A stretch of DNA of 64,000 nucleotides, taken from the NCBI RefSeq assembly GCF_023101185.1, contig NZ_CP078077.1, forward strand, positions 1,331,630-1,395,629, in the 5' to 3' direction. The stretch is from Microbacterium galbinum (GTDB lineage: Bacteria > Actinomycetota > Actinomycetes > Actinomycetales > Microbacteriaceae). The position numbers were made by a program, and so were the translations under genes. Positions 1 to 64,000 of the stretch are shown here, piece after piece (the first letter of the stretch is position 1; every line of letters begins with the position of its first letter). The notes beneath the pieces are model-generated. The model made no database searches, was not told the origin of the DNA, and saw only the letters and a list, made by a program, of their open reading frames with translations.

Positions 1-193
1 TGTCACGCCCCTGCTCGAGCCAGGTGTACCAGGTGACGCTGACGCCCGAGAGGTAAGAGATCTCCTCACGGCGCAGACCGATCGTGCGGCCGCGACCGGC
101 GGGCGGCAGGCCGTAGGCGGTGCGGTCGAGTTGCTCGCGCCGGGCACGCAGAAAAGCGCCGAGTTCCTTGCGCTGCTGCTCGTCGGTGGCCAC
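1..193 (-). CDS. Helix-turn-helix regulator, MmyB-like (partial)
   Basis: This is the N-terminal 64 residues of a minus-strand gene that continues past the left edge. It begins at a GTG with MATDEQQRKELGAFLRARRE and continues into a segment with GLRREEISYLSGVSVTWYTW and LEQGRD. The RREEvAxLaGVSxxWYxxLEQGRd pattern is the N-terminal HTH of the actinobacterial XRE/MmyB-type regulators, which usually carry a C-terminal ligand-binding domain (missing here because of the edge). These regulators are usually local repressors of an adjacent oxidoreductase. The ligand cannot be inferred. The gene is divergent from ilvD. Confidence 0.75.
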   Translation of the reverse strand, partial: MATDEQQRKELGAFLRARREQLDRTAYGLPPAGRGRTIGLRREEISYLSGVSVTWYTWLEQGRD

Positions 194-202
194 TCCACAA
201 AC

Positions 203-221
203 CTAGTGCTCTCACTACTAG
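203..221. promoter_or_regulatory. Inverted repeat between the HTH gene and ilvD, possible operator
   Basis: CTAGT (203-207) pairs with ACTAG (217-221), and inside it AGTG (205-208) pairs with CACT (213-216). It sits ten bases upstream of the GTG of the HTH gene, where an autoregulatory operator would be expected. The assignment rests only on position and symmetry. Confidence 0.35.
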
Positions 222-269
222 TGTCAGCGCCGTCTTCCGGCATCCGTCCCGTCCCGCGAAAGTGGAACC

Positions 270-2174
270 ATGCCCACCCCTCTTCGTTCCCGCACCGTCA
301 CGCATGGCCGCAACGCCGCCGGAGCCCGCGCCCTCTTCCGCGCCGCCGGCGTCAACGCCGCCGACTTCGGCAAGCCGATGATCGCCGTGGCGAACAGCTT
401 CACCGAGTTCGTGCCCGGCCACACGCACCTGCAGCCGGTCGGACGCATCGTCTCCGACGCGATCTCGGCGGCGGGCGGCATCCCCCGCGAGTTCAACACG
501 ATCGCCGTCGATGACGGCATCGCCATGGGTCACGGCGGCATGCTCTACTCGCTGCCGTCGCGCGACCTGATCGCCGACTCGGTCGAGTACATGGTCAACG
601 CGCACCAGGCCGACGCGCTCGTGTGCATCTCGAACTGCGACAAGATCACCCCCGGCATGCTCATGGCCGCGCTGCGTCTGAACATCCCGACGGTTTTCGT
701 CTCGGGTGGTCCGATGGAGGCCGGTCGTGCGACGCTGGTCGACGGATCGGTGCGCACCCTCGACCTGGTCGACGCGATCTCCGAGGCCGCGAACGACACG
801 GTGTCGGATGCCGACATCCAGCGCATCGAGGAGAACGCCTGTCCGACCTGCGGATCGTGCTCGGGCATGTTCACCGCCAACTCGATGAACTGTCTCGTCG
901 AGGCGCTGGGCCTCGCCCTGCCAGGCAACGGTTCGGTGCTCGCCACGCACACCGCTCGTCGCGCGCTGTACGAGAAGGCCGGCGAGGTCGCGGTGCAGAT
1001 CACCCGTCGCTTCTACGACGAGGACGACCGTTCGGTGCTGCCGCGCGAGGTCGCGAGCTTCGCCGCGTTCGAGAACGCGATGGCGCTCGACATCGCGATG
1101 GGCGGATCGACGAACACGATCCTGCACCTGCTCGCCGCCGCCCACGAGGCCGGGATCGACTTCGGTCTCGACGAGATCGATGCGATCTCGCGCCGCGTGC
1201 CCTGCCTCGCCAAGATCGCCCCGAACCCGGCCTACGGCCGCATGTACTACATGGAGGACGTGCACCGTGCGGGCGGCATCCCCGCCGTGCTCGGCGAGCT
1301 GCGTCGTGGCGGTCTGCTGAAGGAAGACGTGAGCACCATCCACTCGGAGTCGTTCGCGGCCTGGCTCGACGACTGGGACATCCGTGGCGGAAAGGCGACC
1401 GACGTCGCGAAGGATCTGTGGTTCGCGGCTCCCGGTGGCGTGCGCTCGTCGAGCGCGTTCTCGCAGTCGGAGCGCTGGGCGGCTCTCGACGAGGACGGCG
1501 AGAACGGATGCATCCGCGATGTCGACCACGCCTACTCGGTCGACGGCGGTCTGGCCGTGCTGCGGGGCAACCTGGCCGTCGACGGCGCCGTGGTGAAGAC
1601 CGCGGGCGTCGACCCGTCGATCCTGGTCTTCTCGGGCCCGGCGGTGGTGTGCGAGTCGCAGGAGGAGGCGGTCGCGAAAATCCTCGGCAAGAAGATCCAG
1701 CCGGGCGACGTGGTCGTCATCCGTTACGAGGGTCCCAAGGGCGGCCCGGGCATGCAGGAGATGCTGCACCCGACGTCGTTCCTCAAGGGCCGCGGACTGG
1801 GCAAGGTGTGCGCCCTCATCACCGATGGCCGCTTCTCGGGCGGCACCTCGGGTCTGTCGATCGGGCACGTCTCGCCCGAGGCGGCATCCGGCGGCGTCAT
1901 CGCGCTCGTCGAGGACGGCGACATCATCTCGATCGACATCCCCACCCGCGGCATGACCCTCGAGGTCAGCGAGGCCGAGCTCGAGCAGCGCCGCGCGCGC
2001 CTGTTGGACGCCGGTGGGTACCGTCCCGTCGACCGTCAGCGCCCCGTCTCCCTGGCGCTGCGCGCCTACGCGGCCATGGCGACCTCGGCCGACCGCGGTG
2101 CGGTGCGCGACGTCGAGGCGGTCGAGAAGGCCCTGCGCGAGCAGGAGGTTCGCCGGGCGTCCGCGCTCGTCTGA
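270..2174 (+). CDS. ilvD: Dihydroxy-acid dehydratase
   Basis: A 634-aa cytoplasmic iron-sulfur enzyme that dehydrates 2,3-dihydroxy-isovalerate and 2,3-dihydroxy-3-methylvalerate to the 2-keto acids in valine and isoleucine synthesis. Visible family motifs are [13 protein letters not shown] near residue 72, [12 protein letters not shown] with C119/C123, and [19 protein letters not shown] from C191. The DK after C123 and the GSCSG Cys197 are the expected cluster ligands. The position that is Cys in the [2Fe-2S] mycobacterial and plant type is Gly here ([10 protein letters not shown]), so this is the E. coli-like form, known in that family for an oxygen-labile [4Fe-4S] cluster. The ATG at 270 follows GAAAGTGG. 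No other ilv gene is adjacent. Confidence 0.97.
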
Positions 2175-2184
2175 AACCCGACGC

Positions 2185-2242
2185 TGAGGGGTCAGAACAC
2201 GCCGCTCGCGACTGCACGCCTGCGGCGTGTCGTGACCCCTCA
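2185..2242. repeat. Dispersed palindromic repeat between convergent genes, probable terminator
   Basis: Two 20-nt arms, 2185-2204 (TGAGGGGTCAGAACACGCCG) and 2223-2242, are reverse complements with two mismatches around an 18-nt loop. The element fills the gap between the stops of ilvD and the LacI gene. The same arms recur at 9601-9658 and, eroded, at 32465-32487. At this site it could end transcription in both directions, although there is no T-tract. Confidence 0.7.
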
Positions 2243-2245
2243 CGA

Positions 2246-3256
2246 TCACTGTGAGCGGGTCGACGTCCGCTCGATCAGGCGCATCGGCACCACCACGCTC
2301 TCGGGTTCGCGGGTGCGGTCGCCGAGGCGGGCGAGAGCCAGGCGTGCGGCCGACCGTCCGAGCTCTTCGACGTCGCCGGTCACGACGCTGATGCCGAGCA
2401 CCGTCGCCCACTCCGGGTCGTCGAAGCCGATCACGGCGGGCGGGGCATCCGTCGTCGCGATCTCCTCCATGACGCCGAGCAGCACGCGGTTGTTGCCGGC
2501 GACGATCGCGGTCGGAGGTTCGTCGAGGGCGAGCAGTTCGCGCACGCACTCCCGTGACGATGCGACGTCGTGCGCGTCGGTGCGCAGCAGCTCGCGCCAG
2601 GCGACCGGTGAGCCGTCGAGCACGTCGCCCATGCCGGCGAGACGGGCCCGGTAGGTGGGCAGCCAGGCGTAGTCGCCGATCAACGCGATGCGCCGGTGTC
2701 CGCGATCGATCAGATGCTGGGCGACGAGGCGCCCGCCCTCGCGGTTGTCGAACACGACGGAGTCGGCGGCGAGATTCTCGGCCGGCCGGTCGACGAAGAC
2801 GACCGGGATGCCGCGGGCCTGCAGCGTCGCGTAGTCGGCGTGATCGGTCATCGCCGAAACCGTGATGACCGCCTTGGTCTGCCGGTCGGCGAGGTCGTGC
2901 GCGACGCGCTTCTCCTGCTCGGCGGACTCGCGGGAGTTCGCCACCGACAGGTGCATGCCGCGCGGGCGGATCTCGTCTTCGACGGCCTGGGCGAGAGCCG
3001 AGTAGAACGGGTTGGTGAAGTCTCCGGTGATGAGTCCGAGCGAATCCGCGAGACGACCGCTGGCGAGGAGGCTCGCGGCGGCGTTGCGCTGGTAGTCGAG
3101 CTCGGCGGCCGCGGCGAGCACGCTCGTGAGGGTCTTCTCGCTGACGTACGACTCGCCTCCGAGTGCACGCGATGCCGTCTTCAGGCTCACGCCGGCGCGT
3201 GCGGCGACCTGCGCGAGCGTGGGGCGGGGTGCGGCCCCGTCTTCGTGTGGTGTCAT
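2246..3256 (-). CDS. LacI-family transcriptional regulator
   Basis: A 336-aa cytoplasmic repressor/activator. The N-terminal HTH reads PTLAQVAARAGVSLKTASRALGGE, the standard LacI headpiece (shown here in two parts: PTLAQVAARAGVS, then LKTASRALGGE). A periplasmic-binding-protein-like sugar domain follows, with SLGLITGDFTNPFYS and the VGFDDPEWA-type motif (VIGFDDPEWATVLG) near the C-terminus. I chose the ATG at 3256 because AGAGGAACAG precedes it and the HTH starts 10-12 residues later; upstream in-frame starts at 3289 and 3334 lack a good ribosome site. It is divergent from the GH92 mannosidase and an 18-bp palindrome lies between them, so it most likely controls that gene in response to a mannan-derived sugar. 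Confidence 0.93.
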   Translation of the reverse strand: MTPHEDGAAPRPTLAQVAARAGVSLKTASRALGGESYVSEKTLTSVLAAAAELDYQRNAAASLLASGRLADSLGLITGDFTNPFYSALAQAVEDEIRPRGMHLSVANSRESAEQEKRVAHDLADRQTKAVITVSAMTDHADYATLQARGIPVVFVDRPAENLAADSVVFDNREGGRLVAQHLIDRGHRRIALIGDYAWLPTYRARLAGMGDVLDGSPVAWRELLRTDAHDVASSRECVRELLALDEPPTAIVAGNNRVLLGVMEEIATTDAPPAVIGFDDPEWATVLGISVVTGDVEELGRSAARLALARLGDRTREPESVVVPMRLIERTSTRSQ

Positions 3257-3356
3257 CTGTTCCTCTACCGCCTCGAGCGATCTGCTCATTATGACGGGTG
3301 ATCCGATGGGGGATGCATCTTCCGCCCACGGCATCCGCTGTGTTAGTGTCTCGATC

Positions 3357-3374
3357 TATGACAGCGATGTCATA
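3357..3374. promoter_or_regulatory. LacI-type operator upstream of the GH92 gene
   Basis: TATGACAGCGATGTCATA is a 7+4+7 inverted repeat with a central CG, the classic shape of a LacI/GalR-family operator. It lies 73 bp upstream of the GH92 start and 100 bp upstream of the LacI start. TATGAC at its left end could itself serve as a -10 element, which would place the repressor over the promoter. Confidence 0.8.
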
Positions 3375-3447
3375 AACGTCGCGCAGCCCGCCCCCCGGTA
3401 TCTGCGACAGGCGAACGACACACCGCAGTGGAGTTTGAGGAGCAACC

Positions 3448-6400
3448 ATGACTGTTCCCCGTAAGAGGAACGCACGACCCGCAGGTCGCATCTGGGCGGC
3501 CGCCGGCGCCGCCGTGACGGTGACCCTGGCCATGCTGACGCCGCTCCCCGCGGCGGCTGCAGCAGGAGGGACGTTCTCGTCGTCCTTCGAATCGACGGAT
3601 GCCGTGCCCGCACTCACGGGCACCGGTGAAGCCGTCAACATCACCGGCAACCGATTCGCGCCCGGCAGCATGCTGCCCGCGATCGCGCCGAACGGTGTCA
3701 CGGCCTCGGCGCAGAACGCGCCGAACGAAGCCGCCGTGTTCGCCGCCGACGCCAACGCCTCGACCAAGTGGCTCGCCTTCGTGAACAAGGGGTGGCTGCA
3801 GTACCAGCTCACCGCCGCGCAGCCGCTGCAGAAGTACACGCTCACCTCGGGCGGCGACGCGCAGGAGCGCGACCCGAAGAACTTCCGCGTGCTGGGCTCG
3901 AACAACGGCACCGACTGGACCCCGGTCGACGAGCGGAGCGGTGAGATGTTCACCGCGCGCGGCCAGACCCGCACGTTCGAACTGGCGGCGCCGAGCGCGC
4001 CGTTCCTCTACTACCGTCTCGACATCACCGAGAACCGCACGCCCACCACGAACCTCATCCAGCTCGCCGACTTCGAGCCCATCGCGGTGAGCGACGGCGC
4101 CCCGACCGCGAGCGACCTGCGTGTCGTCGTCGGGAACGGCCCGACGGCGTCCGACACCGCCAAGACCGGCGTCGGCTTCACCGGCACCAAGGCGCTGCAG
4201 TACTCCGGGCGCCACCTCGACGCCGGCGCTGCATCGTCGACCACGACGCTCTACGAGAACGTCGATGTGACCGTTGACGGCGACAGCCAGCTGTCGTACC
4301 TCGTCTTCCCCGTGCTCGACGGTGAGCAGACCTACGCGGCCACCTTCGTGGCCGTCGATCTCGCCTTCGACGACGGCACCACCCTCGCCGCGACCCCCGG
4401 CGTGACCGACTCGTACGGCTACCCCGTCACCGCCACCGAGCAGGGCCGCTCGAACAGGCTCTGGCCCAACCAGTGGAACAAGGTCACCGTCGACCTCGGA
4501 GCCTTCGAGGGTCGCACCGTCGAAGACATCCGCTTCACCTACTCCCACCCGGGCGCGGACGTGAAGAACATCGAGGCGCCGACCGCGGCCACCGCGTTCA
4601 CCGGCTGGCTCGACGACGTCGAGATCGACGCCGCGACCCCGCTCGATGACTCCGACGGACTCGTGTCGTACGTCGACACCCGCCGCGGCACGAACTCGAC
4701 CGGCGGCTTCTCCCGCGGCAACAACCTGCCCGCGACGGCATGGCCCAACGGCTTCAACTTCATCACCCCGATGACGAACGCCGACAACACCGGAACGATC
4801 TACCAGTACCAGCGCGCCAACAATGCGCAGAACAACCCCGGACTCAACGGCATCGGCTTCTCGCACCAGCCGAGCATCTGGATGGGCGACCGCAACCAGC
4901 TCGCCGTGCTCCCCGCCGCGAACGCCAACCCGACCTCGAACCTGAACGACCGCAAGCTCACGTTCACGCACGAGAACGAGATCGCGCGGCCGGACATCTA
5001 CGACGTCACCTTCGACAACGGCATCCGCACCGAGGTGACCGCCACCGACCACGGCGCGATCTACCGCTTCGAGTTCGCCGGCGACGCGAGCTCGATCCTC
5101 ATCGATCAGCTCGTGAACTCGTCGAAGCTCTCGATCTCGGGTGACACGGTCAGCGGCTGGGTCGACGGCGGCTCCGGCTGGCCAGGACGCACCCGCATGT
5201 TCGTCTACGGCACCTTCGACCGCGCACCCGCGACGGCCGGCCCCACGACCGTCGGCGACCGCAACGGCACCGCCCGCTTCGCCTCGTTCGACACGACCGG
5301 TGACCGCTCGGTCGAGCTGCGCATCTCGTCGTCGTTCATCTCGCAGGACCAGGCGAAGAAGAACCACGACTTCGAACTGAAGGACGTCTCGTTCGACGAC
5401 GCCCACGCCGCGGTGAAGGATGCCTGGAACGAGCGCCTCGCCGTCGTCGACGACGTGCAGGGTGCGACCGACACCCAGCTCATCACCCTCTACTCGAGCC
5501 TGTACCGGCTCAACCTGTACCCGAACTCGCAGTTCGAGAACACGGGCACCGAGGCCGACCCGGTCTACAAGTACGCGAGCCCCGTGGCCGGTACGACCGG
5601 CTCGGCGAGCGACACCCAGACCAACGCCAAGATCGTCGACGGCAAGATCTACGTCAACAACGGCTTCTGGGACACGTACCGCACCGCCTGGCCGCTGTAC
5701 TCGATGCTCTACCCCGACGTGACCGAAGAGCTCGTCGACGGCTTCGTGCAGCAGTACCGCGACAGCGGATGGATCGCACGTTGGTCGTCTCCCGGCTACG
5801 CCGACCTGATGACCGGCACGAGCTCCGACGTCGCGTTCGCCGAGGCGTACCTCGCGGGCGCCCTCTCGACCGACACGGCACTCGAGGCCTATGACGCCGC
5901 GGTCAAGAACGCGACCGTGCTGCCGGCATCCAACGCCGTCGGCCGCAAGGGGCTCGGGCAGTCGATCTTCCTCGGTTACACCGAGGCCACCACCCACGAG
6001 AGCGCGTCGTGGGGTCTCGAGGGATACATCAACGACTTCGGTATCGCCGAGATGGCGAAGGCCCTGTCGGAGGACCCGAACACCCCCGCCGACCGCGTCG
6101 CTCAGCTGAAGGAGGAGGCGACGTACTTCGAGGCGCGCGCCGAGCACTACGGCGAGATGTTCAACCCGGAAGCGGGCACGTTCACCTCGCGCAACGCCGA
6201 CGGCTCGTGGACCTCGGGTGCCGACTTCGACAAGAAGGCGTGGGGCGGTGCCTTCACCGAGGCGAGCGCCTGGACCTTCGGCTTCCACGCGCCGCACGAC
6301 GTCGACGGCCTGGCCGCGCTCTACGGCGGACGCCAGGGCCTGGTCGACGTCATGCACGACTTCCTCACCGTGCGCGAGAAGGCCGACTACTCCGGCATCC

Positions 6401-9400
6401 ACGAGGCGCGCGAGGCGCGTGACGTGCGACTGGGCATGCTCGGCATGTCGAACCAGATCGCGCACCACATCCCCTACGTGCTCGCCGAGGCGGGCGACCC
6501 CTCGGGTGCGCAGGAGCTGATCCGCGACATCCAGGACCGCCTCTTCATCGGCGACGACATCGGCCAGGGCTACCCGGGCGATGAGGACAACGGCGAGTTC
6601 TCGGCCTGGTACGTCTTCTCGGCGCTCGGCTTCTACCCGCTCGAGGTCGGCTCCGGCGACTACACGATCGGTACGCCGCTGTTCGACAGCGCGACGCTGA
6701 ACATCGGCGGCAAGAAGCTCGTCATCAACGCCCCCGGCGCGTCCGCGGGCAAGGACTACGTGGCGGGCGTCAGCATCAACGGCACCCCGATCACCGAGAC
6801 CACCTTCGACGGAGACCTCGTCCGCGCAGGCGGAACGCTCGACTTCACGATGAGCGACACGCCCTCGGCGTGGGGTGCGAAGGACCTCGGTGAGGAGCTC
6901 GACGTGCCCGCGACCCTGGTCGACGCGACGAAGGCCGGACGCGGCGTGCTGACGGCCACCGACGGAACCCCCGTCGGGTCGCTCGTCGACGACAACATGA
7001 GCTCCAACGTGGCGTTCACGGGCGACACCGCCGAACTCGTCTGGACGTCGCAGTCCGGTCCGGTCTCGATCGGCCAGTACACGCTCACGAGTGCGAACAG
7101 GGCGAACGCGCCGTCGAGCTGGACGCTCGAGGGCTCGGTCGACGGCACCACCTGGACCGAGATCGACAGCCGCACGGCGCAGTCCTTCACCTGGGACACG
7201 CAGACGCGACCGTTCACGACCGCGAACCAGGACGGCTTCACGAGCGTGAAGCTGACGCTGAAGACGGATGCCCCGACGCTCGCGCTCTCGGAGGTCGAAC
7301 TGTTCGCCTCGGCATCCGCCGCCGACGGTCTCGCCATCTCGGCCGGGTCGCCGCAGCGGGTCGCGGTCGACACCGAGTTCACGGGAACCCTCGCCACCAT
7401 CGTCGGGACCGAGACGGATGCCTCCGGCTACACCGTCACGGTCGACTACGGCGACGGTGTCGCGGTGACCGACGTGACGCTGACGCGCGACGACCTGGGT
7501 GGCTGGAAGGTGAGCGCACCGCACACCTTCGCGAAGCCGGGCACGTACTCGGCAGCGATCACGGTGCGGGACTCGGCCGGAGCGGTGGCGCAGACCACGG
7601 CGACGGTGACCGCGTTCCGCGACGAGACGCTGGTCGGCGCCTTCAACAACGTCTGCATCGGTGACCTCAACGTCACGGCCGCGAACTGCGACTCGCAGGG
7701 CCACGGGTACTTCCGCGACAAGATCAACGCCGACGGCTTCGTGCAGGGTCAGACCCTGACCGTCCCGAACACGACGCTGACCTACGACCTGCCGGCGATC
7801 CCGGCCGGCCAGCCCGACAACATCACAGGCGAGGGTCAGACGGTCAAGGTGTCGCTCGGCACCGGTGCCACGCAGATCGCGTTCATCGGAACCGCCACCG
7901 AGAGCAACCGCGACTCGGTCGCGACGCTGCACTTCACCGATGGCACGACGCAGCAGGTGACGATCAGCCTGGGCGACTGGGTCGGTGCATCCGGCAACCC
8001 CTACAAGGGCAACACGGTGCTGACGATCTCGGAGGGCCGCCTCTCGGGCACGGGTCCCGAGGGTTCGGTGAAGAACACCGCCATCTACGCCACCGCCGGC
8101 ATCCCGCTGGCGGTCGATGGAGACGGTGCGCCGAAGGTGGTCGAGTCGCTCACGATGCCGAAGGAGGCGGGTTCGCTCAACGACGGACGCGTGCACATCT
8201 TCGCTCTCGCCTCGGACGGCGACCGCACGGCAGCAGCTCCCCTGAGCGTCACGGCCGGAACGGTCGACGGTCAGATCGCGGGCGAGGAGTTCGACGCGAC
8301 GCTCGCGACGATCGCCGGTGGTCAGGGCGACACGTCGGCACTCGTCAACTGGGGCGACGGAACTCCCGTCGCCGAGGTGACGATCGCCGACGGCGCGGTC
8401 ACGGGAACGCACACCTACGCCACCGCCGGCACCTACACGGTGACCGTTACGGCCGACGACGGCGTGCGGTCGGCGGATGCGCAGCTCGAGATCGGGGTCG
8501 TCGACCCCGAGCCCGAGTACGCCCCCGAGATCCAGGTGCCCGAGGGCACGGTCGCCCCGGGAGACCGGGTGACCATCACGGGTTCGGGCTTCGCCGTCGG
8601 AGAGAACGTGTCGGTGCGCATCGACTCGGAGACCCCGGTGGTCGTGAAGGCCGATGGGAACGGTGCGATCAGTGCCGAGATCACGGTTCCGGTGGATGCC
8701 ATCGACGGCGCGCACCCGGTGGTGGCGCTCGGCGACGTCTCGAAGGTCGAGGCTCGCGGAGCGGTGCAGGTGGCGGTCGACCCGACGGCCCCGCGCAACA
8801 CGTCGGTCTCGCTGTCGGCCGGATCGGACGACCCGGTCGCGGGCGAGTCGATCCCGCTGATCGCGACGGTGAAGCCCGCGGGCGCCGCCGGCAAGGTCGA
8901 CTTCTTCGAGGGCGACGAGATCGTCGGCTCGGCGGAGGTCACCGGTGGCACGGCCACGGCCGATATCACCATCGCGACCTCGGGTGCGCACACCTACATC
9001 GCTCGGTTCGTGCCGTCCGACGACACGGCGTTCCGCGCCTCGGAGTCGGCACCTCTCACGATCGACGTGCGCGACACCCCGGTGCTCGAGGCCGAGCTCG
9101 TGATCGGAGCGTCGACCGTGCAGCAGGGTGGCACGGTGCAGGTGACCGGTCGCGGGTTCGCGTCGGGTGAGGTCGTGTCGCTGACGCTGCACTCCGAGCC
9201 GATCCACCTGACGGATGCCGTCGCCGACGAGTCCGGAGCATTCCGACTCCAGGTGACGATCCCGACGAACGCGGAGGTCGGCGCCCACACGCTGATCGCC
9301 GTCGGAGCAGACTCCGGTCTGACCGCGGAAGGCGCTCTCACGGTCACTGCCGCACCGGTCGGTGGCGGTGGTGGCGGCGACGGGCTCGCCGGAACCGGCG

Positions 9401-9492
9401 GAACCGTCCCGATCGCCGCGATCGCGGTGCTGCTGCTCCTGCTCGCCGCCGGTGGCGTGCTGGTGCTGCGCCGGCGCCGCGTGGAGTCCTAA
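3448..9492 (+). CDS. Wall-anchored GH92 alpha-mannosidase, multidomain
   Basis: A 2014-aa secreted enzyme. Residues 1-39 are a signal peptide ending in LPAAAAAGG. Residues 75-215 form an F5/8-type-C-like (discoidin) module (FRVLGSNNGTDWTPVD). The GH92 catalytic region runs from about 404 (VSYVDTRRGTNSTGG) to 1130, with FTEASAW near 936, SNQIAHHIPY near 1001 and GDEDNGEFSAWYVFSALGFY near 1042. A second F5/8-C module is at 1179-1287, PKD-like domains at 1300-1386 and 1596-1684, and Ig-like/Big_3 domains between 1691 and 1970. The tail is a Gly-rich spacer, LAGTG (1980-1984), a membrane segment and RRRR, which fits a class E sortase signal. GH92 enzymes release alpha-mannose from mannans and high-mannose glycans. 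A good ribosome site (GAGGAGCAACC) supports the ATG. Exact linkage specificity cannot be read. Confidence 0.93.
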   Translation: MTVPRKRNARPAGRIWAAAGAAVTVTLAMLTPLPAAAAAGGTFSSSFESTDAVPALTGTGEAVNITGNRFAPGSMLPAIAPNGVTASAQNAPNEAAVFAADANASTKWLAFVNKGWLQYQLTAAQPLQKYTLTSGGDAQERDPKNFRVLGSNNGTDWTPVDERSGEMFTARGQTRTFELAAPSAPFLYYRLDITENRTPTTNLIQLADFEPIAVSDGAPTASDLRVVVGNGPTASDTAKTGVGFTGTKALQYSGRHLDAGAASSTTTLYENVDVTVDGDSQLSYLVFPVLDGEQTYAATFVAVDLAFDDGTTLAATPGVTDSYGYPVTATEQGRSNRLWPNQWNKVTVDLGAFEGRTVEDIRFTYSHPGADVKNIEAPTAATAFTGWLDDVEIDAATPLDDSDGLVSYVDTRRGTNSTGGFSRGNNLPATAWPNGFNFITPMTNADNTGTIYQYQRANNAQNNPGLNGIGFSHQPSIWMGDRNQLAVLPAANANPTSNLNDRKLTFTHENEIARPDIYDVTFDNGIRTEVTATDHGAIYRFEFAGDASSILIDQLVNSSKLSISGDTVSGWVDGGSGWPGRTRMFVYGTFDRAPATAGPTTVGDRNGTARFASFDTTGDRSVELRISSSFISQDQAKKNHDFELKDVSFDDAHAAVKDAWNERLAVVDDVQGATDTQLITLYSSLYRLNLYPNSQFENTGTEADPVYKYASPVAGTTGSASDTQTNAKIVDGKIYVNNGFWDTYRTAWPLYSMLYPDVTEELVDGFVQQYRDSGWIARWSSPGYADLMTGTSSDVAFAEAYLAGALSTDTALEAYDAAVKNATVLPASNAVGRKGLGQSIFLGYTEATTHESASWGLEGYINDFGIAEMAKALSEDPNTPADRVAQLKEEATYFEARAEHYGEMFNPEAGTFTSRNADGSWTSGADFDKKAWGGAFTEASAWTFGFHAPHDVDGLAALYGGRQGLVDVMHDFLTVREKADYSGIHEAREARDVRLGMLGMSNQIAHHIPYVLAEAGDPSGAQELIRDIQDRLFIGDDIGQGYPGDEDNGEFSAWYVFSALGFYPLEVGSGDYTIGTPLFDSATLNIGGKKLVINAPGASAGKDYVAGVSINGTPITETTFDGDLVRAGGTLDFTMSDTPSAWGAKDLGEELDVPATLVDATKAGRGVLTATDGTPVGSLVDDNMSSNVAFTGDTAELVWTSQSGPVSIGQYTLTSANRANAPSSWTLEGSVDGTTWTEIDSRTAQSFTWDTQTRPFTTANQDGFTSVKLTLKTDAPTLALSEVELFASASAADGLAISAGSPQRVAVDTEFTGTLATIVGTETDASGYTVTVDYGDGVAVTDVTLTRDDLGGWKVSAPHTFAKPGTYSAAITVRDSAGAVAQTTATVTAFRDETLVGAFNNVCIGDLNVTAANCDSQGHGYFRDKINADGFVQGQTLTVPNTTLTYDLPAIPAGQPDNITGEGQTVKVSLGTGATQIAFIGTATESNRDSVATLHFTDGTTQQVTISLGDWVGASGNPYKGNTVLTISEGRLSGTGPEGSVKNTAIYATAGIPLAVDGDGAPKVVESLTMPKEAGSLNDGRVHIFALASDGDRTAAAPLSVTAGTVDGQIAGEEFDATLATIAGGQGDTSALVNWGDGTPVAEVTIADGAVTGTHTYATAGTYTVTVTADDGVRSADAQLEIGVVDPEPEYAPEIQVPEGTVAPGDRVTITGSGFAVGENVSVRIDSETPVVVKADGNGAISAEITVPVDAIDGAHPVVALGDVSKVEARGAVQVAVDPTAPRNTSVSLSAGSDDPVAGESIPLIATVKPAGAAGKVDFFEGDEIVGSAEVTGGTATADITIATSGAHTYIARFVPSDDTAFRASESAPLTIDVRDTPVLEAELVIGASTVQQGGTVQVTGRGFASGEVVSLTLHSEPIHLTDAVADESGAFRLQVTIPTNAEVGAHTLIAVGADSGLTAEGALTVTAAPVGGGGGGDGLAGTGGTVPIAAIAVLLLLLAAGGVLVLRRRRVES

Positions 9493-9513
9493 CCCCCGCT
9501 CCACTCCCCACAG

Positions 9514-9548
9514 AAGCCGCCCTCCCCGCCCCCGGGGGAGGGCGGCTT
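9514..9548 (+). terminator. Terminator after the GH92 gene
   Basis: AAGCCGCCCTCCCC pairs with the mirrored GGGGAGGGCGGCTT across a short C/G loop, giving a very strong stem that starts 21 nt after the GH92 stop. The trailing sequence CGCCTTTCTCG is only weakly T-rich. Confidence 0.8.
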
Positions 9549-9568
9549 CGCCTTTCTCGTGGCGGGCC

Positions 9569-9687
9569 CTTCGACAGGCTCAGGGACCCAGTTCCTGCGG
9601 TGAGGGGTCAAGACACGCCGTGCCGCGGCATCCGCTCGCGGCGTGTTGTGACCCCTCACGGGTGCTGGGTCGCTGAGCCTGTCGAAG
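9569..9687. repeat. Nested double palindrome made of two dispersed repeat families
   Basis: The outer arms CTTCGACAGGCTCAGGGACC (start 9569) and the reverse complement ending at 9687 match at 22 of 23 positions. Inside them sits a second palindrome, 9601-9620 with 9639-9658, which is the repeat also found at 2185-2242. Partial copies of the outer arm lie at 32397-32421 and 58954-58977. The element fills the gap between the GH92 terminator and the next gene. Confidence 0.8.
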
Positions 9688-9722
9688 CGTCCCACCATGA
9701 GACCGCCCGGTACGCTCGCGGG

Positions 9723-10172
9723 ATGGATGCCGAGCACGAGATCGTCGTCCGCGTGACGTCGGATGCCTCGTGGCTCCCGCCGGGTGGCCGGGCCGAAGTC
9801 GTGCAGCGGGAGGTTCCGCCGAGCCCGATGTCGATGGTGAGGCTGCTCCTGCGCCGCGGTGACGAGGTGTTCTGCGTCCCCCGGGCGGGGACGAGAAAGC
9901 TCGACCTCCCGACGCGACTGACGGCTGCGAACGACCTCGACGGATCGGTCGAGATCCGCGCGCTCGCCGCGGAGGTGGCGGGTCTCGGTGCCGATCTCGC
10001 GTTCGTCGGTGCCGTGCGCAACGTCGTCGAGCGTCCGGTGGACGACTACCCCTGGCCGACTCCGCGCGCCCACTTCGGCGTGTGGGCGTCACCGGACGCC
10101 CCGATCATCGACGGCACCTGGGTCGATCTCGCGACGCTGACCGAACGCCACTGGCACCCGCTCGCCGGCTGA
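9723..10172 (+). CDS. Nudix-like protein with degenerate Nudix box
   Basis: 149 aa. The fold resembles Nudix proteins: LLLRRGDEVFCVPRAGTRKL in the first strand region, an E/A-rich helix and a later FVGAVRNVVE strand. The catalytic box should read G-x5-E-x7-REUxEExG, but the matching segment here (EIRALAAEVAGLG) keeps only part of the acidic residues, so hydrolase activity is doubtful. The start is the ATG at 9723, which follows TACGCT by exactly 6 nt, the leaderless pattern seen elsewhere in the window; no ribosome site is present. Function unknown. Confidence 0.7.
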   Translation: MDAEHEIVVRVTSDASWLPPGGRAEVVQREVPPSPMSMVRLLLRRGDEVFCVPRAGTRKLDLPTRLTAANDLDGSVEIRALAAEVAGLGADLAFVGAVRNVVERPVDDYPWPTPRAHFGVWASPDAPIIDGTWVDLATLTERHWHPLAG

Positions 10173-10209
10173 GTTCTCCTGTCCCAGCGCCCCCACCCCG
10201 CGCGAGCGC

Positions 10210-11355
10210 TCAGACCGAGCGCAGGGAGTGCTCGGAGGTGTTGAGGCGCTCGCAGCCGTCGGCGGTGAGCACGACGATGTCCTCGATGCGGGCGCCCCAC
10301 TCCCCCGAGAAGTAGATGCCCGGCTCGATGCTGAAGGCCATGCCCTCGCGCAGCACAAGGTCGTTTCCGGGCGCGATGTAGGGCTCCTCGTGCACGGAGA
10401 CGCCGATGCCGTGACCCGTGCGGTGCAGGAAGGCCTCGCCCAGCCCGGCATCCGCGAGCACCTGCCGGGCGGCGTCGTCGACCTCGGATGCCGTGACCCC
10501 GGGCCGTGCGGCGTCCACTGCGGCCTGCTGCGCGCGCACGAGTACGGCGATGCGCTCGGCCGCCTCCGGATCGGGGGTGCCGACCGCATAGGTGCGCGTG
10601 CTGTCGGAGTTGTAGCCGCTGGGCACCGCTCCCCCGATGTCGACGACCACGATGTCGCCCTCTTCGATCACGCGATCCGACACCTCATGATGCGGGTCCG
10701 CGCCGTTCGGCCCCGACCCCACGATCACGAACTCGACGGTCTGGTGGCCCTCGGCGACGATGGCCCGGGCGATGTCGGCGGCGACCTCGCGTTCGGTGCG
10801 ACCGGCGCGCAGCCACTCGGGCACTCGGCGGTGCACGGCGTCGATCGCGTCGCCCGCCCGACGCAGCTCGGCGACCTCGGCGGCATCCTTGATCATGCGA
10901 CCCTCCCGCAGCACGGGCGTCGCGAGCTCGAGACGCACGCCCAGTCGCTCGCCGATCGGGATCACGTGCAGGGCCGGCAGGGCATCCGACACCCCGACCC
11001 GCGCCACCGATCCGACGGCCACCGATCCGACGGCCACCGAGCCGACGGCGGCCGCGACCAGGTCGTACGGGTTCTCGCCGTCGACCCAGTCCGACACGGC
11101 GAGGCCGAGCGTGCCGACCGCCGTGCTGCGCACCTTCGCGAGTTCCATGCGGGGCACGACAACGGTCGGCGCGATACCGGGCCCGATCACGAGAGCAGTT
11201 AACCGCTCGATCGTGTCTCCCTCGACGCCGACCAGGTACTGCAGGTCGGGACCGGGGCCGACGATGACGGCGTCGAGCCCCGCTTCGGCGGCGAGAGCGG
11301 ATGCCCGCTCGAGACGGGCGGAGTATACGGAGGAGGAGAAGGGCGGAGTGCTCAC
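10210..11355 (-). CDS. M24-family metallopeptidase (Xaa-Pro aminopeptidase-like)
   Basis: About 381 aa, cytoplasmic. An N-terminal creatinase-like domain (GLDAVIVGPGPDLQYLVG) is followed by the pita-bread catalytic domain. The five metal ligands are visible: Asp in VVVDIGG, Asp in NSDSTRTY, His in HRTGHGIGVSVHEEP, Glu in FSIEPGIY and Glu in ARIEDIV. Members cleave N-terminal Xaa-Pro bonds or related dipeptides. I prefer the GTG at 11355 because TAGCGT lies 7 nt upstream of it (leaderless pattern); a GTG at 11364 inside that hexamer is the alternative. The N-domain contains a three-fold VGSVA repeat (see 11003-11047). Confidence 0.9.
   Translation of the reverse strand: MSTPPFSSSVYSARLERASALAAEAGLDAVIVGPGPDLQYLVGVEGDTIERLTALVIGPGIAPTVVVPRMELAKVRSTAVGTLGLAVSDWVDGENPYDLVAAAVGSVAVGSVAVGSVARVGVSDALPALHVIPIGERLGVRLELATPVLREGRMIKDAAEVAELRRAGDAIDAVHRRVPEWLRAGRTEREVAADIARAIVAEGHQTVEFVIVGSGPNGADPHHEVSDRVIEEGDIVVVDIGGAVPSGYNSDSTRTYAVGTPDPEAAERIAVLVRAQQAAVDAARPGVTASEVDDAARQVLADAGLGEAFLHRTGHGIGVSVHEEPYIAPGNDLVLREGMAFSIEPGIYFSGEWGARIEDIVVLTADGCERLNTSEHSLRSV
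11003..11047 (-). repeat. 15-bp tandem repeat inside the M24 gene
   Basis: Three head-to-tail copies of GCCACCGATCCGACG (the third has G for T) encode VGSVA three times on the minus strand. The unit is a multiple of three, so copy-number change would keep the frame. Confidence 0.9.
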
Positions 11356-11382
11356 CCGGCCCACGCTACTCCGCCGCGGGCC

Positions 11383-11844
11383 TCAACTGATGGCGAGACG
11401 GATGCGCTCGGTGAGCAGCGTGCGGTTCGCCGGGGTGAGTTCGAGCAGCGCATAGGCGGTCGGCCACATCGTGCCCTCGTCGAGGTTCGAGATGGGCTCG
11501 AAGCCGAACGTGCCGTAACGCACCTTGAACTTGCTCGCGGGCTGGAAGAAGCACAGCACCTTGCCGTCCTTCCCCCACCCGGGCATGCCGTAGTACGTGC
11601 GGGGCATGAGGTCGGGCGCGACCTCCATGACGAGTTCGTGCAGCGCGGTGGCGAGCTTCTTGTCGTTCTCGTCGGGCAGCTTGGCGATCGCCTCCCGCAG
11701 GTCGGCCTCCCCTGCCGCGCGCTGCTCCTCGGGCGACTTCTTCGCGCGGGAGCGCTTCGCCTTGGCCTCCTGGGCGGCGGCCTGCATGGCCTCGCGTTCT
11801 TCGGCGGTGAAGTTCTTCGTGTCGGTCTTCTTGTCGTCGGCCAT
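11383..11844 (-). CDS. YdhG/DUF1801-like protein (iron-chaperone-like fold)
   Basis: 153 aa, cytoplasmic. The N-terminal 45 residues are charged (EEREAMQAAAQEAKAKRSRA). The rest matches the YdhG/YjbR-CyaY-like family: APDLMPRTYYGMPGWGKDGK, then VLCFFQPASKFKVRYGTFGF. The family is sometimes called an iron chaperone by structural similarity to frataxin, but the role is not established. The ATG at 11844 follows AGAGGAG; the in-frame start 15 nt earlier overlaps that ribosome site. The M24 gene starts 28 bp beyond its stop, in the same direction. Confidence 0.8.
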   Translation of the reverse strand: MADDKKTDTKNFTAEEREAMQAAAQEAKAKRSRAKKSPEEQRAAGEADLREAIAKLPDENDKKLATALHELVMEVAPDLMPRTYYGMPGWGKDGKVLCFFQPASKFKVRYGTFGFEPISNLDEGTMWPTAYALLELTPANRTLLTERIRLAIS

Positions 11845-11979
11845 GACGACTCCTCTCATCGGTGCGTGATCTCAGCGTAAGGATGCCGGGGGCCGCGTGG
11901 CTTCTCGATTCGTGATCGATCGTCTGCGGCATCCGTCATACGCGGAGATCCCCCGGTGAGCGCCGGTTAGTGTGGGGGA

Positions 11980-12402
11980 ATGGACCTGCGTGTGGCGGCA
12001 TACGCGGTCGTCACGGACGACGACGACCGCCTGCTCCTCGCGCGCTGGATCGAGGGCCGCCGCGTCGCGTGGACGATGCCCGGTGGAGGTCTCGAGGCCG
12101 GGGAGTCTCCCGAAGACGCCGTGCGCCGCGAGCTCCGCGAAGAGACCGGGTACACCGTGAAGGTCGGCGAGCTGCTCGGCATCCACTCCCGGGTCATCCC
12201 CGCGAGCCAGCGCGTGCACAAGGCCGATCAGCCTCTGCACACCCTCCGCATCGTCTACCGGGCGACCGTGACGGGCGGCAAGCTGCGCTACGAGACCGAC
12301 GGGTCGACCGACATGGCGGGATGGTTCACGCGCTCGGCGGTCGCGGAGCTTCAGCGGGTCAAGCTCGTCGACATCTCGCTGCGCATGGCCGGGATCTTCT
12401 GA
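11980..12402 (+). CDS. Nudix hydrolase
   Basis: 140 aa with a complete Nudix box: GGGLEAGESPEDAVRRELRE followed by ETGY. The N-terminal strand AAYAVVTDDDDRLLLARW is typical. Nudix enzymes hydrolyse nucleoside diphosphates linked to another moiety; the substrate is not evident. The ATG at 11980 follows TAGTGT by 6 nt with no ribosome site, so the mRNA is probably leaderless. Confidence 0.92.
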   Translation: MDLRVAAYAVVTDDDDRLLLARWIEGRRVAWTMPGGGLEAGESPEDAVRRELREETGYTVKVGELLGIHSRVIPASQRVHKADQPLHTLRIVYRATVTGGKLRYETDGSTDMAGWFTRSAVAELQRVKLVDISLRMAGIF

Positions 12403-12440
12403 CCGCGAGCCGCCTCACCGGGCGACGAGCGAGCGGATGC

Positions 12441-12938
12441 TCAGGCCCGGGGTTCCTCGGGAACCGAGATGTCGGCGACGGTGGCGCCGTAGGCGGCGAT
12501 GAGGTCGTCGGCGTCGACGAACAGGCTGTATCCGTGCGCTCCCGCGCCCATGGCGATGCGCTGTCCGACGATCGACTCGTCGGCGTAGACGGGCCAGTCG
12601 GTCGTGCTGCCGATCGGCACGATGGTGCCCCGCTCGTAACCGGTCGCGGCGAGTGCCAGGTCGGCTTCGGGGAGCCGCAGCTTGTTCACGCCCACGACGG
12701 CGCGCAGCTTGGGCCACGAGATCGAGCGTCCACCCGGGATCAGGGCGAACAGGTAGGTGTCGTCGGCGCGCTTGACCACGAGGGTCTTCACGATGCCGGA
12801 CGGGTCGAGCCCCAGGAGCTCGGCTGCCTCGAAGAGGCTCCGCGCCTCCGGCCGCTCGCGGATCTCGATGTCGAGACCGCGAGCGGCGGCGGCGTCGGTG
12901 ACCCGCGCGTGCGGGTCGGTGGAGTGTTCGGCGCTCAC
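12441..12938 (-). CDS. YbaK/EbsC-type aminoacyl-tRNA deacylase-like protein
   Basis: 165 aa, cytoplasmic. DPSGIVKTLVVKRADDTYLF, then ALIPGGRSISWPKLRAVVGV and GYERGTIVPIG, follow the YbaK/ProX fold that edits mischarged tRNA (Cys-tRNA-Pro or related). The conserved Lys in VKTLVV is present. It overlaps the end of the upstream gene by 4 nt, so the two are translationally coupled. Confidence 0.88.
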   Translation of the reverse strand: MSAEHSTDPHARVTDAAAARGLDIEIRERPEARSLFEAAELLGLDPSGIVKTLVVKRADDTYLFALIPGGRSISWPKLRAVVGVNKLRLPEADLALAATGYERGTIVPIGSTTDWPVYADESIVGQRIAMGAGAHGYSLFVDADDLIAAYGATVADISVPEEPRA

Positions 12939-13459
12939 GCGTCGGGCGCGGAGAGCGGGTCGTCGGCGACCCAGAGCTCATCGTCCGCACGCAGAGCCGT
13001 CCATGCGGCGTAGAGCACAGCGGCGGCCGCGGCGGCACCGAGGATCAGCGCGACGATCGAGCCGAGGCCCGAGTTCTTCTGCTGCTTCTTCTGGTGGGCC
13101 TTCTGGGCCTTCTTGATCTTCTTCGAGACCGGGGCGACGATGCCGTGACGCTTGTTGTTGGCGACGTCCCACGCGCTGAGGGCCGTGCCCACGACGCCTC
13201 CGACGATCGGCACGACCTTGTCGTCGACCACGTGCTTGCCGATCTTCACGCCGCGGTCGACCACGGGGGCGACGCGACGGTTGTAGGCGTCCTGAACGAC
13301 CGGCACGACCTGCTCCCGGTAGGAGTGTCCGAGCTGGTGGCTGGCCTCTCGGGCGACGCCGGCAGCGTGCCCTACGAGCTCCTGCTGCGCCTCCCAGAGC
13401 TGGTTCGCGTCCTTCTGAAGACGACGCAGTTGCTTCTTCCGCTTGCGGCTGAGGCTCAC
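12935..13459 (-). CDS. Basic membrane-anchored protein of unknown function
   Basis: 174 aa. The first 20 residues are strongly basic (MSLSRKRKKQLRRLQKDANQ). The middle is rich in V and A with no recognised domain, then a Lys-rich stretch (VSKKIKKAQKAHQKKQQKNS) and one C-terminal membrane helix (IVALILGAAAAAAVLYAAW). The charge pattern suggests a cytoplasmic basic body tethered by a C-terminal anchor. A GTG start at 13459 follows GGAGAGC. I do not recognise a function; it forms an operon with the YbaK-like gene. Confidence 0.75.
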   Translation of the reverse strand: MSLSRKRKKQLRRLQKDANQLWEAQQELVGHAAGVAREASHQLGHSYREQVVPVVQDAYNRRVAPVVDRGVKIGKHVVDDKVVPIVGGVVGTALSAWDVANNKRHGIVAPVSKKIKKAQKAHQKKQQKNSGLGSIVALILGAAAAAAVLYAAWTALRADDELWVADDPLSAPDA

Positions 13460-13605
13460 GATGCTCTCCTGTCGATGTGGAGTACGGGTTCCCCATCCTG
13501 CCAGACAAGTCTGTACGGGGGGAGGGAATCGCCCACCCCTTGACTTATCCCGAGATGTGCAGGAGAACCCGGCTCACACACGGGAAGCTCTGCGAGAATG
13601 GACGT

Positions 13606-14163
13606 ATGCCTCACGCTTCCCATGTCGCAACCCTGCACACCAACCACGGTGACATCGTCATCAACCTCTTCGGCGACCAGGCCCCGAAGACGGTCAAGAA
13701 CTTCGTCGGCCTCGCCGACGGCACCCAGGAGTGGACGCACCCCGCGACCGGTAAGCCGGGCGAGGGTCCCCTCTACAAGGACGTCATCTTCCACCGCATC
13801 ATCCCGAACTTCATGATCCAGGGCGGCGACCCGCTCGGTCAGGGCGTCGGCGGTCCCGGCTACAACTTCAACGACGAGATCAACGCCGAGCTCAACTTCG
13901 ACCAGCCGTACATCCTCGCGATGGCGAACGCCGGCCTGCGCCGCAACGCCATCACGGGCGAGGTCGAGGGCACGAACGGCTCGCAGTTCTTCATCACCAC
14001 CGACCCGACCCCGTGGCTCAAGGGCAAGCACACGATCTTCGGCGAGGTCGCCGATGACGCCTCGAAGGCCGTCGTCGACAAGATCGGCTCGGTTCCCACC
14101 GCTGCCGGCGACCGCCCGATCGAGCCCGTCGTGCTCCAGTCGATCGACATCGTCGCGGCCTGA
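13606..14163 (+). CDS. ppiA: Peptidyl-prolyl cis-trans isomerase, cyclophilin type
   Basis: 185 aa, cytoplasmic cyclophilin that isomerises peptidyl-prolyl bonds. Core motifs are FHRIIPNFMIQGGDPLGQGV, MANAGLRRNAITG and GSQFFITT; the catalytic Arg in FHRIIPNFMIQGGD is present. The ATG at 13606 is 6 nt behind GAGAAT and lacks a ribosome site. The position before rhomboid and crgA matches ppiA of the origin-proximal actinobacterial cluster. Confidence 0.95.
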   Translation: MPHASHVATLHTNHGDIVINLFGDQAPKTVKNFVGLADGTQEWTHPATGKPGEGPLYKDVIFHRIIPNFMIQGGDPLGQGVGGPGYNFNDEINAELNFDQPYILAMANAGLRRNAITGEVEGTNGSQFFITTDPTPWLKGKHTIFGEVADDASKAVVDKIGSVPTAAGDRPIEPVVLQSIDIVAA

Positions 14164-14184
14164 CGACAGCGATCGCCGATCCGG

Positions 14185-15087
14185 ATGACGACGCCTGAGT
14201 TCGCGAGCAATCGCGACAACTTCTGTTACCGGCATCCGGATCGGCAGAGCTTCGTGCTCTGCCAGCGCTGCCTGCGCACGATCTGCGGCGAATGCCAGAC
14301 GCCCGCCGCGGTCGGGGTGATCTGCCCTGAGTGCATGAAGGCCGAGCGCAAGAACCGCACCCCCGCGCAGAAGCGCGCCGAGCGCCGCTGGGGTGGTGGT
14401 TCGACGGCCGCCGTCATGGGGATCACCCGCAGCGGACGCCCTCTGGTCACGTACGCCCTCCTGGCGGTGACCTCGTTGATCGGTCTCATCCAGCTCATTC
14501 CCGGGGTGGGCGAGGCGCTCACGCAGCAGATGGTGTTCGCGGCCGCGTACCTCTACCCCGATCTGTCCGGAGCGCCTTTCCAGCCCTGGCGCCTGCTCAC
14601 GGCGGTGTTCGCGCACGGCGGGTTCATCCATCTCGCCCTCAACATGCTCGCGCTGTGGTTGATCGGTCAGAGCCTCGAGCCCATGCTCGGCCGGGTGCGC
14701 TTCCTCGCGCTCTACCTGATCAGTGGTCTCGGTGGCTCGGTGATGGTCGCCCTTCTCGACCCGAGTCAGCCGACGGTCGGAGCATCCGGTGCGATCTTCG
14801 GCATGATGGCGGCTCTGCTCATCATCGGCCGCCACATCGGAGCCAATGTCACCGGACTCCTGGTGATCCTGGGCATCAATTTCGTCTATGGGCTCTTCTT
14901 CGGCGGCGGGCGCATCTCGTGGCAGGCCCATCTCGGCGGACTCGTCGTGGGCGCCCTCGTGGCCTACATCATCGTCAAGACGAAGCGGCGAGAGCAGCGG
15001 ATCTGGCAGATCGTCGCTCTGGCGGCGCTGACGGTCGTGCTGCTCGTCGTGGTCTTCGTCGTTCCACCGCTGATCATTCTGGCCTGA
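14185..15087 (+). CDS. Rhomboid-family intramembrane serine protease with N-terminal zinc-binding motif
   Basis: 300 aa, about six membrane helices. The N-terminal 50 residues carry paired Cys/His (FCYRHPDR, LCQRCLRTICGEC, ICPECM), a B-box-like zinc ribbon common in actinobacterial rhomboids. The catalytic dyad is Ser201 in GASGAIFG and His249 in QAHLGG. Rhomboids cleave membrane proteins within the bilayer. It starts 21 nt after ppiA and is probably co-transcribed with it. Confidence 0.93.
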   Translation: MTTPEFASNRDNFCYRHPDRQSFVLCQRCLRTICGECQTPAAVGVICPECMKAERKNRTPAQKRAERRWGGGSTAAVMGITRSGRPLVTYALLAVTSLIGLIQLIPGVGEALTQQMVFAAAYLYPDLSGAPFQPWRLLTAVFAHGGFIHLALNMLALWLIGQSLEPMLGRVRFLALYLISGLGGSVMVALLDPSQPTVGASGAIFGMMAALLIIGRHIGANVTGLLVILGINFVYGLFFGGGRISWQAHLGGLVVGALVAYIIVKTKRREQRIWQIVALAALTVVLLVVVFVVPPLIILA

Positions 15088-15094
15088 TGAGGGG

Positions 15095-15169
15095 TTGTTA
15101 ACAACTCTGTTAACACCTGTGAATAACACCCGTGTAATTCTCCCCAGGTGTGGATAGACCTGTGGATAA
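15095..15169. promoter_or_regulatory. DnaA-box cluster with two TGTTAACA palindromes
   Basis: TGTGGATAA at 15161-15169 is a perfect DnaA box (TTATCCACA on the other strand). TGTGGATAG at 15149-15157 and TGTGAATAA at 15118-15126 each differ by one base, and all three point the same way. Two TGTTAACA palindromes at 15096-15103 and 15108-15115 precede them. The stretch is unusually AT-rich for this genome and lies between the convergent rhomboid and crgA genes. Confidence 0.7.
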
Positions 15170-15220
15170 CTCTGTGGGCGGCTTGTGAGTTCCTGGGGAT
15201 ACAGCCCCGCTCGGAACGAC

Positions 15221-15250
15221 GAAGGCCCCTCGCCGGAGCGAGGGGCCTTC
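15221..15250. terminator. Bidirectional terminator between rhomboid and crgA
   Basis: A perfect 12-bp stem, GAAGGCCCCTCG with CGAGGGGCCTTC, around a 6-nt loop, sits between the convergent stops. No T-tract on either side. Confidence 0.75.
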
Positions 15251-15270
15251 GGAAGTCGTGGACGCTGAGG

Positions 15271-15510
15271 TCAGCGCCAGCGCGTGGTCATGAGGAAACC
15301 GATCAGCGCGATGCCCAGGCCGATGCCGAGGTTCCAGTTGCCGAGACCCGGGATCGGGAACTGCTGGCCCGAGATGTAGAACACGAGGATCCACGCGAGG
15401 CCCAGCAGCATGAAGCCGATCATCACCGGCTTGAACCACACGGCGTTGGGAGCGGCGTCGCCTTCGGCGCGCTCGACAGCGGGTTCTTCGGTCTTTCGGT
15501 CTCGTGCCAT
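15271..15510 (-). CDS. crgA: Cell division protein CrgA
   Basis: 79 aa with a short polar N-terminus and two membrane helices (VMIGFMLLGLAWILVFYISG and LGIGLGIALIGFLMTTRWR). CrgA is an actinobacterial septum protein that binds FtsZ and the peptidoglycan synthases. The conserved GNWN motif between the helices is present. The ATG at 15510 is preceded at 6 nt by TACAAT, so the transcript is probably leaderless. Confidence 0.93.
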   Translation of the reverse strand: MARDRKTEEPAVERAEGDAAPNAVWFKPVMIGFMLLGLAWILVFYISGQQFPIPGLGNWNLGIGLGIALIGFLMTTRWR

Positions 15511-15516
15511 TCCAGC

Positions 15517-15522
15517 ATTGTA
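15517..15522 (-). promoter_or_regulatory. -10 element for leaderless crgA
   Basis: TACAAT on the minus strand ends 6 nt before the crgA ATG, which puts the expected start of transcription on or next to the A of ATG. The -35 region is poor. Confidence 0.6.
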
Positions 15523-15612
15523 CCGAAATCGAGTGATGATCCCGAGTGCGGATGCCCAGGCGCTCCTCAACGATCGCGGCGCTCCCACAGCGCGACGGGA
15601 TAAGATCACGCC

Positions 15613-16407
15613 ATGACTGCATCCGTCGTGCCTGGGGGGCGACGCGCGCGACGGTCCCGTCGACGTTCGCGCGCCACGTTCGCGAGCGTTCTCGGGGAGC
15701 TCCTGCTCACCGCCGGCGTACTCGTTCTGCTGTTCGTCGCGTGGCAGATGTGGATCGGCGACATCATCATCGCCGCCCAGAAGAACGAAGAGGGCGCGGC
15801 CGTCTCGGCCGAGTGGGCCGCAGGTCCCACGCCCGAGCTCCCCCCGCTCGTGGAAGGCGACGACGGCTCGACGTATTACGAGCCGGTGATCCCCGCCGCG
15901 CCCGCCGACACCGAGCAACTCGGTCAGATGCACATCCCGCGTTTCGGTGCCGACTACAACTACGGCATCTACGGCGGCACGACGCGTGCCCGCACGCTCG
16001 ACAACCTCGGCATCGGCGTCTACACGAACTCGAAGATGCCGGGCGAGGTCGGCAACTTCGCGATGGCCGGGCACCGCACGACCTGGGGCAAGCCGTTCAA
16101 CCAGCTCGACAAGCTCCAGATCGGCGACGCGATCGTCGTCGAGACGAAGGACGGCTGGTTCACCTACCGCTTCCGCACCCTCGAGTACGTCAAGCCGACG
16201 CAGACCGATGTGCTCGCCGACGTGCCGCAGATGCCCGAGGTCGCGACCGGTGAGCGCTACATCACCCTCACCGCGTGCTCTCCCCTGTACTCGCTGGCCG
16301 AGCGCATCGTCGCCTACGGAGTGTTCGAGAGCTTCCAGCCCCGTGCCGAGGGTCCGCCCCCGGCACTGACCGACCCGCCGCCGCCCCCGGCCGCACCGTC
16401 CATCTAG
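15613..16407 (+). CDS. Class E sortase
   Basis: 264 aa, a membrane-anchored transpeptidase that joins LAxTG-type surface proteins to the cell wall. An Arg-rich N-terminus (RRARRSRRRSR) leads into one membrane helix (LLLTAGVLVLLFVAWQMWIG), then the extracellular sortase barrel. Catalytic residues are His154 in AGHRTTWG, Cys222 in TLTACSP and Arg231 in LAERIV; the TLTxC box and operon position fit class E. The tail is Pro-rich. TAAGAT lies 6 nt before the ATG. Four predicted substrates with LAGTG, LATTG or LAESG tails lie in this same window. Confidence 0.93.
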   Translation: MTASVVPGGRRARRSRRRSRATFASVLGELLLTAGVLVLLFVAWQMWIGDIIIAAQKNEEGAAVSAEWAAGPTPELPPLVEGDDGSTYYEPVIPAAPADTEQLGQMHIPRFGADYNYGIYGGTTRARTLDNLGIGVYTNSKMPGEVGNFAMAGHRTTWGKPFNQLDKLQIGDAIVVETKDGWFTYRFRTLEYVKPTQTDVLADVPQMPEVATGERYITLTACSPLYSLAERIVAYGVFESFQPRAEGPPPALTDPPPPPAAPSI

Positions 16408-16423
16408 AGGCACGAGGAGAAAC

Positions 16424-16579
16424 ATGTACGCCGCAATCTGGCGCCTGCTGCCCGGCCCCTGGTGGATCCGCCTGCTCATCGTGCTCGTCGTCGTCGCCGC
16501 GATCCTCTACGGGCTGTTCTGGTACGTCTTCCCGTGGATCAGCCCCATCATCAACCCCGGCGAGGTCGACCTCGAATGA
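16424..16579 (+). CDS. 51-aa membrane microprotein between sortase and trpG
   Basis: A short gene with a good ribosome site (CACGAGGAGAAAC) before the ATG. It starts MYAAIWRLLPGPWWIRLL and continues with one hydrophobic helix (IVLVVVAAILYGLFWYVF), ending PWISPIINPGEVDLE. Its TGA overlaps the trpG ATG (ATGA), so translation is coupled. A similar small aromatic-rich protein is often found at this point of the actinobacterial cluster (recollection, not checked). Its function is unknown; a role with the sortase or division membrane complex is a guess. Confidence 0.85.
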   Translation: MYAAIWRLLPGPWWIRLLIVLVVVAAILYGLFWYVFPWISPIINPGEVDLE

Positions 16580-17205
16580 CCCGGGTGCTCGTGGTCGACA
16601 ACCACGACAGCTTCGTGCACACCCTGGTCGGCTACCTCCACGAGCTCGGCGCCGAGACCTCGATGATCGAGGCGGACGCCGTCGACGCCGCCGAACTCGA
16701 CGCGCTCCTTCCGGAGTTCGACGCCCTGCTCCTCTCCCCCGGCCCCGGCACCCCGGCGGATGCTGGCGTGTCGGTGGATGCCGTACGACTCGCGGCCGAA
16801 CGACGGATGCCGCTGCTCGGCGTCTGCCTCGGGCACCAGGCGATCGGCGAGGCCTTCGGCGCCCCGGTGACCGCTGCGCCCGAGCTCATGCACGGCATGG
16901 TGTCGGCGGTCGTGCACGACGGGTCGGCGCTGTTCGACGGCATCCGCTCGCCCTTCGACGTCGGGCGGTATCACTCGCTCGGGGTCGCGGCATCCGATCT
17001 GCCTGAGGCGCTGCGCGTGACCGCGCACACGGCGTCGGGCACCGTCATGGCCATCGCGCACCGCGACCTGCCGATCGTCGGTGTGCAATTCCACCCCGAG
17101 AGCGTGCTCACCGAGAGCGGCTACCGCCTGCTGGCGAACTGGCTCGCCCTCGCCGGCGACACGGATGCCGTGGCGCGGTCGACGGGCCTCCACCCCCTGG
17201 TGTGA
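16576..17205 (+). CDS. trpG: Glutamine amidotransferase, anthranilate/aminodeoxychorismate synthase component II
   Basis: 209 aa class I amidotransferase that supplies ammonia for anthranilate or 4-amino-4-deoxychorismate synthesis. Motifs: VDNHDSFVHTL at the start, the oxyanion LLSPGPGTP, the nucleophile in GVCLGHQ, and QFHPESVLTESG with the catalytic His/Glu. The start overlaps the microprotein stop by 4 nt. It is at the trpG/pabA position beside pknB; which partner it serves cannot be told here. Confidence 0.93.
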   Translation: MTRVLVVDNHDSFVHTLVGYLHELGAETSMIEADAVDAAELDALLPEFDALLLSPGPGTPADAGVSVDAVRLAAERRMPLLGVCLGHQAIGEAFGAPVTAAPELMHGMVSAVVHDGSALFDGIRSPFDVGRYHSLGVAASDLPEALRVTAHTASGTVMAIAHRDLPIVGVQFHPESVLTESGYRLLANWLALAGDTDAVARSTGLHPLV

Positions 17206-17217
17206 CCCCCGGGGTCA
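17203..17217. terminator. Small hairpin between convergent trpG and pknB
   Basis: TGACCC with GGGTCA around CCG, exactly at the junction of the two stops. Only 6 bp, so weak as a terminator. Confidence 0.35.
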
Positions 17218-17227
17218 GCCGGCGGAG

Positions 17228-18922
17228 TCAGCCGGCGGGGGCGGTGGAGCAGAAGCGCAACTCGACCGTCGAGCCGACCGGCACGTCACCGGGCGCTGCC
17301 GACATCGAGATCACCGTGTTCGGCGCGACACCCGCGGCGCACTCCCCCTGGTCGATCGGGCTCGCGATGAGCTTGAGACCCTCGAGCTCGGCCGTCGCTG
17401 CGTCGATCGTGAAGCCGCTGAGGTTGCGCAGCGTGACCTTGCCGCTCGCGACGACGAGGTTGACCACGGTTCCGGGCGCGACCTCGGCGTCGGCGGGCTG
17501 GCTCGACTCGATGACCGTGTCGCCCGCGATCTCGGGTTCGTTCCTCTGGATGACCGTGCCGAGTTCGAGTCCGGCATCCGCCAGTGCCTGACGGGCGGCA
17601 TCGAGCGCCATGCCCTCGATGGCCGGGACGGTGACCGTCTCCTGACCCGTCGAGACGTAGATGGTGACCAGGTCGCCCTTCGCGACGGCGACACCGGCCT
17701 GCGGATCGGTGCGCGTGACGTTGCCCTCGGCGATGTCGGAGCTCGTCTCGAGCACCAGTTTCGCCTCGAGATCGAGTTCGGCGAGATCGGCCTGGGCGCG
17801 GTCGGAGGCGACGTCGACCAGGTCGGGCACCACGCGAGCGGTCTGCGGCACCTCGGGGGGACGCATCGTGACCACCCAGAACAGCACCGAGGCGATGAGC
17901 ACGGCGAGAAGGGCCACACCGGCCCAGATCCACGCCACGGGCGGGCCGGACTGCGTGCGCGCCATCGTCGTGTCGGTGCTGAGCTGGCGCAGAGATCGAG
18001 CCGTCTCCTGCGCCTGGCGCGGGTTGGCACCGTAGAGCTCGCTCGTCAGTGCGCCCAGTTGCTTGCGCGTCGGAGCCTCGCCCGCGACCGCGGCGTCGAG
18101 AGCCGAGCGGAAGTGCGCGGCATCCGGGTACCGCTGGTACGGGTCCTTGGCGAGAGCGCGCAGCACGATCGGATCGAGGGCGCCCGGGGAGTCCTCGTTG
18201 AGCTCGGTCGGCGGCACCGGGGTTTCGCTGACGTGCTGGTAGGCGACCGCCACGGGAGATTCGCCGCGGAAGGGCTGACGACCGGTGAGCAGCTCGTAGA
18301 GCACCACGCCGGTGGAGTAGAGGTCGGCGCGGGCGTCGACGGGCTCGCCCTTGGCCTGCTCGGGGGAGAAGTACGCGGCCGTGCCGATGATCTGCGTGGT
18401 CTCGGCGACCGTCGACGAGGAGTCGGAGACGGCACGGGCGATGCCGAAGTCCATCACCTTGACCTTGCCGTCGGGCGTGACCATGACGTTGCCCGGTTTG
18501 ATGTCGCGGTGCACGACGCCGGCACGGTGCGAGTAGTTCAGCGCCTCGAGGATGCCGTCGACGTATCGGATCGTGTCGTCGAGGGGCACGGGGCCGGCCG
18601 CGATGATGTCTTTGAGCAGCGTGCCCTTGACGAGTTCCATCACGATGTAGGGCGGGTCGTCGGACGAGGCATCCGCCGCCGAGTCGCCCGCGTCGAAGAC
18701 GCGCACGATCGAGGGGTGCGACATGCGCGACGCCGCCTGCGCCTCGAGCCGGAACCGGGTGCGGAACGCGGTGTCGCGCGCCAGGTCGGGATCGAGGATC
18801 TTGATCGCGACCTCGCGCCCGAGGGTCAGGTCGTACCCGCGGTAGACCTTCGCCATGCCGCCGTGCCCGATGAGCTCGTCGACGCGGTACCTACCCGCGA
18901 GAACGCGTGGCTCTGTGGACAC
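17228..18922 (-). CDS. pknB: Serine/threonine kinase with PASTA domains
   Basis: 564 aa membrane kinase. The cytoplasmic kinase domain is at about 11-270, with GHGGMAKVYRG, VAIKIL, HRDIKPGNVMV, DFGIA and GTAAYFSPEQA. A Lys/Thr-bearing juxtamembrane stretch precedes one membrane helix at about 327-352. Three PASTA repeats follow outside (365-560), which in this family bind muropeptides or lipid II. The GTG start follows the pknA stop by 54 nt. It is the last gene of the seven-gene operon and phosphorylates cell-wall synthesis and division proteins in relatives. Confidence 0.95.
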   Translation of the reverse strand: MSTEPRVLAGRYRVDELIGHGGMAKVYRGYDLTLGREVAIKILDPDLARDTAFRTRFRLEAQAASRMSHPSIVRVFDAGDSAADASSDDPPYIVMELVKGTLLKDIIAAGPVPLDDTIRYVDGILEALNYSHRAGVVHRDIKPGNVMVTPDGKVKVMDFGIARAVSDSSSTVAETTQIIGTAAYFSPEQAKGEPVDARADLYSTGVVLYELLTGRQPFRGESPVAVAYQHVSETPVPPTELNEDSPGALDPIVLRALAKDPYQRYPDAAHFRSALDAAVAGEAPTRKQLGALTSELYGANPRQAQETARSLRQLSTDTTMARTQSGPPVAWIWAGVALLAVLIASVLFWVVTMRPPEVPQTARVVPDLVDVASDRAQADLAELDLEAKLVLETSSDIAEGNVTRTDPQAGVAVAKGDLVTIYVSTGQETVTVPAIEGMALDAARQALADAGLELGTVIQRNEPEIAGDTVIESSQPADAEVAPGTVVNLVVASGKVTLRNLSGFTIDAATAELEGLKLIASPIDQGECAAGVAPNTVISMSAAPGDVPVGSTVELRFCSTAPAG

Positions 18923-18976
18923 GGATGACCCCCCTGGGACAACTGGACGTGATGTGTGGTGGAGTAAAGGCTACCC

Positions 18977-20755
18977 TCAGTTGCCTGAGTTCCCGCCGTT
19001 CCCACCGTCTCCGCCGTCGTCGCCGTTGCCCGGATCGACGGCCGCTCCCTGGATGGCGGTCGACTGCCCCTGCGGGGAGTTTCCGGACTCGCGGTCGCCG
19101 CAGAACGCCTTGTAGGTGCCGGTCACGACCTGCCCGGCCGTGCCGGTGTTGATCGAGATTCCCGCCGTGGTCTCGTTCGGTCCGAAGCTCTTCGTGGTCA
19201 CGGCCGGCTGGCCGGGACCCGCGAAGGATGCGTTCGTGATCGTCACCTCGTAAGAGGAAAGGGTTCCGGTGCCGTTCGGGCAGGAGAACGCCGTCCAGTT
19301 GATCGTCGCAGAGCCGCCCTCGAGGAACGTGCCCGAGAACGTCGGCGCGTTGGTCGGGGCTCCGACCGCGGCCTGGTCGGCGTAGAGGTAGAGCGTGATG
19401 TCACTGCCCACATCCACCGAGCCACGGGGCTCCACGCGCTCGACAGCGCCGACGAGGTCGGCGGACGGGGCGACGGTCGTTCCGGTCACGCAGTTGGGGA
19501 CGAGGCCCGCACCGCGTGCGGCGGCGAGAGCCGCGTCGCACGTCATACCCGGCAACTGCAGGGCATCGACGTCGACCGGCTCCGGGGCGGGCGTCTGCGT
19601 CTCTGTCGGAGTGGGCTTCGGGGTGGGGGTGCGAGAGGTCGACGTGCTCGGCGTCGGGTCGGCGTCGCTGTCGCCCTGGTTCATGAGCGCGAAGACGGTT
19701 CCGCCGAGCACGATCACCAGCAGGGCGATCAGAGCGACCAGCGGCCACGTCCACGGGCTGCGCTTCTTCTTCTTGCCGTCGGGCGCCTCGTCGTCGCCGG
19801 CTCCGGTGGGGAGCTGCGCCGTGGTCGGCAGCACGCGGGTAGCCCCGTCGTCGCCACTCGCGGTGAGGATGCGCGTCGCGTCGTCGGCGACGCCGCCCGT
19901 CGCGATGGCGGGCACGGCGATCGCCGCGGAGTTCAGGTCGCCGCGGCGCAGCGCCTGGGCGGCGCGTGCGACGGTGGCCGACGACGACGGACGGTCGCTC
20001 GGCTTCTTCGCGATCATCGCCATCACGAGGTTCTGCACGGGGATCGGCACGGTCGGCGGCAGCGGCGGCGGCTGCTCGTTGATCTGCGCCATCGCGATCG
20101 CCACCTGCGACTCGCCCGTGAAGGGGCGCTTCCCGGCAAGGCATTCGTAGGCGACGATGCCGAGCGAGTAGGTGTCGGTCGCGGGGGAGGCCGGGTGACC
20201 CGAGGCCTGCTCGGGCGACAGGTACTGCACGGTTCCCATGACCTGACCGGTGGCCGTGAGCGGCACCTGGTCGGCGATGCGCGCGATACCGAAGTCGGTG
20301 ATCTTGACGCGGCCATCGGGCGTGATCAGCAGGTTTCCCGGCTTGATGTCGCGGTGGACGAGACCCGCCGCGTGCGCGGCCTGCAGAGCGGATGCCGTCT
20401 GGGCGACGAAGTCGAGAGTCTTGTCGGCGCTCAGCGCGCCGTCGCGCTCGAGCACGGTCGACAGCGCCTCGCCGGGCACGAGCTCCATGACGAGATAGGC
20501 GCTGCCGTTCTCCTCGCCGTAGTCGAACACGCTCGCGATGCCCTCATGGTTGACGAGTGCGGCGTGACGGGCCTCGGCGCGGAAGCGCTCGAGGAACCCG
20601 GGGTCGCCCATGTACTCGTCCTTGAGGATCTTGATCGCGACGGTACGTCCGATGACGTGATCCGTCGCCTCCCAGACCTCACCCATGCCACCGATCGCGA
20701 TACGCGACTGCAGCTCGTAACGACCACCGAACGACACACCCTGCGTCGGTCTCAT
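18977..20755 (-). CDS. pknA: Serine/threonine kinase PknA-type with extracellular tail
   Basis: 592 aa. Kinase domain at 10-270 (IGGMGEVWEA, VAIKILK, HRDIKPGNLLI, DFGIARIA, GTVQYLSPEQA). After a linker and KKKKR there is a membrane helix at about 330-357, then a Thr/Pro-rich stalk, one PASTA-like repeat (LPGMTCDAALAAARGAGLVP) and a further extracellular domain ending in a Gly/Asp/Asn-rich tail. The long outer domain is more than the short mycobacterial PknA has. Start and pbpA stop overlap (ATGA). Confidence 0.92.
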   Translation of the reverse strand: MRPTQGVSFGGRYELQSRIAIGGMGEVWEATDHVIGRTVAIKILKDEYMGDPGFLERFRAEARHAALVNHEGIASVFDYGEENGSAYLVMELVPGEALSTVLERDGALSADKTLDFVAQTASALQAAHAAGLVHRDIKPGNLLITPDGRVKITDFGIARIADQVPLTATGQVMGTVQYLSPEQASGHPASPATDTYSLGIVAYECLAGKRPFTGESQVAIAMAQINEQPPPLPPTVPIPVQNLVMAMIAKKPSDRPSSSATVARAAQALRRGDLNSAAIAVPAIATGGVADDATRILTASGDDGATRVLPTTAQLPTGAGDDEAPDGKKKKRSPWTWPLVALIALLVIVLGGTVFALMNQGDSDADPTPSTSTSRTPTPKPTPTETQTPAPEPVDVDALQLPGMTCDAALAAARGAGLVPNCVTGTTVAPSADLVGAVERVEPRGSVDVGSDITLYLYADQAAVGAPTNAPTFSGTFLEGGSATINWTAFSCPNGTGTLSSYEVTITNASFAGPGQPAVTTKSFGPNETTAGISINTGTAGQVVTGTYKAFCGDRESGNSPQGQSTAIQGAAVDPGNGDDGGDGGNGGNSGN

Positions 20756-22206
20756 CTGCCCAGCACCGCCTCTATGACCTTCTTCGCAATCGGAGCGGCG
20801 ATCGTGTCGCCGGATCCGGATTGACCCTGTCCTCCGCCGTCTTCGACGACGACTGCCACCGCCACAGCGGGGTCGTCCGCCGGCGCGAAGCCGGTGAACC
20901 ACAACGTGTGCGGCTTGTTTCCGTTCTCAGCGGTGCCGGTCTTACCGGCCACGTCGATCCCGTCTATTCTTGCACCCTGCGCAGCGCCCGTTGAGACGCT
21001 CGCGACCATGGCATCCGTCACCTCGTCGGCGATGTCGGGCTCGAGCGCACGGCCGAACTCGGTGTCGTCGTAGGAACGCACGACCGAGAGGTCGTTGCCG
21101 ATCACCTGATCGACCATCCGCGGGTTCATCACCAGGCCGTCGTTCGCGATTCCGGCCGAGATCATCGCGACCTGCAACGGCGTCGCCGTGACCTGTCCCT
21201 GTCCGAATCCGGAGAGGGCCGTCTGCGCGTCGTCGAGCGCGCGCGGGTAGCTCGAGGCGGTCGAGACGAGCGGCGTCTCGAAGCTCTGGTTGTAGCCGAA
21301 CTTCTCCGCCATCTCGCGGATCGCGTCGTCTCCGAGCTTCACCGCGAGCTCGGCCATGGGGATGTTGCAGCTCAGGCGGATCGCCTCGGCGATCGTGACG
21401 GTCTCACCGCCGCCGCAGGTGCCTCCCCATGCGTTCGAGACGCGGTTGCTCGACCCGGGAAGCGTGTACGACGCGGGGTTCGGAAGCGTGGAGTCGGGCG
21501 TGAAGTCGCCGCTCGCGTAGGCCGCGGCCGCAACGACGAGCTTGAACGTCGAGCCCGGCGGGTTGAGGTCGCCGGCGATCGCGCGGTTGGAGAGCGGCTT
21601 GAGCGGATCCTGCACCAGCTGGTCGTAGGTCGAGTTCGCGGCATCCGCATCGTGCGTGGCGAGCAGATTCGTGTCGAAACCGGGCGTCGAGACCATCGCC
21701 AGGATGCGGCCCGTGCTCGGTTCGATCGCGACGACCGCGCCCTGCAGCCCGCCGAGCGCATCGTAGGCGGCCTTCTGGGCCGCGGCATCGAGGGAGAGCT
21801 CGACGCTGAAGCCGGTCTGCGGCTGCCCGGAGAGGATGCGCTCGATCTCGGAGAAGAATGCGCTCGATCCGGTTCCCGAGAGATCGGCGTTCATCGCCTG
21901 CTCGATGCCGGTGCGGGAATCGAGGGCGGCGTTGAAGTATCCGGTGACGGGCGCCCACATGCCGGCGTCGGCATACACGCGCTGGAACTGATAGCGATCG
22001 TCGGACGGCACGGAGGTGGCGACGTTCGTACCGTCGATGATGATCGAGCCGCGCTGGATCTCATAGCTGTCGAGGCGCGTGCGCTGGTTGTTGTCGTTCT
22101 GGGCCAGCGCATCGGCGTCGACGACCTGGATCCAGCTGGTGGCGGCGAACAGCGCGATGAACATGAAGAGCATCACGATGCTCAGGCGACGCAACTCACG
22201 GGTCAT
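20752..22206 (-). CDS. pbpA: Penicillin-binding protein, transpeptidase (PbpA)
   Basis: 484 aa class B PBP that cross-links peptidoglycan. One N-terminal membrane helix (LSIVMLFMFIALFAATSW), a dimerisation-type domain, then the transpeptidase domain with SxxK in PPGSTFKL (near 218), SxN as SCN (near 279) and KTG in AGKTGTAENG (near 418). It partners RodA in the shape/division synthase pair. Stop overlaps the pknA start and its start overlaps the rodA stop. Confidence 0.95.
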   Translation of the reverse strand: MTRELRRLSIVMLFMFIALFAATSWIQVVDADALAQNDNNQRTRLDSYEIQRGSIIIDGTNVATSVPSDDRYQFQRVYADAGMWAPVTGYFNAALDSRTGIEQAMNADLSGTGSSAFFSEIERILSGQPQTGFSVELSLDAAAQKAAYDALGGLQGAVVAIEPSTGRILAMVSTPGFDTNLLATHDADAANSTYDQLVQDPLKPLSNRAIAGDLNPPGSTFKLVVAAAAYASGDFTPDSTLPNPASYTLPGSSNRVSNAWGGTCGGGETVTIAEAIRLSCNIPMAELAVKLGDDAIREMAEKFGYNQSFETPLVSTASSYPRALDDAQTALSGFGQGQVTATPLQVAMISAGIANDGLVMNPRMVDQVIGNDLSVVRSYDDTEFGRALEPDIADEVTDAMVASVSTGAAQGARIDGIDVAGKTGTAENGNKPHTLWFTGFAPADDPAVAVAVVVEDGGGQGQSGSGDTIAAPIAKKVIEAVLGR

Positions 22207-23584
22207 CCGATCACCACCCTCGGTTGGCGGCGTACGCCGTCGGAGATGCGCAGCAGCAGTGCCACGATGAGCCAGTTGGCGACGAGCGACGAACCGCCCG
22301 CGGCGAGGAACGGCGTGGTCAGACCCGTCAGCGGGATGAGGCGGGTGACACCGCCGACCATGATGAAGACCTGGAGGGCGATCGTGAACGAGAACCCGAT
22401 CGCGAGCAGCTTGCCGAAGTCGTCCTGACCGGCGAGACCGATGCGCACCCCGCGACTGACGAACACCATGTACAGGCAGAGGATCGCGAACAGGCCGATC
22501 AGGCCGATCTCCTCACCGAGGCTGGTGATGATGTAGTCGCTGTGGGCCAGGGGAGTGACCCAGGGCCGGCCCTGTCCCCAACCGGTTCCGAGCATCCCGC
22601 CGTGCGCGAGACCGAAGAGCCCCTGCATGGGCTGGTAGCCGGCACGCTCGGGGTCGACCTGGTTCGGGTCGAACAGGAACAGCCAGTTGATGAAGCGCCC
22701 GCGCACGTAGCTGAGGATCTGGGTCGCGAGCGCGACACCCGCCGCCACGAGCCCGAGGCCGATGACGACCCAGCTGGTCTTGCCGGTGGCGACGTACAGC
22801 ATCGCCACGAACATGCCGAAGATCAGGGTTCCGGTACCGAGATCCCGCTGCAGCACGATGATGCCGAGCGAGATCAGCCACACCACCAGCACCGGACCCA
22901 GCTCGCGCATGCGCGGCCAGGTCATACCGAGGAAGCGCGTGCCGACCGAGGTGAGGCTCTCCCGCGTGCGCACGAGGTAGCCCGCGAAGAAGATCGCGAG
23001 GCAGATCTTCGCGATCTCACCCGGTTGGAAGGCGAACGCCCCGCCGAGCGACACCCACACGGCCGCGTTCGCGTCGGGGATGCGCAGGCCGGGCACGAAC
23101 GGCAGCAGCAGGAACACGATGCCCGCGAAGCCGAAGATGTACGTGTAGCGGAAGAGGACGCGGTAGTTGCGCAGCAGGATCACCGCGGCGATCGCGCCCG
23201 CCAACGAGATGCCGGTCCAGGCGAGCTGCTTCGTCGAATAGGCATCCCACCCGGTGAACGACTTGGCGATGTCGATCCGGTAGATCATCGCGATGCCGAG
23301 CCCCGTGAGCAGGGTCGCGATCGGGACGACGAAGGGATCGGCATCCGACGCCACGACCCGCAGCACGATGTGCAGGGCGAAGGCGAGCACGGCCAGGCCG
23401 CCGCCGATCGCGAGGATGACGGGGTCGACGGTGCCGAGGGCGCCGAGCTGCACGAGAGTGAGCGCGGAGCCCGCGATCAGCACGGCGAACAGGAGCAGCC
23501 AGAACTCGCGGTTGCGCTGCTTCTGCGGGGTGCGGATGCGCTTGAGCGCCTTGAGGACCGCGGTGTCGGCGGAGACGTCGGTGC

Positions 23585-23588
<4 letters not shown>
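22203..23588 (-). CDS. rodA: RodA/FtsW-family peptidoglycan glycosyltransferase
   Basis: 461 aa, about twelve membrane helices, the SEDS polymerase that builds glycan strands from lipid II. Family motifs include LAIFFAGYLVRTRESL, LVVWLISLGIIVLQRDLGTG and LTGLTTPFLAAGGSS. ATGA-type overlap with pbpA and with pstP shows coupled translation. Confidence 0.95.
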
Positions 23589-24898
<1,310 letters not shown>

Positions 24899-24905
24899 GC
24901 CGGCG

Positions 24906-25442
24906 TCAGGCTCGCAGCTCGAAGGTCGTGGCGCCCACCTTGATGGGGGTGCCGAGCGACAGCGAGACGGGGGAGTTGCCGACGCGCTGGCCCGCGACGA
25001 ACGTGCCGTTGGTGGAGTCGAGGTCCTGCACGGCCCACGCGTCACCGCGCAGGATCAGGCGGGCGTGGTGGCTGGACGTGTAGTCGTCACGGATCACGAG
25101 GGCGGACTCGCTCGAGCGGCCGATCGTGAGGGTGTCGTTGCCGAGGGGGAGTTCGAGCCCCGCCTTCGGGCCCGAGGTGATGACGAGGCGCTGGGCGGTC
25201 GCGACGGTCGCCGGACCCGTGGAGGGCTTGGCGGAGGCGGGCTTCGCCGAGGCCGGCTTCGCGACGGGGGCGGCCGGAGCCGCGGCGCCGGATGCGGGGG
25301 CACCCGCAGCGGCCTCGGCGGGGAGCTTGCGCACCTTCACGCCGAAGAGGTCGGCGCGCAGCGAGTAGACCACGCCGAACACGAAGAACCACAGCAGCAC
25401 CAGGAAACCGATGCGCAGGAGCAGGAGGACCAGTTCACTCAT
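24906..25442 (-). CDS. fhaB: FHA-domain protein with N-terminal membrane helix
   Basis: 178 aa. Begins with a hydrophobic helix (LVLLLLRIGFLVLLWFFVFG), an Ala/Pro/Lys linker (AKPASAKPASAK repeats) and a C-terminal FHA domain (LTIGRSSESALVIRDDYTSS, then HHARL and DLDSTNGTFVAG) that reads phosphothreonine. In relatives FhaB docks on the PknB/RodA/PbpA complex. ATG at 25442 overlaps the fhaA stop by 8 nt. Confidence 0.93.
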   Translation of the reverse strand: MSELVLLLLRIGFLVLLWFFVFGVVYSLRADLFGVKVRKLPAEAAAGAPASGAAAPAAPVAKPASAKPASAKPSTGPATVATAQRLVITSGPKAGLELPLGNDTLTIGRSSESALVIRDDYTSSHHARLILRGDAWAVQDLDSTNGTFVAGQRVGNSPVSLSLGTPIKVGATTFELRA

Positions 25443-26151
25443 GGATGCCTCCGAACGCACGGGTGGCGTCGCTGACACGCGCCGGTACCGTCTGCGGCAC
25501 CACGCGGAAGACGAGATCGGTGCGACCGATCGTGATCGTGGTGTCGGAGGGGAGGGCCGCTTCGCGCAGCTTCTGCCCGTTCACCTTGGTGCCGTTGGTG
25601 GAGCCGAGGTCGCGCATCATGGCGCGCTCGCCGTCCCAGAGGATCTCGGCGTGCTTACGGCTCGATCCGGCATCCGCGATGGTGATGTCGGCATCCGTGC
25701 CGCGTCCGATGACGGTGCGCGCGCGGGTGATGCGGTGCCGGCGACCGTCGACGTCGACCACGGCCTCCCAGCTCACACGGCCCTCGACCGTTCCGGAGCT
25801 GACGCGCACCGTACCCGTCGACACCTTCTCGTCGGGTTCGAGCACGATCGAGAGCGGGCCACCGAAGCTGTAGCCCTGCGACTTCGAGTGCTTCGTGAGC
25901 AGGGCGTGCAGCTCGTCGGTGAGAGCGCCGCCGAGTCCGCGCATCCGCTCGGCGTCGTCGGCGCTGAGGCGCACGACGTAGTTGTTGGGCGCGATGATGC
26001 GGTCGCGGCTGACGACCGCCGCCTTCGTATCGGCCTCGCGCCGCAGCGCCGAAGCGATCTCCACCGGCTGGATGCCGCTGCGGAAGGTCTTCGCGAACGC
26101 GCCGTTCACGGCGCGCTCGAGACCCTTCTCAAAGCTGTCAAGTAGTCCCAC
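25435..26151 (-). CDS. fhaA: FhaA: DUF3662 plus FHA domain
   Basis: 238 aa, first gene of the operon. DUF3662 at 1-115 (LLDSFEKGLERAVNGAFAKT) and an FHA domain at 145-225 (TVIGRGTDADITIADAGSSR, then KHAEI and DLGSTNGTKVNG). FhaA binds phosphorylated MviN and adjusts peptidoglycan synthesis in mycobacteria. The GTG at 26151 is chosen because AGAGGAGCCCA lies just upstream; an ATG 21 nt earlier would place the ribosome site inside the gene. Confidence 0.92.
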   Translation of the reverse strand: MGLLDSFEKGLERAVNGAFAKTFRSGIQPVEIASALRREADTKAAVVSRDRIIAPNNYVVRLSADDAERMRGLGGALTDELHALLTKHSKSQGYSFGGPLSIVLEPDEKVSTGTVRVSSGTVEGRVSWEAVVDVDGRRHRITRARTVIGRGTDADITIADAGSSRKHAEILWDGERAMMRDLGSTNGTKVNGQKLREAALPSDTTITIGRTDLVFRVVPQTVPARVSDATRAFGGIHE

Positions 26152-26329
26152 TGGGCTCCTCTGGCATGCCAACTGGTAGGGACATCGTAGCCAGGTGTGC
26201 TGAGGATCCGCCCCGCGACGGGCTCGGAGTCCCGGATTTCCGGGGTTTTCCGGGGTGCGGGGGGAGTTTCTCGTGGGGTCGCGACGCGTGATAGCCTTAC
26301 GAGGTTGAGTTCTTCGGAACGAGACACTC

Positions 26330-26412
26330 GCGCGAGTGGCGGAATGGTAGACGCGCTGGCTTCAGGTGCCAGTGTCCTTGCGGGCGTGGGGGTTCGAGTC
26401 CCCCCTCGCGCA
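26330..26412 (+). tRNA. tRNA-Leu (anticodon CAG)
   Basis: Acceptor arms GCGCGAG and CTCGCGC pair fully. The anticodon stem CTGGC/GCCAG encloses TTCAGGT, giving anticodon CAG for CUG. A long variable arm (TGTCCTTGCGGGCG) and GGTTCGAGTCC T-loop mark it as a class II tRNA-Leu. CCA is not encoded. It lies divergently behind fhaA, as in many relatives. Confidence 0.95.
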
Positions 26413-26423
26413 CAGCGAGTTGA

Positions 26424-26461
26424 AAGGCCCGGTTCCCTCTGTGGAACCGGGCCTTTTTTTT
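26424..26461 (+). terminator. Rho-independent terminator of tRNA-Leu
   Basis: AAAGGCCCGGTTCC and GGAACCGGGCCTTT form a 14-bp stem with a CTCTGT loop, followed by a run of T. This is the cleanest intrinsic terminator in the window. Confidence 0.93.
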
Positions 26462-26542
26462 GCAGCCAGTGCTTCGTCGGGTGCGACTTCCTCCCTCGAA
26501 GACCGTTGGGCAGGAGGCGCGAGACGTCCCCGGCAGCGCGCC

Positions 26543-26854
26543 CTAGCGTGCACTCATCGTGAACGCCAGGACCGTTCCCAGAACGGTACCGATCAGCAAT
26601 GCGACTCCTGCCCATCCCACGATCACGGCGCGTTCTTGGGGGTGCCGGGAGGCGTGGAAGCCTGCTCCGATCCCGCCCACGAGTGCGGTTCCCATGGTGA
26701 CGAACGCCACCGCAGCCTGCATGTCGTAGTCAGGAGGGAGCGGTGCAGGGTCGATGAGGGGAATCGCGAACCGGAAGGTCGCCACCAGCGCGAGGAAGAG
26801 CAGCGAGACGACCGTCATCGCCGCGATCAGAAGCCATGCCGTTGCGGAGCGCAT
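26543..26854 (-). CDS. Small membrane protein, three helices
   Basis: 103 aa with hydrophobic segments at about 5-30 (WLLIAAMTVVSLLFLALVA), 47-67 (AAVAFVTMGTALVGGIGAG) and 77-99. No recognised family. CATGAT lies 6 nt before the ATG, consistent with a leaderless mRNA. The 145 bp between it and the MarR gene show nothing notable. Confidence 0.7.
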   Translation of the reverse strand: MRSATAWLLIAAMTVVSLLFLALVATFRFAIPLIDPAPLPPDYDMQAAVAFVTMGTALVGGIGAGFHASRHPQERAVIVGWAGVALLIGTVLGTVLAFTMSAR

Positions 26855-26999
26855 CTGCCCATCATGTCCTGCGTGGCCACAGGGAGCGGGTACGTGTCGC
26901 CGAACCGACGCTGCCCTGAAGGCTCACCGTGCCGGTCACCTGCGAGTCTTCGAGTAGGGGGTCGCTCCTCACGGCGACAGGTGAGAGTTCCGCGTCTTT

Positions 27000-27485
27000 C
27001 TAAGCCGGACTCCACACACCCCCGGGGCCGATTCCCTCCGCCACCTTCCGACTGATGACCCCCAGCTGCCGCGCCTGGGCATCCGTGAGGGTGTCGAACA
27101 CGAGGGTGCGGATGAGCGCGTGGTGGGCGGGGGTCGACTCGGCGACCGCCTGCGCGCCGGCGTCGGTGAGGATGCCGAGGGTGAAGCGTCCGTCACTCGG
27201 GTCGATCTCGCGACGCACCCACCCCTTCGTCTCGAGTCGGGAGACCGCGCGCGACAGGCGCGACAGGGTGCAGCTCGCGTAGGCGGCGAGCACGCTGAGA
27301 CGTAGGGTGCGCTCGGGGGCGCTGTGCAGCGCGAAGAGGATGCCGTGCTCGAAGTGGGTGAGCCCGCTGTCGCGCTGCAGCTGCGCGTCGAGGGCGGTGG
27401 GCAGGCGCTCGAGCAGGGTGGCGAGCGAGGCCCAGATCGCGAGCTCGTCGGAGCTCAGGCCGTGGTCGGCGTTCGTGTTCGGCAT
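27000..27485 (-). CDS. MarR-family transcriptional regulator
   Basis: 161 aa. Winged-helix region: LTHFEHGILFALHSAPERTL, then LRLSVLAAYASCTLSRLSRA and the wing LETKGWVRREIDPSDGRFTL. MarR proteins repress adjacent genes and release DNA on binding a phenolic or oxidative ligand. It is divergent from the SDR gene, with two 16-bp palindromes between them. Confidence 0.92.
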   Translation of the reverse strand: MPNTNADHGLSSDELAIWASLATLLERLPTALDAQLQRDSGLTHFEHGILFALHSAPERTLRLSVLAAYASCTLSRLSRAVSRLETKGWVRREIDPSDGRFTLGILTDAGAQAVAESTPAHHALIRTLVFDTLTDAQARQLGVISRKVAEGIGPGGVWSPA

Positions 27486-27507
27486 GGCCTCAGGCTATCC
27501 CGAGTTC

Positions 27508-27523
27508 ACTTGCTTGAGCAAGT
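27508..27523. promoter_or_regulatory. MarR operator 1
   Basis: ACTTGCTTGAGCAAGT, 7-bp arms around two bases. It overlaps the -35 box (TTGCTT, 27510-27515) of a plus-strand promoter for the SDR gene. Confidence 0.85.
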
Positions 27524-27538
27524 AAAAGCCTGTACCTT
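27510..27538 (+). promoter_or_regulatory. Promoter of the SDR gene
   Basis: TTGCTT (27510-27515), a 17-nt spacer and TACCTT (27533-27538). Transcription would begin inside operator 2, so both MarR sites cover the promoter. Confidence 0.6.
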
Positions 27539-27539
27539 G

Positions 27540-27555
27540 ACTTGCTCAAGCAAGT
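27540..27555. promoter_or_regulatory. MarR operator 2
   Basis: ACTTGCTCAAGCAAGT, the exact reverse complement of operator 1, placed 32 bp (about three turns) downstream of it and directly before the SDR ribosome site. Confidence 0.85.
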
Positions 27556-27570
27556 GAAAGGACGTCGAAC

Positions 27571-28362
27571 ATGGATCTGCGACTCGCAGGCAAGAAGGCA
27601 TTCGTCAGCGGCTCGACCCAGGGGATCGGCTACGCCATCGCCGCAGCGCTCGCCGCGGAGGGCGTGCAGGTCACGCTCAACGGTCGCGACGCCGAGCGCC
27701 TCGACAGCGCCGTCGCACGGCTCGGGGCGGAGCATCCGGAATCCCACCCGAACGGTCTCGTCGCCGACTTCGCGAAGCCCGACGAGGTCGCGCGCCTTCT
27801 CGCCGACCTCGGCGACGTCGACATCCTCGTCAACAACGTCGGACTGTTCGGCCTGGCCGACTTCTCGGCGACCTCCGACGACGAGTGGTCGCGCTACCTC
27901 GACGTGAACCTCATGAGCGCCGTGCGCCTGTCGCGGCAGGTTCTCGGCGGCATGCTCGAGCGCGGGTGGGGGCGCATCGTCTCGATCAGCAGCGAATCCG
28001 GAGTGAACGTTCCCGCCGACATGGTGCACTATGGCGTGACCAAGGCGGCGATGATCGCCCTCACCAACGGCCTCGCCAAGCTCACCCGCGGCACCGAGGT
28101 CACTGTCAACACGGTGCTCGGCGGACCCACGTACTCCGACGGGGTGGCCGCGACCGTGGCGGCGGTGGCCGAAGCGCAGTCGCTGCCCGCCGACGCCATG
28201 AAGCAGGCGATCATCGGCCAGAACGCCACGACGCTGCTCGAGCGATTCCTCGACCCGACCGAGATCGCGAGCCTCGTCACGTACCTCGCGAGCCCCGTCG
28301 CCTCGGCGACGAACGGTGCCGCCCTGCGTGCCGACGGAGGCGTGCTCACCGCGATGCTGTGA
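27571..28362 (+). CDS. Short-chain dehydrogenase/reductase
   Basis: 263 aa, NAD(P)-dependent oxidoreductase. Rossmann motif VSGSTQGIGYAIA, NNVG after strand 4, catalytic SISSESG and YGVTKAA (Tyr/Lys). The substrate is unknown. ATG follows GAAAGGA. The MarR operators in front suggest ligand-induced expression. Confidence 0.92.
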   Translation: MDLRLAGKKAFVSGSTQGIGYAIAAALAAEGVQVTLNGRDAERLDSAVARLGAEHPESHPNGLVADFAKPDEVARLLADLGDVDILVNNVGLFGLADFSATSDDEWSRYLDVNLMSAVRLSRQVLGGMLERGWGRIVSISSESGVNVPADMVHYGVTKAAMIALTNGLAKLTRGTEVTVNTVLGGPTYSDGVAATVAAVAEAQSLPADAMKQAIIGQNATTLLERFLDPTEIASLVTYLASPVASATNGAALRADGGVLTAML

Positions 28363-28402
28363 GCCGCGAACGGATCAGAGTGAACGGGTCAGCGCGAACC
28401 GA

Positions 28403-28924
28403 TCAGACGGCACACTCCTCGGATCTCTCGGTGATGATCCAACCGGTCACCTCGCGCGTCATGACGACCGTGCCGCAATCGCCGGAGGCGAGGTAGGTCA
28501 CGAAGAGGGTGGCGTCGTTCTCGGTCTGCTCCTGGATCGTCACATCGACCTCGCTGCTCTGCGCGGTCGCGCGATACAGCTCGGCGGTGGCGGTGATCAT
28601 CTCGGCGCAGGTGCTCACCGCGAACGCGCCGCTGCCGTTGAGTTCGGCGATCATGCGCGCGGCGAGTTCGGGGGAGAGGCCGGCGCACGCCGCTTCGGCG
28701 TCGGGGGCGCGCGAGGCTTCGAGCCAGGCGAGGAAGCTCTCGACCGGGCCGAGGTCGCCGGACGGCGTTGCGCTCGGGAGAGGTGAGGCCGTGATCGGTG
28801 TCTCGGCGGCCGGGGCATCCGACGGGGCTGCGGGCGAGGGCGTGGCCGCGCATGCGCTCAGCACGACGGCTGCGGCCAGGAGGACCGCGCCCGCCATCAC
28901 ACCGCGTCGGGGCCGGAAGATCAC
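28403..28924 (-). CDS. Putative lipoprotein
   Basis: 173 aa. Signal peptide with lipobox LSAC (Cys near 25), then an Ala/Pro/Ser linker and a small domain with five further Cys. No family recognised. The GTG at 28924 is 6 nt behind CATGAT, the same arrangement as the gene at 26854. Expected to be membrane-anchored on the outer face. Confidence 0.75.
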   Translation of the reverse strand: MIFRPRRGVMAGAVLLAAAVVLSACAATPSPAAPSDAPAAETPITASPLPSATPSGDLGPVESFLAWLEASRAPDAEAACAGLSPELAARMIAELNGSGAFAVSTCAEMITATAELYRATAQSSEVDVTIQEQTENDATLFVTYLASGDCGTVVMTREVTGWIITERSEECAV

Positions 28925-29004
28925 CCGCTCATCATGTCAGGGCGCCCTCACCCCTCGCATCCCGGGCAGACTGGAGGGAACGTTCGGCACCCCGGGAGAT
29001 GCAG

Positions 29005-29802
29005 ATGACCGACCAGCCTCGCAAGCCACCCGCACAAGCAGTCCTCACCGTGCAGGAGGTCGAGCAGGTCAGTCCCGATCTGATCCGCATCACGGCCGGC
29101 GGCGACGGCTACGCGGACTTCACCGACAACGTCTACACCGACAAGTACGTGAAGATCCTCTTCGCCGACCCCCGTCACGGCCTCGTGCCACCGTACGATC
29201 TGGCGCAGCTGCGCGAGGAGAGCCCCGAGAAGCTCCCGACGCGGCGCACCTACACGGTCCGTTCGGCCGACCCCGAGGCTCGCCTGATCGTGATCGACTT
29301 CGTCGTGCACGGTGACGAGGGCGTCGCGGGTCCGTGGGCCCGCCGGGCGCAGCCGGGCGACACCCTCGTCGTGAGCGGTGCCGGGGGCGGATATCGGCCC
29401 GAGCCGTCGACGCCCTGGCATCTTCTCGTCGGCGACCACACGGCGCTGCCGGCGATCTCCTCGGCGATCGAAGCGATGGAATCGGATGCCGTCGGCCACG
29501 TGATCCTGACGGTCGCCGACCCGTCGGACCGGGTGCTGCCCGCGGCGCCCTCCGGCGTGAACGTGCGCTGGACCGACACCGATGAGGAACTGCTCACCGC
29601 CCTCGCCGACCTGCCCTGGGCCGACGGTACCCCCGGGGTCTTCGCCCACGGGGAGCGCGGCACGATCAAGGAAGTGCGCGCCCTGCTGAAGCAGCGCGAG
29701 GTGCCCCGCGAGTCGCTCTCGATCTCGGCGTACTGGGCACGCGGTCGCGCCGAGGACCAGTTCCAGGCCGAGAAGCGCGAGCCGATCGGGCAGATCGAGT
29801 AG
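29005..29802 (+). CDS. Siderophore-interacting protein (SIP family, FAD-binding)
   Basis: 265 aa, cytoplasmic ferric-siderophore reductase type. The FAD-binding motif RRTYTVRS and the later HLLVGDHTALPAISSAIEAM and SAYWARGRAE match the SIP family. It releases iron from imported siderophores with NAD(P)H or ferredoxin. GGGAG lies 8 nt before the ATG at 29005, which decides it over the in-frame ATG at 28999. Confidence 0.92.
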   Translation: MTDQPRKPPAQAVLTVQEVEQVSPDLIRITAGGDGYADFTDNVYTDKYVKILFADPRHGLVPPYDLAQLREESPEKLPTRRTYTVRSADPEARLIVIDFVVHGDEGVAGPWARRAQPGDTLVVSGAGGGYRPEPSTPWHLLVGDHTALPAISSAIEAMESDAVGHVILTVADPSDRVLPAAPSGVNVRWTDTDEELLTALADLPWADGTPGVFAHGERGTIKEVRALLKQREVPRESLSISAYWARGRAEDQFQAEKREPIGQIE

Positions 29803-29846
29803 TCACCGTCCGGCATCCGTCGAACATCCACGAGAAGGAAGAACTC

Positions 29847-30836
29847 ATGATCGAGCCCGGTGACCACGTACGACTCGGACGATCGGGGCTGCGCATCTCG
29901 CCGGTCGTACTCGGATGCATGAGCTTCGGCGCCCCGGATCGCGGCGCGCACGGCTGGTCGCTCGATGAGGAGTCGAGCCGACCCCTCATCCGGCAGGCCC
30001 TCGAAGCGGGGATCACGACGTTCGACACCGCCGACGTCTACTCCGACGGCACGAGCGAGGAGTTCGTCGGCCGTGCGCTCGCCGACTTCGCCCGCCGCGA
30101 CGAGATCGTGCTCGCCACAAAGGTGCATGGGCGCATGGGACCCGGCGCGAACCAGGCCGGCCTCAGCCGCGGGCACATCCTTTCGGGCATCGACGCGAGC
30201 CTGCGGCGCCTCGGCACCGACTACGTCGACCTGTACCAGATCCACCGGTGGGACCCCGAGGTGCCGATCGAGGAGACGATGGAGGCGCTGCACGACGTCG
30301 TGCGCTCGGGCAAGGCGCGGTACATCGGCGCCTCGTCGATGTGGGCGTGGCAGTTCGCGAAGGCGCAGCACGTCGCCGCGCAGAACGGGTGGACCCCGTT
30401 CGTCTCGATGCAGGACCAGTACAACCTGCTGCAGCGCGAGGAGGAACGGGAGATGCATCCGTTCTGCCTCGACACCGGCGTCGGGGTGCTGCCGTGGTCG
30501 CCGCTCGCGCGGGGCCGCCTGACCCGCGACTGGGACGAGACGACGAATCGCACGGGGAAGGATGCCTTCGGCGCGACGCTCTACCACCGCGAAGAGGAGT
30601 CCAACCGGGTGATCGTCGAGGCCGTCGCCCGCGTGGCATCCGATCGGGGCGTCTCCCGTGCGCAGATCGCCCTCGCCTGGGTCGCGCAGCAGTCGGCGGT
30701 CACCGCGCCCATCGTCGGCGCCACCCGTGCGGCCCACATCGACGACGCGGTCGCGGCCGTCGGCATCCGTCTCGAACCCGCCGAGATCGACGCGCTCGAA
30801 AGCGCCTACACGCCCCGCGAGGCCGAGGGGTTCTGA
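29847..30836 (+). CDS. Aldo/keto reductase
   Basis: 329 aa, NADPH-dependent TIM-barrel oxidoreductase. Catalytic tetrad: Asp and Tyr in DTADVYSDGTSEEFVGRAL, Lys in LATKVHG and His in DLYQIHRWD. Ends with the cofactor motif PIVGATRAAHIDDAV. GAAGGAAG is a good ribosome site. It starts 44 nt after the SIP gene and may be co-transcribed. Confidence 0.93.
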   Translation: MIEPGDHVRLGRSGLRISPVVLGCMSFGAPDRGAHGWSLDEESSRPLIRQALEAGITTFDTADVYSDGTSEEFVGRALADFARRDEIVLATKVHGRMGPGANQAGLSRGHILSGIDASLRRLGTDYVDLYQIHRWDPEVPIEETMEALHDVVRSGKARYIGASSMWAWQFAKAQHVAAQNGWTPFVSMQDQYNLLQREEEREMHPFCLDTGVGVLPWSPLARGRLTRDWDETTNRTGKDAFGATLYHREEESNRVIVEAVARVASDRGVSRAQIALAWVAQQSAVTAPIVGATRAAHIDDAVAAVGIRLEPAEIDALESAYTPREAEGF

Positions 30837-30933
30837 GAGGCGCCGCAGGGTTCTGAGGGGAGCCGCGGGCCGAGCGCATCGGTACGCTCGGGGGTGAGCT
30901 GCGAGCACACATGACCAAGGACGGTGATGGGCG

Positions 30934-31581
30934 ATGAGCCGACCGGAGACCCCGCCGATCGCCGTGGAGAGTGCGCCGGTGCGGTGGTCGCGCTGGTGGG
31001 CGGCCTCGGGAGCGCTGTTCCTGCTGACGGCCCTGCTCGCCGCGTATCGCAGTCTGCCCGGCACGCTCGACGGGGGCGTGCTCAGCGCACTGAGCGTGGC
31101 GACGTCGGCGGGGTTCGGTCTCGCGTTGATCGCCGCGGCGATCGCCGGGGTGCGGCATCCGTCGGTCGGGTTGCGGCGGAGCGCGATCGTCGCCCTGGGC
31201 CTTCTGGCCATCTGGATCGTCGCCGGCCCGCCCCTGCTGCTCGCCGTGTTCGGCGTGTCCTCCTCGGCGCCCGTGTTCATCGACGCGATCGTCAAGATCG
31301 CGCTGAGCGGCGTGGTCGTCGCGGGCTTCACTCGCAGCACCCTGCCCGACCCGTGGCGGTACACCCCGGCGGCAGTGCTCGCCGCGGTCGTGCTCGCCTC
31401 GCTCATGGAGTTCTTCCTGCTCTCGGGAGCGGTGACCGACATGAACGCGATCGTGCTCGTCGCCAACGTCCTCCTGCTCACCCGGATCGTCGCGACCGGT
31501 GTGCTCGGCGCGGTGGCCCTGCGGGCCGCCCGATCGCGAGCGGACTCGGTCGTCGTGCTCGGAGGACGGGCCGACGCATGA
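30934..31581 (+). CDS. Multi-pass membrane protein, unknown
   Basis: 215 aa with about six hydrophobic segments (for example ASGALFLLTALLAAY and IVALGLLAIWIVAGPPLLLA). No family recognised. It overlaps the next gene by ATGA, so the pair acts together. GGTACGCT about 55 bp upstream may be its promoter. Confidence 0.75.
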   Translation: MSRPETPPIAVESAPVRWSRWWAASGALFLLTALLAAYRSLPGTLDGGVLSALSVATSAGFGLALIAAAIAGVRHPSVGLRRSAIVALGLLAIWIVAGPPLLLAVFGVSSSAPVFIDAIVKIALSGVVVAGFTRSTLPDPWRYTPAAVLAAVVLASLMEFFLLSGAVTDMNAIVLVANVLLLTRIVATGVLGAVALRAARSRADSVVVLGGRADA

Positions 31582-32372
31582 GCGATGACGAGCTGCGGGC
31601 CCTGCGTGCGCGGGCCTACGGGCGGGATGCCGACATCGACGGGGACCCCGCAGCGATCGCCCGGCTGCGCGCGCTCGAGGCGCAGGCGGCGCCGGCGGCG
31701 CTGGTCGTGACGGCGCCGGTTCGTGAGGTTCCCGTCGTTTCGGTCGCCCCCGCGCCACCGGTCGAGGAGGCGGCGACGTATGCTGCGCCCGATGAGTTCG
31801 GCCGCAGCGGCGAACTCCCTCGCACCGGTGAGCCGCCGGCGATCGACGCCGAGAACGCGGAGCCCGAGCATCCGTCGCCCTCCCGCCTGCGCACCCTCTT
31901 CACGCCGCGACCGTCGGCACCCTGGCTGTGGCTGGGCGCGGCGTGCATCGCGCTCGCCGCGTTCGGATCCGCGGTCGTCGTTTCTGCCATGCGGTCGGCC
32001 GACCCGGGCTTGGTGGCCGAGATCGCGATCGACCCGGATGCCTCGTGGCCCGAGTCGTTCGGCGAGAAGGGGCCCGACGCGGCGCTGTTCGAGGAGTTCG
32101 CCGGTCTGACGATCGCCCGCGGCGTGGAGTGGCTGTCGTTCGACGAATCGGACGCGATGTGCATCGTCGCGATCGACACGGAGGAGCTCCTCGGAGACTC
32201 CGGTGGCTTCCAGATCGCGGCGTGGGGGTGCGACGCCGGGTCGTTCCCGCCGGTGATCCGGATCGAGGTGACCTCCGCTCAGCCCCAGGCGCTGCGCGAC
32301 CGCTTCGGCGACGGCACCGGCCTCGAACTGATCATGCGCGGCGACCGCATCGAGGTCTTCGCCGATCGTTGA
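31578..32372 (+). CDS. Single-pass membrane protein, unknown
   Basis: 264 aa. A charged N-terminal segment (MSDDELRALRARAYGRDADI), a Pro/Ala-rich linker, one membrane helix (WLWLGAACIALAAFGSAVVV) and an extracellular domain of about 125 residues with two Cys. The short N-terminal DELRALRARAYGRDADI motif is recurrent in Microbacteriaceae proteins (recollection, not checked). Function unknown. Confidence 0.75.
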   Translation: MSDDELRALRARAYGRDADIDGDPAAIARLRALEAQAAPAALVVTAPVREVPVVSVAPAPPVEEAATYAAPDEFGRSGELPRTGEPPAIDAENAEPEHPSPSRLRTLFTPRPSAPWLWLGAACIALAAFGSAVVVSAMRSADPGLVAEIAIDPDASWPESFGEKGPDAALFEEFAGLTIARGVEWLSFDESDAMCIVAIDTEELLGDSGGFQIAAWGCDAGSFPPVIRIEVTSAQPQALRDRFGDGTGLELIMRGDRIEVFADR

Positions 32373-32396
32373 GGAGACGGGTTTCTCGGGGCCGGA

Positions 32397-32487
32397 CCCT
32401 TCGACGGGCTCAGGGACTCAGAGGGGCCGCTGTGGCCCCGCGGTCATCGTGTCGACGGCGAGTCGCCCCGTGTTCTGATCCGACCCC
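32397..32487. repeat. Partial and eroded copies of the dispersed repeats
   Basis: CCCTTCGACGGGCTCAGGGA at 32397 onward copies the outer arm of the 9569 element. A small GGGGCC/GGCCCC hairpin (32423-32439) follows. CCCCGTGTTCTGA at about 32467 resembles the inner arm. They occupy the gap between two convergent genes. Confidence 0.6.
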
Positions 32488-32520
32488 TTCGAACCCGAGC
32501 AGAGGGAAGCTCCCCGCGCG

Positions 32521-33507
32521 CTACCCCTCGTCCCAGAGCGTGTAGCCGGTCACGCCCGCGGGGATGAAGTCGAGGGGCTCGGTGAGCTCGTCCTCTGTGC
32601 CGACGATGCGCCCGGTCTCGCGTGAGACGAGCACGGTGAGCCGGTAGAGCGGGTTGAACGGTTCGGCGACCTCGAGGCCGACCACATCGCGCCCGAGTCG
32701 ATCGGTCGTGCGGCCGAGCACGGTCACCCCGCCGGCATCGACGAGCATGTCGAGGAGGGTCGCGTGCTGCGCGTCGGTGAGCGTCCACTGCGACATCAAC
32801 GAGACGATGGCCGCCCCGAGTTCTCCCGACGTCGGCGCCGGATCATCGCTCAGATAGGGGGCGAGCGCGGCCTTCAGCTCGTCGGGACTCGACCCGTCGA
32901 GGGCGGCCGTGGCGGGCGGGATGTTGAACTGCTCGGGCGTCATCGTGACGCGGTCGATCAGCTCCCCCGGCTCGTACGGACTCTCGCCGAGGCCGGCGGG
33001 TCGCTCGCCGTCCTCCCAGTAGGGCTCGCCGGCGACGATCGTCGTGACGCCGCCCTCGTCGAGCGTCCAGTCGATCGTGACGTCCTGCGGGATCACCTCG
33101 ATGTTCTTCTCCGACATGTCGATGCTCCAGCCCCAGGTCACGAGCTCCACATGCGGTGCCTGCATCGGTCCGTCGCCGTCAGCGAGCGCCGCGTGCGCAT
33201 CGGCGAGCACCGCGTCGAGCGGCTCGGCACCCGTATAGATGAGCGGCGGCGGGGTGAGGGCGACCGCCCGCTGGTCGGGAGCGAGCACGTTCACGGCGAT
33301 CAGTGCGACGATCGCGCAGGCGGCGACGGCGGTGGTCAGACCGGCTGCCCAGATCCCGCGCCGGTGCGGCGCTCGCCGCGGGGCGACGTCGCCGCGGATG
33401 ATCCGCTCCCGCAGGGCGATGTCCTGGGCGCGCAGCGCGGTCTCGCGGGCGGGCGAGGGGTGCGCGAGCGCGAAGAGCTCGTCGAGCCGGTCGTCGGTGA
33501 GGGTCAT
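32521..33507 (-). CDS. Membrane protein partner of the ECF sigma factor (CU044_5270-like)
   Basis: 328 aa. Cytoplasmic N-terminus (TDDRLDELFALAHPSPARE), a membrane helix (LTTAVAACAIVALIAVNVLA) and a 250-residue extracellular domain. This arrangement directly downstream of an ECF sigma gene is typical of the CU044_5270-type proteins, which may act as anti-sigma factors. The ATG overlaps the sigma stop. Confidence 0.75.
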   Translation of the reverse strand: MTLTDDRLDELFALAHPSPARETALRAQDIALRERIIRGDVAPRRAPHRRGIWAAGLTTAVAACAIVALIAVNVLAPDQRAVALTPPPLIYTGAEPLDAVLADAHAALADGDGPMQAPHVELVTWGWSIDMSEKNIEVIPQDVTIDWTLDEGGVTTIVAGEPYWEDGERPAGLGESPYEPGELIDRVTMTPEQFNIPPATAALDGSSPDELKAALAPYLSDDPAPTSGELGAAIVSLMSQWTLTDAQHATLLDMLVDAGGVTVLGRTTDRLGRDVVGLEVAEPFNPLYRLTVLVSRETGRIVGTEDELTEPLDFIPAGVTGYTLWDEG

Positions 33508-34157
33508 GCGTCCGCCTCCTTCGCCTCGAGCTGCCGGCGCAGTTTGGCGCGTGCGCGGGTGAGCGTCGTCCAGACCGCGGCCGCGCTGCACCGGAGCACC
33601 TGCGCCACCTCCCCGGCGCTGAGCTCGTCCCAGTAGGTGAGCACGACGACCTGGCGTTCGCGCGCGCTCAGGGTGACGATCGCCTCGCGCAGGGCGAGGG
33701 CTTCGAGCGGATGCAGTGCGTCGGAGGTCTCCTGCAGGCCACGAGTGAGCGCGTCGATCGCCCGGCGCTTCGAACGATCGCGCCGGGCGGCGTCGCGCAG
33801 CTTGTTGTCGGCCGTGCGGATCAGCCAGGTGATCCCCATCGGATTCTCGGGCTGGAGCTTCTTCCACGCCACGACGAAGACGTCGGCGGCGATCTCCTCG
33901 ACCTCGCTCCGGTCGTCGAGGAAGCACGAGAGGTGACGCCGCACCCGGGGCAGGTGCTCGTCGAACAGGATGCGGAAGGCGACGGCCTTGCTCCGCGGTG
34001 CCGGGGCGCCCGGTGCGCCCGTCGCGCCACTCGCACCCGTCGCTCTCGTCGCTCCCGTGCGAGTGGCGTGAGCGCGTTCGCGCGCGATCCGGCCGTCGAC
34101 CTCGGCGAGCACGACGCGCAGGCGCGCGCGAGGGTCCGATCGCAGACGCATCGCCAC
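33504..34157 (-). CDS. ECF-type RNA polymerase sigma factor
   Basis: 217 aa. Region 2 is FRILFDEHLPRVRRHLSCFL with DVFVVAWKKL and TWLIRTADNKLRDAARR; region 4 is LSARERQVVVLTYWDELSAG, then EVAQVLRCSAAAVWTTLTRA. An unusual low-complexity Gly-Ala-Thr-Pro linker (about residues 35-53) precedes region 2. Start may be GTG 34157 or ATG 34151; GGAG sits before both. Coupled to its membrane partner. Confidence 0.9.
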   Translation of the reverse strand: MAMRLRSDPRARLRVVLAEVDGRIARERAHATRTGATRATGASGATGAPGAPAPRSKAVAFRILFDEHLPRVRRHLSCFLDDRSEVEEIAADVFVVAWKKLQPENPMGITWLIRTADNKLRDAARRDRSKRRAIDALTRGLQETSDALHPLEALALREAIVTLSARERQVVVLTYWDELSAGEVAQVLRCSAAAVWTTLTRARAKLRRQLEAKEADA

Positions 34158-34339
34158 CCCGCTCCGTCTCTTCCCTGCTCCCTCACGGTACCGGGAGGAA
34201 GCACTCGTGCGCCCCGTGTCAGCCCCTCGACGGGGCGCACGAGCCGGCCCCCCGACTCTCAGTATCGATCGGGGGCGCGGAGCGGCGGCATCCGCTCTTT
34301 GGCTCGAACGGACGATTCCTTACACACTTCTCTTCGGGG

Positions 34340-34552
34340 TCATGCGCGGCGATCGATCGCCGTGAGCACGATGTTGCCGATCGTCGCGACGACGACGATC
34401 GCGAGGCCGAGGAAGAAGACGGCGACGAGCAGGGTCGGCACCGGTTCGGCGTCGATCAGCGGATGCCGGAGAGTCCACAGCCGCAGCACCACGGCGGTCG
34501 CCACCGCCGCGAGACCCAGCACCAGCAGCATCACCCACACGAGTCGTTGCAC
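34340..34552 (-). CDS. 70-aa membrane protein, two helices
   Basis: GTG start at 34552 behind GGAGGGGGAG. Two hydrophobic segments (WVMLLVLGLAAVATAVVLRL and VAVFFLGLAIVVVATIGNIV) separated by a short loop. No family recognised; the length and pattern resemble small membrane proteins common in Microbacteriaceae. The 180 bp between it and the sigma gene contain nothing I can name. Confidence 0.7.
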   Translation of the reverse strand: MQRLVWVMLLVLGLAAVATAVVLRLWTLRHPLIDAEPVPTLLVAVFFLGLAIVVVATIGNIVLTAIDRRA

Positions 34553-34657
34553 GGTCTCCCCCTCCGCGAGCGACGCTACAGCGCGGGTCGTGTGCTCTCG
34601 CGCCTCTCTCTTTGCACGTGCGACGGATTCCTGACAGGCCAGGTGGGAGCGGGCCGC

Positions 34658-34724
34658 CGAGACACCACGTCGAGCGTGAGACATCACGCGTGCCGTGGTG
34701 TCTCGCGGAGAATGTGGTGTCTCG
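34658..34724. repeat. Four GAGACACCAC-type elements upstream of the ABC transporter
   Basis: CGAGACACCACG (34658-34669) and CGTGGTGTCTCG (34694-34705) are perfect reverse complements. TGAGACATCACG (34677-34688) and TGTGGTGTCTCG (34713-34724) are a second, degenerate pair shifted by 19 bp. They lie 114 bp or more upstream of the ABC gene. Confidence 0.75.
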
Positions 34725-34837
34725 GTGCGACCTGCGCGGCGTCTCGGGGCATCCTCCGCAGGTCGTACGCCGGTCATCCGCAAGACGGTACCTGCGGCGG
34801 ATGCGGTGGGGTCGCCGCCGCTCGTAGCGTGGAGCAC

Positions 34838-35749
34838 ATGATCACAGCAGAAGGCCTCACGAAGAGGTTCGGAGACAAGACGGCCGTCGATGACGTGTCG
34901 TTCACGATCAAGCCCGGAGCCGTCACCGGCTTCCTCGGGCCCAACGGTGCGGGCAAGTCGACCACGATGCGGATGATCGTCGGGCTCGACCGCCCCACGT
35001 CGGGCCTCACGACCGTCGGCGGACGCGAGTACCGCAAGCTCGGGGCTCCGCTCACCGAGGTGGGCGTGCTGCTCGACGCGAAGGCCGTGCACACCGGCCG
35101 CACCGCCCGCAACCACCTGCGCGCGATGGCGGCGACCCACGGCATCCCCGCGTCGCGCGTCGATGAGGTCATCGACCTCGCCGGCATCGGATCGGTCGCC
35201 CGCAAGCGCGCCGGCAAGTTCTCGCTCGGCATGGGGCAGCGCCTCGGCATCGCGTCGGCGCTGCTCGGCGACCCGCACACGCTCATCCTCGACGAGCCGG
35301 TCAACGGTCTCGACCCCGAGGGTGTGCGCTGGGTGCGTCAGTTCGTGCGGCACGCGGCATCCGAGGGACGCACCGTGCTGCTCTCGAGCCACCTGATGAG
35401 CGAGATGGCGCAGACCGCCGACCACGTCATCGTGATGGGGCGCGGCAAGGTGCTGGCGGATGCTCCGCTCGAAGACCTCGTGCGGGCCTGGACCACGAAC
35501 CGCGTGCGCGTGCGCACCCCGCACGGTGCGGCACTCGCCCAGCTCGTGGCGGGGCCCGACGTCGAGATCGTGAGCACCGCACCCGATCTGTTCGACATCA
35601 CGGGCCTGCCCGCCTCGCGCATCGGCGACCTCGCCGCCGAGCGGGGCGTCGCCCTGCACGAACTCACCCCGACCACCGGATCGCTGGAGGACGCGTACCT
35701 CGCGCTCACCGGCGAGGCCGTCGAGTACCGGACGAAGGAGATCGCATGA
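34838..35749 (+). CDS. ABC transporter ATP-binding protein
   Basis: 303 aa. Walker A GPNGAGKST, signature-like FSLGMGQRLGIA, Walker B LILDEPVNGLD and the H-loop SSHLMSE. The C-terminal extension is of the drug-export/bacitracin type. ATG at 34838 lies 7 nt behind TAGCGT. Overlaps the permease by ATGA; exports an unknown substrate. Confidence 0.93.
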   Translation: MITAEGLTKRFGDKTAVDDVSFTIKPGAVTGFLGPNGAGKSTTMRMIVGLDRPTSGLTTVGGREYRKLGAPLTEVGVLLDAKAVHTGRTARNHLRAMAATHGIPASRVDEVIDLAGIGSVARKRAGKFSLGMGQRLGIASALLGDPHTLILDEPVNGLDPEGVRWVRQFVRHAASEGRTVLLSSHLMSEMAQTADHVIVMGRGKVLADAPLEDLVRAWTTNRVRVRTPHGAALAQLVAGPDVEIVSTAPDLFDITGLPASRIGDLAAERGVALHELTPTTGSLEDAYLALTGEAVEYRTKEIA

Positions 35750-36564
35750 CCGCCCCGGCCCTCACCCCGCCCCGCGCCGCCGTGCCGCACCAGGTCGACA
35801 CCCGCTACCGCCTGACCTTCGTGCGCGCGCTGCGCGGCGAGTGGATCAAGCTCACCACGGTGCGCTCCACCTGGTGGTCGATCGCGATCGCCGCGGCCCT
35901 CACCATCGGCATCGCGGTGCTCTTCGCCTCGGCCGTCGACATGCCCGGCTTCGAGCCGATCCAGGCGGTCGTCTCGCCGATCCAGTTCACGATGCTGCTC
36001 GCCGGCATCCTCGGTGCCATCTCGGTCACCGGCGAGTACTCGACGGGCATGATCCGTTCGACGCTCACCGCCAACCCGGGTCGCGGCTCGGTGCTGGCGG
36101 CCAAGTCGGTCGTGCTCGCGGTGTTCCTCTTCGTGTCGTCGCTGATCATCTTCGGCATCACGGCGGCTGCCGTGTCGGCCGTCGTAGCCGGTCGCGACCA
36201 GGGCATCGACTGGTCGGACTTCGACCTGTCGTTCGGACCAATCCTCACGGCGTCGCTCTCGATGGCCGTGTTCGCGCTGATCGGTGTCGCCTTCGGGTTC
36301 ATCCTGCGCTCGGGCGCCGGAGCGATCGCGGCGACCGTCGGTCTGCTGTTCGTGCTGCCGATCGTGGCGAGCATGTTCTCGATCGCCGGCGAGGCCTGGA
36401 AGTGGGTGTCGGATGCCGGGATGTACCTGCCCTCCTCGGCGGCGCAGAGCCTCATCCTCTCGGGCGGACCGCTCGAGACGCCCGTCGCGTACCTGACGCT
36501 CGGCGCCTGGGTCGTCGCGACGCTGCTCACCGCGTGGGGCGTGCTGCGCACTCGCGACGCGTAG
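35746..36564 (+). CDS. ABC transporter permease
   Basis: 272 aa, about six membrane helices (ABC-2 type), for example AIAAALTIGIAVLFASAVDM and LAVFLFVSSLIIFGITAAA. Coupled to the ATPase. The two-component genes immediately downstream probably sense the same stress. Confidence 0.9.
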   Translation: MTAPALTPPRAAVPHQVDTRYRLTFVRALRGEWIKLTTVRSTWWSIAIAAALTIGIAVLFASAVDMPGFEPIQAVVSPIQFTMLLAGILGAISVTGEYSTGMIRSTLTANPGRGSVLAAKSVVLAVFLFVSSLIIFGITAAAVSAVVAGRDQGIDWSDFDLSFGPILTASLSMAVFALIGVAFGFILRSGAGAIAATVGLLFVLPIVASMFSIAGEAWKWVSDAGMYLPSSAAQSLILSGGPLETPVAYLTLGAWVVATLLTAWGVLRTRDA

Positions 36565-36574
36565 AGTCTGGCGA

Positions 36575-37852
36575 GTGATCACGACGCGCAGCCGCAGCGC
36601 CTCGGACCGAGCCCCGGCTCGGGCCTCGGCCCGGGTCTCGGCCCGGGACGACGAGGAGCTGCGGCTGCCGCGTCCGCCCGGGGTGTTCCGGCGCTTCTGG
36701 GCGCGGCACCCCGTCGTGGGCGATGCGGTCATCGCGCTGCTCTGCCTGTTCCTCACGCTGACGCCGGCGAGCAGCGTGCGCACCGGCATCCCGGACCCCG
36801 CGGGCATCGTGCTCTCGATCATCGCGCTGGCCGGGGTGCTGGCCGCGTGCGTGGCCCTGTTCTGGCGGCGTCGGCATCCGCTCGTGCCGTTCGTGCTGTC
36901 GTTCGCGCTGCAAGCGCTGTTCGTGGTCGGCATCCTGCCCGGCGGCACTCCGCTCATCCTGGTCACCGCCTACGCGCTCGCCGTGTACGGCTCGTCCCGC
37001 GCGGCGTGGATCGGATTCGGGGTGGCCCTGGGGGCGCTCGTCGTCTGGGGAGGCGCCTTCGTGCTCGGCGGCGGGCTGGGGTTCGCCGACGCCGCGAACG
37101 CCGTGATCGGCGCGGTCATCTTCGGTCTGATCGGCACCCTCATCGGCGTCAACGTGGGCGGGCGCAAGCGCTATCTCGACGCGATCATCGACCGATCGCG
37201 GCAGCTGCTCGTCGAACGCGATCAGCAGGCGCAGCTCGCCGCCGCCGCCGAGCGGGCGCGCATCGCCCGCGAGATGCACGACATCGTCTCGCACTCGCTG
37301 ACCGTGATCGTCGCGCTGTCGGAGGGAGCGGCGGCGACGGCCGATCGCGAGCAGGCCCGCGTCGCCTCGACCGCGACGGCCCAGACCGCCCGCACGGCTC
37401 TCACCGAGATGCGGGCGATGCTCGGGGTGCTCCGCGACGACACGAGTCCTCTCCCGCTGGCGCCCCTCACCGCCCCGTCGCCCGAAGAGACGGTGGCGGC
37501 GGCTCAGCGCGCGGGGTACCCGATCAGCCTGACCGCATCGGGAACACCCGTGACGTTGTCCGCACCCATCGACCATGCGCTGTCGCGGATCGTGCAGGAG
37601 GGGGTGACGAACGCGATGCGTCACGCTCCGAGCGCGACCGCGATCACCGTGCGCGTCGAGCACCGGGCCGACGCTGTGAGCGTCGAGATCGTGAACGACG
37701 GAGTGACGGAGCCGGGCGATTCCCCCGGCTTCGGGCTGCGCGGCCTCGACGAGCGCGTCGCTCACGTGCGGGGCACGATCGCGCACGGCCCGGTCGACGG
37801 AGGACGATGGATGCTGCGGGCCGAACTCCCGCTCACACAGGAGGACGCATGA
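36575..37852 (+). CDS. Sensor histidine kinase (HisKA_3, NarL-type partner)
   Basis: 425 aa. About six N-terminal membrane helices, then HisKA_3 with the phosphorylated His in EMHDIVSHSLTVIV and an ATPase domain (VQEGVTNAMRHAPSATAI, GFGLRGLDERV). The first 30 residues are Arg/Ala/Ser-rich (ARASARVSAR). A GTG start 7 nt behind TAGAGT is in line with leaderless expression, or read-through from the permease 11 nt before. Confidence 0.93.
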   Translation: MITTRSRSASDRAPARASARVSARDDEELRLPRPPGVFRRFWARHPVVGDAVIALLCLFLTLTPASSVRTGIPDPAGIVLSIIALAGVLAACVALFWRRRHPLVPFVLSFALQALFVVGILPGGTPLILVTAYALAVYGSSRAAWIGFGVALGALVVWGGAFVLGGGLGFADAANAVIGAVIFGLIGTLIGVNVGGRKRYLDAIIDRSRQLLVERDQQAQLAAAAERARIAREMHDIVSHSLTVIVALSEGAAATADREQARVASTATAQTARTALTEMRAMLGVLRDDTSPLPLAPLTAPSPEETVAAAQRAGYPISLTASGTPVTLSAPIDHALSRIVQEGVTNAMRHAPSATAITVRVEHRADAVSVEIVNDGVTEPGDSPGFGLRGLDERVAHVRGTIAHGPVDGGRWMLRAELPLTQEDA

Positions 37853-38589
37853 CCGAGAAGATCAGGGTGCTGCTGGTCGACGATCAGCAGCTCATCCGTC
37901 TCGGATTCCGGATGGTTCTCGAAGCCGAGAACGACATCGAGGTCGTCGGCGAGGCCGGCGACGGCGAGGTGGCGATCGCTCAGGCCGCGGCGCTGCAGCC
38001 CGACCTCGTGCTCATGGACATCCGGATGCCCGGGCTCGACGGCATCGCCGCGACCGAGCAGATCGTGCACCGGCATCCGCAGACCCGCGTTCTCGTGCTG
38101 ACGACCTTCGACCTCGACGAATACGCCTTCGGCGCGATCCGCGCGGGGGCGAGCGGATTCCTGCTCAAGGACGTGCAGCGGCACGAGTTGCTCTCGGCGC
38201 TGCGCGCGGTGCATCGCGGCGACGCGGCCCTGTCGCCGCGGATCACCCGGATGCTGCTGCAGCACGTGACCCCGACACTGGGTGTCTCGGGTGTGTCGGC
38301 TACCTCGGCTGTGTCGCCCGCCTCGCCCACCACCGTGGCGGGGGTGGAGGTTGCCGCCGACCGGGGAGATGCGGCCGCCTCTCTTCTCGAGTCGCTCACC
38401 GACCGCGAGCGCGACGTCTTCCTCGCTCTCGCCCGGGGTCTCAGCAATGCCGAGATCGGCGACACCCTCTTCGTGACGGAGTCGACGGTCAAGACGCACG
38501 TCGGCCGCGTGCTCGCCAAGCTCGGTGCTCGCGACCGCATCCACGCCGTGATCCTGGCGCACCGTGCGGGGCTCGTCGTCGGCGACTGA
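37849..38589 (+). CDS. Response regulator, NarL/LuxR type
   Basis: 246 aa. Receiver domain with VDDQQLIRLG, the phospho-Asp in LVLMDIRMPGLDG, Thr in VLTTF and Lys in LLKDV. The LuxR HTH is LTDRERDVFLALARGLSNAE, then STVKTHVGRVLAKLGARDR. An extra Val/Ser/Thr/Ala-rich linker of about 45 residues separates the domains. Overlaps the kinase gene by 4 nt. Confidence 0.95.
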   Translation: MTEKIRVLLVDDQQLIRLGFRMVLEAENDIEVVGEAGDGEVAIAQAAALQPDLVLMDIRMPGLDGIAATEQIVHRHPQTRVLVLTTFDLDEYAFGAIRAGASGFLLKDVQRHELLSALRAVHRGDAALSPRITRMLLQHVTPTLGVSGVSATSAVSPASPTTVAGVEVAADRGDAAASLLESLTDRERDVFLALARGLSNAEIGDTLFVTESTVKTHVGRVLAKLGARDRIHAVILAHRAGLVVGD

Positions 38590-38620
38590 CCGAGAGTCGC
38601 GGCGGATCGGCCCGCGTGAC

Positions 38621-38868
38621 GTCGATGAGGCGCGTGATGCGCGCGAGGTCGATGAGGTGTGGGGGGCGAGAGACGCGCGGGGTCGAGGGACGCGTGACAC
38701 CGAGGGGCGCTCGGCGTCGAGGGGGTGCGCGACGTTGATGCGAGGCGACGCGACGCGCGCAGCACGCGTCGCACGTAGAGCACGCGTCGCACGTAGAGCA
38801 CGCGTCACACGAAGAGCACGCGCCACACGAAGAGCACGCGCCGCCCAGAGAGCACGCGTCAGACGAAC
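38621..38868. repeat. Tandem repeat region at the 3' end of the HNH gene
   Basis: Six head-to-tail 18-bp units based on AGCACGCGTCGCACGTAG run from 38761 to 38868. Units 1-2 are identical and units 3-6 drift. The sixth contains the stop of the HNH gene (38859-38861). To the left (38621-38740) a looser repeat built on GTCGATGAGG with a 27-bp period fills the rest of the gap. No gene is visible in this 269-bp stretch. Confidence 0.9.
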
Positions 38869-40292
38869 ATCACCCGTCGCGGAGCGCGGTCGGCGTGGAT
38901 GCGGCCGAGGGGGCCGGTCCATTCGATGGTGCCGTCGGGTCTGGAGCGAGCGGTCCAACGGTGGTCGGAGTCGATGTCGGGATGTTTGAGCTGGTGGTGA
39001 CTCCTGCAGAAGTGGGCGAGGTTGTCGATCGCCGTTCTGCCGCCCTTGGCGTGGTCCTGGTTGTGGTCGATCTCGCATCGGTGGACCGGCATCCGGCATC
39101 CCGGGAAGCGGCAGTGTTGATCCCTCGCGCGGAGGTATCGGCGCATGCCCTCGGTGGGAGTGTAGGTGTCGGTCTCGGTGACCATGCCGCTGGCGTCGAG
39201 GAACAGGCGGCTCCAGCCGTTGTTGCGGCCGGCAAGGGCGCGGGCGATGTCGGGGTCGAGGGGGCCGTGGCCGTCGAGTTCGGCAGGGTGGTCGTCGAGT
39301 CCGGCGAGGGTGGTCGCGGCGATCGTCACCTGGATGCGTGCCTGTACCCCGTCGAGGTCGTTGCCGAGTGCGGGACTGGGAGAGGCTGCGAGCAGCAGGT
39401 CGCTGAACAGGTCGGCCCGGACCTGATCGATGGTCCGCTCGTCGTCAGGAACGGTAGTGCCAGGAACGATGATGCTCTCGGGAGCCGCGGGTGATGCGAG
39501 TGGGTCGGTGGTGAAAGTGGAGTCCTCGCCGAAGATCACACCGGCGAGCGGGTCGTCCGGGGCGATGTGTTCGGGCAGAATCACGTCTTCCGGGTCTTCG
39601 CCGTCGAGGAACGTCGGTGCGGGTGCGTCATCGCGGGCCCGGATCACCTCTCGTGCCATGCGCGTGATGCGGTCCTGGATCGCCACGGCGAGCGTCTCGG
39701 GCAGTACCGCGGTGAGCAGGGCGAGTCCGTCGTCGAGCGACCGCACGGTCACACTGCGTTCGGAGGCTGCTCGTCGGTGCCGTTCGAGGAGCGTCTCACC
39801 GGCGAGGGCCGCGGCGACCTGCCGCGCGTGCGCGCGGGTGCGGGCCGGCGAGTCGGTTTCGGCGACCACGAGTACTGCGGTCTCGTAGAGGCCCAGCACC
39901 GCGGCATCCGCCCGACCGTTGCGCACCGCCTCGCGCACCACGGACGCTGCTCTCACCATTTCGCGCACGTGCGCGGCAGTCACCCGCCCCGCGGTGAACG
40001 CCCCCTCGACCGCCGGCATGCTCTGCAGAGCCAGCGCGTCGGAGAACGCGAACTCCACCGCACCCCGCGACAGGTGTCCCGCCGCGGAGTACTCCGCGAT
40101 CATCGACCGGTAGATCGCATCGCGGTGATACGGATGCTCCGCGACCTCCGCATCGTGCTCGCCGATCCGCTCGCCCAGCAACGCGGTCGCCTGCGCTTCG
40201 AGCTCGGCGATCCGCCGCCGCACCTCTACCCATGCGTCGAGCAGACGACCGCGTTCGACCCTGTCGAGGGGAGTCGCGGCGTCTGATGTCAT
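38859..40292 (-). CDS. DUF222 / HNH endonuclease-signature protein (13E12-repeat family)
   Basis: 477 aa. DUF222 occupies most of the first 340 residues. The C-terminal HNH motif reads RDQHCRFPGCRMPVHRCEID, then HNQDHAKGGRTAIDNLAHFC and RSHHQLKH, with paired Cys and the catalytic His. The family is abundant in actinobacteria and of unsettled function. The start is ATG 40292, 6 nt behind TAAACT. The promoter holds a LexA-type box (see 40299-40327), so DNA damage probably induces it. The stop lies in a tandem repeat, which may have altered its C-terminus. Confidence 0.93.
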   Translation of the reverse strand: MTSDAATPLDRVERGRLLDAWVEVRRRIAELEAQATALLGERIGEHDAEVAEHPYHRDAIYRSMIAEYSAAGHLSRGAVEFAFSDALALQSMPAVEGAFTAGRVTAAHVREMVRAASVVREAVRNGRADAAVLGLYETAVLVVAETDSPARTRAHARQVAAALAGETLLERHRRAASERSVTVRSLDDGLALLTAVLPETLAVAIQDRITRMAREVIRARDDAPAPTFLDGEDPEDVILPEHIAPDDPLAGVIFGEDSTFTTDPLASPAAPESIIVPGTTVPDDERTIDQVRADLFSDLLLAASPSPALGNDLDGVQARIQVTIAATTLAGLDDHPAELDGHGPLDPDIARALAGRNNGWSRLFLDASGMVTETDTYTPTEGMRRYLRARDQHCRFPGCRMPVHRCEIDHNQDHAKGGRTAIDNLAHFCRSHHQLKHPDIDSDHRWTARSRPDGTIEWTGPLGRIHADRAPRRVMFV

Positions 40293-40298
40293 GCTCCG

Positions 40299-40327
40299 AG
40301 TTTAGTACATATGTTCGAATCGAGCAA
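40299..40327 (-). promoter_or_regulatory. Leaderless promoter with embedded SOS (LexA) box
   Basis: On the minus strand: TTGCTC (40322-40327), a 17-nt spacer, TAAACT (40299-40304), then 6 nt to ATG. TCGAAC-ATAT-GTACTA (40303-40318) matches the actinobacterial LexA consensus TCGAAC-N4-GTTCGA at 10 of 12 positions and fills the space between -35 and -10. Confidence 0.75.
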
Positions 40328-40381
40328 GCATCCGAGCCAGGCGATCGGGTCTCGTTCAGCCCCGACCAGTACCCTGGCTGC

Positions 40382-40558
40382 ATGCCCTTCCTTATCGCCG
40401 CAGGTTCGACGCGCGCTCCGCGCCGCCTGGCGTCGGCGACCCCGATGGGGGAGTGGATGCGCGTCGTGATGCACCCCGGCACCAACGGATGGACGAGCGT
40501 CTGGGGAACGATCTCGCACGGCGAGATCGCCGGCTGCCCGCCGCCTCGTCGACCTTAG
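40382..40558 (+). CDS. Hypothetical 58-aa protein
   Basis: MPFLIAAGSTRAPRRLASAT and a Trp-rich middle (GEWMRVVMHPGTNGWTSVWG), no recognised family. TACCCT ends 6 nt before the ATG as in other leaderless genes of this window, which is the main support. Possibly not translated. Confidence 0.45.
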   Translation: MPFLIAAGSTRAPRRLASATPMGEWMRVVMHPGTNGWTSVWGTISHGEIAGCPPPRRP

Positions 40559-40620
40559 GCCGCGCCTCACCGGGGCGGCCGAACGTTTCGTCGACCACTC
40601 CCACTTCCCGAGGTACCCCT

Positions 40621-41928
40621 GTGTCTTCTTCCCGTCTTCGTCTTGCCCCGCACGAGCTGTGGCGAGGCATCCGTTCCACCGCCCGCAGCGACGTCTTCGG
40701 TGGCGCGCTGCTCCTCGCCGCCACCATCGCCGCGGTCGTCCTCGCCAACTCTCCGGCCGCACCCTGGTACGAGGCCGTTCGCGACTTCACCTTCGGCATC
40801 CCCGCGCTGCATCTCGAACTGAGCGTCGGTGCCTGGGCGGCCGATGGACTCCTGGCCATCTTCTTCTTCGTCGTCGGACTCGAGCTGAAGGAGGAGTTCG
40901 TCGCGGGTCGGTTGCGCGATCCCCGGCGAGCGGCGCTCCCGATCGCGGCGGCGATCGGCGGTGTCGTCGTTCCGGCCCTGTTCTTCCTGATCGTCAACGC
41001 GTCGAGCGGTGCGGAGGTGTTGCGCGGCTGGGCCATTCCCACGGCGACCGACATCGCCTTCGCGGTCGCGGTCATCGCCGTGGTCGGCCGATTCCTGCCG
41101 CCGGCACTGCGCGTCTTCCTCCTCACTCTTGCCATCGTCGACGACCTGATCGCGATCACGATCATCGCGACCTTCTACACCGAGTCGATCAGTCTGCCGC
41201 TGCTCGTGCTCGCGCTCCTCCCGCTCGCCGGTTTCGCCTTCGCGGTGCAGCGGGGCGTGCGCGCGTGGTGGATCCTGCTGCCGCTGGCGATCGCGGTCTG
41301 GGTCTGCGTGCATGCGGCCGGTGTGCACGCCACCGTCGCCGGGGTGCTGCTCGGATTCGTCGTTCCCGTGCTGCCGACCGAGCGGGCGCGCGTCGCCGTC
41401 GGTGAGGATGACGACGGCACGCGGTACGACGGCTTCGCGGCGCATTTCGCCGACCGCTGGGGAGTCGTCGCGACGCTCTTCGCCGTGCCGGTCTTCGCCT
41501 TCTTCGCGGCGGGTGTGAGCATCGGCGGGATCGACGGACTCCTCTCGGCGCTGCGCGACCCGATCACGATCGGCATCGTGGCGGGCCTCGTCGTGGGCAA
41601 GCCGATCGGCATCCTCGTCACGACGTTCCTGCTGAGTCGCATCCCTGCGCTCCGTCTCGACGCGTCGCTGCGGTGGCCCGACCTGGCGGGTATGTCGTTC
41701 CTGGCGGGCATCGGGTTCACGGTTTCGCTGCTCGTCGGCGAGCTCGCCTACGGCTCGTCGTCGGTCGCCGACGAGCACGTCAAGATCGGGGTGCTGCTCG
41801 GATCGTTCCTGGCCGCAGTCATCGGTGGTGCGGTGCTGGCCGTGCGCAACTCCCGAGCGCGCGCGGCGCTGGACCCCGCGGGACGACAGCCGGATGCCGA
41901 CGGCCCGCAGCCGCCCCGGCATCCGTAG
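40621..41928 (+). CDS. nhaA: Na+/H+ antiporter NhaA
   Basis: 435 aa, about twelve membrane helices. The paired Asp of the ion site are in LTLAIVDDLIAITII; IPTATDIAFA, FFFVVGLELKEE and VVGKPIGI are NhaA signatures. It exchanges protons for sodium in pH and salt homeostasis. The GTG at 40621 is chosen because CCCGAGG precedes it. The C-terminal tail (DPAGRQPDADGPQPPRHP) is polar. Confidence 0.95.
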   Translation: MSSSRLRLAPHELWRGIRSTARSDVFGGALLLAATIAAVVLANSPAAPWYEAVRDFTFGIPALHLELSVGAWAADGLLAIFFFVVGLELKEEFVAGRLRDPRRAALPIAAAIGGVVVPALFFLIVNASSGAEVLRGWAIPTATDIAFAVAVIAVVGRFLPPALRVFLLTLAIVDDLIAITIIATFYTESISLPLLVLALLPLAGFAFAVQRGVRAWWILLPLAIAVWVCVHAAGVHATVAGVLLGFVVPVLPTERARVAVGEDDDGTRYDGFAAHFADRWGVVATLFAVPVFAFFAAGVSIGGIDGLLSALRDPITIGIVAGLVVGKPIGILVTTFLLSRIPALRLDASLRWPDLAGMSFLAGIGFTVSLLVGELAYGSSSVADEHVKIGVLLGSFLAAVIGGAVLAVRNSRARAALDPAGRQPDADGPQPPRHP

Positions 41929-41963
41929 GCTGGTCGGAAGCCACTCGACGAAAAGGACACCCC

Positions 41964-42335
41964 ATGGCAACGACAGCGCTCAGCAGTGCGGACTTCGCAC
42001 AGACGGTCGAGAAGGACGGCATCGTGCTCGTCGACTTCTGGGCGGAATGGTGCGGCCCCTGCCGGATGTTCGGCCCGATCTTCGAGGGGGCGTCGGAGCA
42101 GCACCCCGACATCACCTTCGCGAAGGTCGACACCGAGGCGAACCAGGACCTGTCGCGCGCTGCGGGCATCGTCTCGATCCCGACGCTGATGGCTTTCCGC
42201 GACAACATCCTGGTCTTCTCGCAGGCCGGCGCCCTGCCCGCCCCGGCTCTCGAGAACCTCATCGGCCAGGTGCGCGCCCTCGACATGGACGCTGTTCGCG
42301 CTCAGATCGCGGAGGCGGAGGCGGCGGCCGAGTAG
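41964..42335 (+). CDS. Thioredoxin
   Basis: 123 aa with the redox site WAEWCGPCRMFGP and the cis-Pro region SIPTLMAF. Cytoplasmic disulfide reductant. Ribosome site AAAAGGA. About 15 extra residues at the C-terminus (AQIAEAEAAAE) are longer than the standard domain. Confidence 0.93.
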   Translation: MATTALSSADFAQTVEKDGIVLVDFWAEWCGPCRMFGPIFEGASEQHPDITFAKVDTEANQDLSRAAGIVSIPTLMAFRDNILVFSQAGALPAPALENLIGQVRALDMDAVRAQIAEAEAAAE

Positions 42336-42343
42336 TCGCCCGC

Positions 42344-42357
42344 GAGGGGTATCCCTC
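42344..42357. terminator. Short hairpin between convergent thioredoxin and DUF952 genes
   Basis: GAGGG and CCCTC around a GTAT loop, at the 3' ends of both genes. Only 5 bp, so weak. Confidence 0.3.
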
Positions 42358-42676
42358 ACCGCACGATCGGACTCTCGGCGGCGATCACCTCGGTCGACAT
42401 CGGCAACTCGCCCAGGATGCGGGGCGCGCCGTCGACCCATTCGACCCGCACGCCCTGTGCCTCGAGCGCCTCGACGTCGATCTCGATGTCGAGGAGGGGA
42501 AGCCGGAGATCGCCGAACCGTCGCGCGACGACCACGCTCACTCGATCGGCCGTGGTCGCGTGGATGAATCCCACGTCGTCGAGATGCATGCCGCGCGTCG
42601 AGACGACGTACTCGCCGAATCCGCGACTCATCTCCCAGTCGTCCTGGATGGCGATGTGATGGATGTGATTGCCCAA
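42356..42676 (-). CDS. DUF952-family protein
   Basis: 106 aa. IHHIAIQDDWEMSRGFGEYV, then STRGMHLDDVGFIHAT, follow the DUF952 pattern (H...W...G.Y...S.....GFIH). TTG start behind AAGGAGGAG, a strong ribosome site 4 nt away, decides the start. Divergent from a TetR regulator. Biochemical role unknown. Confidence 0.83.
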   Translation of the reverse strand: MGNHIHHIAIQDDWEMSRGFGEYVVSTRGMHLDDVGFIHATTADRVSVVVARRFGDLRLPLLDIEIDVEALEAQGVRVEWVDGAPRILGELPMSTEVIAAESPIVR

Positions 42677-42685
42677 CGCTCCTCC

Positions 42686-42711
42686 TTAATGAAACGCAAC
42701 CGTTGCATTAA
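42686..42711. promoter_or_regulatory. TetR-type operator
   Basis: TTAATG-A-AACG and CGTT-G-CATTAA form a 26-bp inverted repeat, the size and shape usual for TetR operators. It reaches up to the DUF952 ribosome site and sits 16 bp before the TetR ATG, so both genes could be repressed. Confidence 0.8.
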
Positions 42712-42727
42712 ACGCTAGGCTACTCCT

Positions 42728-43288
42728 ATGACAGGAAAGCGCGGACGACCCTCGGCCGCCGAGAGGCTCGAACGTCACGAGCGGATCGTCGAACTCGTCG
42801 TCTCGCTCCTCGCGTCCGAGGGGTACGACGCCGTGACCTTCGACCGCATCGCCGCCGACGCGCACGTCGCCAAGCGCACTCTCTACAGCGAGTACGGTGA
42901 CCGGCTCGGACTGATGCGCGCCGCCGTGCGCCGACAGCACGCCTATGCCGATGAGGCATGGCGATCGGTGGGCGGGGTGCGCGAAGCATCCGTCGCCGTA
43001 GTGAGCCACCTCCTGGCCGACGATGCGATCGCCGTTCATCGCGCGCTGATCGGGGCGGCAGGAGCCGATGCGACGCTCGCCGCGGAGCTCTACGACGAGG
43101 GGCCGGGTCGGGCGCAGCGATTCCTCGGCGAGTACCTGCCGGTGGATGCCGTCGTCCCCGCCGACCTCCTCTTCTCCGCGCTGCTCGGCGAACCGCACCG
43201 CCGACGCCTGCTCGGGCTCGATGCGGCACCGTCGGCCGCGACGGTCTCCGCGCACGTCGACCGCACGCTCGCCGTACTCGGCCTGTGA
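42728..43288 (+). CDS. TetR-family transcriptional regulator
   Basis: 186 aa. N-terminal HTH: RIVELVVSLLASEGYDAVTF, then DRIAADAHVAKRTLYSEYGD. The C-terminal ligand domain is divergent. TAGGCT lies 6 nt before the ATG (leaderless pattern). Probably represses itself and DUF952. Confidence 0.92.
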   Translation: MTGKRGRPSAAERLERHERIVELVVSLLASEGYDAVTFDRIAADAHVAKRTLYSEYGDRLGLMRAAVRRQHAYADEAWRSVGGVREASVAVVSHLLADDAIAVHRALIGAAGADATLAAELYDEGPGRAQRFLGEYLPVDAVVPADLLFSALLGEPHRRRLLGLDAAPSAATVSAHVDRTLAVLGL

Positions 43289-43340
43289 CGACGGACGCTC
43301 GGGGCGTCCCCTCCATCGCACCCGCGAATGCGACCCGCGA

Positions 43341-43691
43341 TCACCCGCCGACGCGGCCGATCGACCCGCCGAAGTACACCTCGACGGCGTGCACGCGGCC
43401 GTCGCGCACCTCGAGCGACTCGACGTTGCGCCACAGTATGCCGTCGACGGCATACTCGTAGCGGTGCAGCACGAGACCGTCGATCGGGATGATCTGGAGG
43501 GTCTGCGCCGGTGAGCTGAAATGACCCGCGGTCGGGAAGCAACGCTCCAGCCAGGTCGCCTTGTCGATGTGGTCGTCCTGCGGGCTGGTGAACACGAAGT
43601 CGTCGGCCATGATCCGCTCAGCCGCCGCGCGATCCTGCGCGCGGAATGCCCGCATGAACTCCTGGACGACCCCGACGGCGCTGCTCGACAT
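43341..43691 (-). CDS. SnoaL-like/NTF2-fold protein
   Basis: 116 aa. VVQEFMRAFRAQDRAAAERI, then MADDFVFTSPQDDHIDKATW, and ESLEVRDGRVHAVEVYFG follow the SnoaL-like fold used as an isomerase, hydrolase or ligand domain. Substrate unknown. ATG 43691 is 6 nt behind TACGCT. Confidence 0.8.
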   Translation of the reverse strand: MSSSAVGVVQEFMRAFRAQDRAAAERIMADDFVFTSPQDDHIDKATWLERCFPTAGHFSSPAQTLQIIPIDGLVLHRYEYAVDGILWRNVESLEVRDGRVHAVEVYFGGSIGRVGG

Positions 43692-43865
43692 GTCGCGAGC
43701 GTAAGCCGCCACGGATGCCGTCGCAAGGGGGCGCCCCTCCCCGGCCGCGTCACGAGGTCGGCTAGAATATCGCTGCCTCTCCACTCCTCGGGCGGAGTCG
43801 AGGTGATGGGGGATGTACGCCCGGTATCCGTTCGGCTTTACCCGGAGCCATGAAGGAGAACCCCG
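43692..43865 (+). promoter_or_regulatory. Intergenic region with promoter and structured leader
   Basis: TAGAAT at about 43762 is the best -10. The resulting leader of about 90 nt has small inverted repeats (ACTCC/GGAGT; CCGG repeated twice around GTATCCG) and ends in AAGGAGAA. I found no match to a riboswitch class known to me. Confidence 0.35.
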
Positions 43866-44192
43866 GTGGGGAACACTCGCGTTCGCGCGCGCCTTTCGCG
43901 CACCCTTTCGATCCTTACCCTGGCGGCTGCGCTCGCCACAGGACCGGTCCTCGTCGCGCCCGCCGAACCCGCCGCCGCGGCATCCGGGTTCACACAGGCC
44001 GCGACCGATCGAGCCCTGACGGGCGAGACGCCGTCGCCGCACACGGAGGTGAGCGACAGCACCGGGCTAACGCCCGCGAACCTCGCCATCGCCGGCCTGA
44101 GCGGCGCCTTGCTGCTCGCCGTCATCGGCGGGGTGGTTCTCGACGTGCGTCGTCGCCGCCCGTCGCGGCGGAATCGGATGCCGGGGGTGTGA
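43866..44192 (+). CDS. Small secreted, membrane-anchored protein
   Basis: 108 aa, GTG start behind AAGGAGAA. Signal peptide ending about AAAASG, a 35-residue polar segment, then a C-terminal helix (LAIAGLSGALLLAVIGGVVL) and RRRR. The LAIAG before the helix resembles a worn LAxTG signal but lacks Thr. It opens the surface-protein region. Function unknown. Confidence 0.75.
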   Translation: MGNTRVRARLSRTLSILTLAAALATGPVLVAPAEPAAAASGFTQAATDRALTGETPSPHTEVSDSTGLTPANLAIAGLSGALLLAVIGGVVLDVRRRRPSRRNRMPGV

Positions 44193-44249
44193 GCGCATCG
44201 ATAGAGTGTGCGCGGGGATGACCGCGTATGCGATGAGGGGATTCACGGA

Positions 44250-45641
44250 ATGACGGTTTCGACGCGCACTTTTCGTGGTGCACGGAGGCGGGTTCTCGCA
44301 GCTCTCGGCGGGGTGTTCGCGCTCGCGTTGGCAGCGGGCGCGGCTGCGGTGCCGGCCCAGGCGGCGGAGGTTCCGCTCGCGGTGACGCCGGGGGCCTGCG
44401 TGCCCGCCGACGTCTACGTGAACAGCGGCGAAGACCCGCTCACCCTGCAGCGCTACGGGGCGGATGCCGCGACCGGTGCTCTCGCGCTCGAGTCGAGCGT
44501 CGCGCTCGACCGCTCGTTCGGCGACATCGCCTGGAACGCCGATGAGACCGTGCTCTACGGGGTGGACTGGACCGACCCGCAGCACCTCTTCACGATCGAT
44601 GCCGCCACGGGCGTCTCGACGGATGCCGGCGAGATCCTGTTCGACGACGGCAGCGCCCCCTTCGAGGACAACTGGCTCAACTCGCTCTCCGCCACGGCCG
44701 ACGGCCGGCTCCTCGCCGCCGGGTACCTGTACACGAGCATCTGGTTCCTCGATCCGGAGACCGCGCGGCTGACCGATGCGCCGGTGAGCTTCCCGATGCT
44801 GGCCGACGGCGAGACGTACCTCGCCTCGGGCGGCGACTTCCTCACCCTCGACTCCGGTCTGATCCTCGGTCTCGCCCACGACGGCGCCGACCGCGGGTTC
44901 CTCGTGCTGTTCGACTTCGCCGCCGGTACCAGCACGGTCGTCGGCCAGGTGCCGCTGTCGTTCGGTGCGGCGCTCTCGGGCGGACGCGTGTACCTCGCGG
45001 CATCGACCGGCGAGATCCTCGTGCTCGACGGCATCCCGACCACGGCATCCGAAGCTCCGTTGGCGACCTCCGTCGTCGCCACGACCGATCTCCCCCTGTA
45101 CGGAGCGACCTCGCGCCAGGACTCGGGGGCGTGCCCCGTCGCGGCGCTGACGTTCGTGAAGAACCTCACCGGCAACGATGATGCCGACGGCTCGGGAACG
45201 GTGACCGTCGGCGACACGCTGAGCTACACGCTGACGGCGACCAACACGGGCGAAACCGCTCTCACCACCGTCACGGTCGACGACCCGCTCACGGGGCAGA
45301 GCACCTCGTGCGAGCGGGTGGAGGTCGGGGCGGCCTGCGTGCTCGCGGCGACGCACCGGGTGACGGACGTCGACCTCGTCGCCGGCCAGATCGTGAACAC
45401 GGGGCGGGCGAGTTCGGCCGAGACGGATGCCGTCGAGGATGCCGTCACCACGCCGGTCGTGGCCGCACCGGCCCCTCAACCCAGCACGGGCGGCGGCGGT
45501 GCTGCTGCGGCTCCCGCTCTCGCCGAGTCCGGCGGCGCCACCGGACTGCCCGCCATCATCGCGGCGATGGGTCTGCTTCTCTGGGGGGCGGTTCTCGTGA
45601 TCCGTGAACTTCACCCCCGGTTCACCCACCGCGCTCCGTAA
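44250..45641 (+). CDS. Secreted surface protein with propeller-like and DUF11-type domains
   Basis: 463 aa. Signal peptide ends near PAQAA. The first 270 residues have WD/propeller-like repeats (DIAWNADETVLYGVDW, SLSATADGRLLAAG). Then a conserved DUF11/DUF7507-type domain (LSYTLTATNTGETALTTVTV, then DDPLTG). The tail is LAESG (424-428), a membrane helix and an atypical RELHPRFTHRAP end without the usual Arg run. ATG 44250 follows GAGGGGATTCACGG. Its last codons carry a PHO-box-like element. Confidence 0.82.
   Translation: MTVSTRTFRGARRRVLAALGGVFALALAAGAAAVPAQAAEVPLAVTPGACVPADVYVNSGEDPLTLQRYGADAATGALALESSVALDRSFGDIAWNADETVLYGVDWTDPQHLFTIDAATGVSTDAGEILFDDGSAPFEDNWLNSLSATADGRLLAAGYLYTSIWFLDPETARLTDAPVSFPMLADGETYLASGGDFLTLDSGLILGLAHDGADRGFLVLFDFAAGTSTVVGQVPLSFGAALSGGRVYLAASTGEILVLDGIPTTASEAPLATSVVATTDLPLYGATSRQDSGACPVAALTFVKNLTGNDDADGSGTVTVGDTLSYTLTATNTGETALTTVTVDDPLTGQSTSCERVEVGAACVLAATHRVTDVDLVAGQIVNTGRASSAETDAVEDAVTTPVVAAPAPQPSTGGGGAAAAPALAESGGATGLPAIIAAMGLLLWGAVLVIRELHPRFTHRAP
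45609..45630 (+). promoter_or_regulatory. PHO-box-like 11-nt direct repeat 1
   Basis: CTTCACCCCCG GTTCACCCACC: two 11-nt units with TTCACCC at the same place in each. This is the form of the Streptomyces PHO box (GTTCACC units every 11 nt). It lies in the 3' end of the 463-aa gene, 173 bp before the 1163-aa gene. Confidence 0.55.
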
Positions 45642-45674
45642 TCGGAGCCCTTCTTCCCCGTCTCTCCAGTGCAG

Positions 45675-45745
45675 GGGTCTTCGGACCCGTGCGTGAACGC
45701 CCGGTTCCCGAGGCCGCGGCGTTCGACGAGTACCGGAATCGGTAC
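45675..45745 (+). other. Hairpins between two surface-protein genes
   Basis: GGGTC-TTCG-GACCC (45675-45688) with a stable tetraloop, and GTACCG-GAAT-CGGTAC (45730-45745). The first may end the 463-aa transcript, the second lies in the leader of the 1163-aa gene. The start 45803 follows TGGAGTAATCG. Confidence 0.45.
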
Positions 45746-45802
45746 CGACGCAGGGGTGCGTCCCCCCATTGACGCGCCCCCTCATCTGTTCTGGAGTAAT
45801 CG

Positions 45803-48800
45803 ATGTCTGAGCACATCGCGCGGCGATCCCGCGCGCGCACATTCGTTCACTGGCTGGCGGGTATCCTCGTCGCCCTCATGTCCATCGGCGGGCTGAGCGC
45901 TCCGGCGCTCGCCGCGGGTGGCACGGTCACGGTCTTCCCGATCGACACCGGAAGCGGACACAACGGCATGCCCGTGCTGACGGAGGGTGGAACCTACGCC
46001 TTCCAGCTCGGCTACGGCAGCATGGACGACGGTGCCGTCGTCGCGATCGGCCTGCCGTCGGGGATCACGATCCCCGATGCGGCTCTCACCGTTCCCGACG
46101 GCAACACCGCCGTTCGCTCCCTCGCGGTCAACGCCGCCGGCGAGCTCGTCGTGACGTTCAACGATCCGTTCCCGGCCGATGTGAACCAGGGCGTTCTCGA
46201 TCTCTCGTTCACCGTCGACAAAGTGCAGCGGTCCGAGGTCCGCGACCTGGTCTGGAACGTCGACGGCACCCCCACGACCCAGAAGGTGATCATCACCGAA
46301 CCCGGCGAGTCGCCGCAGTCGACGGGCACATCGTCGAACAAGTCGGTCGGCGGCGTGAACATTCCGCACACGGTCGTCGACGGTCGCGTCGTGATCGACC
46401 CGAGCGCGCTCGACATCGCCCTGCCGTACACGGTCACCGTGTCGAGCAGGGAGGCGCGCGACATCACGGTGACCGACACCCTCGGCGCCCACCTCGCCTT
46501 CGTCGAGGGGTCGCTCGCCGGCACCAAGGTCGTACGCGACGGGAACGACCTGAACCCGGTCACCACCGCGCTCGCCGATCTGCCCGCGATCTCGGGCACG
46601 AGCTTCGCCCACACCTTCCGTGCCGAGGCGAACTCGATCTACACCTTCACCTATCGGGCGACCATAGCCGACGCCGCTGCCCTCGAGGCCGTACGCGCCG
46701 ACCTGCAGCGCGCGTACGACGCCGTCGACAAGATCAACGGCGGTTCCTACTCCGTCACCGTCACCAACCAGGTCGACGTGAACGGCACGAAGCACAGCGC
46801 CGGCACCGCCATCCGCGGTTCGGTCAAGGGCCAGGACCGGCCGGGAACGGGCGCCGCCTTCGGCAAGACCGTCGACCCGACCGCCGTACAGCTGCAGAAG
46901 CAGCTCGCCGCCGGCGCGACCCTCGAGACGGCGATCGACGCGACCTACACGCTGCGCGCCGACCTGCGCGTCTTCGCCGACTTCGCCGACGGCCCGTTCG
47001 CGCTGACGCGCAACGTCGTCATCCGTGACACACTGCCGGCTCAGACGTCGTGGAAGACGGATGCCGCCGGCTTCCTCACCGCGATCGATCAGGACGGCAC
47101 CGCCGTCGCACTCCGCCCCGCCACGGGCATCACGAGCGACGTCGAGAAGACGATCGCCGCCGACGAGTACCGGGGCACCTACGTCGTCGACGGCAAGAAC
47201 CTCTTCGTGAACATCGGCAAGGACGTCACCAGGGAGTACCGCCTCGCGGCCGCCGCCACGATCACCGCTCTGCCGCAGCAGGCGAGCAGCGACAACCAGT
47301 ACGCGACCCAGTACCGCGTGTCGAACGATGCGTACTTCGTGTACGACGACGGCAAGTACGAGTCGAAGTCGGCCTCGACGACGATCACCGTTCCGAAGGA
47401 CACCTCGGGCGGCGTCGACGACCCGGGCCGGTTCTCGAAGACCGCCCCGGGCGGAACCGTCTCGGTCACCGGCGGCACGTCGACGACGATCCCGTACACG
47501 TTCCGCATCGGTGAGAACGTCGGAGACGCCGCGACCTCGCGCATCGTCGACGAGATCGATCACTCGATCTTCGACGTGACCGCGGCGACGCTCCCCGCGA
47601 TCAAGGAGTCGATCACCGGCGCCTACGACTACAACTACCCGCTCGACGCCGACACGTTCGACGTGACGATCGCCGAAGACGGCACGCTGGTCATCGCCCC
47701 GAACGACGCGTTCCCCCAGGACGCCGCGTGGGGAGCATCCGCCGCAGCCCCGTTCCTGAAGAGCTGGGCGATCACGCTCGACCTGCCCACCCAGGTTTTG
47801 CAGGGCAAGCAGACCATCGAGGTCGACAACGCCGCGCGGTACGAGGGGGAGGGTCAGGAGATCGTCTACACCTCGACCTCGCGCACGACGGCGACCAGCT
47901 TCGGCAACGAGATGGAGGTGCGCAAGCGCGTCTACGACGCCGCGAACGACGCCTTCACCGGAAGCCTGCGGGTCGAGATGGATGCCGAGGGCGCCCTGAC
48001 GCAGACCGACTTCATCTACCGCGTCGAGCTCATGCCGCACGGCACCTTCACCCACATGGTCGAGGACGTCGTCGACGTGCTGCCCGCGGGCGTGGAGTTC
48101 CTGGGATGGGTCGCACCGGGTGACGTGACCTCGGGCACGACGACCGGCGGTGCCACCTACACGGTGCCGGGCACGAACATCACGGCTGCGTACGACGCGT
48201 CGACCGACACGGTCACGCTCGAGCGCGGACGCCTCGTGAGCGGTGAGACGCTGGCCCTGTTCTTCAAGGTGCGCGTCGTCGACTACCAGGCGAACGTCGG
48301 CATCACCAACATGATCGGCGCCGTCGGCGCCACGATCACGCCGACGAACGACTACCCGCTGAACCTGCTCAAGCGCGACAGCACGGATGCCGCGAAGCTG
48401 ATCACCGACGCGGGCGCCCGCTTCTCGGTGCTGGCCGACGACCAGCAGACGGTCGTGCTGAGCGACCTGCGCGTGGTCGACGGCAAGATCGTCACGGCCG
48501 AGGGCACGACGCCGACCGTGAAGAGCGCCGGAACGTTCTGGCTGCGCGAGGACGTCGCGCCCGCCGGGTACCAGCTGGCGACCGAGCTCACCCGCATCGC
48601 CGTCGCGGCGAACGGGGTCTCGGACGACGTGGCGCTCTACAACACCCCGGGCACGACGCCCGAGCCCGAGAAGACGTACGCGATCGGCGACGTCACGTGG
48701 ATCGACGCGAACAAGGACGGCCGACAGGACGACGACGAGCAGGTTCTGCCCGGCGTGACCGTCGAGCTCATCCAGGACGGCGAGGTCATTGCGACTACGA

Positions 48801-49294
48801 CGACCGACGAGCGCGGCCGCTACCTGTTCGACGAACTGCCGGCCGGGGAGTATCGCGTGAAGTTCACCCTGACCGCGGACCAGAAGAAGACGTACGTCTT
48901 CACGCAGGCGGATGCCGGGGCGGACGACACCGTGGACTCGGATGCGGACACCACGACCGGCATGACGCAGACGATCGTGCTCGGGCCGGACAACGTCCAC
49001 CTCTCGCGCGATTACGAATGGAACGACGTGCGGGCCACCGAGGGCGTCGACCCGACCTGGGATGCCGGCGTGATCGTGCGCGAAGCGCCGACCGAACCGA
49101 CGCCGGGCACCCCGGGTGCAGGCGCCGAGGAGCCGGGAGAGAGCCCGGTCGACCCGGCGCGGCCGGGCACCCCGGGCGTCAACGCGCTCGCCACGACGGG
49201 CGGCGACCTGCCGCTCGCGCTCGCCGGAATCGCGCTGCTGCTGATCTCGGGAGGTGCCGTCACGTTCGCCGTACGACGACGCCGCGCGGTCTGA
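45803..49294 (+). CDS. LATTG surface adhesin with SpaA/SdrD-B-like domains
   Basis: 1163 aa. Signal peptide to about LAAGG (38). A long region of beta-sandwich modules of isopeptide-forming type follows. Near 850-940 is a SpaA-like domain (GARFSVLADDQQTV, then FWLREDVAPAGYQLATELTR). Near 955-1090 is an SdrD-B/collagen-binding-B-like domain (IGDVTWIDANKDGRQDDDEQ, LPGVTVELIQDGEVIATTTT, DERGRYLFDELPAGEY) with a Ca-type DxNxDG loop. Tail: Pro/Glu-rich spacer, LATTG (1129-1133), helix, RRRRAV. A wall-anchored adhesin or pilin-like protein for the class E sortase. Confidence 0.9.
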   Translation: MSEHIARRSRARTFVHWLAGILVALMSIGGLSAPALAAGGTVTVFPIDTGSGHNGMPVLTEGGTYAFQLGYGSMDDGAVVAIGLPSGITIPDAALTVPDGNTAVRSLAVNAAGELVVTFNDPFPADVNQGVLDLSFTVDKVQRSEVRDLVWNVDGTPTTQKVIITEPGESPQSTGTSSNKSVGGVNIPHTVVDGRVVIDPSALDIALPYTVTVSSREARDITVTDTLGAHLAFVEGSLAGTKVVRDGNDLNPVTTALADLPAISGTSFAHTFRAEANSIYTFTYRATIADAAALEAVRADLQRAYDAVDKINGGSYSVTVTNQVDVNGTKHSAGTAIRGSVKGQDRPGTGAAFGKTVDPTAVQLQKQLAAGATLETAIDATYTLRADLRVFADFADGPFALTRNVVIRDTLPAQTSWKTDAAGFLTAIDQDGTAVALRPATGITSDVEKTIAADEYRGTYVVDGKNLFVNIGKDVTREYRLAAAATITALPQQASSDNQYATQYRVSNDAYFVYDDGKYESKSASTTITVPKDTSGGVDDPGRFSKTAPGGTVSVTGGTSTTIPYTFRIGENVGDAATSRIVDEIDHSIFDVTAATLPAIKESITGAYDYNYPLDADTFDVTIAEDGTLVIAPNDAFPQDAAWGASAAAPFLKSWAITLDLPTQVLQGKQTIEVDNAARYEGEGQEIVYTSTSRTTATSFGNEMEVRKRVYDAANDAFTGSLRVEMDAEGALTQTDFIYRVELMPHGTFTHMVEDVVDVLPAGVEFLGWVAPGDVTSGTTTGGATYTVPGTNITAAYDASTDTVTLERGRLVSGETLALFFKVRVVDYQANVGITNMIGAVGATITPTNDYPLNLLKRDSTDAAKLITDAGARFSVLADDQQTVVLSDLRVVDGKIVTAEGTTPTVKSAGTFWLREDVAPAGYQLATELTRIAVAANGVSDDVALYNTPGTTPEPEKTYAIGDVTWIDANKDGRQDDDEQVLPGVTVELIQDGEVIATTTTDERGRYLFDELPAGEYRVKFTLTADQKKTYVFTQADAGADDTVDSDADTTTGMTQTIVLGPDNVHLSRDYEWNDVRATEGVDPTWDAGVIVREAPTEPTPGTPGAGAEEPGESPVDPARPGTPGVNALATTGGDLPLALAGIALLLISGGAVTFAVRRRRAV

Positions 49295-49312
49295 CCCGCG
49301 GAAACCTCGAGT

Positions 49313-49353
49313 CCGGCGCGGGACACCACGAGAGACGTGGTGCCCCGCGCCGG
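49313..49353 (+). terminator. Terminator after the 1163-aa adhesin
   Basis: CCGGCGCGGGACACCACG and CGTGGTGCCCCGCGCCGG form an 18-bp stem with one mismatch and an AGAGA loop. It begins 18 nt past the stop. The inner CACCACG/CGTGGTG is shared with the repeats at 34658-34724. Confidence 0.85.
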
Positions 49354-49375
49354 GGTGGGTGAAGCGAGGGTGAAG
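49354..49375 (-). promoter_or_regulatory. PHO-box-like 11-nt direct repeat 2
   Basis: Reading the minus strand: CTTCACCCTCG CTTCACCCACC, the same two-unit layout as 45609-45630 with few changes. It lies directly behind the terminator and 105 bp before the 1853-aa gene. Confidence 0.55.
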
Positions 49376-49479
49376 TTTCGCCTTCGCGGCGGTTGGGCGA
49401 CCCTTCAGACGACAGCATGCAGATGAGGCTCTGTCCTCGCGACCTCTGCGTCGCCCTGCGGTTTCTGAAGGGGAGTTCA

Positions 49480-52400
49480 ATGACCGGTCCATCTCGCGCG
49501 CCCTCGCGCCTGCGCACCGCAGCCGTCGCCATGCTGGCGACGCTCGCCACCGTCACGATGATGCTGGTGGCCGCGCCCGCGGCGTACGCGGCGGGACCCG
49601 CCGTGCTCTCGATCGAGATCACGCCGGTGAATCCCACCACCGGCGAGGCGGTGACGGCGACCGGGTACGGACAGCAGAACAACCGTCTCGGATACCGCAT
49701 CGCGTACTCCTGCTCGGTCGCCGAGTGCACCGACACCGTGGTCACGCTGCCCGCGGTCGCCCTCGACCCGACCTACGGCACCTTCCGCATCCACCGCTAC
49801 GAGACGTGGACACCGCCCGCCGGCGGTGGCGCGACGATCGCCAACACGGTGACGGGCGGAGTCACCGTGCGATTGGGCACCGTCGCGGCCGGGACGTCGT
49901 CGACGTTCCTCGTGCAGTACGTGCGCGACATCGACGCCAGCGCGCCCGGCGCCGCGGCTCCCGCCTACTTCCCGAACGGATACCAGATCAGCAACTCGGC
50001 GACGATCACCTCGCCGAACGCGGTCGGACCCGCCACGGCCACTGCAGCGCCGGTCACGTGGCAGATCGCATTGCCCGCAACGCCCACCGTCGTGAAGACC
50101 GGTCCGGCGACGGTGCGCCCCGACACCGACATGACCTACACGGTCGCGATGTCGGACGGGTGCTTCACCAACCGCGGCTCCGGTCGCTGGACCGCCGCGG
50201 GCAACCTGCTCTGCGGCGAGAGTTACAGCGTGGTGGATCGGCTGCCTGCCCAGGCGCAGTTCGTCAGCGCCGGGGACGGCGGCGTCTACGACGCGGCGAA
50301 TCACAGCGTGACCTGGACGAAGTCCGGCGCGACCGCGGCCGGTGGATTCGGTGTCGCCGCCGTGGGCGGCTGGACCCAGGGGTACGGATACAACCCGCGC
50401 ACCGTGACGGTCCGCTATCCCGCGAGCGCCTTCCCCGAGTCGGCGGACGGAGCGGACTTCATCGCTCCCGTCACCAACAACGTCGATGTCAGTGTGACCT
50501 ACCTCGACGACGCGCAGACCGTGAAGACGGCGACCACCTCGTTCCGGCACGATGTCGTGCGGGTCGAGCCGTTCGGCCGCGCCGAGCAGACGAAGATCGG
50601 CAACGCCGACCAGGACATCAACGGATCACGCTGGGTGAACGTTCCGCCGGACACGACCGGACTGGTCTGTCCGACGAGCGGCCGCGACGACTGGAACCGC
50701 GTCTGCACGCCGGGACAGACCGTCGCGCCATTCGCGACGCGCACCGACCGCTTCTGGCAGGTCGACACCTACAACCGCGGCAACGTCGCCGGCATCGCGA
50801 CCGTCGTCGACAACGATCTGGGCAACTCCGACGTGCGCGTGCGGCGGATCACGACCTCGGGCGGCGCGACCGCACCGACGATCGCCTGGACGATCACCGA
50901 CGGCACGACGACGACGCAGGGAACCACGACCGCGACCACCTACACGGCCCCGGCGGGCTCGTGGCTGACCGCGGCCACCGTGACCTCCGGTTCGCTGGCC
51001 GGCCCCAACCTGCTTCCGAGCGGCACGGCCGGAACCCTCTTCCGCATCAACTACGGGTACGACCTTCCCGTGGGCAGCCCGCTGTTCACGTGGCGCAACG
51101 CTGCGTCGGCGACCATGACCTACCCCGATCAGCCGCAGATCTCCCCGATCCCGGTGACCTCGACCGCAGCGGTGATCTTCCGCGAAACCCCGAAGGTCGC
51201 CGCCGCGGCGCCCGCTTTCAGCGCGGGATTCGTCGGCACACCGGTGGTCGAGGGCGGCGGACAGGTCGTTCCCGGGGGCAAGGTGACGTACCGCGTCAAC
51301 GGCGCCACTGCCAATATTCCGGCCGACCGTACGGTTTCGCCCCAGTACGTCTTCATCGCACCGATCGGGTGGAACATCACTCCGAACTCGGCGAGCTTCG
51401 CCGCGGGAACCGTGCCGCCGGGAGTGAGCTTCACCTCCAAGAACGTGACGATCGCAGGCGTGACGCGTCAGGCGGTCATCGCCTCGTGGCCGACCGGGGC
51501 GACGTTCGGCGCCAACGCGACCTGGCCGACGATGAGCGTCTCGGCGAGCCCGACCTCGGCGGTCGCCGCCGGAACGAGCAGTGTCGCGAACGTCTGGACA
51601 GGAGACTCGCGCAATGCGTTCGCTCCGGACACCACCACATGGGGCGGAAAGGTCGTCGACACGACGGACGTCGACGGAGACGGCAACATCACGGAGGCGT
51701 TCGCCTCGAACTCCATCAGCGTCTCGGTGAGCGGCGTGGCACGTCTCGACGTCGTGAAGGAGATCTGCGTGGTGACCGACGACGACTGCGTGTGGGTGTC
51801 GAACCCCGACGTGGTGGTCGGCGTCGATCCCGACGCGAGTGACATCACCTACCGCGTCACGCTCGTGAACTCGGGAAACACCGTGCTCTCGGGCATCGTC
51901 GGCTACGACATCCTGCCGCACGTCGGCGACGGCCGCGGCAGCACGTTCGCCGAAACGTTGAACACCGTCACCTTCCGATCCTTCAACATGGCGCTGAGCT
52001 ACTCGGCGTCGCAGAATCCGTGCCGCACCGAGGTGCTCCCCACGAACCCCGGATGCACCACCGGGTGGACGGCCGGCGCGTTCGGTGCCTCCGCGATCCG
52101 CGCGCAGGTGAGCGGCAATCTCGCACCGGGAGAATCGTCGTCGTTCGAGTTCACGGCCAACGTCGTGCCGGGCGCCCCCGCCGACGCGATCGCCTGCAAT
52201 TCGGTCGCCATCGACAGCGCCAGCACACTGCCGACCGAACCGCGCCCGGTGTGCGCGACCACGCAGGAGGCCGATCTCGCGGTCTCGGTGCCCGATCGCC
52301 TGCCGCTGCAGGCCGGACGCCCCGGCACGGTTCCCTTCGTGGTGACGAACCTCGGCGGGTCGGAGGCTGCGCCGGCGACCGTCGAGATCGCCGTTCCTGC

Positions 52401-55041
52401 CGGCATCCGCATCACCAGCCTGACCCCCGAGGGGTGGGTGTGCGATGCCGATGATGTCGCCGCCGACGGCTCGGTGCTCGGACCCGTGACGTTGACGTGC
52501 GATCCGGTGACGGCGGAGGGCGCATCGCGCATGCTCGCGCTCGACGAACCGAACCCGCTCGACCTGCCCGCCGTCATTCCCGATGACCAGCTGGTCGGTG
52601 ACGACACGTGCTTCGGGGCCGAGGTCTCCGGCCTGATGTCCGACCCCGTCGACGCGAACAACACCGCCGAGGCGTGCTTCGTCGTCGCGCAGGGAGACGC
52701 CCTCGTCGGCATCACCAAGACCGACGGCGTCGACACCGTCGCGATGGGCGAGGAGTTCACGTACACGATCGACGTCGCCAACCTGCTCACGGGGGAGGCG
52801 ATCGCGGATGCGGTCGTGACCGACACCCTGCCCGACACCCTCGCGTTCGTCTCGGCCAGCGCGGGTGGCGTGGTGACCGATCAGGGCGAGGCGGATGCCG
52901 ACGGCCTGCGCCCGGGAGGAACGGTGACCTGGAGCATCGCGTCCTTGGCGCCATCGGGCCGGCTCGGCGACGGCGATGCCGCGACGGGGGCGGCGGGCTC
53001 GACCCAGCAGGTCACCGTCACGGTGCGCGTCGTGCAGGCCGCGGAGACGCAGGACGAGATCGTCAACGGCGTCCGGGTCGAGGCGGGCGATCCGGCTCTC
53101 CCGGGTGTCATCCTGGCTGCCGACGACTCCGACACCGACGACCTGATCCGATCGGCCGCACTGACGCTCGTGAAGTCGGCATCGCCGACCATCGTCGACG
53201 GCGTCGGCGACGAGGTCGCCTACTCCTTCGAGGTCACCAACTCCGGTGACGTCACCGTCACCGACGTGCAGATCGACGAGACCGCCTTCTCGGGAACGGG
53301 TACGGCTCCGGTCGTCACGTGTCCGGCGGAGGCGGGCGAGCTCGCCCCGGGCGACGTCGTCACCTGCTCCGCTGCGTACGAGGTCACGCAGGCCGACCTC
53401 GATGCCGGAGCGATCACCAACACGGCCATCGCCTCGGCGTCGGCTCCCGCCGGCGTCGACGGCCCCGAGTCCGAGCCGTCGAGCGCGACCGTCGACGTGA
53501 CCGCGGCGCCCACTCTCTCCCTGGTGAAGTCGGTGGCATCCGATCCGATCCAGGCGGCGGGTGACGAGGTGTCCTACGTCTTCACCGTCACGAACGACGG
53601 CAATGTCACACTCGAGGGCATCGAGATCGAGGAGACGGCGTTCACCGGATCGGGTGAGGACGTCGTCGCGAACTGCGCCGACGGCTCCCTCGCGCCGGGC
53701 GACTCCGTCGACTGCACCGCGACGTACGCGGTGACCCAGGCCGACGTGAACACCGGACGGATCGACAACACGGCGGTGGCCCACGCCACCACCCCGGCGG
53801 ATGACGTCGTGTCGAGCGACCCGTCGTCGGCCCCCGTGATCATCGACGCGGCTCCGGGTCTCACGGTCGTCAAGTCCGCGACCCCGACCGACCTCGCGGT
53901 CGACGACGAGGTCACGTACTCGTTCGTCGTCACCAACACCGGCAACGTCACGCTCCAGAGCGTCGCGGTCGTCGAGGGCGAGTTCACCGGATCGGGCGAC
54001 CTCTCGGCCGTCGACTGCGGCGATGTCTCGCGCACCCTCGATCCCGACGACCAGTTGATCTGCGAGGCGACGTACGTCATCACGCAGGACGACGTGGATG
54101 CCGGTTCGCTGTCGAACACTGCGACCGCGACGGGTACCGGTCCGGGCGGGCCGATCGCGTCCGACCCCTCGCGCGAGGATCTCTCGTTCGAGCGCGTGCC
54201 CGGCCTGGCGATCGTCAAGACGGCCGACGTCGAGGGCATCGAGGCGGCGGGGCAGGAGATCGAGTACCGCTTCCGGGTGACGAACACCGGCAACGTGACG
54301 GTCTCGGGCATCGAGGTCGAGGAGGGGGCGTTCTCCGGAACGGGCGAGCTCTCCGAGATCGGCTGCGAGACCGGAAGCCTCCTGCCCGGTCAGTACGTGG
54401 ACTGCGTCGCTGCGTACGAGGTCACGCAGGACGACGTGGATGCCGGCGGCATCACCAACACGGCGTCCGCGACGGCGAGCGTGCTCGGCGATGCGACGGT
54501 CGATGCCGATCCGTCGACCAGTGAACTGCCGTTCATCGGCGTGCTCTCCCTCTCTCTCGAGAAGGTCGGTACCCCGATCGACGTCGACGGTGACGACAGG
54601 ATGACGGTGAACGACCGCATCCGCTGGACCTTCACCGTCACGAACCCGAGCGCGGCGACGCTCTCGGGTCTCGAGGTGTCGGACCCGATGGCGGGTGCGA
54701 TCGAGTGCGAGGCCGACGTGCTCGCTCCCGGAGAGACGGTGGCGTGCGCGGCGATCGAGGAGTATCAGGTCACGGCCGCGCAGGCCGCGGCAGGGGAGGT
54801 CGTCAACGTGGCGACGGCCACCGCGACGGGTGTGGGTGACGCCCGGGCGGATGCCGAAGCGACGGCCAGTGTGACGATCGTCGAGGTCGCTCCCGCTGCT
54901 CCCTCGCCGGCGGGTCCGTCGGGCCCGCTGGCCACGACCGGCGGCGACCCCCGGGCGTGGACTCTCCTCGCCCTTCTGGTGATGCTCGCCGGCGCGGGAC
55001 TGGTCGTGGTCTCGCGGCGGCAAGGGGTGCGACGGGGTTAG
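49480..55041 (+). CDS. Giant LATTG surface protein with DUF11-type repeats
   Basis: 1853 aa. Signal peptide to about AAYAA (37). The N-terminal 700 residues are a beta-rich region with several Cys pairs (CSVAECTDTVV). Residues about 760-1190 have DUF11 domains. Then five 95-110-residue DUF7507-type repeats (about 1225-1770), each with TLxLVKSA, YSFxVTNxGNVTL and a Cys-bounded segment ending in YxVTQxDxxxGxIxNTAxA. Tail: Pro-rich linker, LATTG (1817-1821), helix, RRQGVRR. The start is the ATG behind GAAGGGGAGTTCA. The role is probably adhesion or a surface coat; no enzyme domain seen. Confidence 0.9.
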   Translation: MTGPSRAPSRLRTAAVAMLATLATVTMMLVAAPAAYAAGPAVLSIEITPVNPTTGEAVTATGYGQQNNRLGYRIAYSCSVAECTDTVVTLPAVALDPTYGTFRIHRYETWTPPAGGGATIANTVTGGVTVRLGTVAAGTSSTFLVQYVRDIDASAPGAAAPAYFPNGYQISNSATITSPNAVGPATATAAPVTWQIALPATPTVVKTGPATVRPDTDMTYTVAMSDGCFTNRGSGRWTAAGNLLCGESYSVVDRLPAQAQFVSAGDGGVYDAANHSVTWTKSGATAAGGFGVAAVGGWTQGYGYNPRTVTVRYPASAFPESADGADFIAPVTNNVDVSVTYLDDAQTVKTATTSFRHDVVRVEPFGRAEQTKIGNADQDINGSRWVNVPPDTTGLVCPTSGRDDWNRVCTPGQTVAPFATRTDRFWQVDTYNRGNVAGIATVVDNDLGNSDVRVRRITTSGGATAPTIAWTITDGTTTTQGTTTATTYTAPAGSWLTAATVTSGSLAGPNLLPSGTAGTLFRINYGYDLPVGSPLFTWRNAASATMTYPDQPQISPIPVTSTAAVIFRETPKVAAAAPAFSAGFVGTPVVEGGGQVVPGGKVTYRVNGATANIPADRTVSPQYVFIAPIGWNITPNSASFAAGTVPPGVSFTSKNVTIAGVTRQAVIASWPTGATFGANATWPTMSVSASPTSAVAAGTSSVANVWTGDSRNAFAPDTTTWGGKVVDTTDVDGDGNITEAFASNSISVSVSGVARLDVVKEICVVTDDDCVWVSNPDVVVGVDPDASDITYRVTLVNSGNTVLSGIVGYDILPHVGDGRGSTFAETLNTVTFRSFNMALSYSASQNPCRTEVLPTNPGCTTGWTAGAFGASAIRAQVSGNLAPGESSSFEFTANVVPGAPADAIACNSVAIDSASTLPTEPRPVCATTQEADLAVSVPDRLPLQAGRPGTVPFVVTNLGGSEAAPATVEIAVPAGIRITSLTPEGWVCDADDVAADGSVLGPVTLTCDPVTAEGASRMLALDEPNPLDLPAVIPDDQLVGDDTCFGAEVSGLMSDPVDANNTAEACFVVAQGDALVGITKTDGVDTVAMGEEFTYTIDVANLLTGEAIADAVVTDTLPDTLAFVSASAGGVVTDQGEADADGLRPGGTVTWSIASLAPSGRLGDGDAATGAAGSTQQVTVTVRVVQAAETQDEIVNGVRVEAGDPALPGVILAADDSDTDDLIRSAALTLVKSASPTIVDGVGDEVAYSFEVTNSGDVTVTDVQIDETAFSGTGTAPVVTCPAEAGELAPGDVVTCSAAYEVTQADLDAGAITNTAIASASAPAGVDGPESEPSSATVDVTAAPTLSLVKSVASDPIQAAGDEVSYVFTVTNDGNVTLEGIEIEETAFTGSGEDVVANCADGSLAPGDSVDCTATYAVTQADVNTGRIDNTAVAHATTPADDVVSSDPSSAPVIIDAAPGLTVVKSATPTDLAVDDEVTYSFVVTNTGNVTLQSVAVVEGEFTGSGDLSAVDCGDVSRTLDPDDQLICEATYVITQDDVDAGSLSNTATATGTGPGGPIASDPSREDLSFERVPGLAIVKTADVEGIEAAGQEIEYRFRVTNTGNVTVSGIEVEEGAFSGTGELSEIGCETGSLLPGQYVDCVAAYEVTQDDVDAGGITNTASATASVLGDATVDADPSTSELPFIGVLSLSLEKVGTPIDVDGDDRMTVNDRIRWTFTVTNPSAATLSGLEVSDPMAGAIECEADVLAPGETVACAAIEEYQVTAAQAAAGEVVNVATATATGVGDARADAEATASVTIVEVAPAAPSPAGPSGPLATTGGDPRAWTLLALLVMLAGAGLVVVSRRQGVRRG

Positions 55042-55061
55042 CGTCGCGCCCGCGTACGGAG

Positions 55062-55092
55062 CGGCGGCCGACGACCCGAAGGTCGGTCGCCG
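55062..55092 (+). terminator. Hairpin after the 1853-aa gene
   Basis: CGGCG/CGCCG and CCGAC/GTCGG pair with one mismatched base between the two stem parts, around a GACCCGAAG loop. It lies 21 nt after the stop and 5 nt before a -10 element. Confidence 0.7.
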
Positions 55093-55097
55093 CTCGG

Positions 55098-55103
55098 TAT
55101 ATT
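55098..55103 (+). promoter_or_regulatory. -10 element of LuxR regulator 1
   Basis: TATATT in an otherwise GC-rich stretch, 33 nt before the LuxR1 ATG. A second copy sits before LuxR2 (57317-57322). Confidence 0.5.
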
Positions 55104-55136
55104 GCATAGGAGAAAAGAGAGCGATTCCCTCCCCCC

Positions 55137-56714
55137 ATGAGCAGTGATCCCCTGGGTGACGTGCGCCTCCGACCGTCCCCCGACCAGGTCGAGCACGGCC
55201 TGCGCCGCGCGCTCGATGAGGAGGACTGGTCGTCGGCCGTGCAACTGCTCGGCACACACTGGTCTCTGCTCCTGGACGAGCATCGGGAGCTCCTCGACCT
55301 GGCCCTGAAGGCCGTGCCGCTCGGTGCGTTCGAGCAGGATGCCCGCGCCGCGGCCGTGCGCGACATCCGCCTGCACTCCTCGGCGGACGCCGTCGACCGG
55401 ATGCTGGGCGCTGCCACTCTCCCCGACGCCGACGACACCGCGAAGCTGGAGTCCCTCGCGCGTTCGGAGCGAGCGCTCAGCCTGCTCAGCGTCGCCTCGT
55501 CGCGCATGATCGCGCTCCGCGTGCGAGGCAGGATGTCACGCGCGATCCAGCTCGCCCGGCTGGTGGAGATGTTCGGGCGCATCGCCGCGGTGCATCAGCC
55601 CGCACTCGTGCACGATCGTCTGCCGGCGGCGCTGCTGCAGGCGGGGATCACGCGCGGACTCGCCGACGACCTCCCCGGCGCCACCGTCGGGCTGCGCGAT
55701 GCCTACGAACGCGCTCATCAGTCCCGCGTCGCCTACGTCGAAAGGGATGCCGCCGGGAAGTCGGCCCTCTTCCATGCGCTGGAGGGCGACATCGAGCAGG
55801 CGCGCTCCTGGCTGGAGCGTCACGACGATGCACCGACCGCCGACGGCTGGTATCGCTCCCGGATCGCGCTCACCGCGGATGTCGCGCGGAGCCTCGTCGC
55901 GATCGAGGGTCTCCGGTCGTCCGAGGCCCAGGCCGCCGTGCGCTTGCTCGATCAGCCCGTCAACGCCGAGCAGAGCTGGGGGCCGACCGTCTCTTACGCT
56001 CGGCTGCGCTACGCGCTGGCGTGGGGGGACCGGCTCAGCGCGCTGGATTCACTGCGCTCGGATCGCGTCAGGTACGCGGAGTGGCTGGGCGAAGGCACGA
56101 CGATGGGACCCCTGTTGGCCCAGGGAGAGGTCGATCTCCTGCTCTCCCTGGGGCAGACGCGTCAGGCGCGCCTCGTCATCGACGCTCAGGACGACCACCT
56201 CGTGAACCGTGTGGCGCGCGCGCAGCTCGCCCTCGTCGAGGGAGACGTCGTCGGGGCGGCGCGTCGTGCGGCGGCGACGCTGGGGGAGAGGCAGACGATC
56301 CGCGCGCGGGTGAAGGCCCTGACGGTGCACGCCGTCGCCACCGATCGCCGTCCCGGGGGGATGAGTGCGGCCGAGAGCTACTCGGATCTCAGAGCGGCGA
56401 TCGGCGAGCGCGGGTTGCTGTTCGCTGCGCTGAGCGTGCCGGCCGATGTGCGAGGGCCGCTCGATGCGCTCCTGCCACCGGATCACGGCGCACGCCAAGT
56501 GCTTCCGGATCCGACGGATCGGGTGCGCCTGACGCCCCAGCAGCAGCACGTGCTCCTCGGGCTCGAGCGGGGCCTCACCGTGCGTGAGATCGCGCTCGAA
56601 TCGCACCTGTCGACCAACACCGTGAAGTCGCACGCACGGGCGCTCTACCGCCGTCTCGAGTCGACGACTCGCGATGAGGTGATCGGGCGGGCCTACGAGC
56701 TGGGGCTGTTGTGA
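55137..56714 (+). CDS. LuxR-type regulator 1, helical-repeat N-terminus
   Basis: 525 aa, no receiver domain and no visible ATPase Walker A. Residues 1-450 are helical with TPR-like alternation (DEEDWSSAVQLLGTHWSLLL; RDAAGKSALFHALEGDIEQA). The C-terminal HTH is LTPQQQHVLLGLERGLTVRE, then IALESHLSTNTVKSHARALY. It resembles the solenoid arm of MalT-type regulators without the NTPase. The start ATG lacks a close ribosome site. It follows the giant LATTG protein in the same direction and shares layout with two genes downstream. Signal unknown. Confidence 0.85.
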   Translation: MSSDPLGDVRLRPSPDQVEHGLRRALDEEDWSSAVQLLGTHWSLLLDEHRELLDLALKAVPLGAFEQDARAAAVRDIRLHSSADAVDRMLGAATLPDADDTAKLESLARSERALSLLSVASSRMIALRVRGRMSRAIQLARLVEMFGRIAAVHQPALVHDRLPAALLQAGITRGLADDLPGATVGLRDAYERAHQSRVAYVERDAAGKSALFHALEGDIEQARSWLERHDDAPTADGWYRSRIALTADVARSLVAIEGLRSSEAQAAVRLLDQPVNAEQSWGPTVSYARLRYALAWGDRLSALDSLRSDRVRYAEWLGEGTTMGPLLAQGEVDLLLSLGQTRQARLVIDAQDDHLVNRVARAQLALVEGDVVGAARRAAATLGERQTIRARVKALTVHAVATDRRPGGMSAAESYSDLRAAIGERGLLFAALSVPADVRGPLDALLPPDHGARQVLPDPTDRVRLTPQQQHVLLGLERGLTVREIALESHLSTNTVKSHARALYRRLESTTRDEVIGRAYELGLL

Positions 56715-57274
56715 GGTGCCTCCGTACGGTTTCGTCCGACGCCGGCGCGATGCAGGGCGGAGGCGAGGGCGCCGGAGAGCTCCGACGCCAGCAACTCGCC
56801 GACGATGCGCCCGAGGAATGATCCCAGCAGGATCGCCGGGGAGAGGTGCTCGGGCGAGAACACGACGACGGAGACCCCGAAGAGAGCCGTCCCGGCGCAC
56901 ACCGCCGCCAGGAGATACCGTCGGCGTACCCGCGCGCCCGTGCCTCGCGTGCGCCAGACGACGAGATCGATGACCGCTCCGGCCAGCACCAGCGGGAAGA
57001 TCACGATCACTCCCGCGGTGTTCGCGACCGCGATGAAGACGGCGGCGATCGCACTGGTGAGCACGGCCGTGCCCGGCACATCGGTCAGCCGCCGGGCCAG
57101 GAACGGCAGGAGGCTGTGCACTCCGGCCACCAGTGCGTACAGCGGCGGGGCGAGCGGGGCGAGCGCGGTGAGCAGGGGGGCGGTCGCGAGGTGGATCAAC
57201 AGGTGCACCGCGGCCAGCGCTCCGCAGATCAAGAGCACGCGAGTCGTCGGGCGACGATGAGTCGGGGAAGCCAT
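56693..57274 (-). CDS. Multi-pass membrane protein, possibly ECF-transporter S-component-like
   Basis: 193 aa, about five to six helices (LLICGALAAVHLLIHLATAP; VFIAVANTAGVIVIFPLVLA). The layout resembles ECF transporter S components, but no substrate motif is certain. ATG 57274 is 7 nt behind TACGGT. Its 3' end overlaps LuxR1 by 22 nt on the opposite strand. Confidence 0.6.
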   Translation of the reverse strand: MASPTHRRPTTRVLLICGALAAVHLLIHLATAPLLTALAPLAPPLYALVAGVHSLLPFLARRLTDVPGTAVLTSAIAAVFIAVANTAGVIVIFPLVLAGAVIDLVVWRTRGTGARVRRRYLLAAVCAGTALFGVSVVVFSPEHLSPAILLGSFLGRIVGELLASELSGALASALHRAGVGRNRTEAPHNSPSS

Positions 57275-57316
57275 CACCCTCACCGTATCGGGGTATCTCG
57301 GGTCGCCACGTCGCAA

Positions 57317-57322
57317 TATATT
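57317..57322 (+). promoter_or_regulatory. -10 element of LuxR regulator 2
   Basis: TATATT within GCAATATATT; the 8-mer GCAATATA here is the reverse complement of TATATTGC at LuxR1. It lies 63 nt before the LuxR2 start. Confidence 0.5.
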
Positions 57323-57384
57323 AGAAGGCGAACCGATGCCATGCGAGATGCCGGAGGGGCTCTCGCATCAGGGAGGTGAGGTTC

Positions 57385-58941
57385 GTGGAGTGGTCTCGGA
57401 GTGGGCGCGACGCGCTCCTCGGCGACCTGCGCTCCTTCCTCGATCACGAGCAGTGGGACGACATCGCGATCCTGCTCGACGACTACTTCTTCGCCCTGTC
57501 GTTCGCTGCACCGGAAGCGGTCTTCGAGGTGTGGGAACGGGCTCCTCGCGAGTGGCTGCAGGAGCATCCGCGGTACCTGATGGCGCGGGAACTGACCCGC
57601 AAGGCCTGGCGGTCGTCGGCGCTCACCGAGCACCGCATCGAGCGGATCTTCGCCGACTGGGTCGCATCGCAGGAGCATCCGATGGCCCGCGACGTGCTCG
57701 GCGTGAAGACGGCCGAGATCCGCCGCCTCCTCGCGTTCGGACGCATCGAGGAGGCGCTCGGCGCCGTCGCCGAGGTGCAGGAGCTGATCCGCACGACGCG
57801 CGATCACGACGGATTCGACGACGTGCTGGGCAGCGTGCTCATGCGCATGGGCCTGACGTTCGTGGCCGGCGGCGAGCTGGAGCGCGCGGTCGAGGCGTTC
57901 TCCGAGGGGTGGCGTTGGTCGCGCAGCACCCTCCCGCATCCGATCGCCCCGTATCTGGCCGGGCACTGCGCGCTCGCGCACGCGCTCGCCGGAGACTTCG
58001 CGCACGCCGAGGAGTGGCTCGCCCGCAGCGTGGAGGACGCCTCCGAAGATCCACGCACGATGGCGTTCCACCTGCAGAAGGCGGCGGCGCTCAGCCGCAC
58101 GCTCATCGCAGTCGCCCGCCTCGACCGCGCCGAGGCGGAGGCCTCGCTGGCCGAGCACGCCGACAGGATCGACGACGGCGACCTGTGGTGGGTAGATGCG
58201 CACGTGCGTGCGCGCATCGACCTGTACTGGGGCGACGGAACGCGGAGCGCGCGGCTCATTGAGCGTGCACTCGCGGCCTATCCCTCCGCGACCGCGCCCG
58301 CGTCGCTTCCCGGGATGCTGCTGCGGGCCGACCTCTCCGACATCCTCCAGCACCGGGGTGACCTCGATCGTGCGGGGGACGTGCTCGAACACGTCGAGAT
58401 CGTCGACGCGCACGCCTCGGCCGTCACGGCCCAGGCGCGCCTGCTGATGCACCGGAAGCGAGCGGGTGACGCCCTCTCCCTGCTCGACAGAGCATCCGCC
58501 CGTCGCCGCACTCCCGCAGTGGTGCCGGCGCGCTGGCTCGTGATCCGCGCCAACGCCGCACATCTGCTGGAGCGGCCGAGCGTGGTCGAGGTCGTGCGCC
58601 TGGCCGCCGACCGCATCGCGTCCACCGGTGCCCATGACGCGGTGCACGAGGCGATGCCCGAGGTGCGCGCCGCGATCGACGAGCGGATGCCGTCGGCCGA
58701 AGCTGCGGTCGCAGAGGCTGCCGCCGACGACGACGACGCCGCCGCGCCACCCGAGGGTGCGATCGCGCTCACCCGGCGGGAGCGCCAGATGCTGGAGCTG
58801 ATGCGCACGCACGCGTCGGTGCGTGACCTCGCGGGAGCACTGTTCATCTCGGCGAACACCGCGAAGAGCCACCTGCGAAACCTCTACCGCAAGCTGGGCG
58901 CGACCGGGCGCGAAGACGCCTTGCGCCGGGCGGGGTACTGA
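57385..58941 (+). CDS. LuxR-type regulator 2, helical-repeat N-terminus
   Basis: 518 aa, same build as LuxR1. N-terminal solenoid with repeated GxxExAxEAxxEG turns (VAGGELERAVEAFSEGWRWS; LAGDFAHAEEWLARSVEDAS). The HTH is LTRRERQMLELMRTHASVRD, then LAGALFISANTAKSHLRNLY. The acidic stretch ADDDDAAAP links the two. The GTG at 57385 is chosen because GGGAGG lies 8 nt upstream; an in-frame GTG at 57376 overlaps that site. Confidence 0.85.
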   Translation: MEWSRSGRDALLGDLRSFLDHEQWDDIAILLDDYFFALSFAAPEAVFEVWERAPREWLQEHPRYLMARELTRKAWRSSALTEHRIERIFADWVASQEHPMARDVLGVKTAEIRRLLAFGRIEEALGAVAEVQELIRTTRDHDGFDDVLGSVLMRMGLTFVAGGELERAVEAFSEGWRWSRSTLPHPIAPYLAGHCALAHALAGDFAHAEEWLARSVEDASEDPRTMAFHLQKAAALSRTLIAVARLDRAEAEASLAEHADRIDDGDLWWVDAHVRARIDLYWGDGTRSARLIERALAAYPSATAPASLPGMLLRADLSDILQHRGDLDRAGDVLEHVEIVDAHASAVTAQARLLMHRKRAGDALSLLDRASARRRTPAVVPARWLVIRANAAHLLERPSVVEVVRLAADRIASTGAHDAVHEAMPEVRAAIDERMPSAEAAVAEAAADDDDAAAPPEGAIALTRRERQMLELMRTHASVRDLAGALFISANTAKSHLRNLYRKLGATGREDALRRAGY

Positions 58942-58953
58942 CTCGGGGTGGGG

Positions 58954-58977
58954 CCCTTCGACAGACTCAGGTACCCA
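58954..58977 (+). repeat. Single arm of the dispersed CTTCGACAGGCTCAGG repeat
   Basis: CCCTTCGACAGACTCAGGTA and what follows match the outer arm at 9568 with few changes. It follows the LuxR2 stop. Confidence 0.6.
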
Positions 58978-58986
58978 CGCGGAGCA

Positions 58987-59015
58987 GGTGAGATTCTGGC
59001 CCGTCGCTCGTCTAG
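58987..59015 (+). promoter_or_regulatory. Shared ECF-type promoter A (upstream of the sigma-like gene)
   Basis: GGTGA, 17 nt, CGTCTAG. The 29 bp match 61670-61698 at 23 positions without gaps, including GTCGCTCGTCTAG at the end. CGTC is a common -10 core for actinobacterial ECF sigma factors. It implies a leader of about 280 nt. Confidence 0.6.
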
Positions 59016-59162
59016 AAGATGAGGACCTCCCCAGGCCTCGATGGAGCGGGCTCGCCCGCGGCTGCGGAGCCTTCCTCCCACATGACCCCGCAGCGTCGCG
59101 AAGAAGGAGGGGCGTTCCCCAGCGCCTCTCCTTCTCACGTTCTTCCCCCTAACGCCGGCTTT

Positions 59163-59211
59163 CCTCACCCCTCTCCACAGAGGGTGAGGGGGTGGGTGAT
59201 CTCGTGGGTGA
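59163..59211 (+). repeat. Phased GGGTGA repeats and hairpin in the sigma-like gene leader
   Basis: CCTCACCC (59163-59170) pairs with GGGTGAGG (59182-59189). GGGTGA occurs at 59182, 59194 and 59206, exactly 12 bp apart. Apart from these and promoter A, the 360 bp between LuxR2 and the sigma-like gene show no gene. Confidence 0.6.
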
Positions 59212-59262
59212 TTTTTCGGGGCTCGCCGTTTCAGAGCACCCCTCTTCTTGTTCTCTTCTCAT

Positions 59263-59299
59263 AAGGGGAGCGGACGACTGCCGTCCGCTGCAAGGGGAG
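59263..59299 (+). promoter_or_regulatory. Hairpin flanked by duplicate ribosome sites
   Basis: AGCGGACG and CGTCCGCT form an 8-bp stem around ACTGC (59269-59289). AAGGGGAG occurs on both sides (59263-59270 and 59292-59299); the second is the ribosome site of the sigma-like gene. The hairpin could regulate translation. Confidence 0.5.
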
Positions 59300-59301
59300 A
59301 A

Positions 59302-60075
59302 ATGATCGATGTGGATGGACCGACGCGCTTCGCGACGGATGCTGCGGCATGGGATGAGAACGACCTCGCCCGTGCGACGAATGGGGGCGAGCGCGGGGCG
59401 GCCGATGTGCTGTTTACTCGGAGCATGCCCACCCTGCTGAACCTCTCGCGTGCGATCGCGGGGCGAGCGATGGAGGCCGAGGAGCTGCTCGCGGTCGCGC
59501 TGCTCTCGACCTGGGAGAAATGGTCGCAGGGTCGCGGCCCGGTCGAGAACGCCCACGCCTACATCGCCCAGACGATGCGTAATCGTCTGCGCGATGAGAT
59601 GCGCGCGCCGCGGTCGCGCAACGTCGCGCTCGACGACGCGAATGTGCACGAGTTCGCGCATCACGACGAGACCGATCGCATCCATGCGGCGATCGACAAC
59701 GAGATCGTCGGGGTGGCGTTCGCGCGGTTGTCGGACGAACAGCGGATGCTCCTCACCGAGGTGCTGGTCAACGGGCGCAAGCCGCAGGAGGTCGCTCGCG
59801 AGCTCGGGCGTTCGTCGGGGAGGGTGAGCTCGGCGGTCTACCGCGCGAAGGCCGCGCTGCGAACCGAGCTGGTGGCCGAGTGCCTGAGGCGGGCGTGCCC
59901 CGGGGCGGGGTGCGGGACCGACCAGGAGGGGATCGCTCTGCTGATCGGTGCGAAGCACACGTGGAATGCCGGTCATCCCGCCGTAGCCGCAGCGCACGAG
60001 TGCCCCGGATGCCGGGCGGGCCTGCAGGCCTACGCGGCGCTGCCCGGGGCGCAGTCCGTGACGGTCGCCGCGTGA
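59302..60075 (+). CDS. Sigma-70/ECF-like factor with C-terminal Cys-rich tail
   Basis: 257 aa. Region 2: TRSMPTLLNLSRAIAGRAME, then VALLSTWEKWSQG and AYIAQTMRNRLRDEMR. Region 4: FARLSDEQRMLLTEVLVNGR, then KPQEVARELGRSSGRVSSAV. Beyond the sigma core, residues 190-257 hold C194, C199, C203, a HTWNAGHP segment and HECPGC (Cys 234 and 237), reminiscent of a zinc-binding anti-sigma module fused in place. Good ribosome site. LuxR3 follows 32 nt later. Promoter A may be its own target. Confidence 0.85.
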   Translation: MIDVDGPTRFATDAAAWDENDLARATNGGERGAADVLFTRSMPTLLNLSRAIAGRAMEAEELLAVALLSTWEKWSQGRGPVENAHAYIAQTMRNRLRDEMRAPRSRNVALDDANVHEFAHHDETDRIHAAIDNEIVGVAFARLSDEQRMLLTEVLVNGRKPQEVARELGRSSGRVSSAVYRAKAALRTELVAECLRRACPGAGCGTDQEGIALLIGAKHTWNAGHPAVAAAHECPGCRAGLQAYAALPGAQSVTVAA

Positions 60076-60107
60076 GCGCTCCGGCCGACCGGATGATCGG
60101 CTGACGC

Positions 60108-61649
60108 GTGTCCTCGTACGTCAGCGCCGACGCCGGCGACGCGCTCGCCGATGCCCTCCGTTCGGGGGATGAGGATGCCGTCGCCGCCGTGCTCACCCTG
60201 CACGTGTGGCCGCTGCTCAACGCCCACTACGACGCCTTCGAGCGGGCGTTCCGAGCCCTTCCGGTCACCGTGCGCGCCCGGCACTTCCCCCTCGAAGCCC
60301 TCGGTCAACTCGCGATGGTGACCGGGTCGCAGCGCGCCCGCGAGGTGCTGCTCTTCGATCATCGCCGGGTCGCGGCGAAGGAGGCCGGTGGCATCCACTT
60401 CGTGCAGCTCCTCGCCGCACGGCTCGCCGGCGACTACTCCGCGGCGAACCGATCGGCTTCCCGCCTCGCCGACTGGAGTCGTGCGGCGGAGGCCGAGGGC
60501 CTCGTCGCCGACGGGCCGGCGGCATTCTTCATGGCGCAGAGCGGGTTCACCGAGCTGCTGAACGGACGCACGGCGACGGCCGTCCGCCGATTCGGACAGG
60601 CCCGGCGGATGGCGGCGACCGCCACGCTGCACGACAGCGAACGTGACGCTCTCGGCAAGTCCGCGCTCGCGCACATCGTGCGCGGATCGATCGCCAGCGC
60701 TCGGCAGGCCCTCGCGCTGGCCCAGGAACTCCCGGTGCGCGCCCCCACCGTCTTCCAGCGCTTCTCGGCGAGCACGGAGCGCGCAGCACGGGCACTCATC
60801 GCCGTCGAGCAGCAGGACGACGCCGCGTCGGCGCTCGCGCCCCTTACGCTTCTGGAGTCCGCCGACGAACTCTGGCCGTTCAAGCTGCTCGCTCTCGCGC
60901 GGGACGCCCTCGCCCGCGAGTCCCCCCTCGAAGCGCTCGAGTTCGTCACGGTCGCGCAGTCGACTCAGCTCATCCCCGCGCGATCCCTCGCCTCCGACGC
61001 CGTGACGGCGCTGCGGGTCGACGCGTTCCTCGCGATGGATCAGCCCCTCGCCGCCTCCCGTGTGAGCGACAACGACGAGACCGGCATCCTCACCCGTCTC
61101 GCGCGCATGCGCGTGGCCATCCGCTCGGGGGATCGGGAACGCGCTCGCCGCCTGAGCACGGTGATCGTCTCCGACCCCGATGCCACGCCGCACGTGCAGC
61201 TCGAGTCGCGGCTGCTGCTCGCCTGGGTCGACGTGCTCGACGAGGCCTCGCTGAGCCCGGCGACGGCCGCGATGGCCACCGCCTACGCGGCGCAGCGTGG
61301 GGCGCGCCTGTTCACGGGGGTGCCGGGGTACGTGCTCGAGGCGCTGCGCGCGCTCGTGCGCGACCCCGACGCGATCCCGCTGCCCGAGTCGTCGGGGTTG
61401 ACGACGAGTCAGTCGTTGCTGCGGCATCCGCTCACGCAGCGCGAACGACGTGTGCTGGTCGCCGCGTCGACGTCGGCGACGCTCGCCGAGATGGCCGTCG
61501 ACCTCAAGGTGTCGCGCAATACGGTCAAGACCCAGCTCTCGTCGCTGTACCGCAAGCTCGGCGTCGGGTCGCGAGCGGATGCCGTCGCCGCCGCGACCCG
61601 TCTGGGGCTGCTCGGAACGACTCCCCTCCCCGATCCAGACTCCGTGTGA
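60108..61649 (+). CDS. LuxR-type regulator 3, helical-repeat N-terminus
   Basis: 513 aa. Solenoid N-terminus similar to LuxR1 (LTLHVWPLLNAHYDAFERAF; HDSERDALGKSALAHIVRGS). C-terminal HTH: LTQRERRVLVAASTSATLAE, then MAVDLKVSRNTVKTQLSSLY. No receiver. The GTG at 60108 is forced by an in-frame stop 4 nt before. Probably co-transcribed with the sigma-like gene and upstream of the last surface protein. Confidence 0.85.
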   Translation: MSSYVSADAGDALADALRSGDEDAVAAVLTLHVWPLLNAHYDAFERAFRALPVTVRARHFPLEALGQLAMVTGSQRAREVLLFDHRRVAAKEAGGIHFVQLLAARLAGDYSAANRSASRLADWSRAAEAEGLVADGPAAFFMAQSGFTELLNGRTATAVRRFGQARRMAATATLHDSERDALGKSALAHIVRGSIASARQALALAQELPVRAPTVFQRFSASTERAARALIAVEQQDDAASALAPLTLLESADELWPFKLLALARDALARESPLEALEFVTVAQSTQLIPARSLASDAVTALRVDAFLAMDQPLAASRVSDNDETGILTRLARMRVAIRSGDRERARRLSTVIVSDPDATPHVQLESRLLLAWVDVLDEASLSPATAAMATAYAAQRGARLFTGVPGYVLEALRALVRDPDAIPLPESSGLTTSQSLLRHPLTQRERRVLVAASTSATLAEMAVDLKVSRNTVKTQLSSLYRKLGVGSRADAVAAATRLGLLGTTPLPDPDSV

Positions 61650-61669
61650 CACGGCATTCGACCCGTCCC

Positions 61670-61698
61670 GGTGATGTTCCGAGCGGTCGCTCGTCTAG
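61670..61698 (+). promoter_or_regulatory. Shared ECF-type promoter B (upstream of the last surface protein)
   Basis: GGTGA, 17 nt, CGTCTAG; near-copy of promoter A. It begins 21 nt after the LuxR3 stop and lies 60 bp before the surface protein ATG. Confidence 0.6.
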
Positions 61699-61757
61699 TT
61701 AAGGATCGCTGGCGCTCCGCGCCGGACGACACATCATCTGGATGGGGAGGAATCGGA

Positions 61758-64000
61758 ATGAGTAACGAGAGAAGACCGCGCGGGGGCGCGGTCGCACGGA
61801 CATGGGGGCGGCGACTACGTCGCGCCATCGGTCTCGGTGCCGTGGGCATCCTGGCGAGCTCGGGGCTCGTTCTGGGAGCGGTCGCGCCCGCGAGCGCGGC
61901 TGACGGAGACTTCACGATCGATCTGCAGGCGCCGGAGTCGGTACCTGTGGGCCAGTCGTTCAACTACACGGCGACCCTCGACTTCGAGGGACCGGCGACG
62001 ACGCACAGCGGCGTCGTGCTGACGACGACCATTCCGGAGGGACTCGCCTTCGAGTCCTGCCCGATCGGCGGATCGTCGCCCATCGCGAGCTGCTCGTTCG
62101 ATGCGGGCACGCGCGCTCTCACGATCACTCTGAACGACACCGACACCGACCCGCTCAGCGTGGCGTACACGGTGCGCCAGCAGCCCTACAACGACCGCTA
62201 CGAGGGTGAGGTCTTCGCGACCTCGATCACCGGTACCGGTGGGCCTTCGGGCGCCGTGACGTCTGACCCGGTCGAGACGGTGCTGACCGGCTCGAACGAT
62301 TACGACGCGGCGAAGGGTTTCGAGACGCTCACGGGTAGCGACAACCGCACCGTGACCTACAAGTTCAACATCGGTGTCGGAGGCCCGATCCCCGGGACCT
62401 TCGCCTCGCACGCGCAGGAACTGATCGACACCTTCCCCGCCGGGGTCGAGTTCGTGAGTTCGAACGCCGGAATCGGTTCGTGGGACGTGTCGGCGTTCCC
62501 GACCGTCAAATGGTCGAACGACACCGTCTTCTACGCCTTCGGATCGATCGACATGTCAGGCAATGCGATCTCGATCACGGTTCGGTACCCCGAGGAGTCG
62601 TTCCCGGGGCTGGTGCGTCCGCCCACGAACACGGTCGATCTTCGCACCCAGGACGCGAACGGCGTCTGGCACGACGGGTCGCCCGCATCGGTGCAGTCGG
62701 TTCCCTTCACCGACGGCAATGCACCCGGCGTCGCCGCGTCGAAGGAGTTCCTCTTCGGCGGGAGTTCCGCAGGGTACCTGTCGCTCGCGGTCGTGATGAA
62801 GGGCGCCTACATCGGCCCGGTGGGAACGCCGAACCTCGACGCCCTCGTCCTGGAGGACTCGGGCGCGGCGGGCAGCCCGAATGCCGCGTGGTTCGAGCAC
62901 TACAACGTCCTCAACCTCGATGTCGCCTTCAACGGCGTGCTCGCCGCGGCCGACCTTCCGTACACCCTGGAGTACCAGGTCAACGGATCGCCGACCTGGC
63001 GCAGCGTGACGCCGGCGAGCGGCACGGGCGCGTCGGCGAGGTTCGTCGCCCATGTCGTGGGTTCCGAGGGGTGGGATGCGGGCGTCTCGCTGGGACTCGC
63101 GGCCGGCGAGACGCTGAGCGGATGGCGCATCGTCGTCGCGCCCGGCGCGGAGACGGTTCCGCTGGCGAGTGAGGTGCAGGTGACCATGGCGGGGCAGCCG
63201 GTGTTCCGGTCGATCTCCGAGGGCATCATCGAAGCTCCCGCACCTGCAGGAGCGCCAGTCGGACCGGTGGACAACACGCTCAGCGTGCGCAACGGCGACA
63301 GCTCCATGACCGCCGAGGACGACTACTCCTTCACGCCCGCTGACTCCGTCTACCTGACCACGCGGATCGACGGCCCCTCGTCGATGAGCGTCGGCGGGAC
63401 CGGAACCTATCGCGCGGGCATCGTCAACCAGAACCCCAGCGAGGTCTACCAGGACTCGGTGATGTCGGTTCTGCTGCCCTGCGGTGTGCTGTACGACTCG
63501 ACCCAGCAGATCTCTCCCGTGAACCCGCCCACGCTCGGTATCCCGACTCCTGCTCCGGCGATCGGCTCGGGTGTGACGGTCGATGCGTCGAAGCGCATCA
63601 CGAACGCTGACGGCTGCGAGCAGCAGGTCGTCGAGTTCACGTTCGACGAGGTGCCGCCGATGCGTGCGCCCGGGGTGGCGAACCACCGCGGCGTCGAGAA
63701 CACCGGCTGGATGTACGACATCCCGGTCACCGTTCTCGCCGAGGCGTACGACCCGACCGCGACCACCATCGCCCCGCAGTCGTGGGTGCATACGAACGAC
63801 CCGCGCTTCCTCAGCGTCGCCGACGGCGGTACGGGAGCGGCGACGGTGCCGATGATCGGTTACAACCCGTTCTTCAACACCGATCTGAACGACTTCGACC
63901 CCGTGCGCGGCGTCATCGCCTACGCGCAGACGTTGACCACGATCAACACCGCCGGTGGCGTGTTGATCGACAAGCTGTCGTCGGCATCCGTCGATGGACC
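61758..64000 (+). CDS. Large secreted surface protein (partial, runs off the right edge)
   Basis: Open from ATG 61758 to the window end (747 codons and part of another) with no stop. The ribosome site is GGGAGGAATCGG. An Arg-rich signal peptide ends near PASAADG. After it come DUF11-like beta domains (VPVGQSFNYTATLDFEGPAT; FPGLVRPPTNTVDLRTQDAN), and near 540 a further repeat (SSMSVGGTGTYRAGIVNQNP). No catalytic motif seen. The C-terminal sorting signal, if any, lies outside the window. Relation to the other surface proteins is by style, not by clear homology. Confidence 0.88.
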   Translation, partial: MSNERRPRGGAVARTWGRRLRRAIGLGAVGILASSGLVLGAVAPASAADGDFTIDLQAPESVPVGQSFNYTATLDFEGPATTHSGVVLTTTIPEGLAFESCPIGGSSPIASCSFDAGTRALTITLNDTDTDPLSVAYTVRQQPYNDRYEGEVFATSITGTGGPSGAVTSDPVETVLTGSNDYDAAKGFETLTGSDNRTVTYKFNIGVGGPIPGTFASHAQELIDTFPAGVEFVSSNAGIGSWDVSAFPTVKWSNDTVFYAFGSIDMSGNAISITVRYPEESFPGLVRPPTNTVDLRTQDANGVWHDGSPASVQSVPFTDGNAPGVAASKEFLFGGSSAGYLSLAVVMKGAYIGPVGTPNLDALVLEDSGAAGSPNAAWFEHYNVLNLDVAFNGVLAAADLPYTLEYQVNGSPTWRSVTPASGTGASARFVAHVVGSEGWDAGVSLGLAAGETLSGWRIVVAPGAETVPLASEVQVTMAGQPVFRSISEGIIEAPAPAGAPVGPVDNTLSVRNGDSSMTAEDDYSFTPADSVYLTTRIDGPSSMSVGGTGTYRAGIVNQNPSEVYQDSVMSVLLPCGVLYDSTQQISPVNPPTLGIPTPAPAIGSGVTVDASKRITNADGCEQQVVEFTFDEVPPMRAPGVANHRGVENTGWMYDIPVTVLAEAYDPTATTIAPQSWVHTNDPRFLSVADGGTGAATVPMIGYNPFFNTDLNDFDPVRGVIAYAQTLTTINTAGGVLIDKLSSASVDG

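Follow-up and report, generated by a model that had tools for sequence, protein, structure and literature searches.

Predicted control of sortase-type surface proteins by NTPase-less MalT-like regulators and sigma factors in a Microbacterium galbinum gene island

MalT of Escherichia coli and Klebsiella is a LAL-type STAND activator whose arm, TPR-type sensor and C-terminal LuxR helix-turn-helix (HTH) are matched by all three regulators of the island studied here (REG1, REG2 and REG3). According to PMC4381067, the isolated arm-sensor of MalT still binds its inducer tightly when the NTPase part is absent, and two MalT sites in direct repeat have been described, with GGA(T/G)GA as the repeat core (PMC7567727). 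MalT of Actinoplanes (ACSP50_3915) is presented in the same source as an actinobacterial MalT-like activator of a non-maltose region, with a conserved operator. Among sigma factors, ECF48/ECF52/ECF53 (SCO4117) combine in one protein a sigma domain and an anti-sigma-like part made up of a zinc finger and a transmembrane (TM) segment; their release by proteolysis has been proposed, and self-activation has been suggested for the SCO4117 gene (PMC8999054, PMC5826349).

Unlike MalT, REG1-3 are without the NTPase/WHD half and have surface genes as neighbors, with no sugar link among our findings. The island also differs from the Actinoplanes system as described in PMC7567727, where the operator is an inverted repeat (TCATCC-N5-GGATGA) rather than tandem boxes and the regulated region is a large one that resembles amino-acid metabolism, not surface genes. 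The island probably serves to control surface proteins, its NTPase-less MalT-like regulators and its sigma factors splitting the surface genes between them through two cis elements. For the giant genes S1163 and S1882, both of sortase type, the regulators would bind tandem TTCACCC (GGGTGAA) boxes upstream; a second conserved element would let the sigma factors SIG1 and SIG2 transcribe S61k, an RCC1-repeat surface gene and one or more sigma genes. A literature search covering titles and the beginnings of abstracts returned no description of this gene set.

The window is the whole stretch of 64,000 nucleotides that was analyzed, and the island occupies its end (43866-64000), where all genes named in a first-pass annotation were found (Table 1). 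As that annotation had claimed, there are four large secreted-type proteins (S477, S1163, S1882 and S61k), and the genes run mostly in one direction, the exception being the 207-aa gene TM207. All four proteins have a signal-like stretch at the N-terminus and end in a tail of the sorting type. Sortase-substrate features (LPxTG-like signal, TM, basic tail) are present in the large surface proteins, the tails being read from the sequences. Against the NCBIfam LAVTG model, with its cut-off of 27, S1163 scored 32 bits and S1882 scored 21 bits. The S1882 start was picked on a ribosome-site-like GGGGAG, and the longest ORF begins at 49393. The full length of S61k was obtained by joining the window to the adjoining stretch of the same contig (L011); the protein is 52% identical over 764 columns to one encoded in a related locus (L122:13211-17077). 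S108 matched no Pfam family at 0.01.

Table 1. Genes and candidate cis elements of the island. Positions are those of the window unless prefixed with L011.
Feature	Position	Strand	Evidence or remark
S108, small secreted-type protein	43866..44192	+	signal-like N-terminus; C-terminal hydrophobic stretch and basic tail
S477, anchored surface-type protein with DUF7507	44208..45641	+	PF24346, 45.9 bits
TTCACCC-N4-TTCACCC tandem box	45610..45627	+	starts 193 nt ahead of S1163, within S477 3' end
S1163, SdrD_B/SpaA surface protein, LATTG sorting signal	45803..49294	+	PF17210, 102 bits; PF17802, 56 bits
TTCACCC-N4-TTCACCC tandem box	49357..49374	-	106 nt before likely S1882 start
S1882, giant DUF7507/DUF11 surface protein, LATTG sorting signal	likely 49480..55041	+	PF24346, 456 bits, 5 stretches
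REG1, NTPase-less MalT-like LuxR regulator	55137..56714	+	GerE, 35 bits
TM207, ECF-transporter S-component-like membrane protein	56693..57316, likely start 57274	-	AF2 pLDDT 91
REG2, NTPase-less MalT-like regulator, separate clade	57376..58941	+	GerE, 47.7 bits; tree
Sigma-type element GTGAGATTC-N12-CGTC, upstream of SIG1	58988..59012	+	recurs at L122:12058 before SIG1 ortholog
Three CTCACCC/ATCACCC boxes, 12-bp period, upstream of SIG1	59182..59212	-	degenerate TTCACCC array
SIG1, ECF-like sigma-70-type factor	likely 59302..60075 (ORF from 59248)	+	Sigma70_r2, 31 bits; r4_2, 33 bits
REG3, NTPase-less MalT-like regulator, separate clade	60108..61649	+	GerE, 39.7 bits; tree
Sigma-type element GTGATGTTC-N12-CGTC, upstream of S61k	61671..61695	+	conserved at L122:13124
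S61k, anchored surface protein	likely start 61758, past window end 64000 to L011:1927	+	1179 aa from that start
RCC1-repeat surface protein	L011:2089-4233		after S61k, beyond window
SIG2, second sigma factor	L011:4271-5716		after RCC1, beyond window

The regulators are 525 (REG1), 521 (REG2) and 513 aa (REG3) long. Their C-terminal GerE/LuxR HTH scored above cut-off in each case (35, 48 and 40 bits), in agreement with the earlier description. They were rightly called receiver-less; no Pfam receiver family was found in REG1-3, and matches to NCBIfam response-regulator models are almost confined to the HTH end. REG1 aligns with residues 345-855 of P0044, an 861-aa P-loop regulator, at 38% identity over 515 columns, and identity to P0047 is 22% for REG2 and 27% for REG3. 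For none of the three was a P-loop or NTPase-like sequence found in the ORF or the 1.5 kb upstream. The AF2 model of REG1 (pLDDT 87.8) is nearly all helix, and its fifth PDB match is MalT domain III (1hz4), with a TM-score of only 0.35 to the query. The proposed paralogy stands as homology, REG1 being 28% identical to REG3 over 383 aa and 24% to REG2 over 409 aa, but the REG2-REG3 alignment is limited to 52 HTH residues. Likewise, the GKSAL turn said to be common to the regulators is found in REG1 and REG3 but reads GHCAL in REG2. Tandem duplication was rejected from the tree, which places REG1-3 in three separate clades as remote paralogs and not a recent triplication. A scan of genome contigs with the three-sequence regulator alignment gave 105 pattern matches, none confirmed, and one with a 31-sequence alignment gave 9 pattern matches and three loci. 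A plasmid search with REG2 returned no match. The window's genome encodes a fourth full-length regulator, next to a 229-aa, 3-TM protein; this locus (L032) has neither a large anchored gene nor an exact box pair and was left out of both the 69- and 72-locus sets used below.

How regulators of this kind are placed in relatives bears on their function. An anchored sortase-type protein of at least 500 aa is encoded within about 10 kb at 36 of 69 regulator loci, with or without an NTPase (7/15, 8/14 and 21/40 by regulator set), and 19 of the 33 regulator clusters formed at 40% identity have such a pairing. The same search found such a protein at none of 40 fixed-position sites and at 4 of 23 generic MalT-like loci; compared with 21/40, p is 1e-8 and 0.006, respectively, by Fisher tests that ignore phylogeny, the relatives not being independent. 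The pairing is seen across the genus and at three loci (L066, L067 and L078) from two other families in the order, with varying surface proteins and orientations. At the other 33 of the 69 loci no large anchored gene lies within 10 kb, and the nearest relatives of REG3 mostly have other neighbor genes, several of them multi-TM. Such regulators are common, a profile match at 1e-18 occurring in 135 of 149 genus genomes (generic MalT-like regulators included), as would suit ordinary LAL-type regulators lying near surface genes by chance, without function. The contrast with the fixed-position sites and the specific boxes upstream of surface genes make this very improbable. The pairing thus recurs, but the island as such is not conserved: in 21.5 kb examined of relative L034, S1163 and REG1 are kept and none of S1882, REG2, SIG1, REG3 and S61k was found. 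The regulatory set for surface genes envisaged by the first-pass annotation is therefore better read as a family coupled to surface genes through specific upstream boxes than as one co-evolving triplet, the three regulators belonging to three clades.

Exact TTCACCC pairs with an 11-13-bp period occur at 29 of 72 regulator loci versus none of 63 control loci; with one mismatch allowed, the counts are 62 and 5 pairs. At a 10-bp or 14-bp period there are no exact pairs in regulator or control loci. An exact pair lies upstream of 20 of the 53 large tail-bearing ORFs of regulator loci versus none of the 907 genes of 60 control loci, and upstream of 21 of 801 other genes of regulator loci, partly via a region common with a surface gene. 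The pair ahead of S1163 is kept before its ortholog (L034:2700-2717). The whole of G000 contains two exact N4/N5 pairs, both inside the window, against one hit for the reversed pattern; across 149 genomes there are 70 exact-pair sites and four of the reversed pattern. At least 33 of these 70 are within 20 kb of one of the 116 regulators listed, with about one expected. The other 37 lie away from any listed regulator, 12 of them being one identical sequence. These distant sites and the different content of the L034 island would fit a hot spot where surface genes and regulators collect by frequent gain and loss, the boxes being surface-gene sites of an unrelated factor and the targets of the regulators lying elsewhere. 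We regard this as unlikely: control loci are free of exact pairs, the pairing is seen again with different surface proteins and orientations, and the box in reverse sense (GGGTGA) is one base off the MalT core. The box period also tracks the NTPase state of the adjoining regulator. Eleven loci without NTPase and one with it have an 11-bp period, and 0 without and 17 with it a 12-13-bp period, with L105 counted as having the NTPase and the labels of L105 and L125 unsure. A literature search for TTCACCC direct repeats linked to a regulator turned up no paper.

The sequences themselves establish which domains the regulators have, where the two cis elements lie, and that both elements come back beside the same kinds of gene in relatives; binding of the boxes by the regulators is predicted. 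The boxes of S1163 and S1882 are likely read by REG1, since an 11-bp period is also seen at all seven further loci of the REG1 clade with exact pairs; its binding there is a prediction. For S477 and S108, neither a TTCACCC box nor a sigma-type element was found.

SIG1, the sigma-like factor already noted in the first-pass annotation, has a C-terminal HxCxxC and is 61% identical over 228 aa to its L122 ortholog. In SIG2, Sigma70_r2 scored 40.8 bits (cut-off 24) and r4_2 scored 22.3 bits, below 25.7. In SIG2 the sigma domain is fused to a candidate zinc-finger (HxxxCxxC) and TM part, in the manner of ECF48/52/53; the motif is HIRDCPRC, with similar motifs in homologs and no Pfam zinc-finger match at 0.01, and a hydropathy scan gave two hydrophobic stretches, with the TM after the motif. 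Unlike those factors, SIG2 has a short C-terminal part (a tail of only about 120 aa) with no match in Pfam at 0.01 to the proline-rich linker and carbohydrate-binding domain of ECF52, so its assignment to ECF52 was rejected. SIG1 differs in having no TM, and the neighbors here are sortase-type surface genes. All four near-full-length SIG2 matches adjoin an anchored gene. Both sigma factors likely carry built-in switches. A BLAST match of the SIG2 tail to a surface-protein domain was weak (29% over 96 columns; E 1e-4 with a tiny database and composition correction off), and we do not claim the tail as a copy of that domain.

The second element, GTSANNTTC-N12-CGTY, lies ahead of SIG1, S61k and RCC1, recurs before sigma genes and their surface partners in relatives, and differs from the SCO4117 motif CSGYN-17-SRHA. 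In a weight-matrix scan, 12 of 1880 upstream regions reached 20 bits, the next best being 16.0; the matrix was partly trained on the same loci, and five of the 12 were outside training, including the L200 sigma gene and its surface gene (L198-L200 were chosen for SIG2 homologs). At 12 bits or more the element precedes 6 of 131 anchored genes versus 20 of 1749 others. A looser form, GTGANNTTC-N10-CTCGTCNAG with three mismatches, was unspecific (36 + 34 versus 21 + 33 in the control), and the tighter N12-CGTY was retained. A sigma-70 and terminator scan of the island gave one promoter-like site (0.6 in shuffles) and one terminator-like site (3.5 in shuffles), neither of which was used.

Since S61k and RCC1 have the sigma-type element upstream and no close TTCACCC pair, the target genes may be split between sigma factors and regulators. 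The sigma element ahead of S61k, RCC1 and the sigma genes would also suit surface genes governed solely by sigma factors with fused switch domains, REG1-3 being ligand-independent repressors or inactive relics, as loss of the NTPase takes away the known MalT switch. This is improbable given that NTPase-less forms make up 48 of 83 of the sampled family (L105, whose label is unsure, included), retain both HTH and solenoid and fall into old clades, and that S1163 and S1882 bear boxes and are absent from the sigma-element matches. Under divided control, the boxes before SIG1 suggest a possible cascade from regulator to SIG1 to S61k. In the window these boxes are degenerate, with two mismatches per pair; the L122 ortholog of SIG1 has an exact TTCACCC pair upstream (L122:12231-12249).

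In the proposed scheme, the arm-sensor part would receive a ligand, as it does in MalT, but with no ATP-driven oligomer switch, and TM207 could serve REG1 as a partner in the membrane or as a ligand receptor. The fused HxxxCxxC and TM part of SIG2 would keep this factor at the membrane until an outside signal freed it, as proposed for ECF48/52/53. More tentatively, and with somewhat less than even confidence, we envisage an undescribed genus-wide surface-coat switch. Its MalT-type regulators, many of them ATPase-less, would each read TTCACCC arrays, the spacing of which would have shifted from 12-13 bp to 11 bp, one helical turn, upon ATPase loss. The signal would come from a resident ECF S-component acting as receptor and not transporter, and part of the coat would be passed to sigma factors with their own membrane-anchored inhibitor, activating their own genes. 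If true, the giant surface proteins of a common actinobacterial genus are under dedicated control, for which operators, promoters and partner proteins are predicted here. STAND-type sets that occur naturally with the ATPase or lacking it, each set having an operator spacing of its own, could then indicate what the ATPase adds to DNA reading, and TM207 how a transporter-like membrane protein might act as signal input.

The best PDB match of the TM207 model is an ECF transporter S-component (5edl; TM-score 0.78, E 2e-5), and we take both to be YkoE-type. TM207 differs from an ECF transporter in adjoining a regulator; no transporter ATPase or ECF ATPase/T-module gene was called beside it in the window. 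Of 18 aligned TM207 members, 7 matched PF09819, with E-values up to 1 and a best value of 7e-12; the window's own TM207 did not. None of the 15 weaker genus matches of TM207 lies within 10 kb of a listed regulator, and 16 of the best 19 do.

MalT-like LuxR regulators related to the three of the island (REG1-REG3) recur beside large surface genes in the genus. Of 149 genomes of the genus, 135 gave a match at 1e-18 to a profile built from 38 regulator sequences, a figure that includes generic MalT-like regulators. Taking up to 20 kb of DNA around each regulator, we looked within about 10 kb for sortase-type tails on open reading frames (ORFs) of 500 aa or more; this tail test admits a few false ORFs. 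The first search contributed two groups of loci, of which 7 of 15 and 8 of 14 had such an anchored ORF (some are short contigs, which could only lower the count); of 40 further regulator loci taken in score order, 21 had one. The figures were 4 of 23 for generic MalT-like loci (three set aside from the first search as dissimilar plus 20 low-scoring) and 0 of 40 for fixed-position sites. When regulators were clustered at 40% identity, 19 of 33 clusters had an anchored gene near some member. The surface genes vary in length and type, and in orientation to the regulator. Regulators also adjoin anchored genes in three loci from other families of the same order (L066, L067, L078). Each part of the island is of a known kind and no description of this combination was found by full-text literature search; its function, which the first-pass annotation took to be the switching of adhesin genes, is a prediction.

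Island genes in order, followed by other features. Starts are called likely because ribosome-site-like sequence precedes them
Feature	Position	Description
Window	C1:1331630-1395629	part of a one-contig genome, 3.46 Mb
Small secreted-type protein		leftmost island gene
S477		anchored surface protein
S1163		anchored surface protein, SdrD_B/SpaA, LATTG
S1882	ORF from 49393; likely start 49480	anchored surface protein, five DUF7507 stretches
REG1		regulator
TM207		207-aa membrane protein, reverse
REG2		regulator
SIG1	likely start 59302	sigma factor
REG3		regulator
S61k	likely start 61758	anchored surface protein, 1179 aa, running past window end
RCC1	on L011, the adjoining stretch	RCC1-repeat surface protein
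SIG2	on L011	sigma factor
Reverse ORF outside island	window 38859-40292	477 aa, presumably with an HNH-like C-terminus
Reverse ORF in relative PS02344	L034:7301-10408	long, between S1163 ortholog and REG1, in S1882's place; we take it to resemble a glycoside phosphorylase
SIG2-like sigma gene	C1:1115928-1117229	
Second SIG2-like sigma locus	L198:1806-6837 (G000:C1:1112306-1117337)	four sigma-type element copies, upstream of the sigma gene, of an anchored-protein gene and of two further genes
Sigma-type element	G000:C1:2093729	exact copy
SEKTSGSRVP protein	L035:12315-12959; L036:12204-12872	small, exported-type, near REG1-type or related regulators

Upstream-DNA comparison of S1163 with its L034 counterpart (74% identical) revealed a pair of boxes, CTTCACCC..TTCACCC, and S1882 has a TTCACCC pair on the opposite strand; shuffling gave 0.01 pairs expected in the window for the two observed. 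At a period of 11-13 bp, there were 32 exact pairs in 1.37 Mb of regulator loci and none in 1.26 Mb of controls, or 62 against 5 with one mismatch allowed. An exact pair is present in 29 of 72 regulator loci (L010 being the window and L099 a copy of L035) versus 0 of 63 control loci; L032, outside the 72, has no exact pair. Counted by gene, with pairs at 10-13 bp, regulator loci have an exact pair upstream of 20 of their 53 tail-bearing ORFs of 500 aa or more (28 at up to one mismatch) and of 21 of their 801 remaining genes (44); the 60 control loci, with 907 genes, have none (4). Across the 149 genomes, the N4/N5 forms of the pair, of 11- and 12-bp period, occupy 70 sites in 55 genomes, and the reversed pattern four. 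Of the 70, 33 are within 20 kb of the 116 regulators, from those listed, that were used for distance counts (about 1 expected) and 28 within 10 kb (0.5 expected). The window's genome has two N4/N5 copies in total, those of S1163 and S1882. An identical TTCACCCGCGACTTCACCC is found in 12 genomes (G011, G159, G154, G141, G013, G100, G185, G125, G103, G015, G137, G169), distant from these regulators among the matches listed.

The only Pfam match over cut-off in REG1-REG3 is the LuxR HTH. The best REG1 relatives outside its close group include P-loop regulators of 822-884 aa, and REG1 aligned to residues 345-855 of one of them with 38% identity. NTPase-like sequence is absent from all three regulators and from the 1.5 kb upstream of each. 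Modelled with AF2 from 31 sequences (pLDDT 87.8), REG1 is nearly all helix, and MalT domain III (1hz4) is the fifth PDB match of the model (TM 0.35 to query). Given the alignment, the missing NTPase and the model, REG1-REG3 are arm-sensor-effector proteins without the NTPase. According to one study, a MalT arm-sensor fragment of comparable kind still bound inducer tightly (PMC4381067).

After one duplicate row was dropped, the unrooted tree covered 83 family members; in it, REG1, REG2 and REG3 belong to three separate supported groups. With 48 rows labelled as lacking the NTPase and 35 as having it, the label changes five times, four with L105 relabelled (it was put among those lacking the NTPase for its short called ORF, yet NTPase-like sequence lies upstream) and five with both L105 and L125 (whose ORF has 840 aa but in which no NTPase is recognisable) relabelled; because the tree is unrooted, we only infer the direction of change. 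Box spacing follows the NTPase state. Exact 11-bp pairs occur in 11 loci with NTPase-less regulators and one with an NTPase-containing regulator (L092), and exact 12- or 13-bp pairs in 0 and 17, respectively, L105 counted as NTPase-containing (p = 3e-7, kinship uncorrected). It is mainly for this reason that we assign the boxes to these regulators and infer that REG-type regulators bind them.

The SEKTSGSRVP protein, named for its conserved C-terminal motif, is also a neighbour of such regulators in L100, L102 and L106; in L035 and L100 its gene is preceded by a TTCACCC pair. Its L035 and L036 copies had no Pfam match; the start is presumably twin-arginine-like. REG3-type regulators in L072, L109, L113, L114 and L116, grouped as three in L072 and two in L109, adjoin multi-TM genes, not large anchored proteins. 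In L072 and L116, a one-mismatch pair lies upstream of the gene for a small protein whose C-terminus consists of FPWFRP and basic amino acids.

A second, sigma-type element, GTGANNTTC-N12-CGTC, is common to S61k and SIG1 and their L122 counterparts (proteins 52% and 61% identical). Generalised to GTSAGATTC-N12-CGTY, it has four exact and eight one-mismatch sites in the window's genome, with none for the reversed control; they include SIG1, RCC1, and, elsewhere in that genome, a SIG2-like sigma gene (C1:1115928-1117229) together with the anchored gene adjoining it. A weight-matrix scan of 1880 upstream regions placed 12 at 20 bits or more, the next scoring 16.0. Five of the 12 were outside the training set, among them the L200 sigma gene and its anchored neighbour; S1163 and S1882 were not among the hits in these regions, and L122 sites are missing from the list owing to gene-start calls. 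Between this element and the SIG1 start are three degenerate boxes with a 12-bp period, and the L122 ortholog has an exact TTCACCC pair at the corresponding place, suggesting a possible regulator-to-sigma cascade.

SIG2 combines sigma domains with HIRDCPRC and two hydrophobic stretches. Such a make-up, sigma domains with a zinc-finger-type motif and a TM part, is described for ECF48/52/53 in PMC8999054 and PMC5826349, though SIG2 is without the carbohydrate-binding part of ECF52. All four near-full-length SIG2 matches (window contig, L198, L199, L200), besides which there are many partial ones, adjoin an anchored gene. Sigma genes of SIG2-like type are beside a regulator also in L094, L108 and G008. 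Residues 380-463 of SIG2, in its tail, show weak similarity to residues 978-1069 of S1882, numbered on the ORF from 49393 (29% over 96 columns).

The 3' ends of the convergent TM207 and REG1 genes overlap by 22 bases; in L084 and L098, TM207 is head-to-head with a regulator. Among the 19 best TM207 matches in the 149 genomes (E below 1e-20), 16 are at most 10 kb from one of the 116 regulators, compared with 0 of 15 weaker matches. The other three are in G122:C1, G131:C10 and G030, whose TM207-match contig has no regulator among the matches listed. PF09819 matched seven of 18 family members at E up to 1, the window's own copy being unmatched. The TM207 model (18 sequences, pLDDT 91) matches the ECF S-component 5edl with a TM of 0.78.
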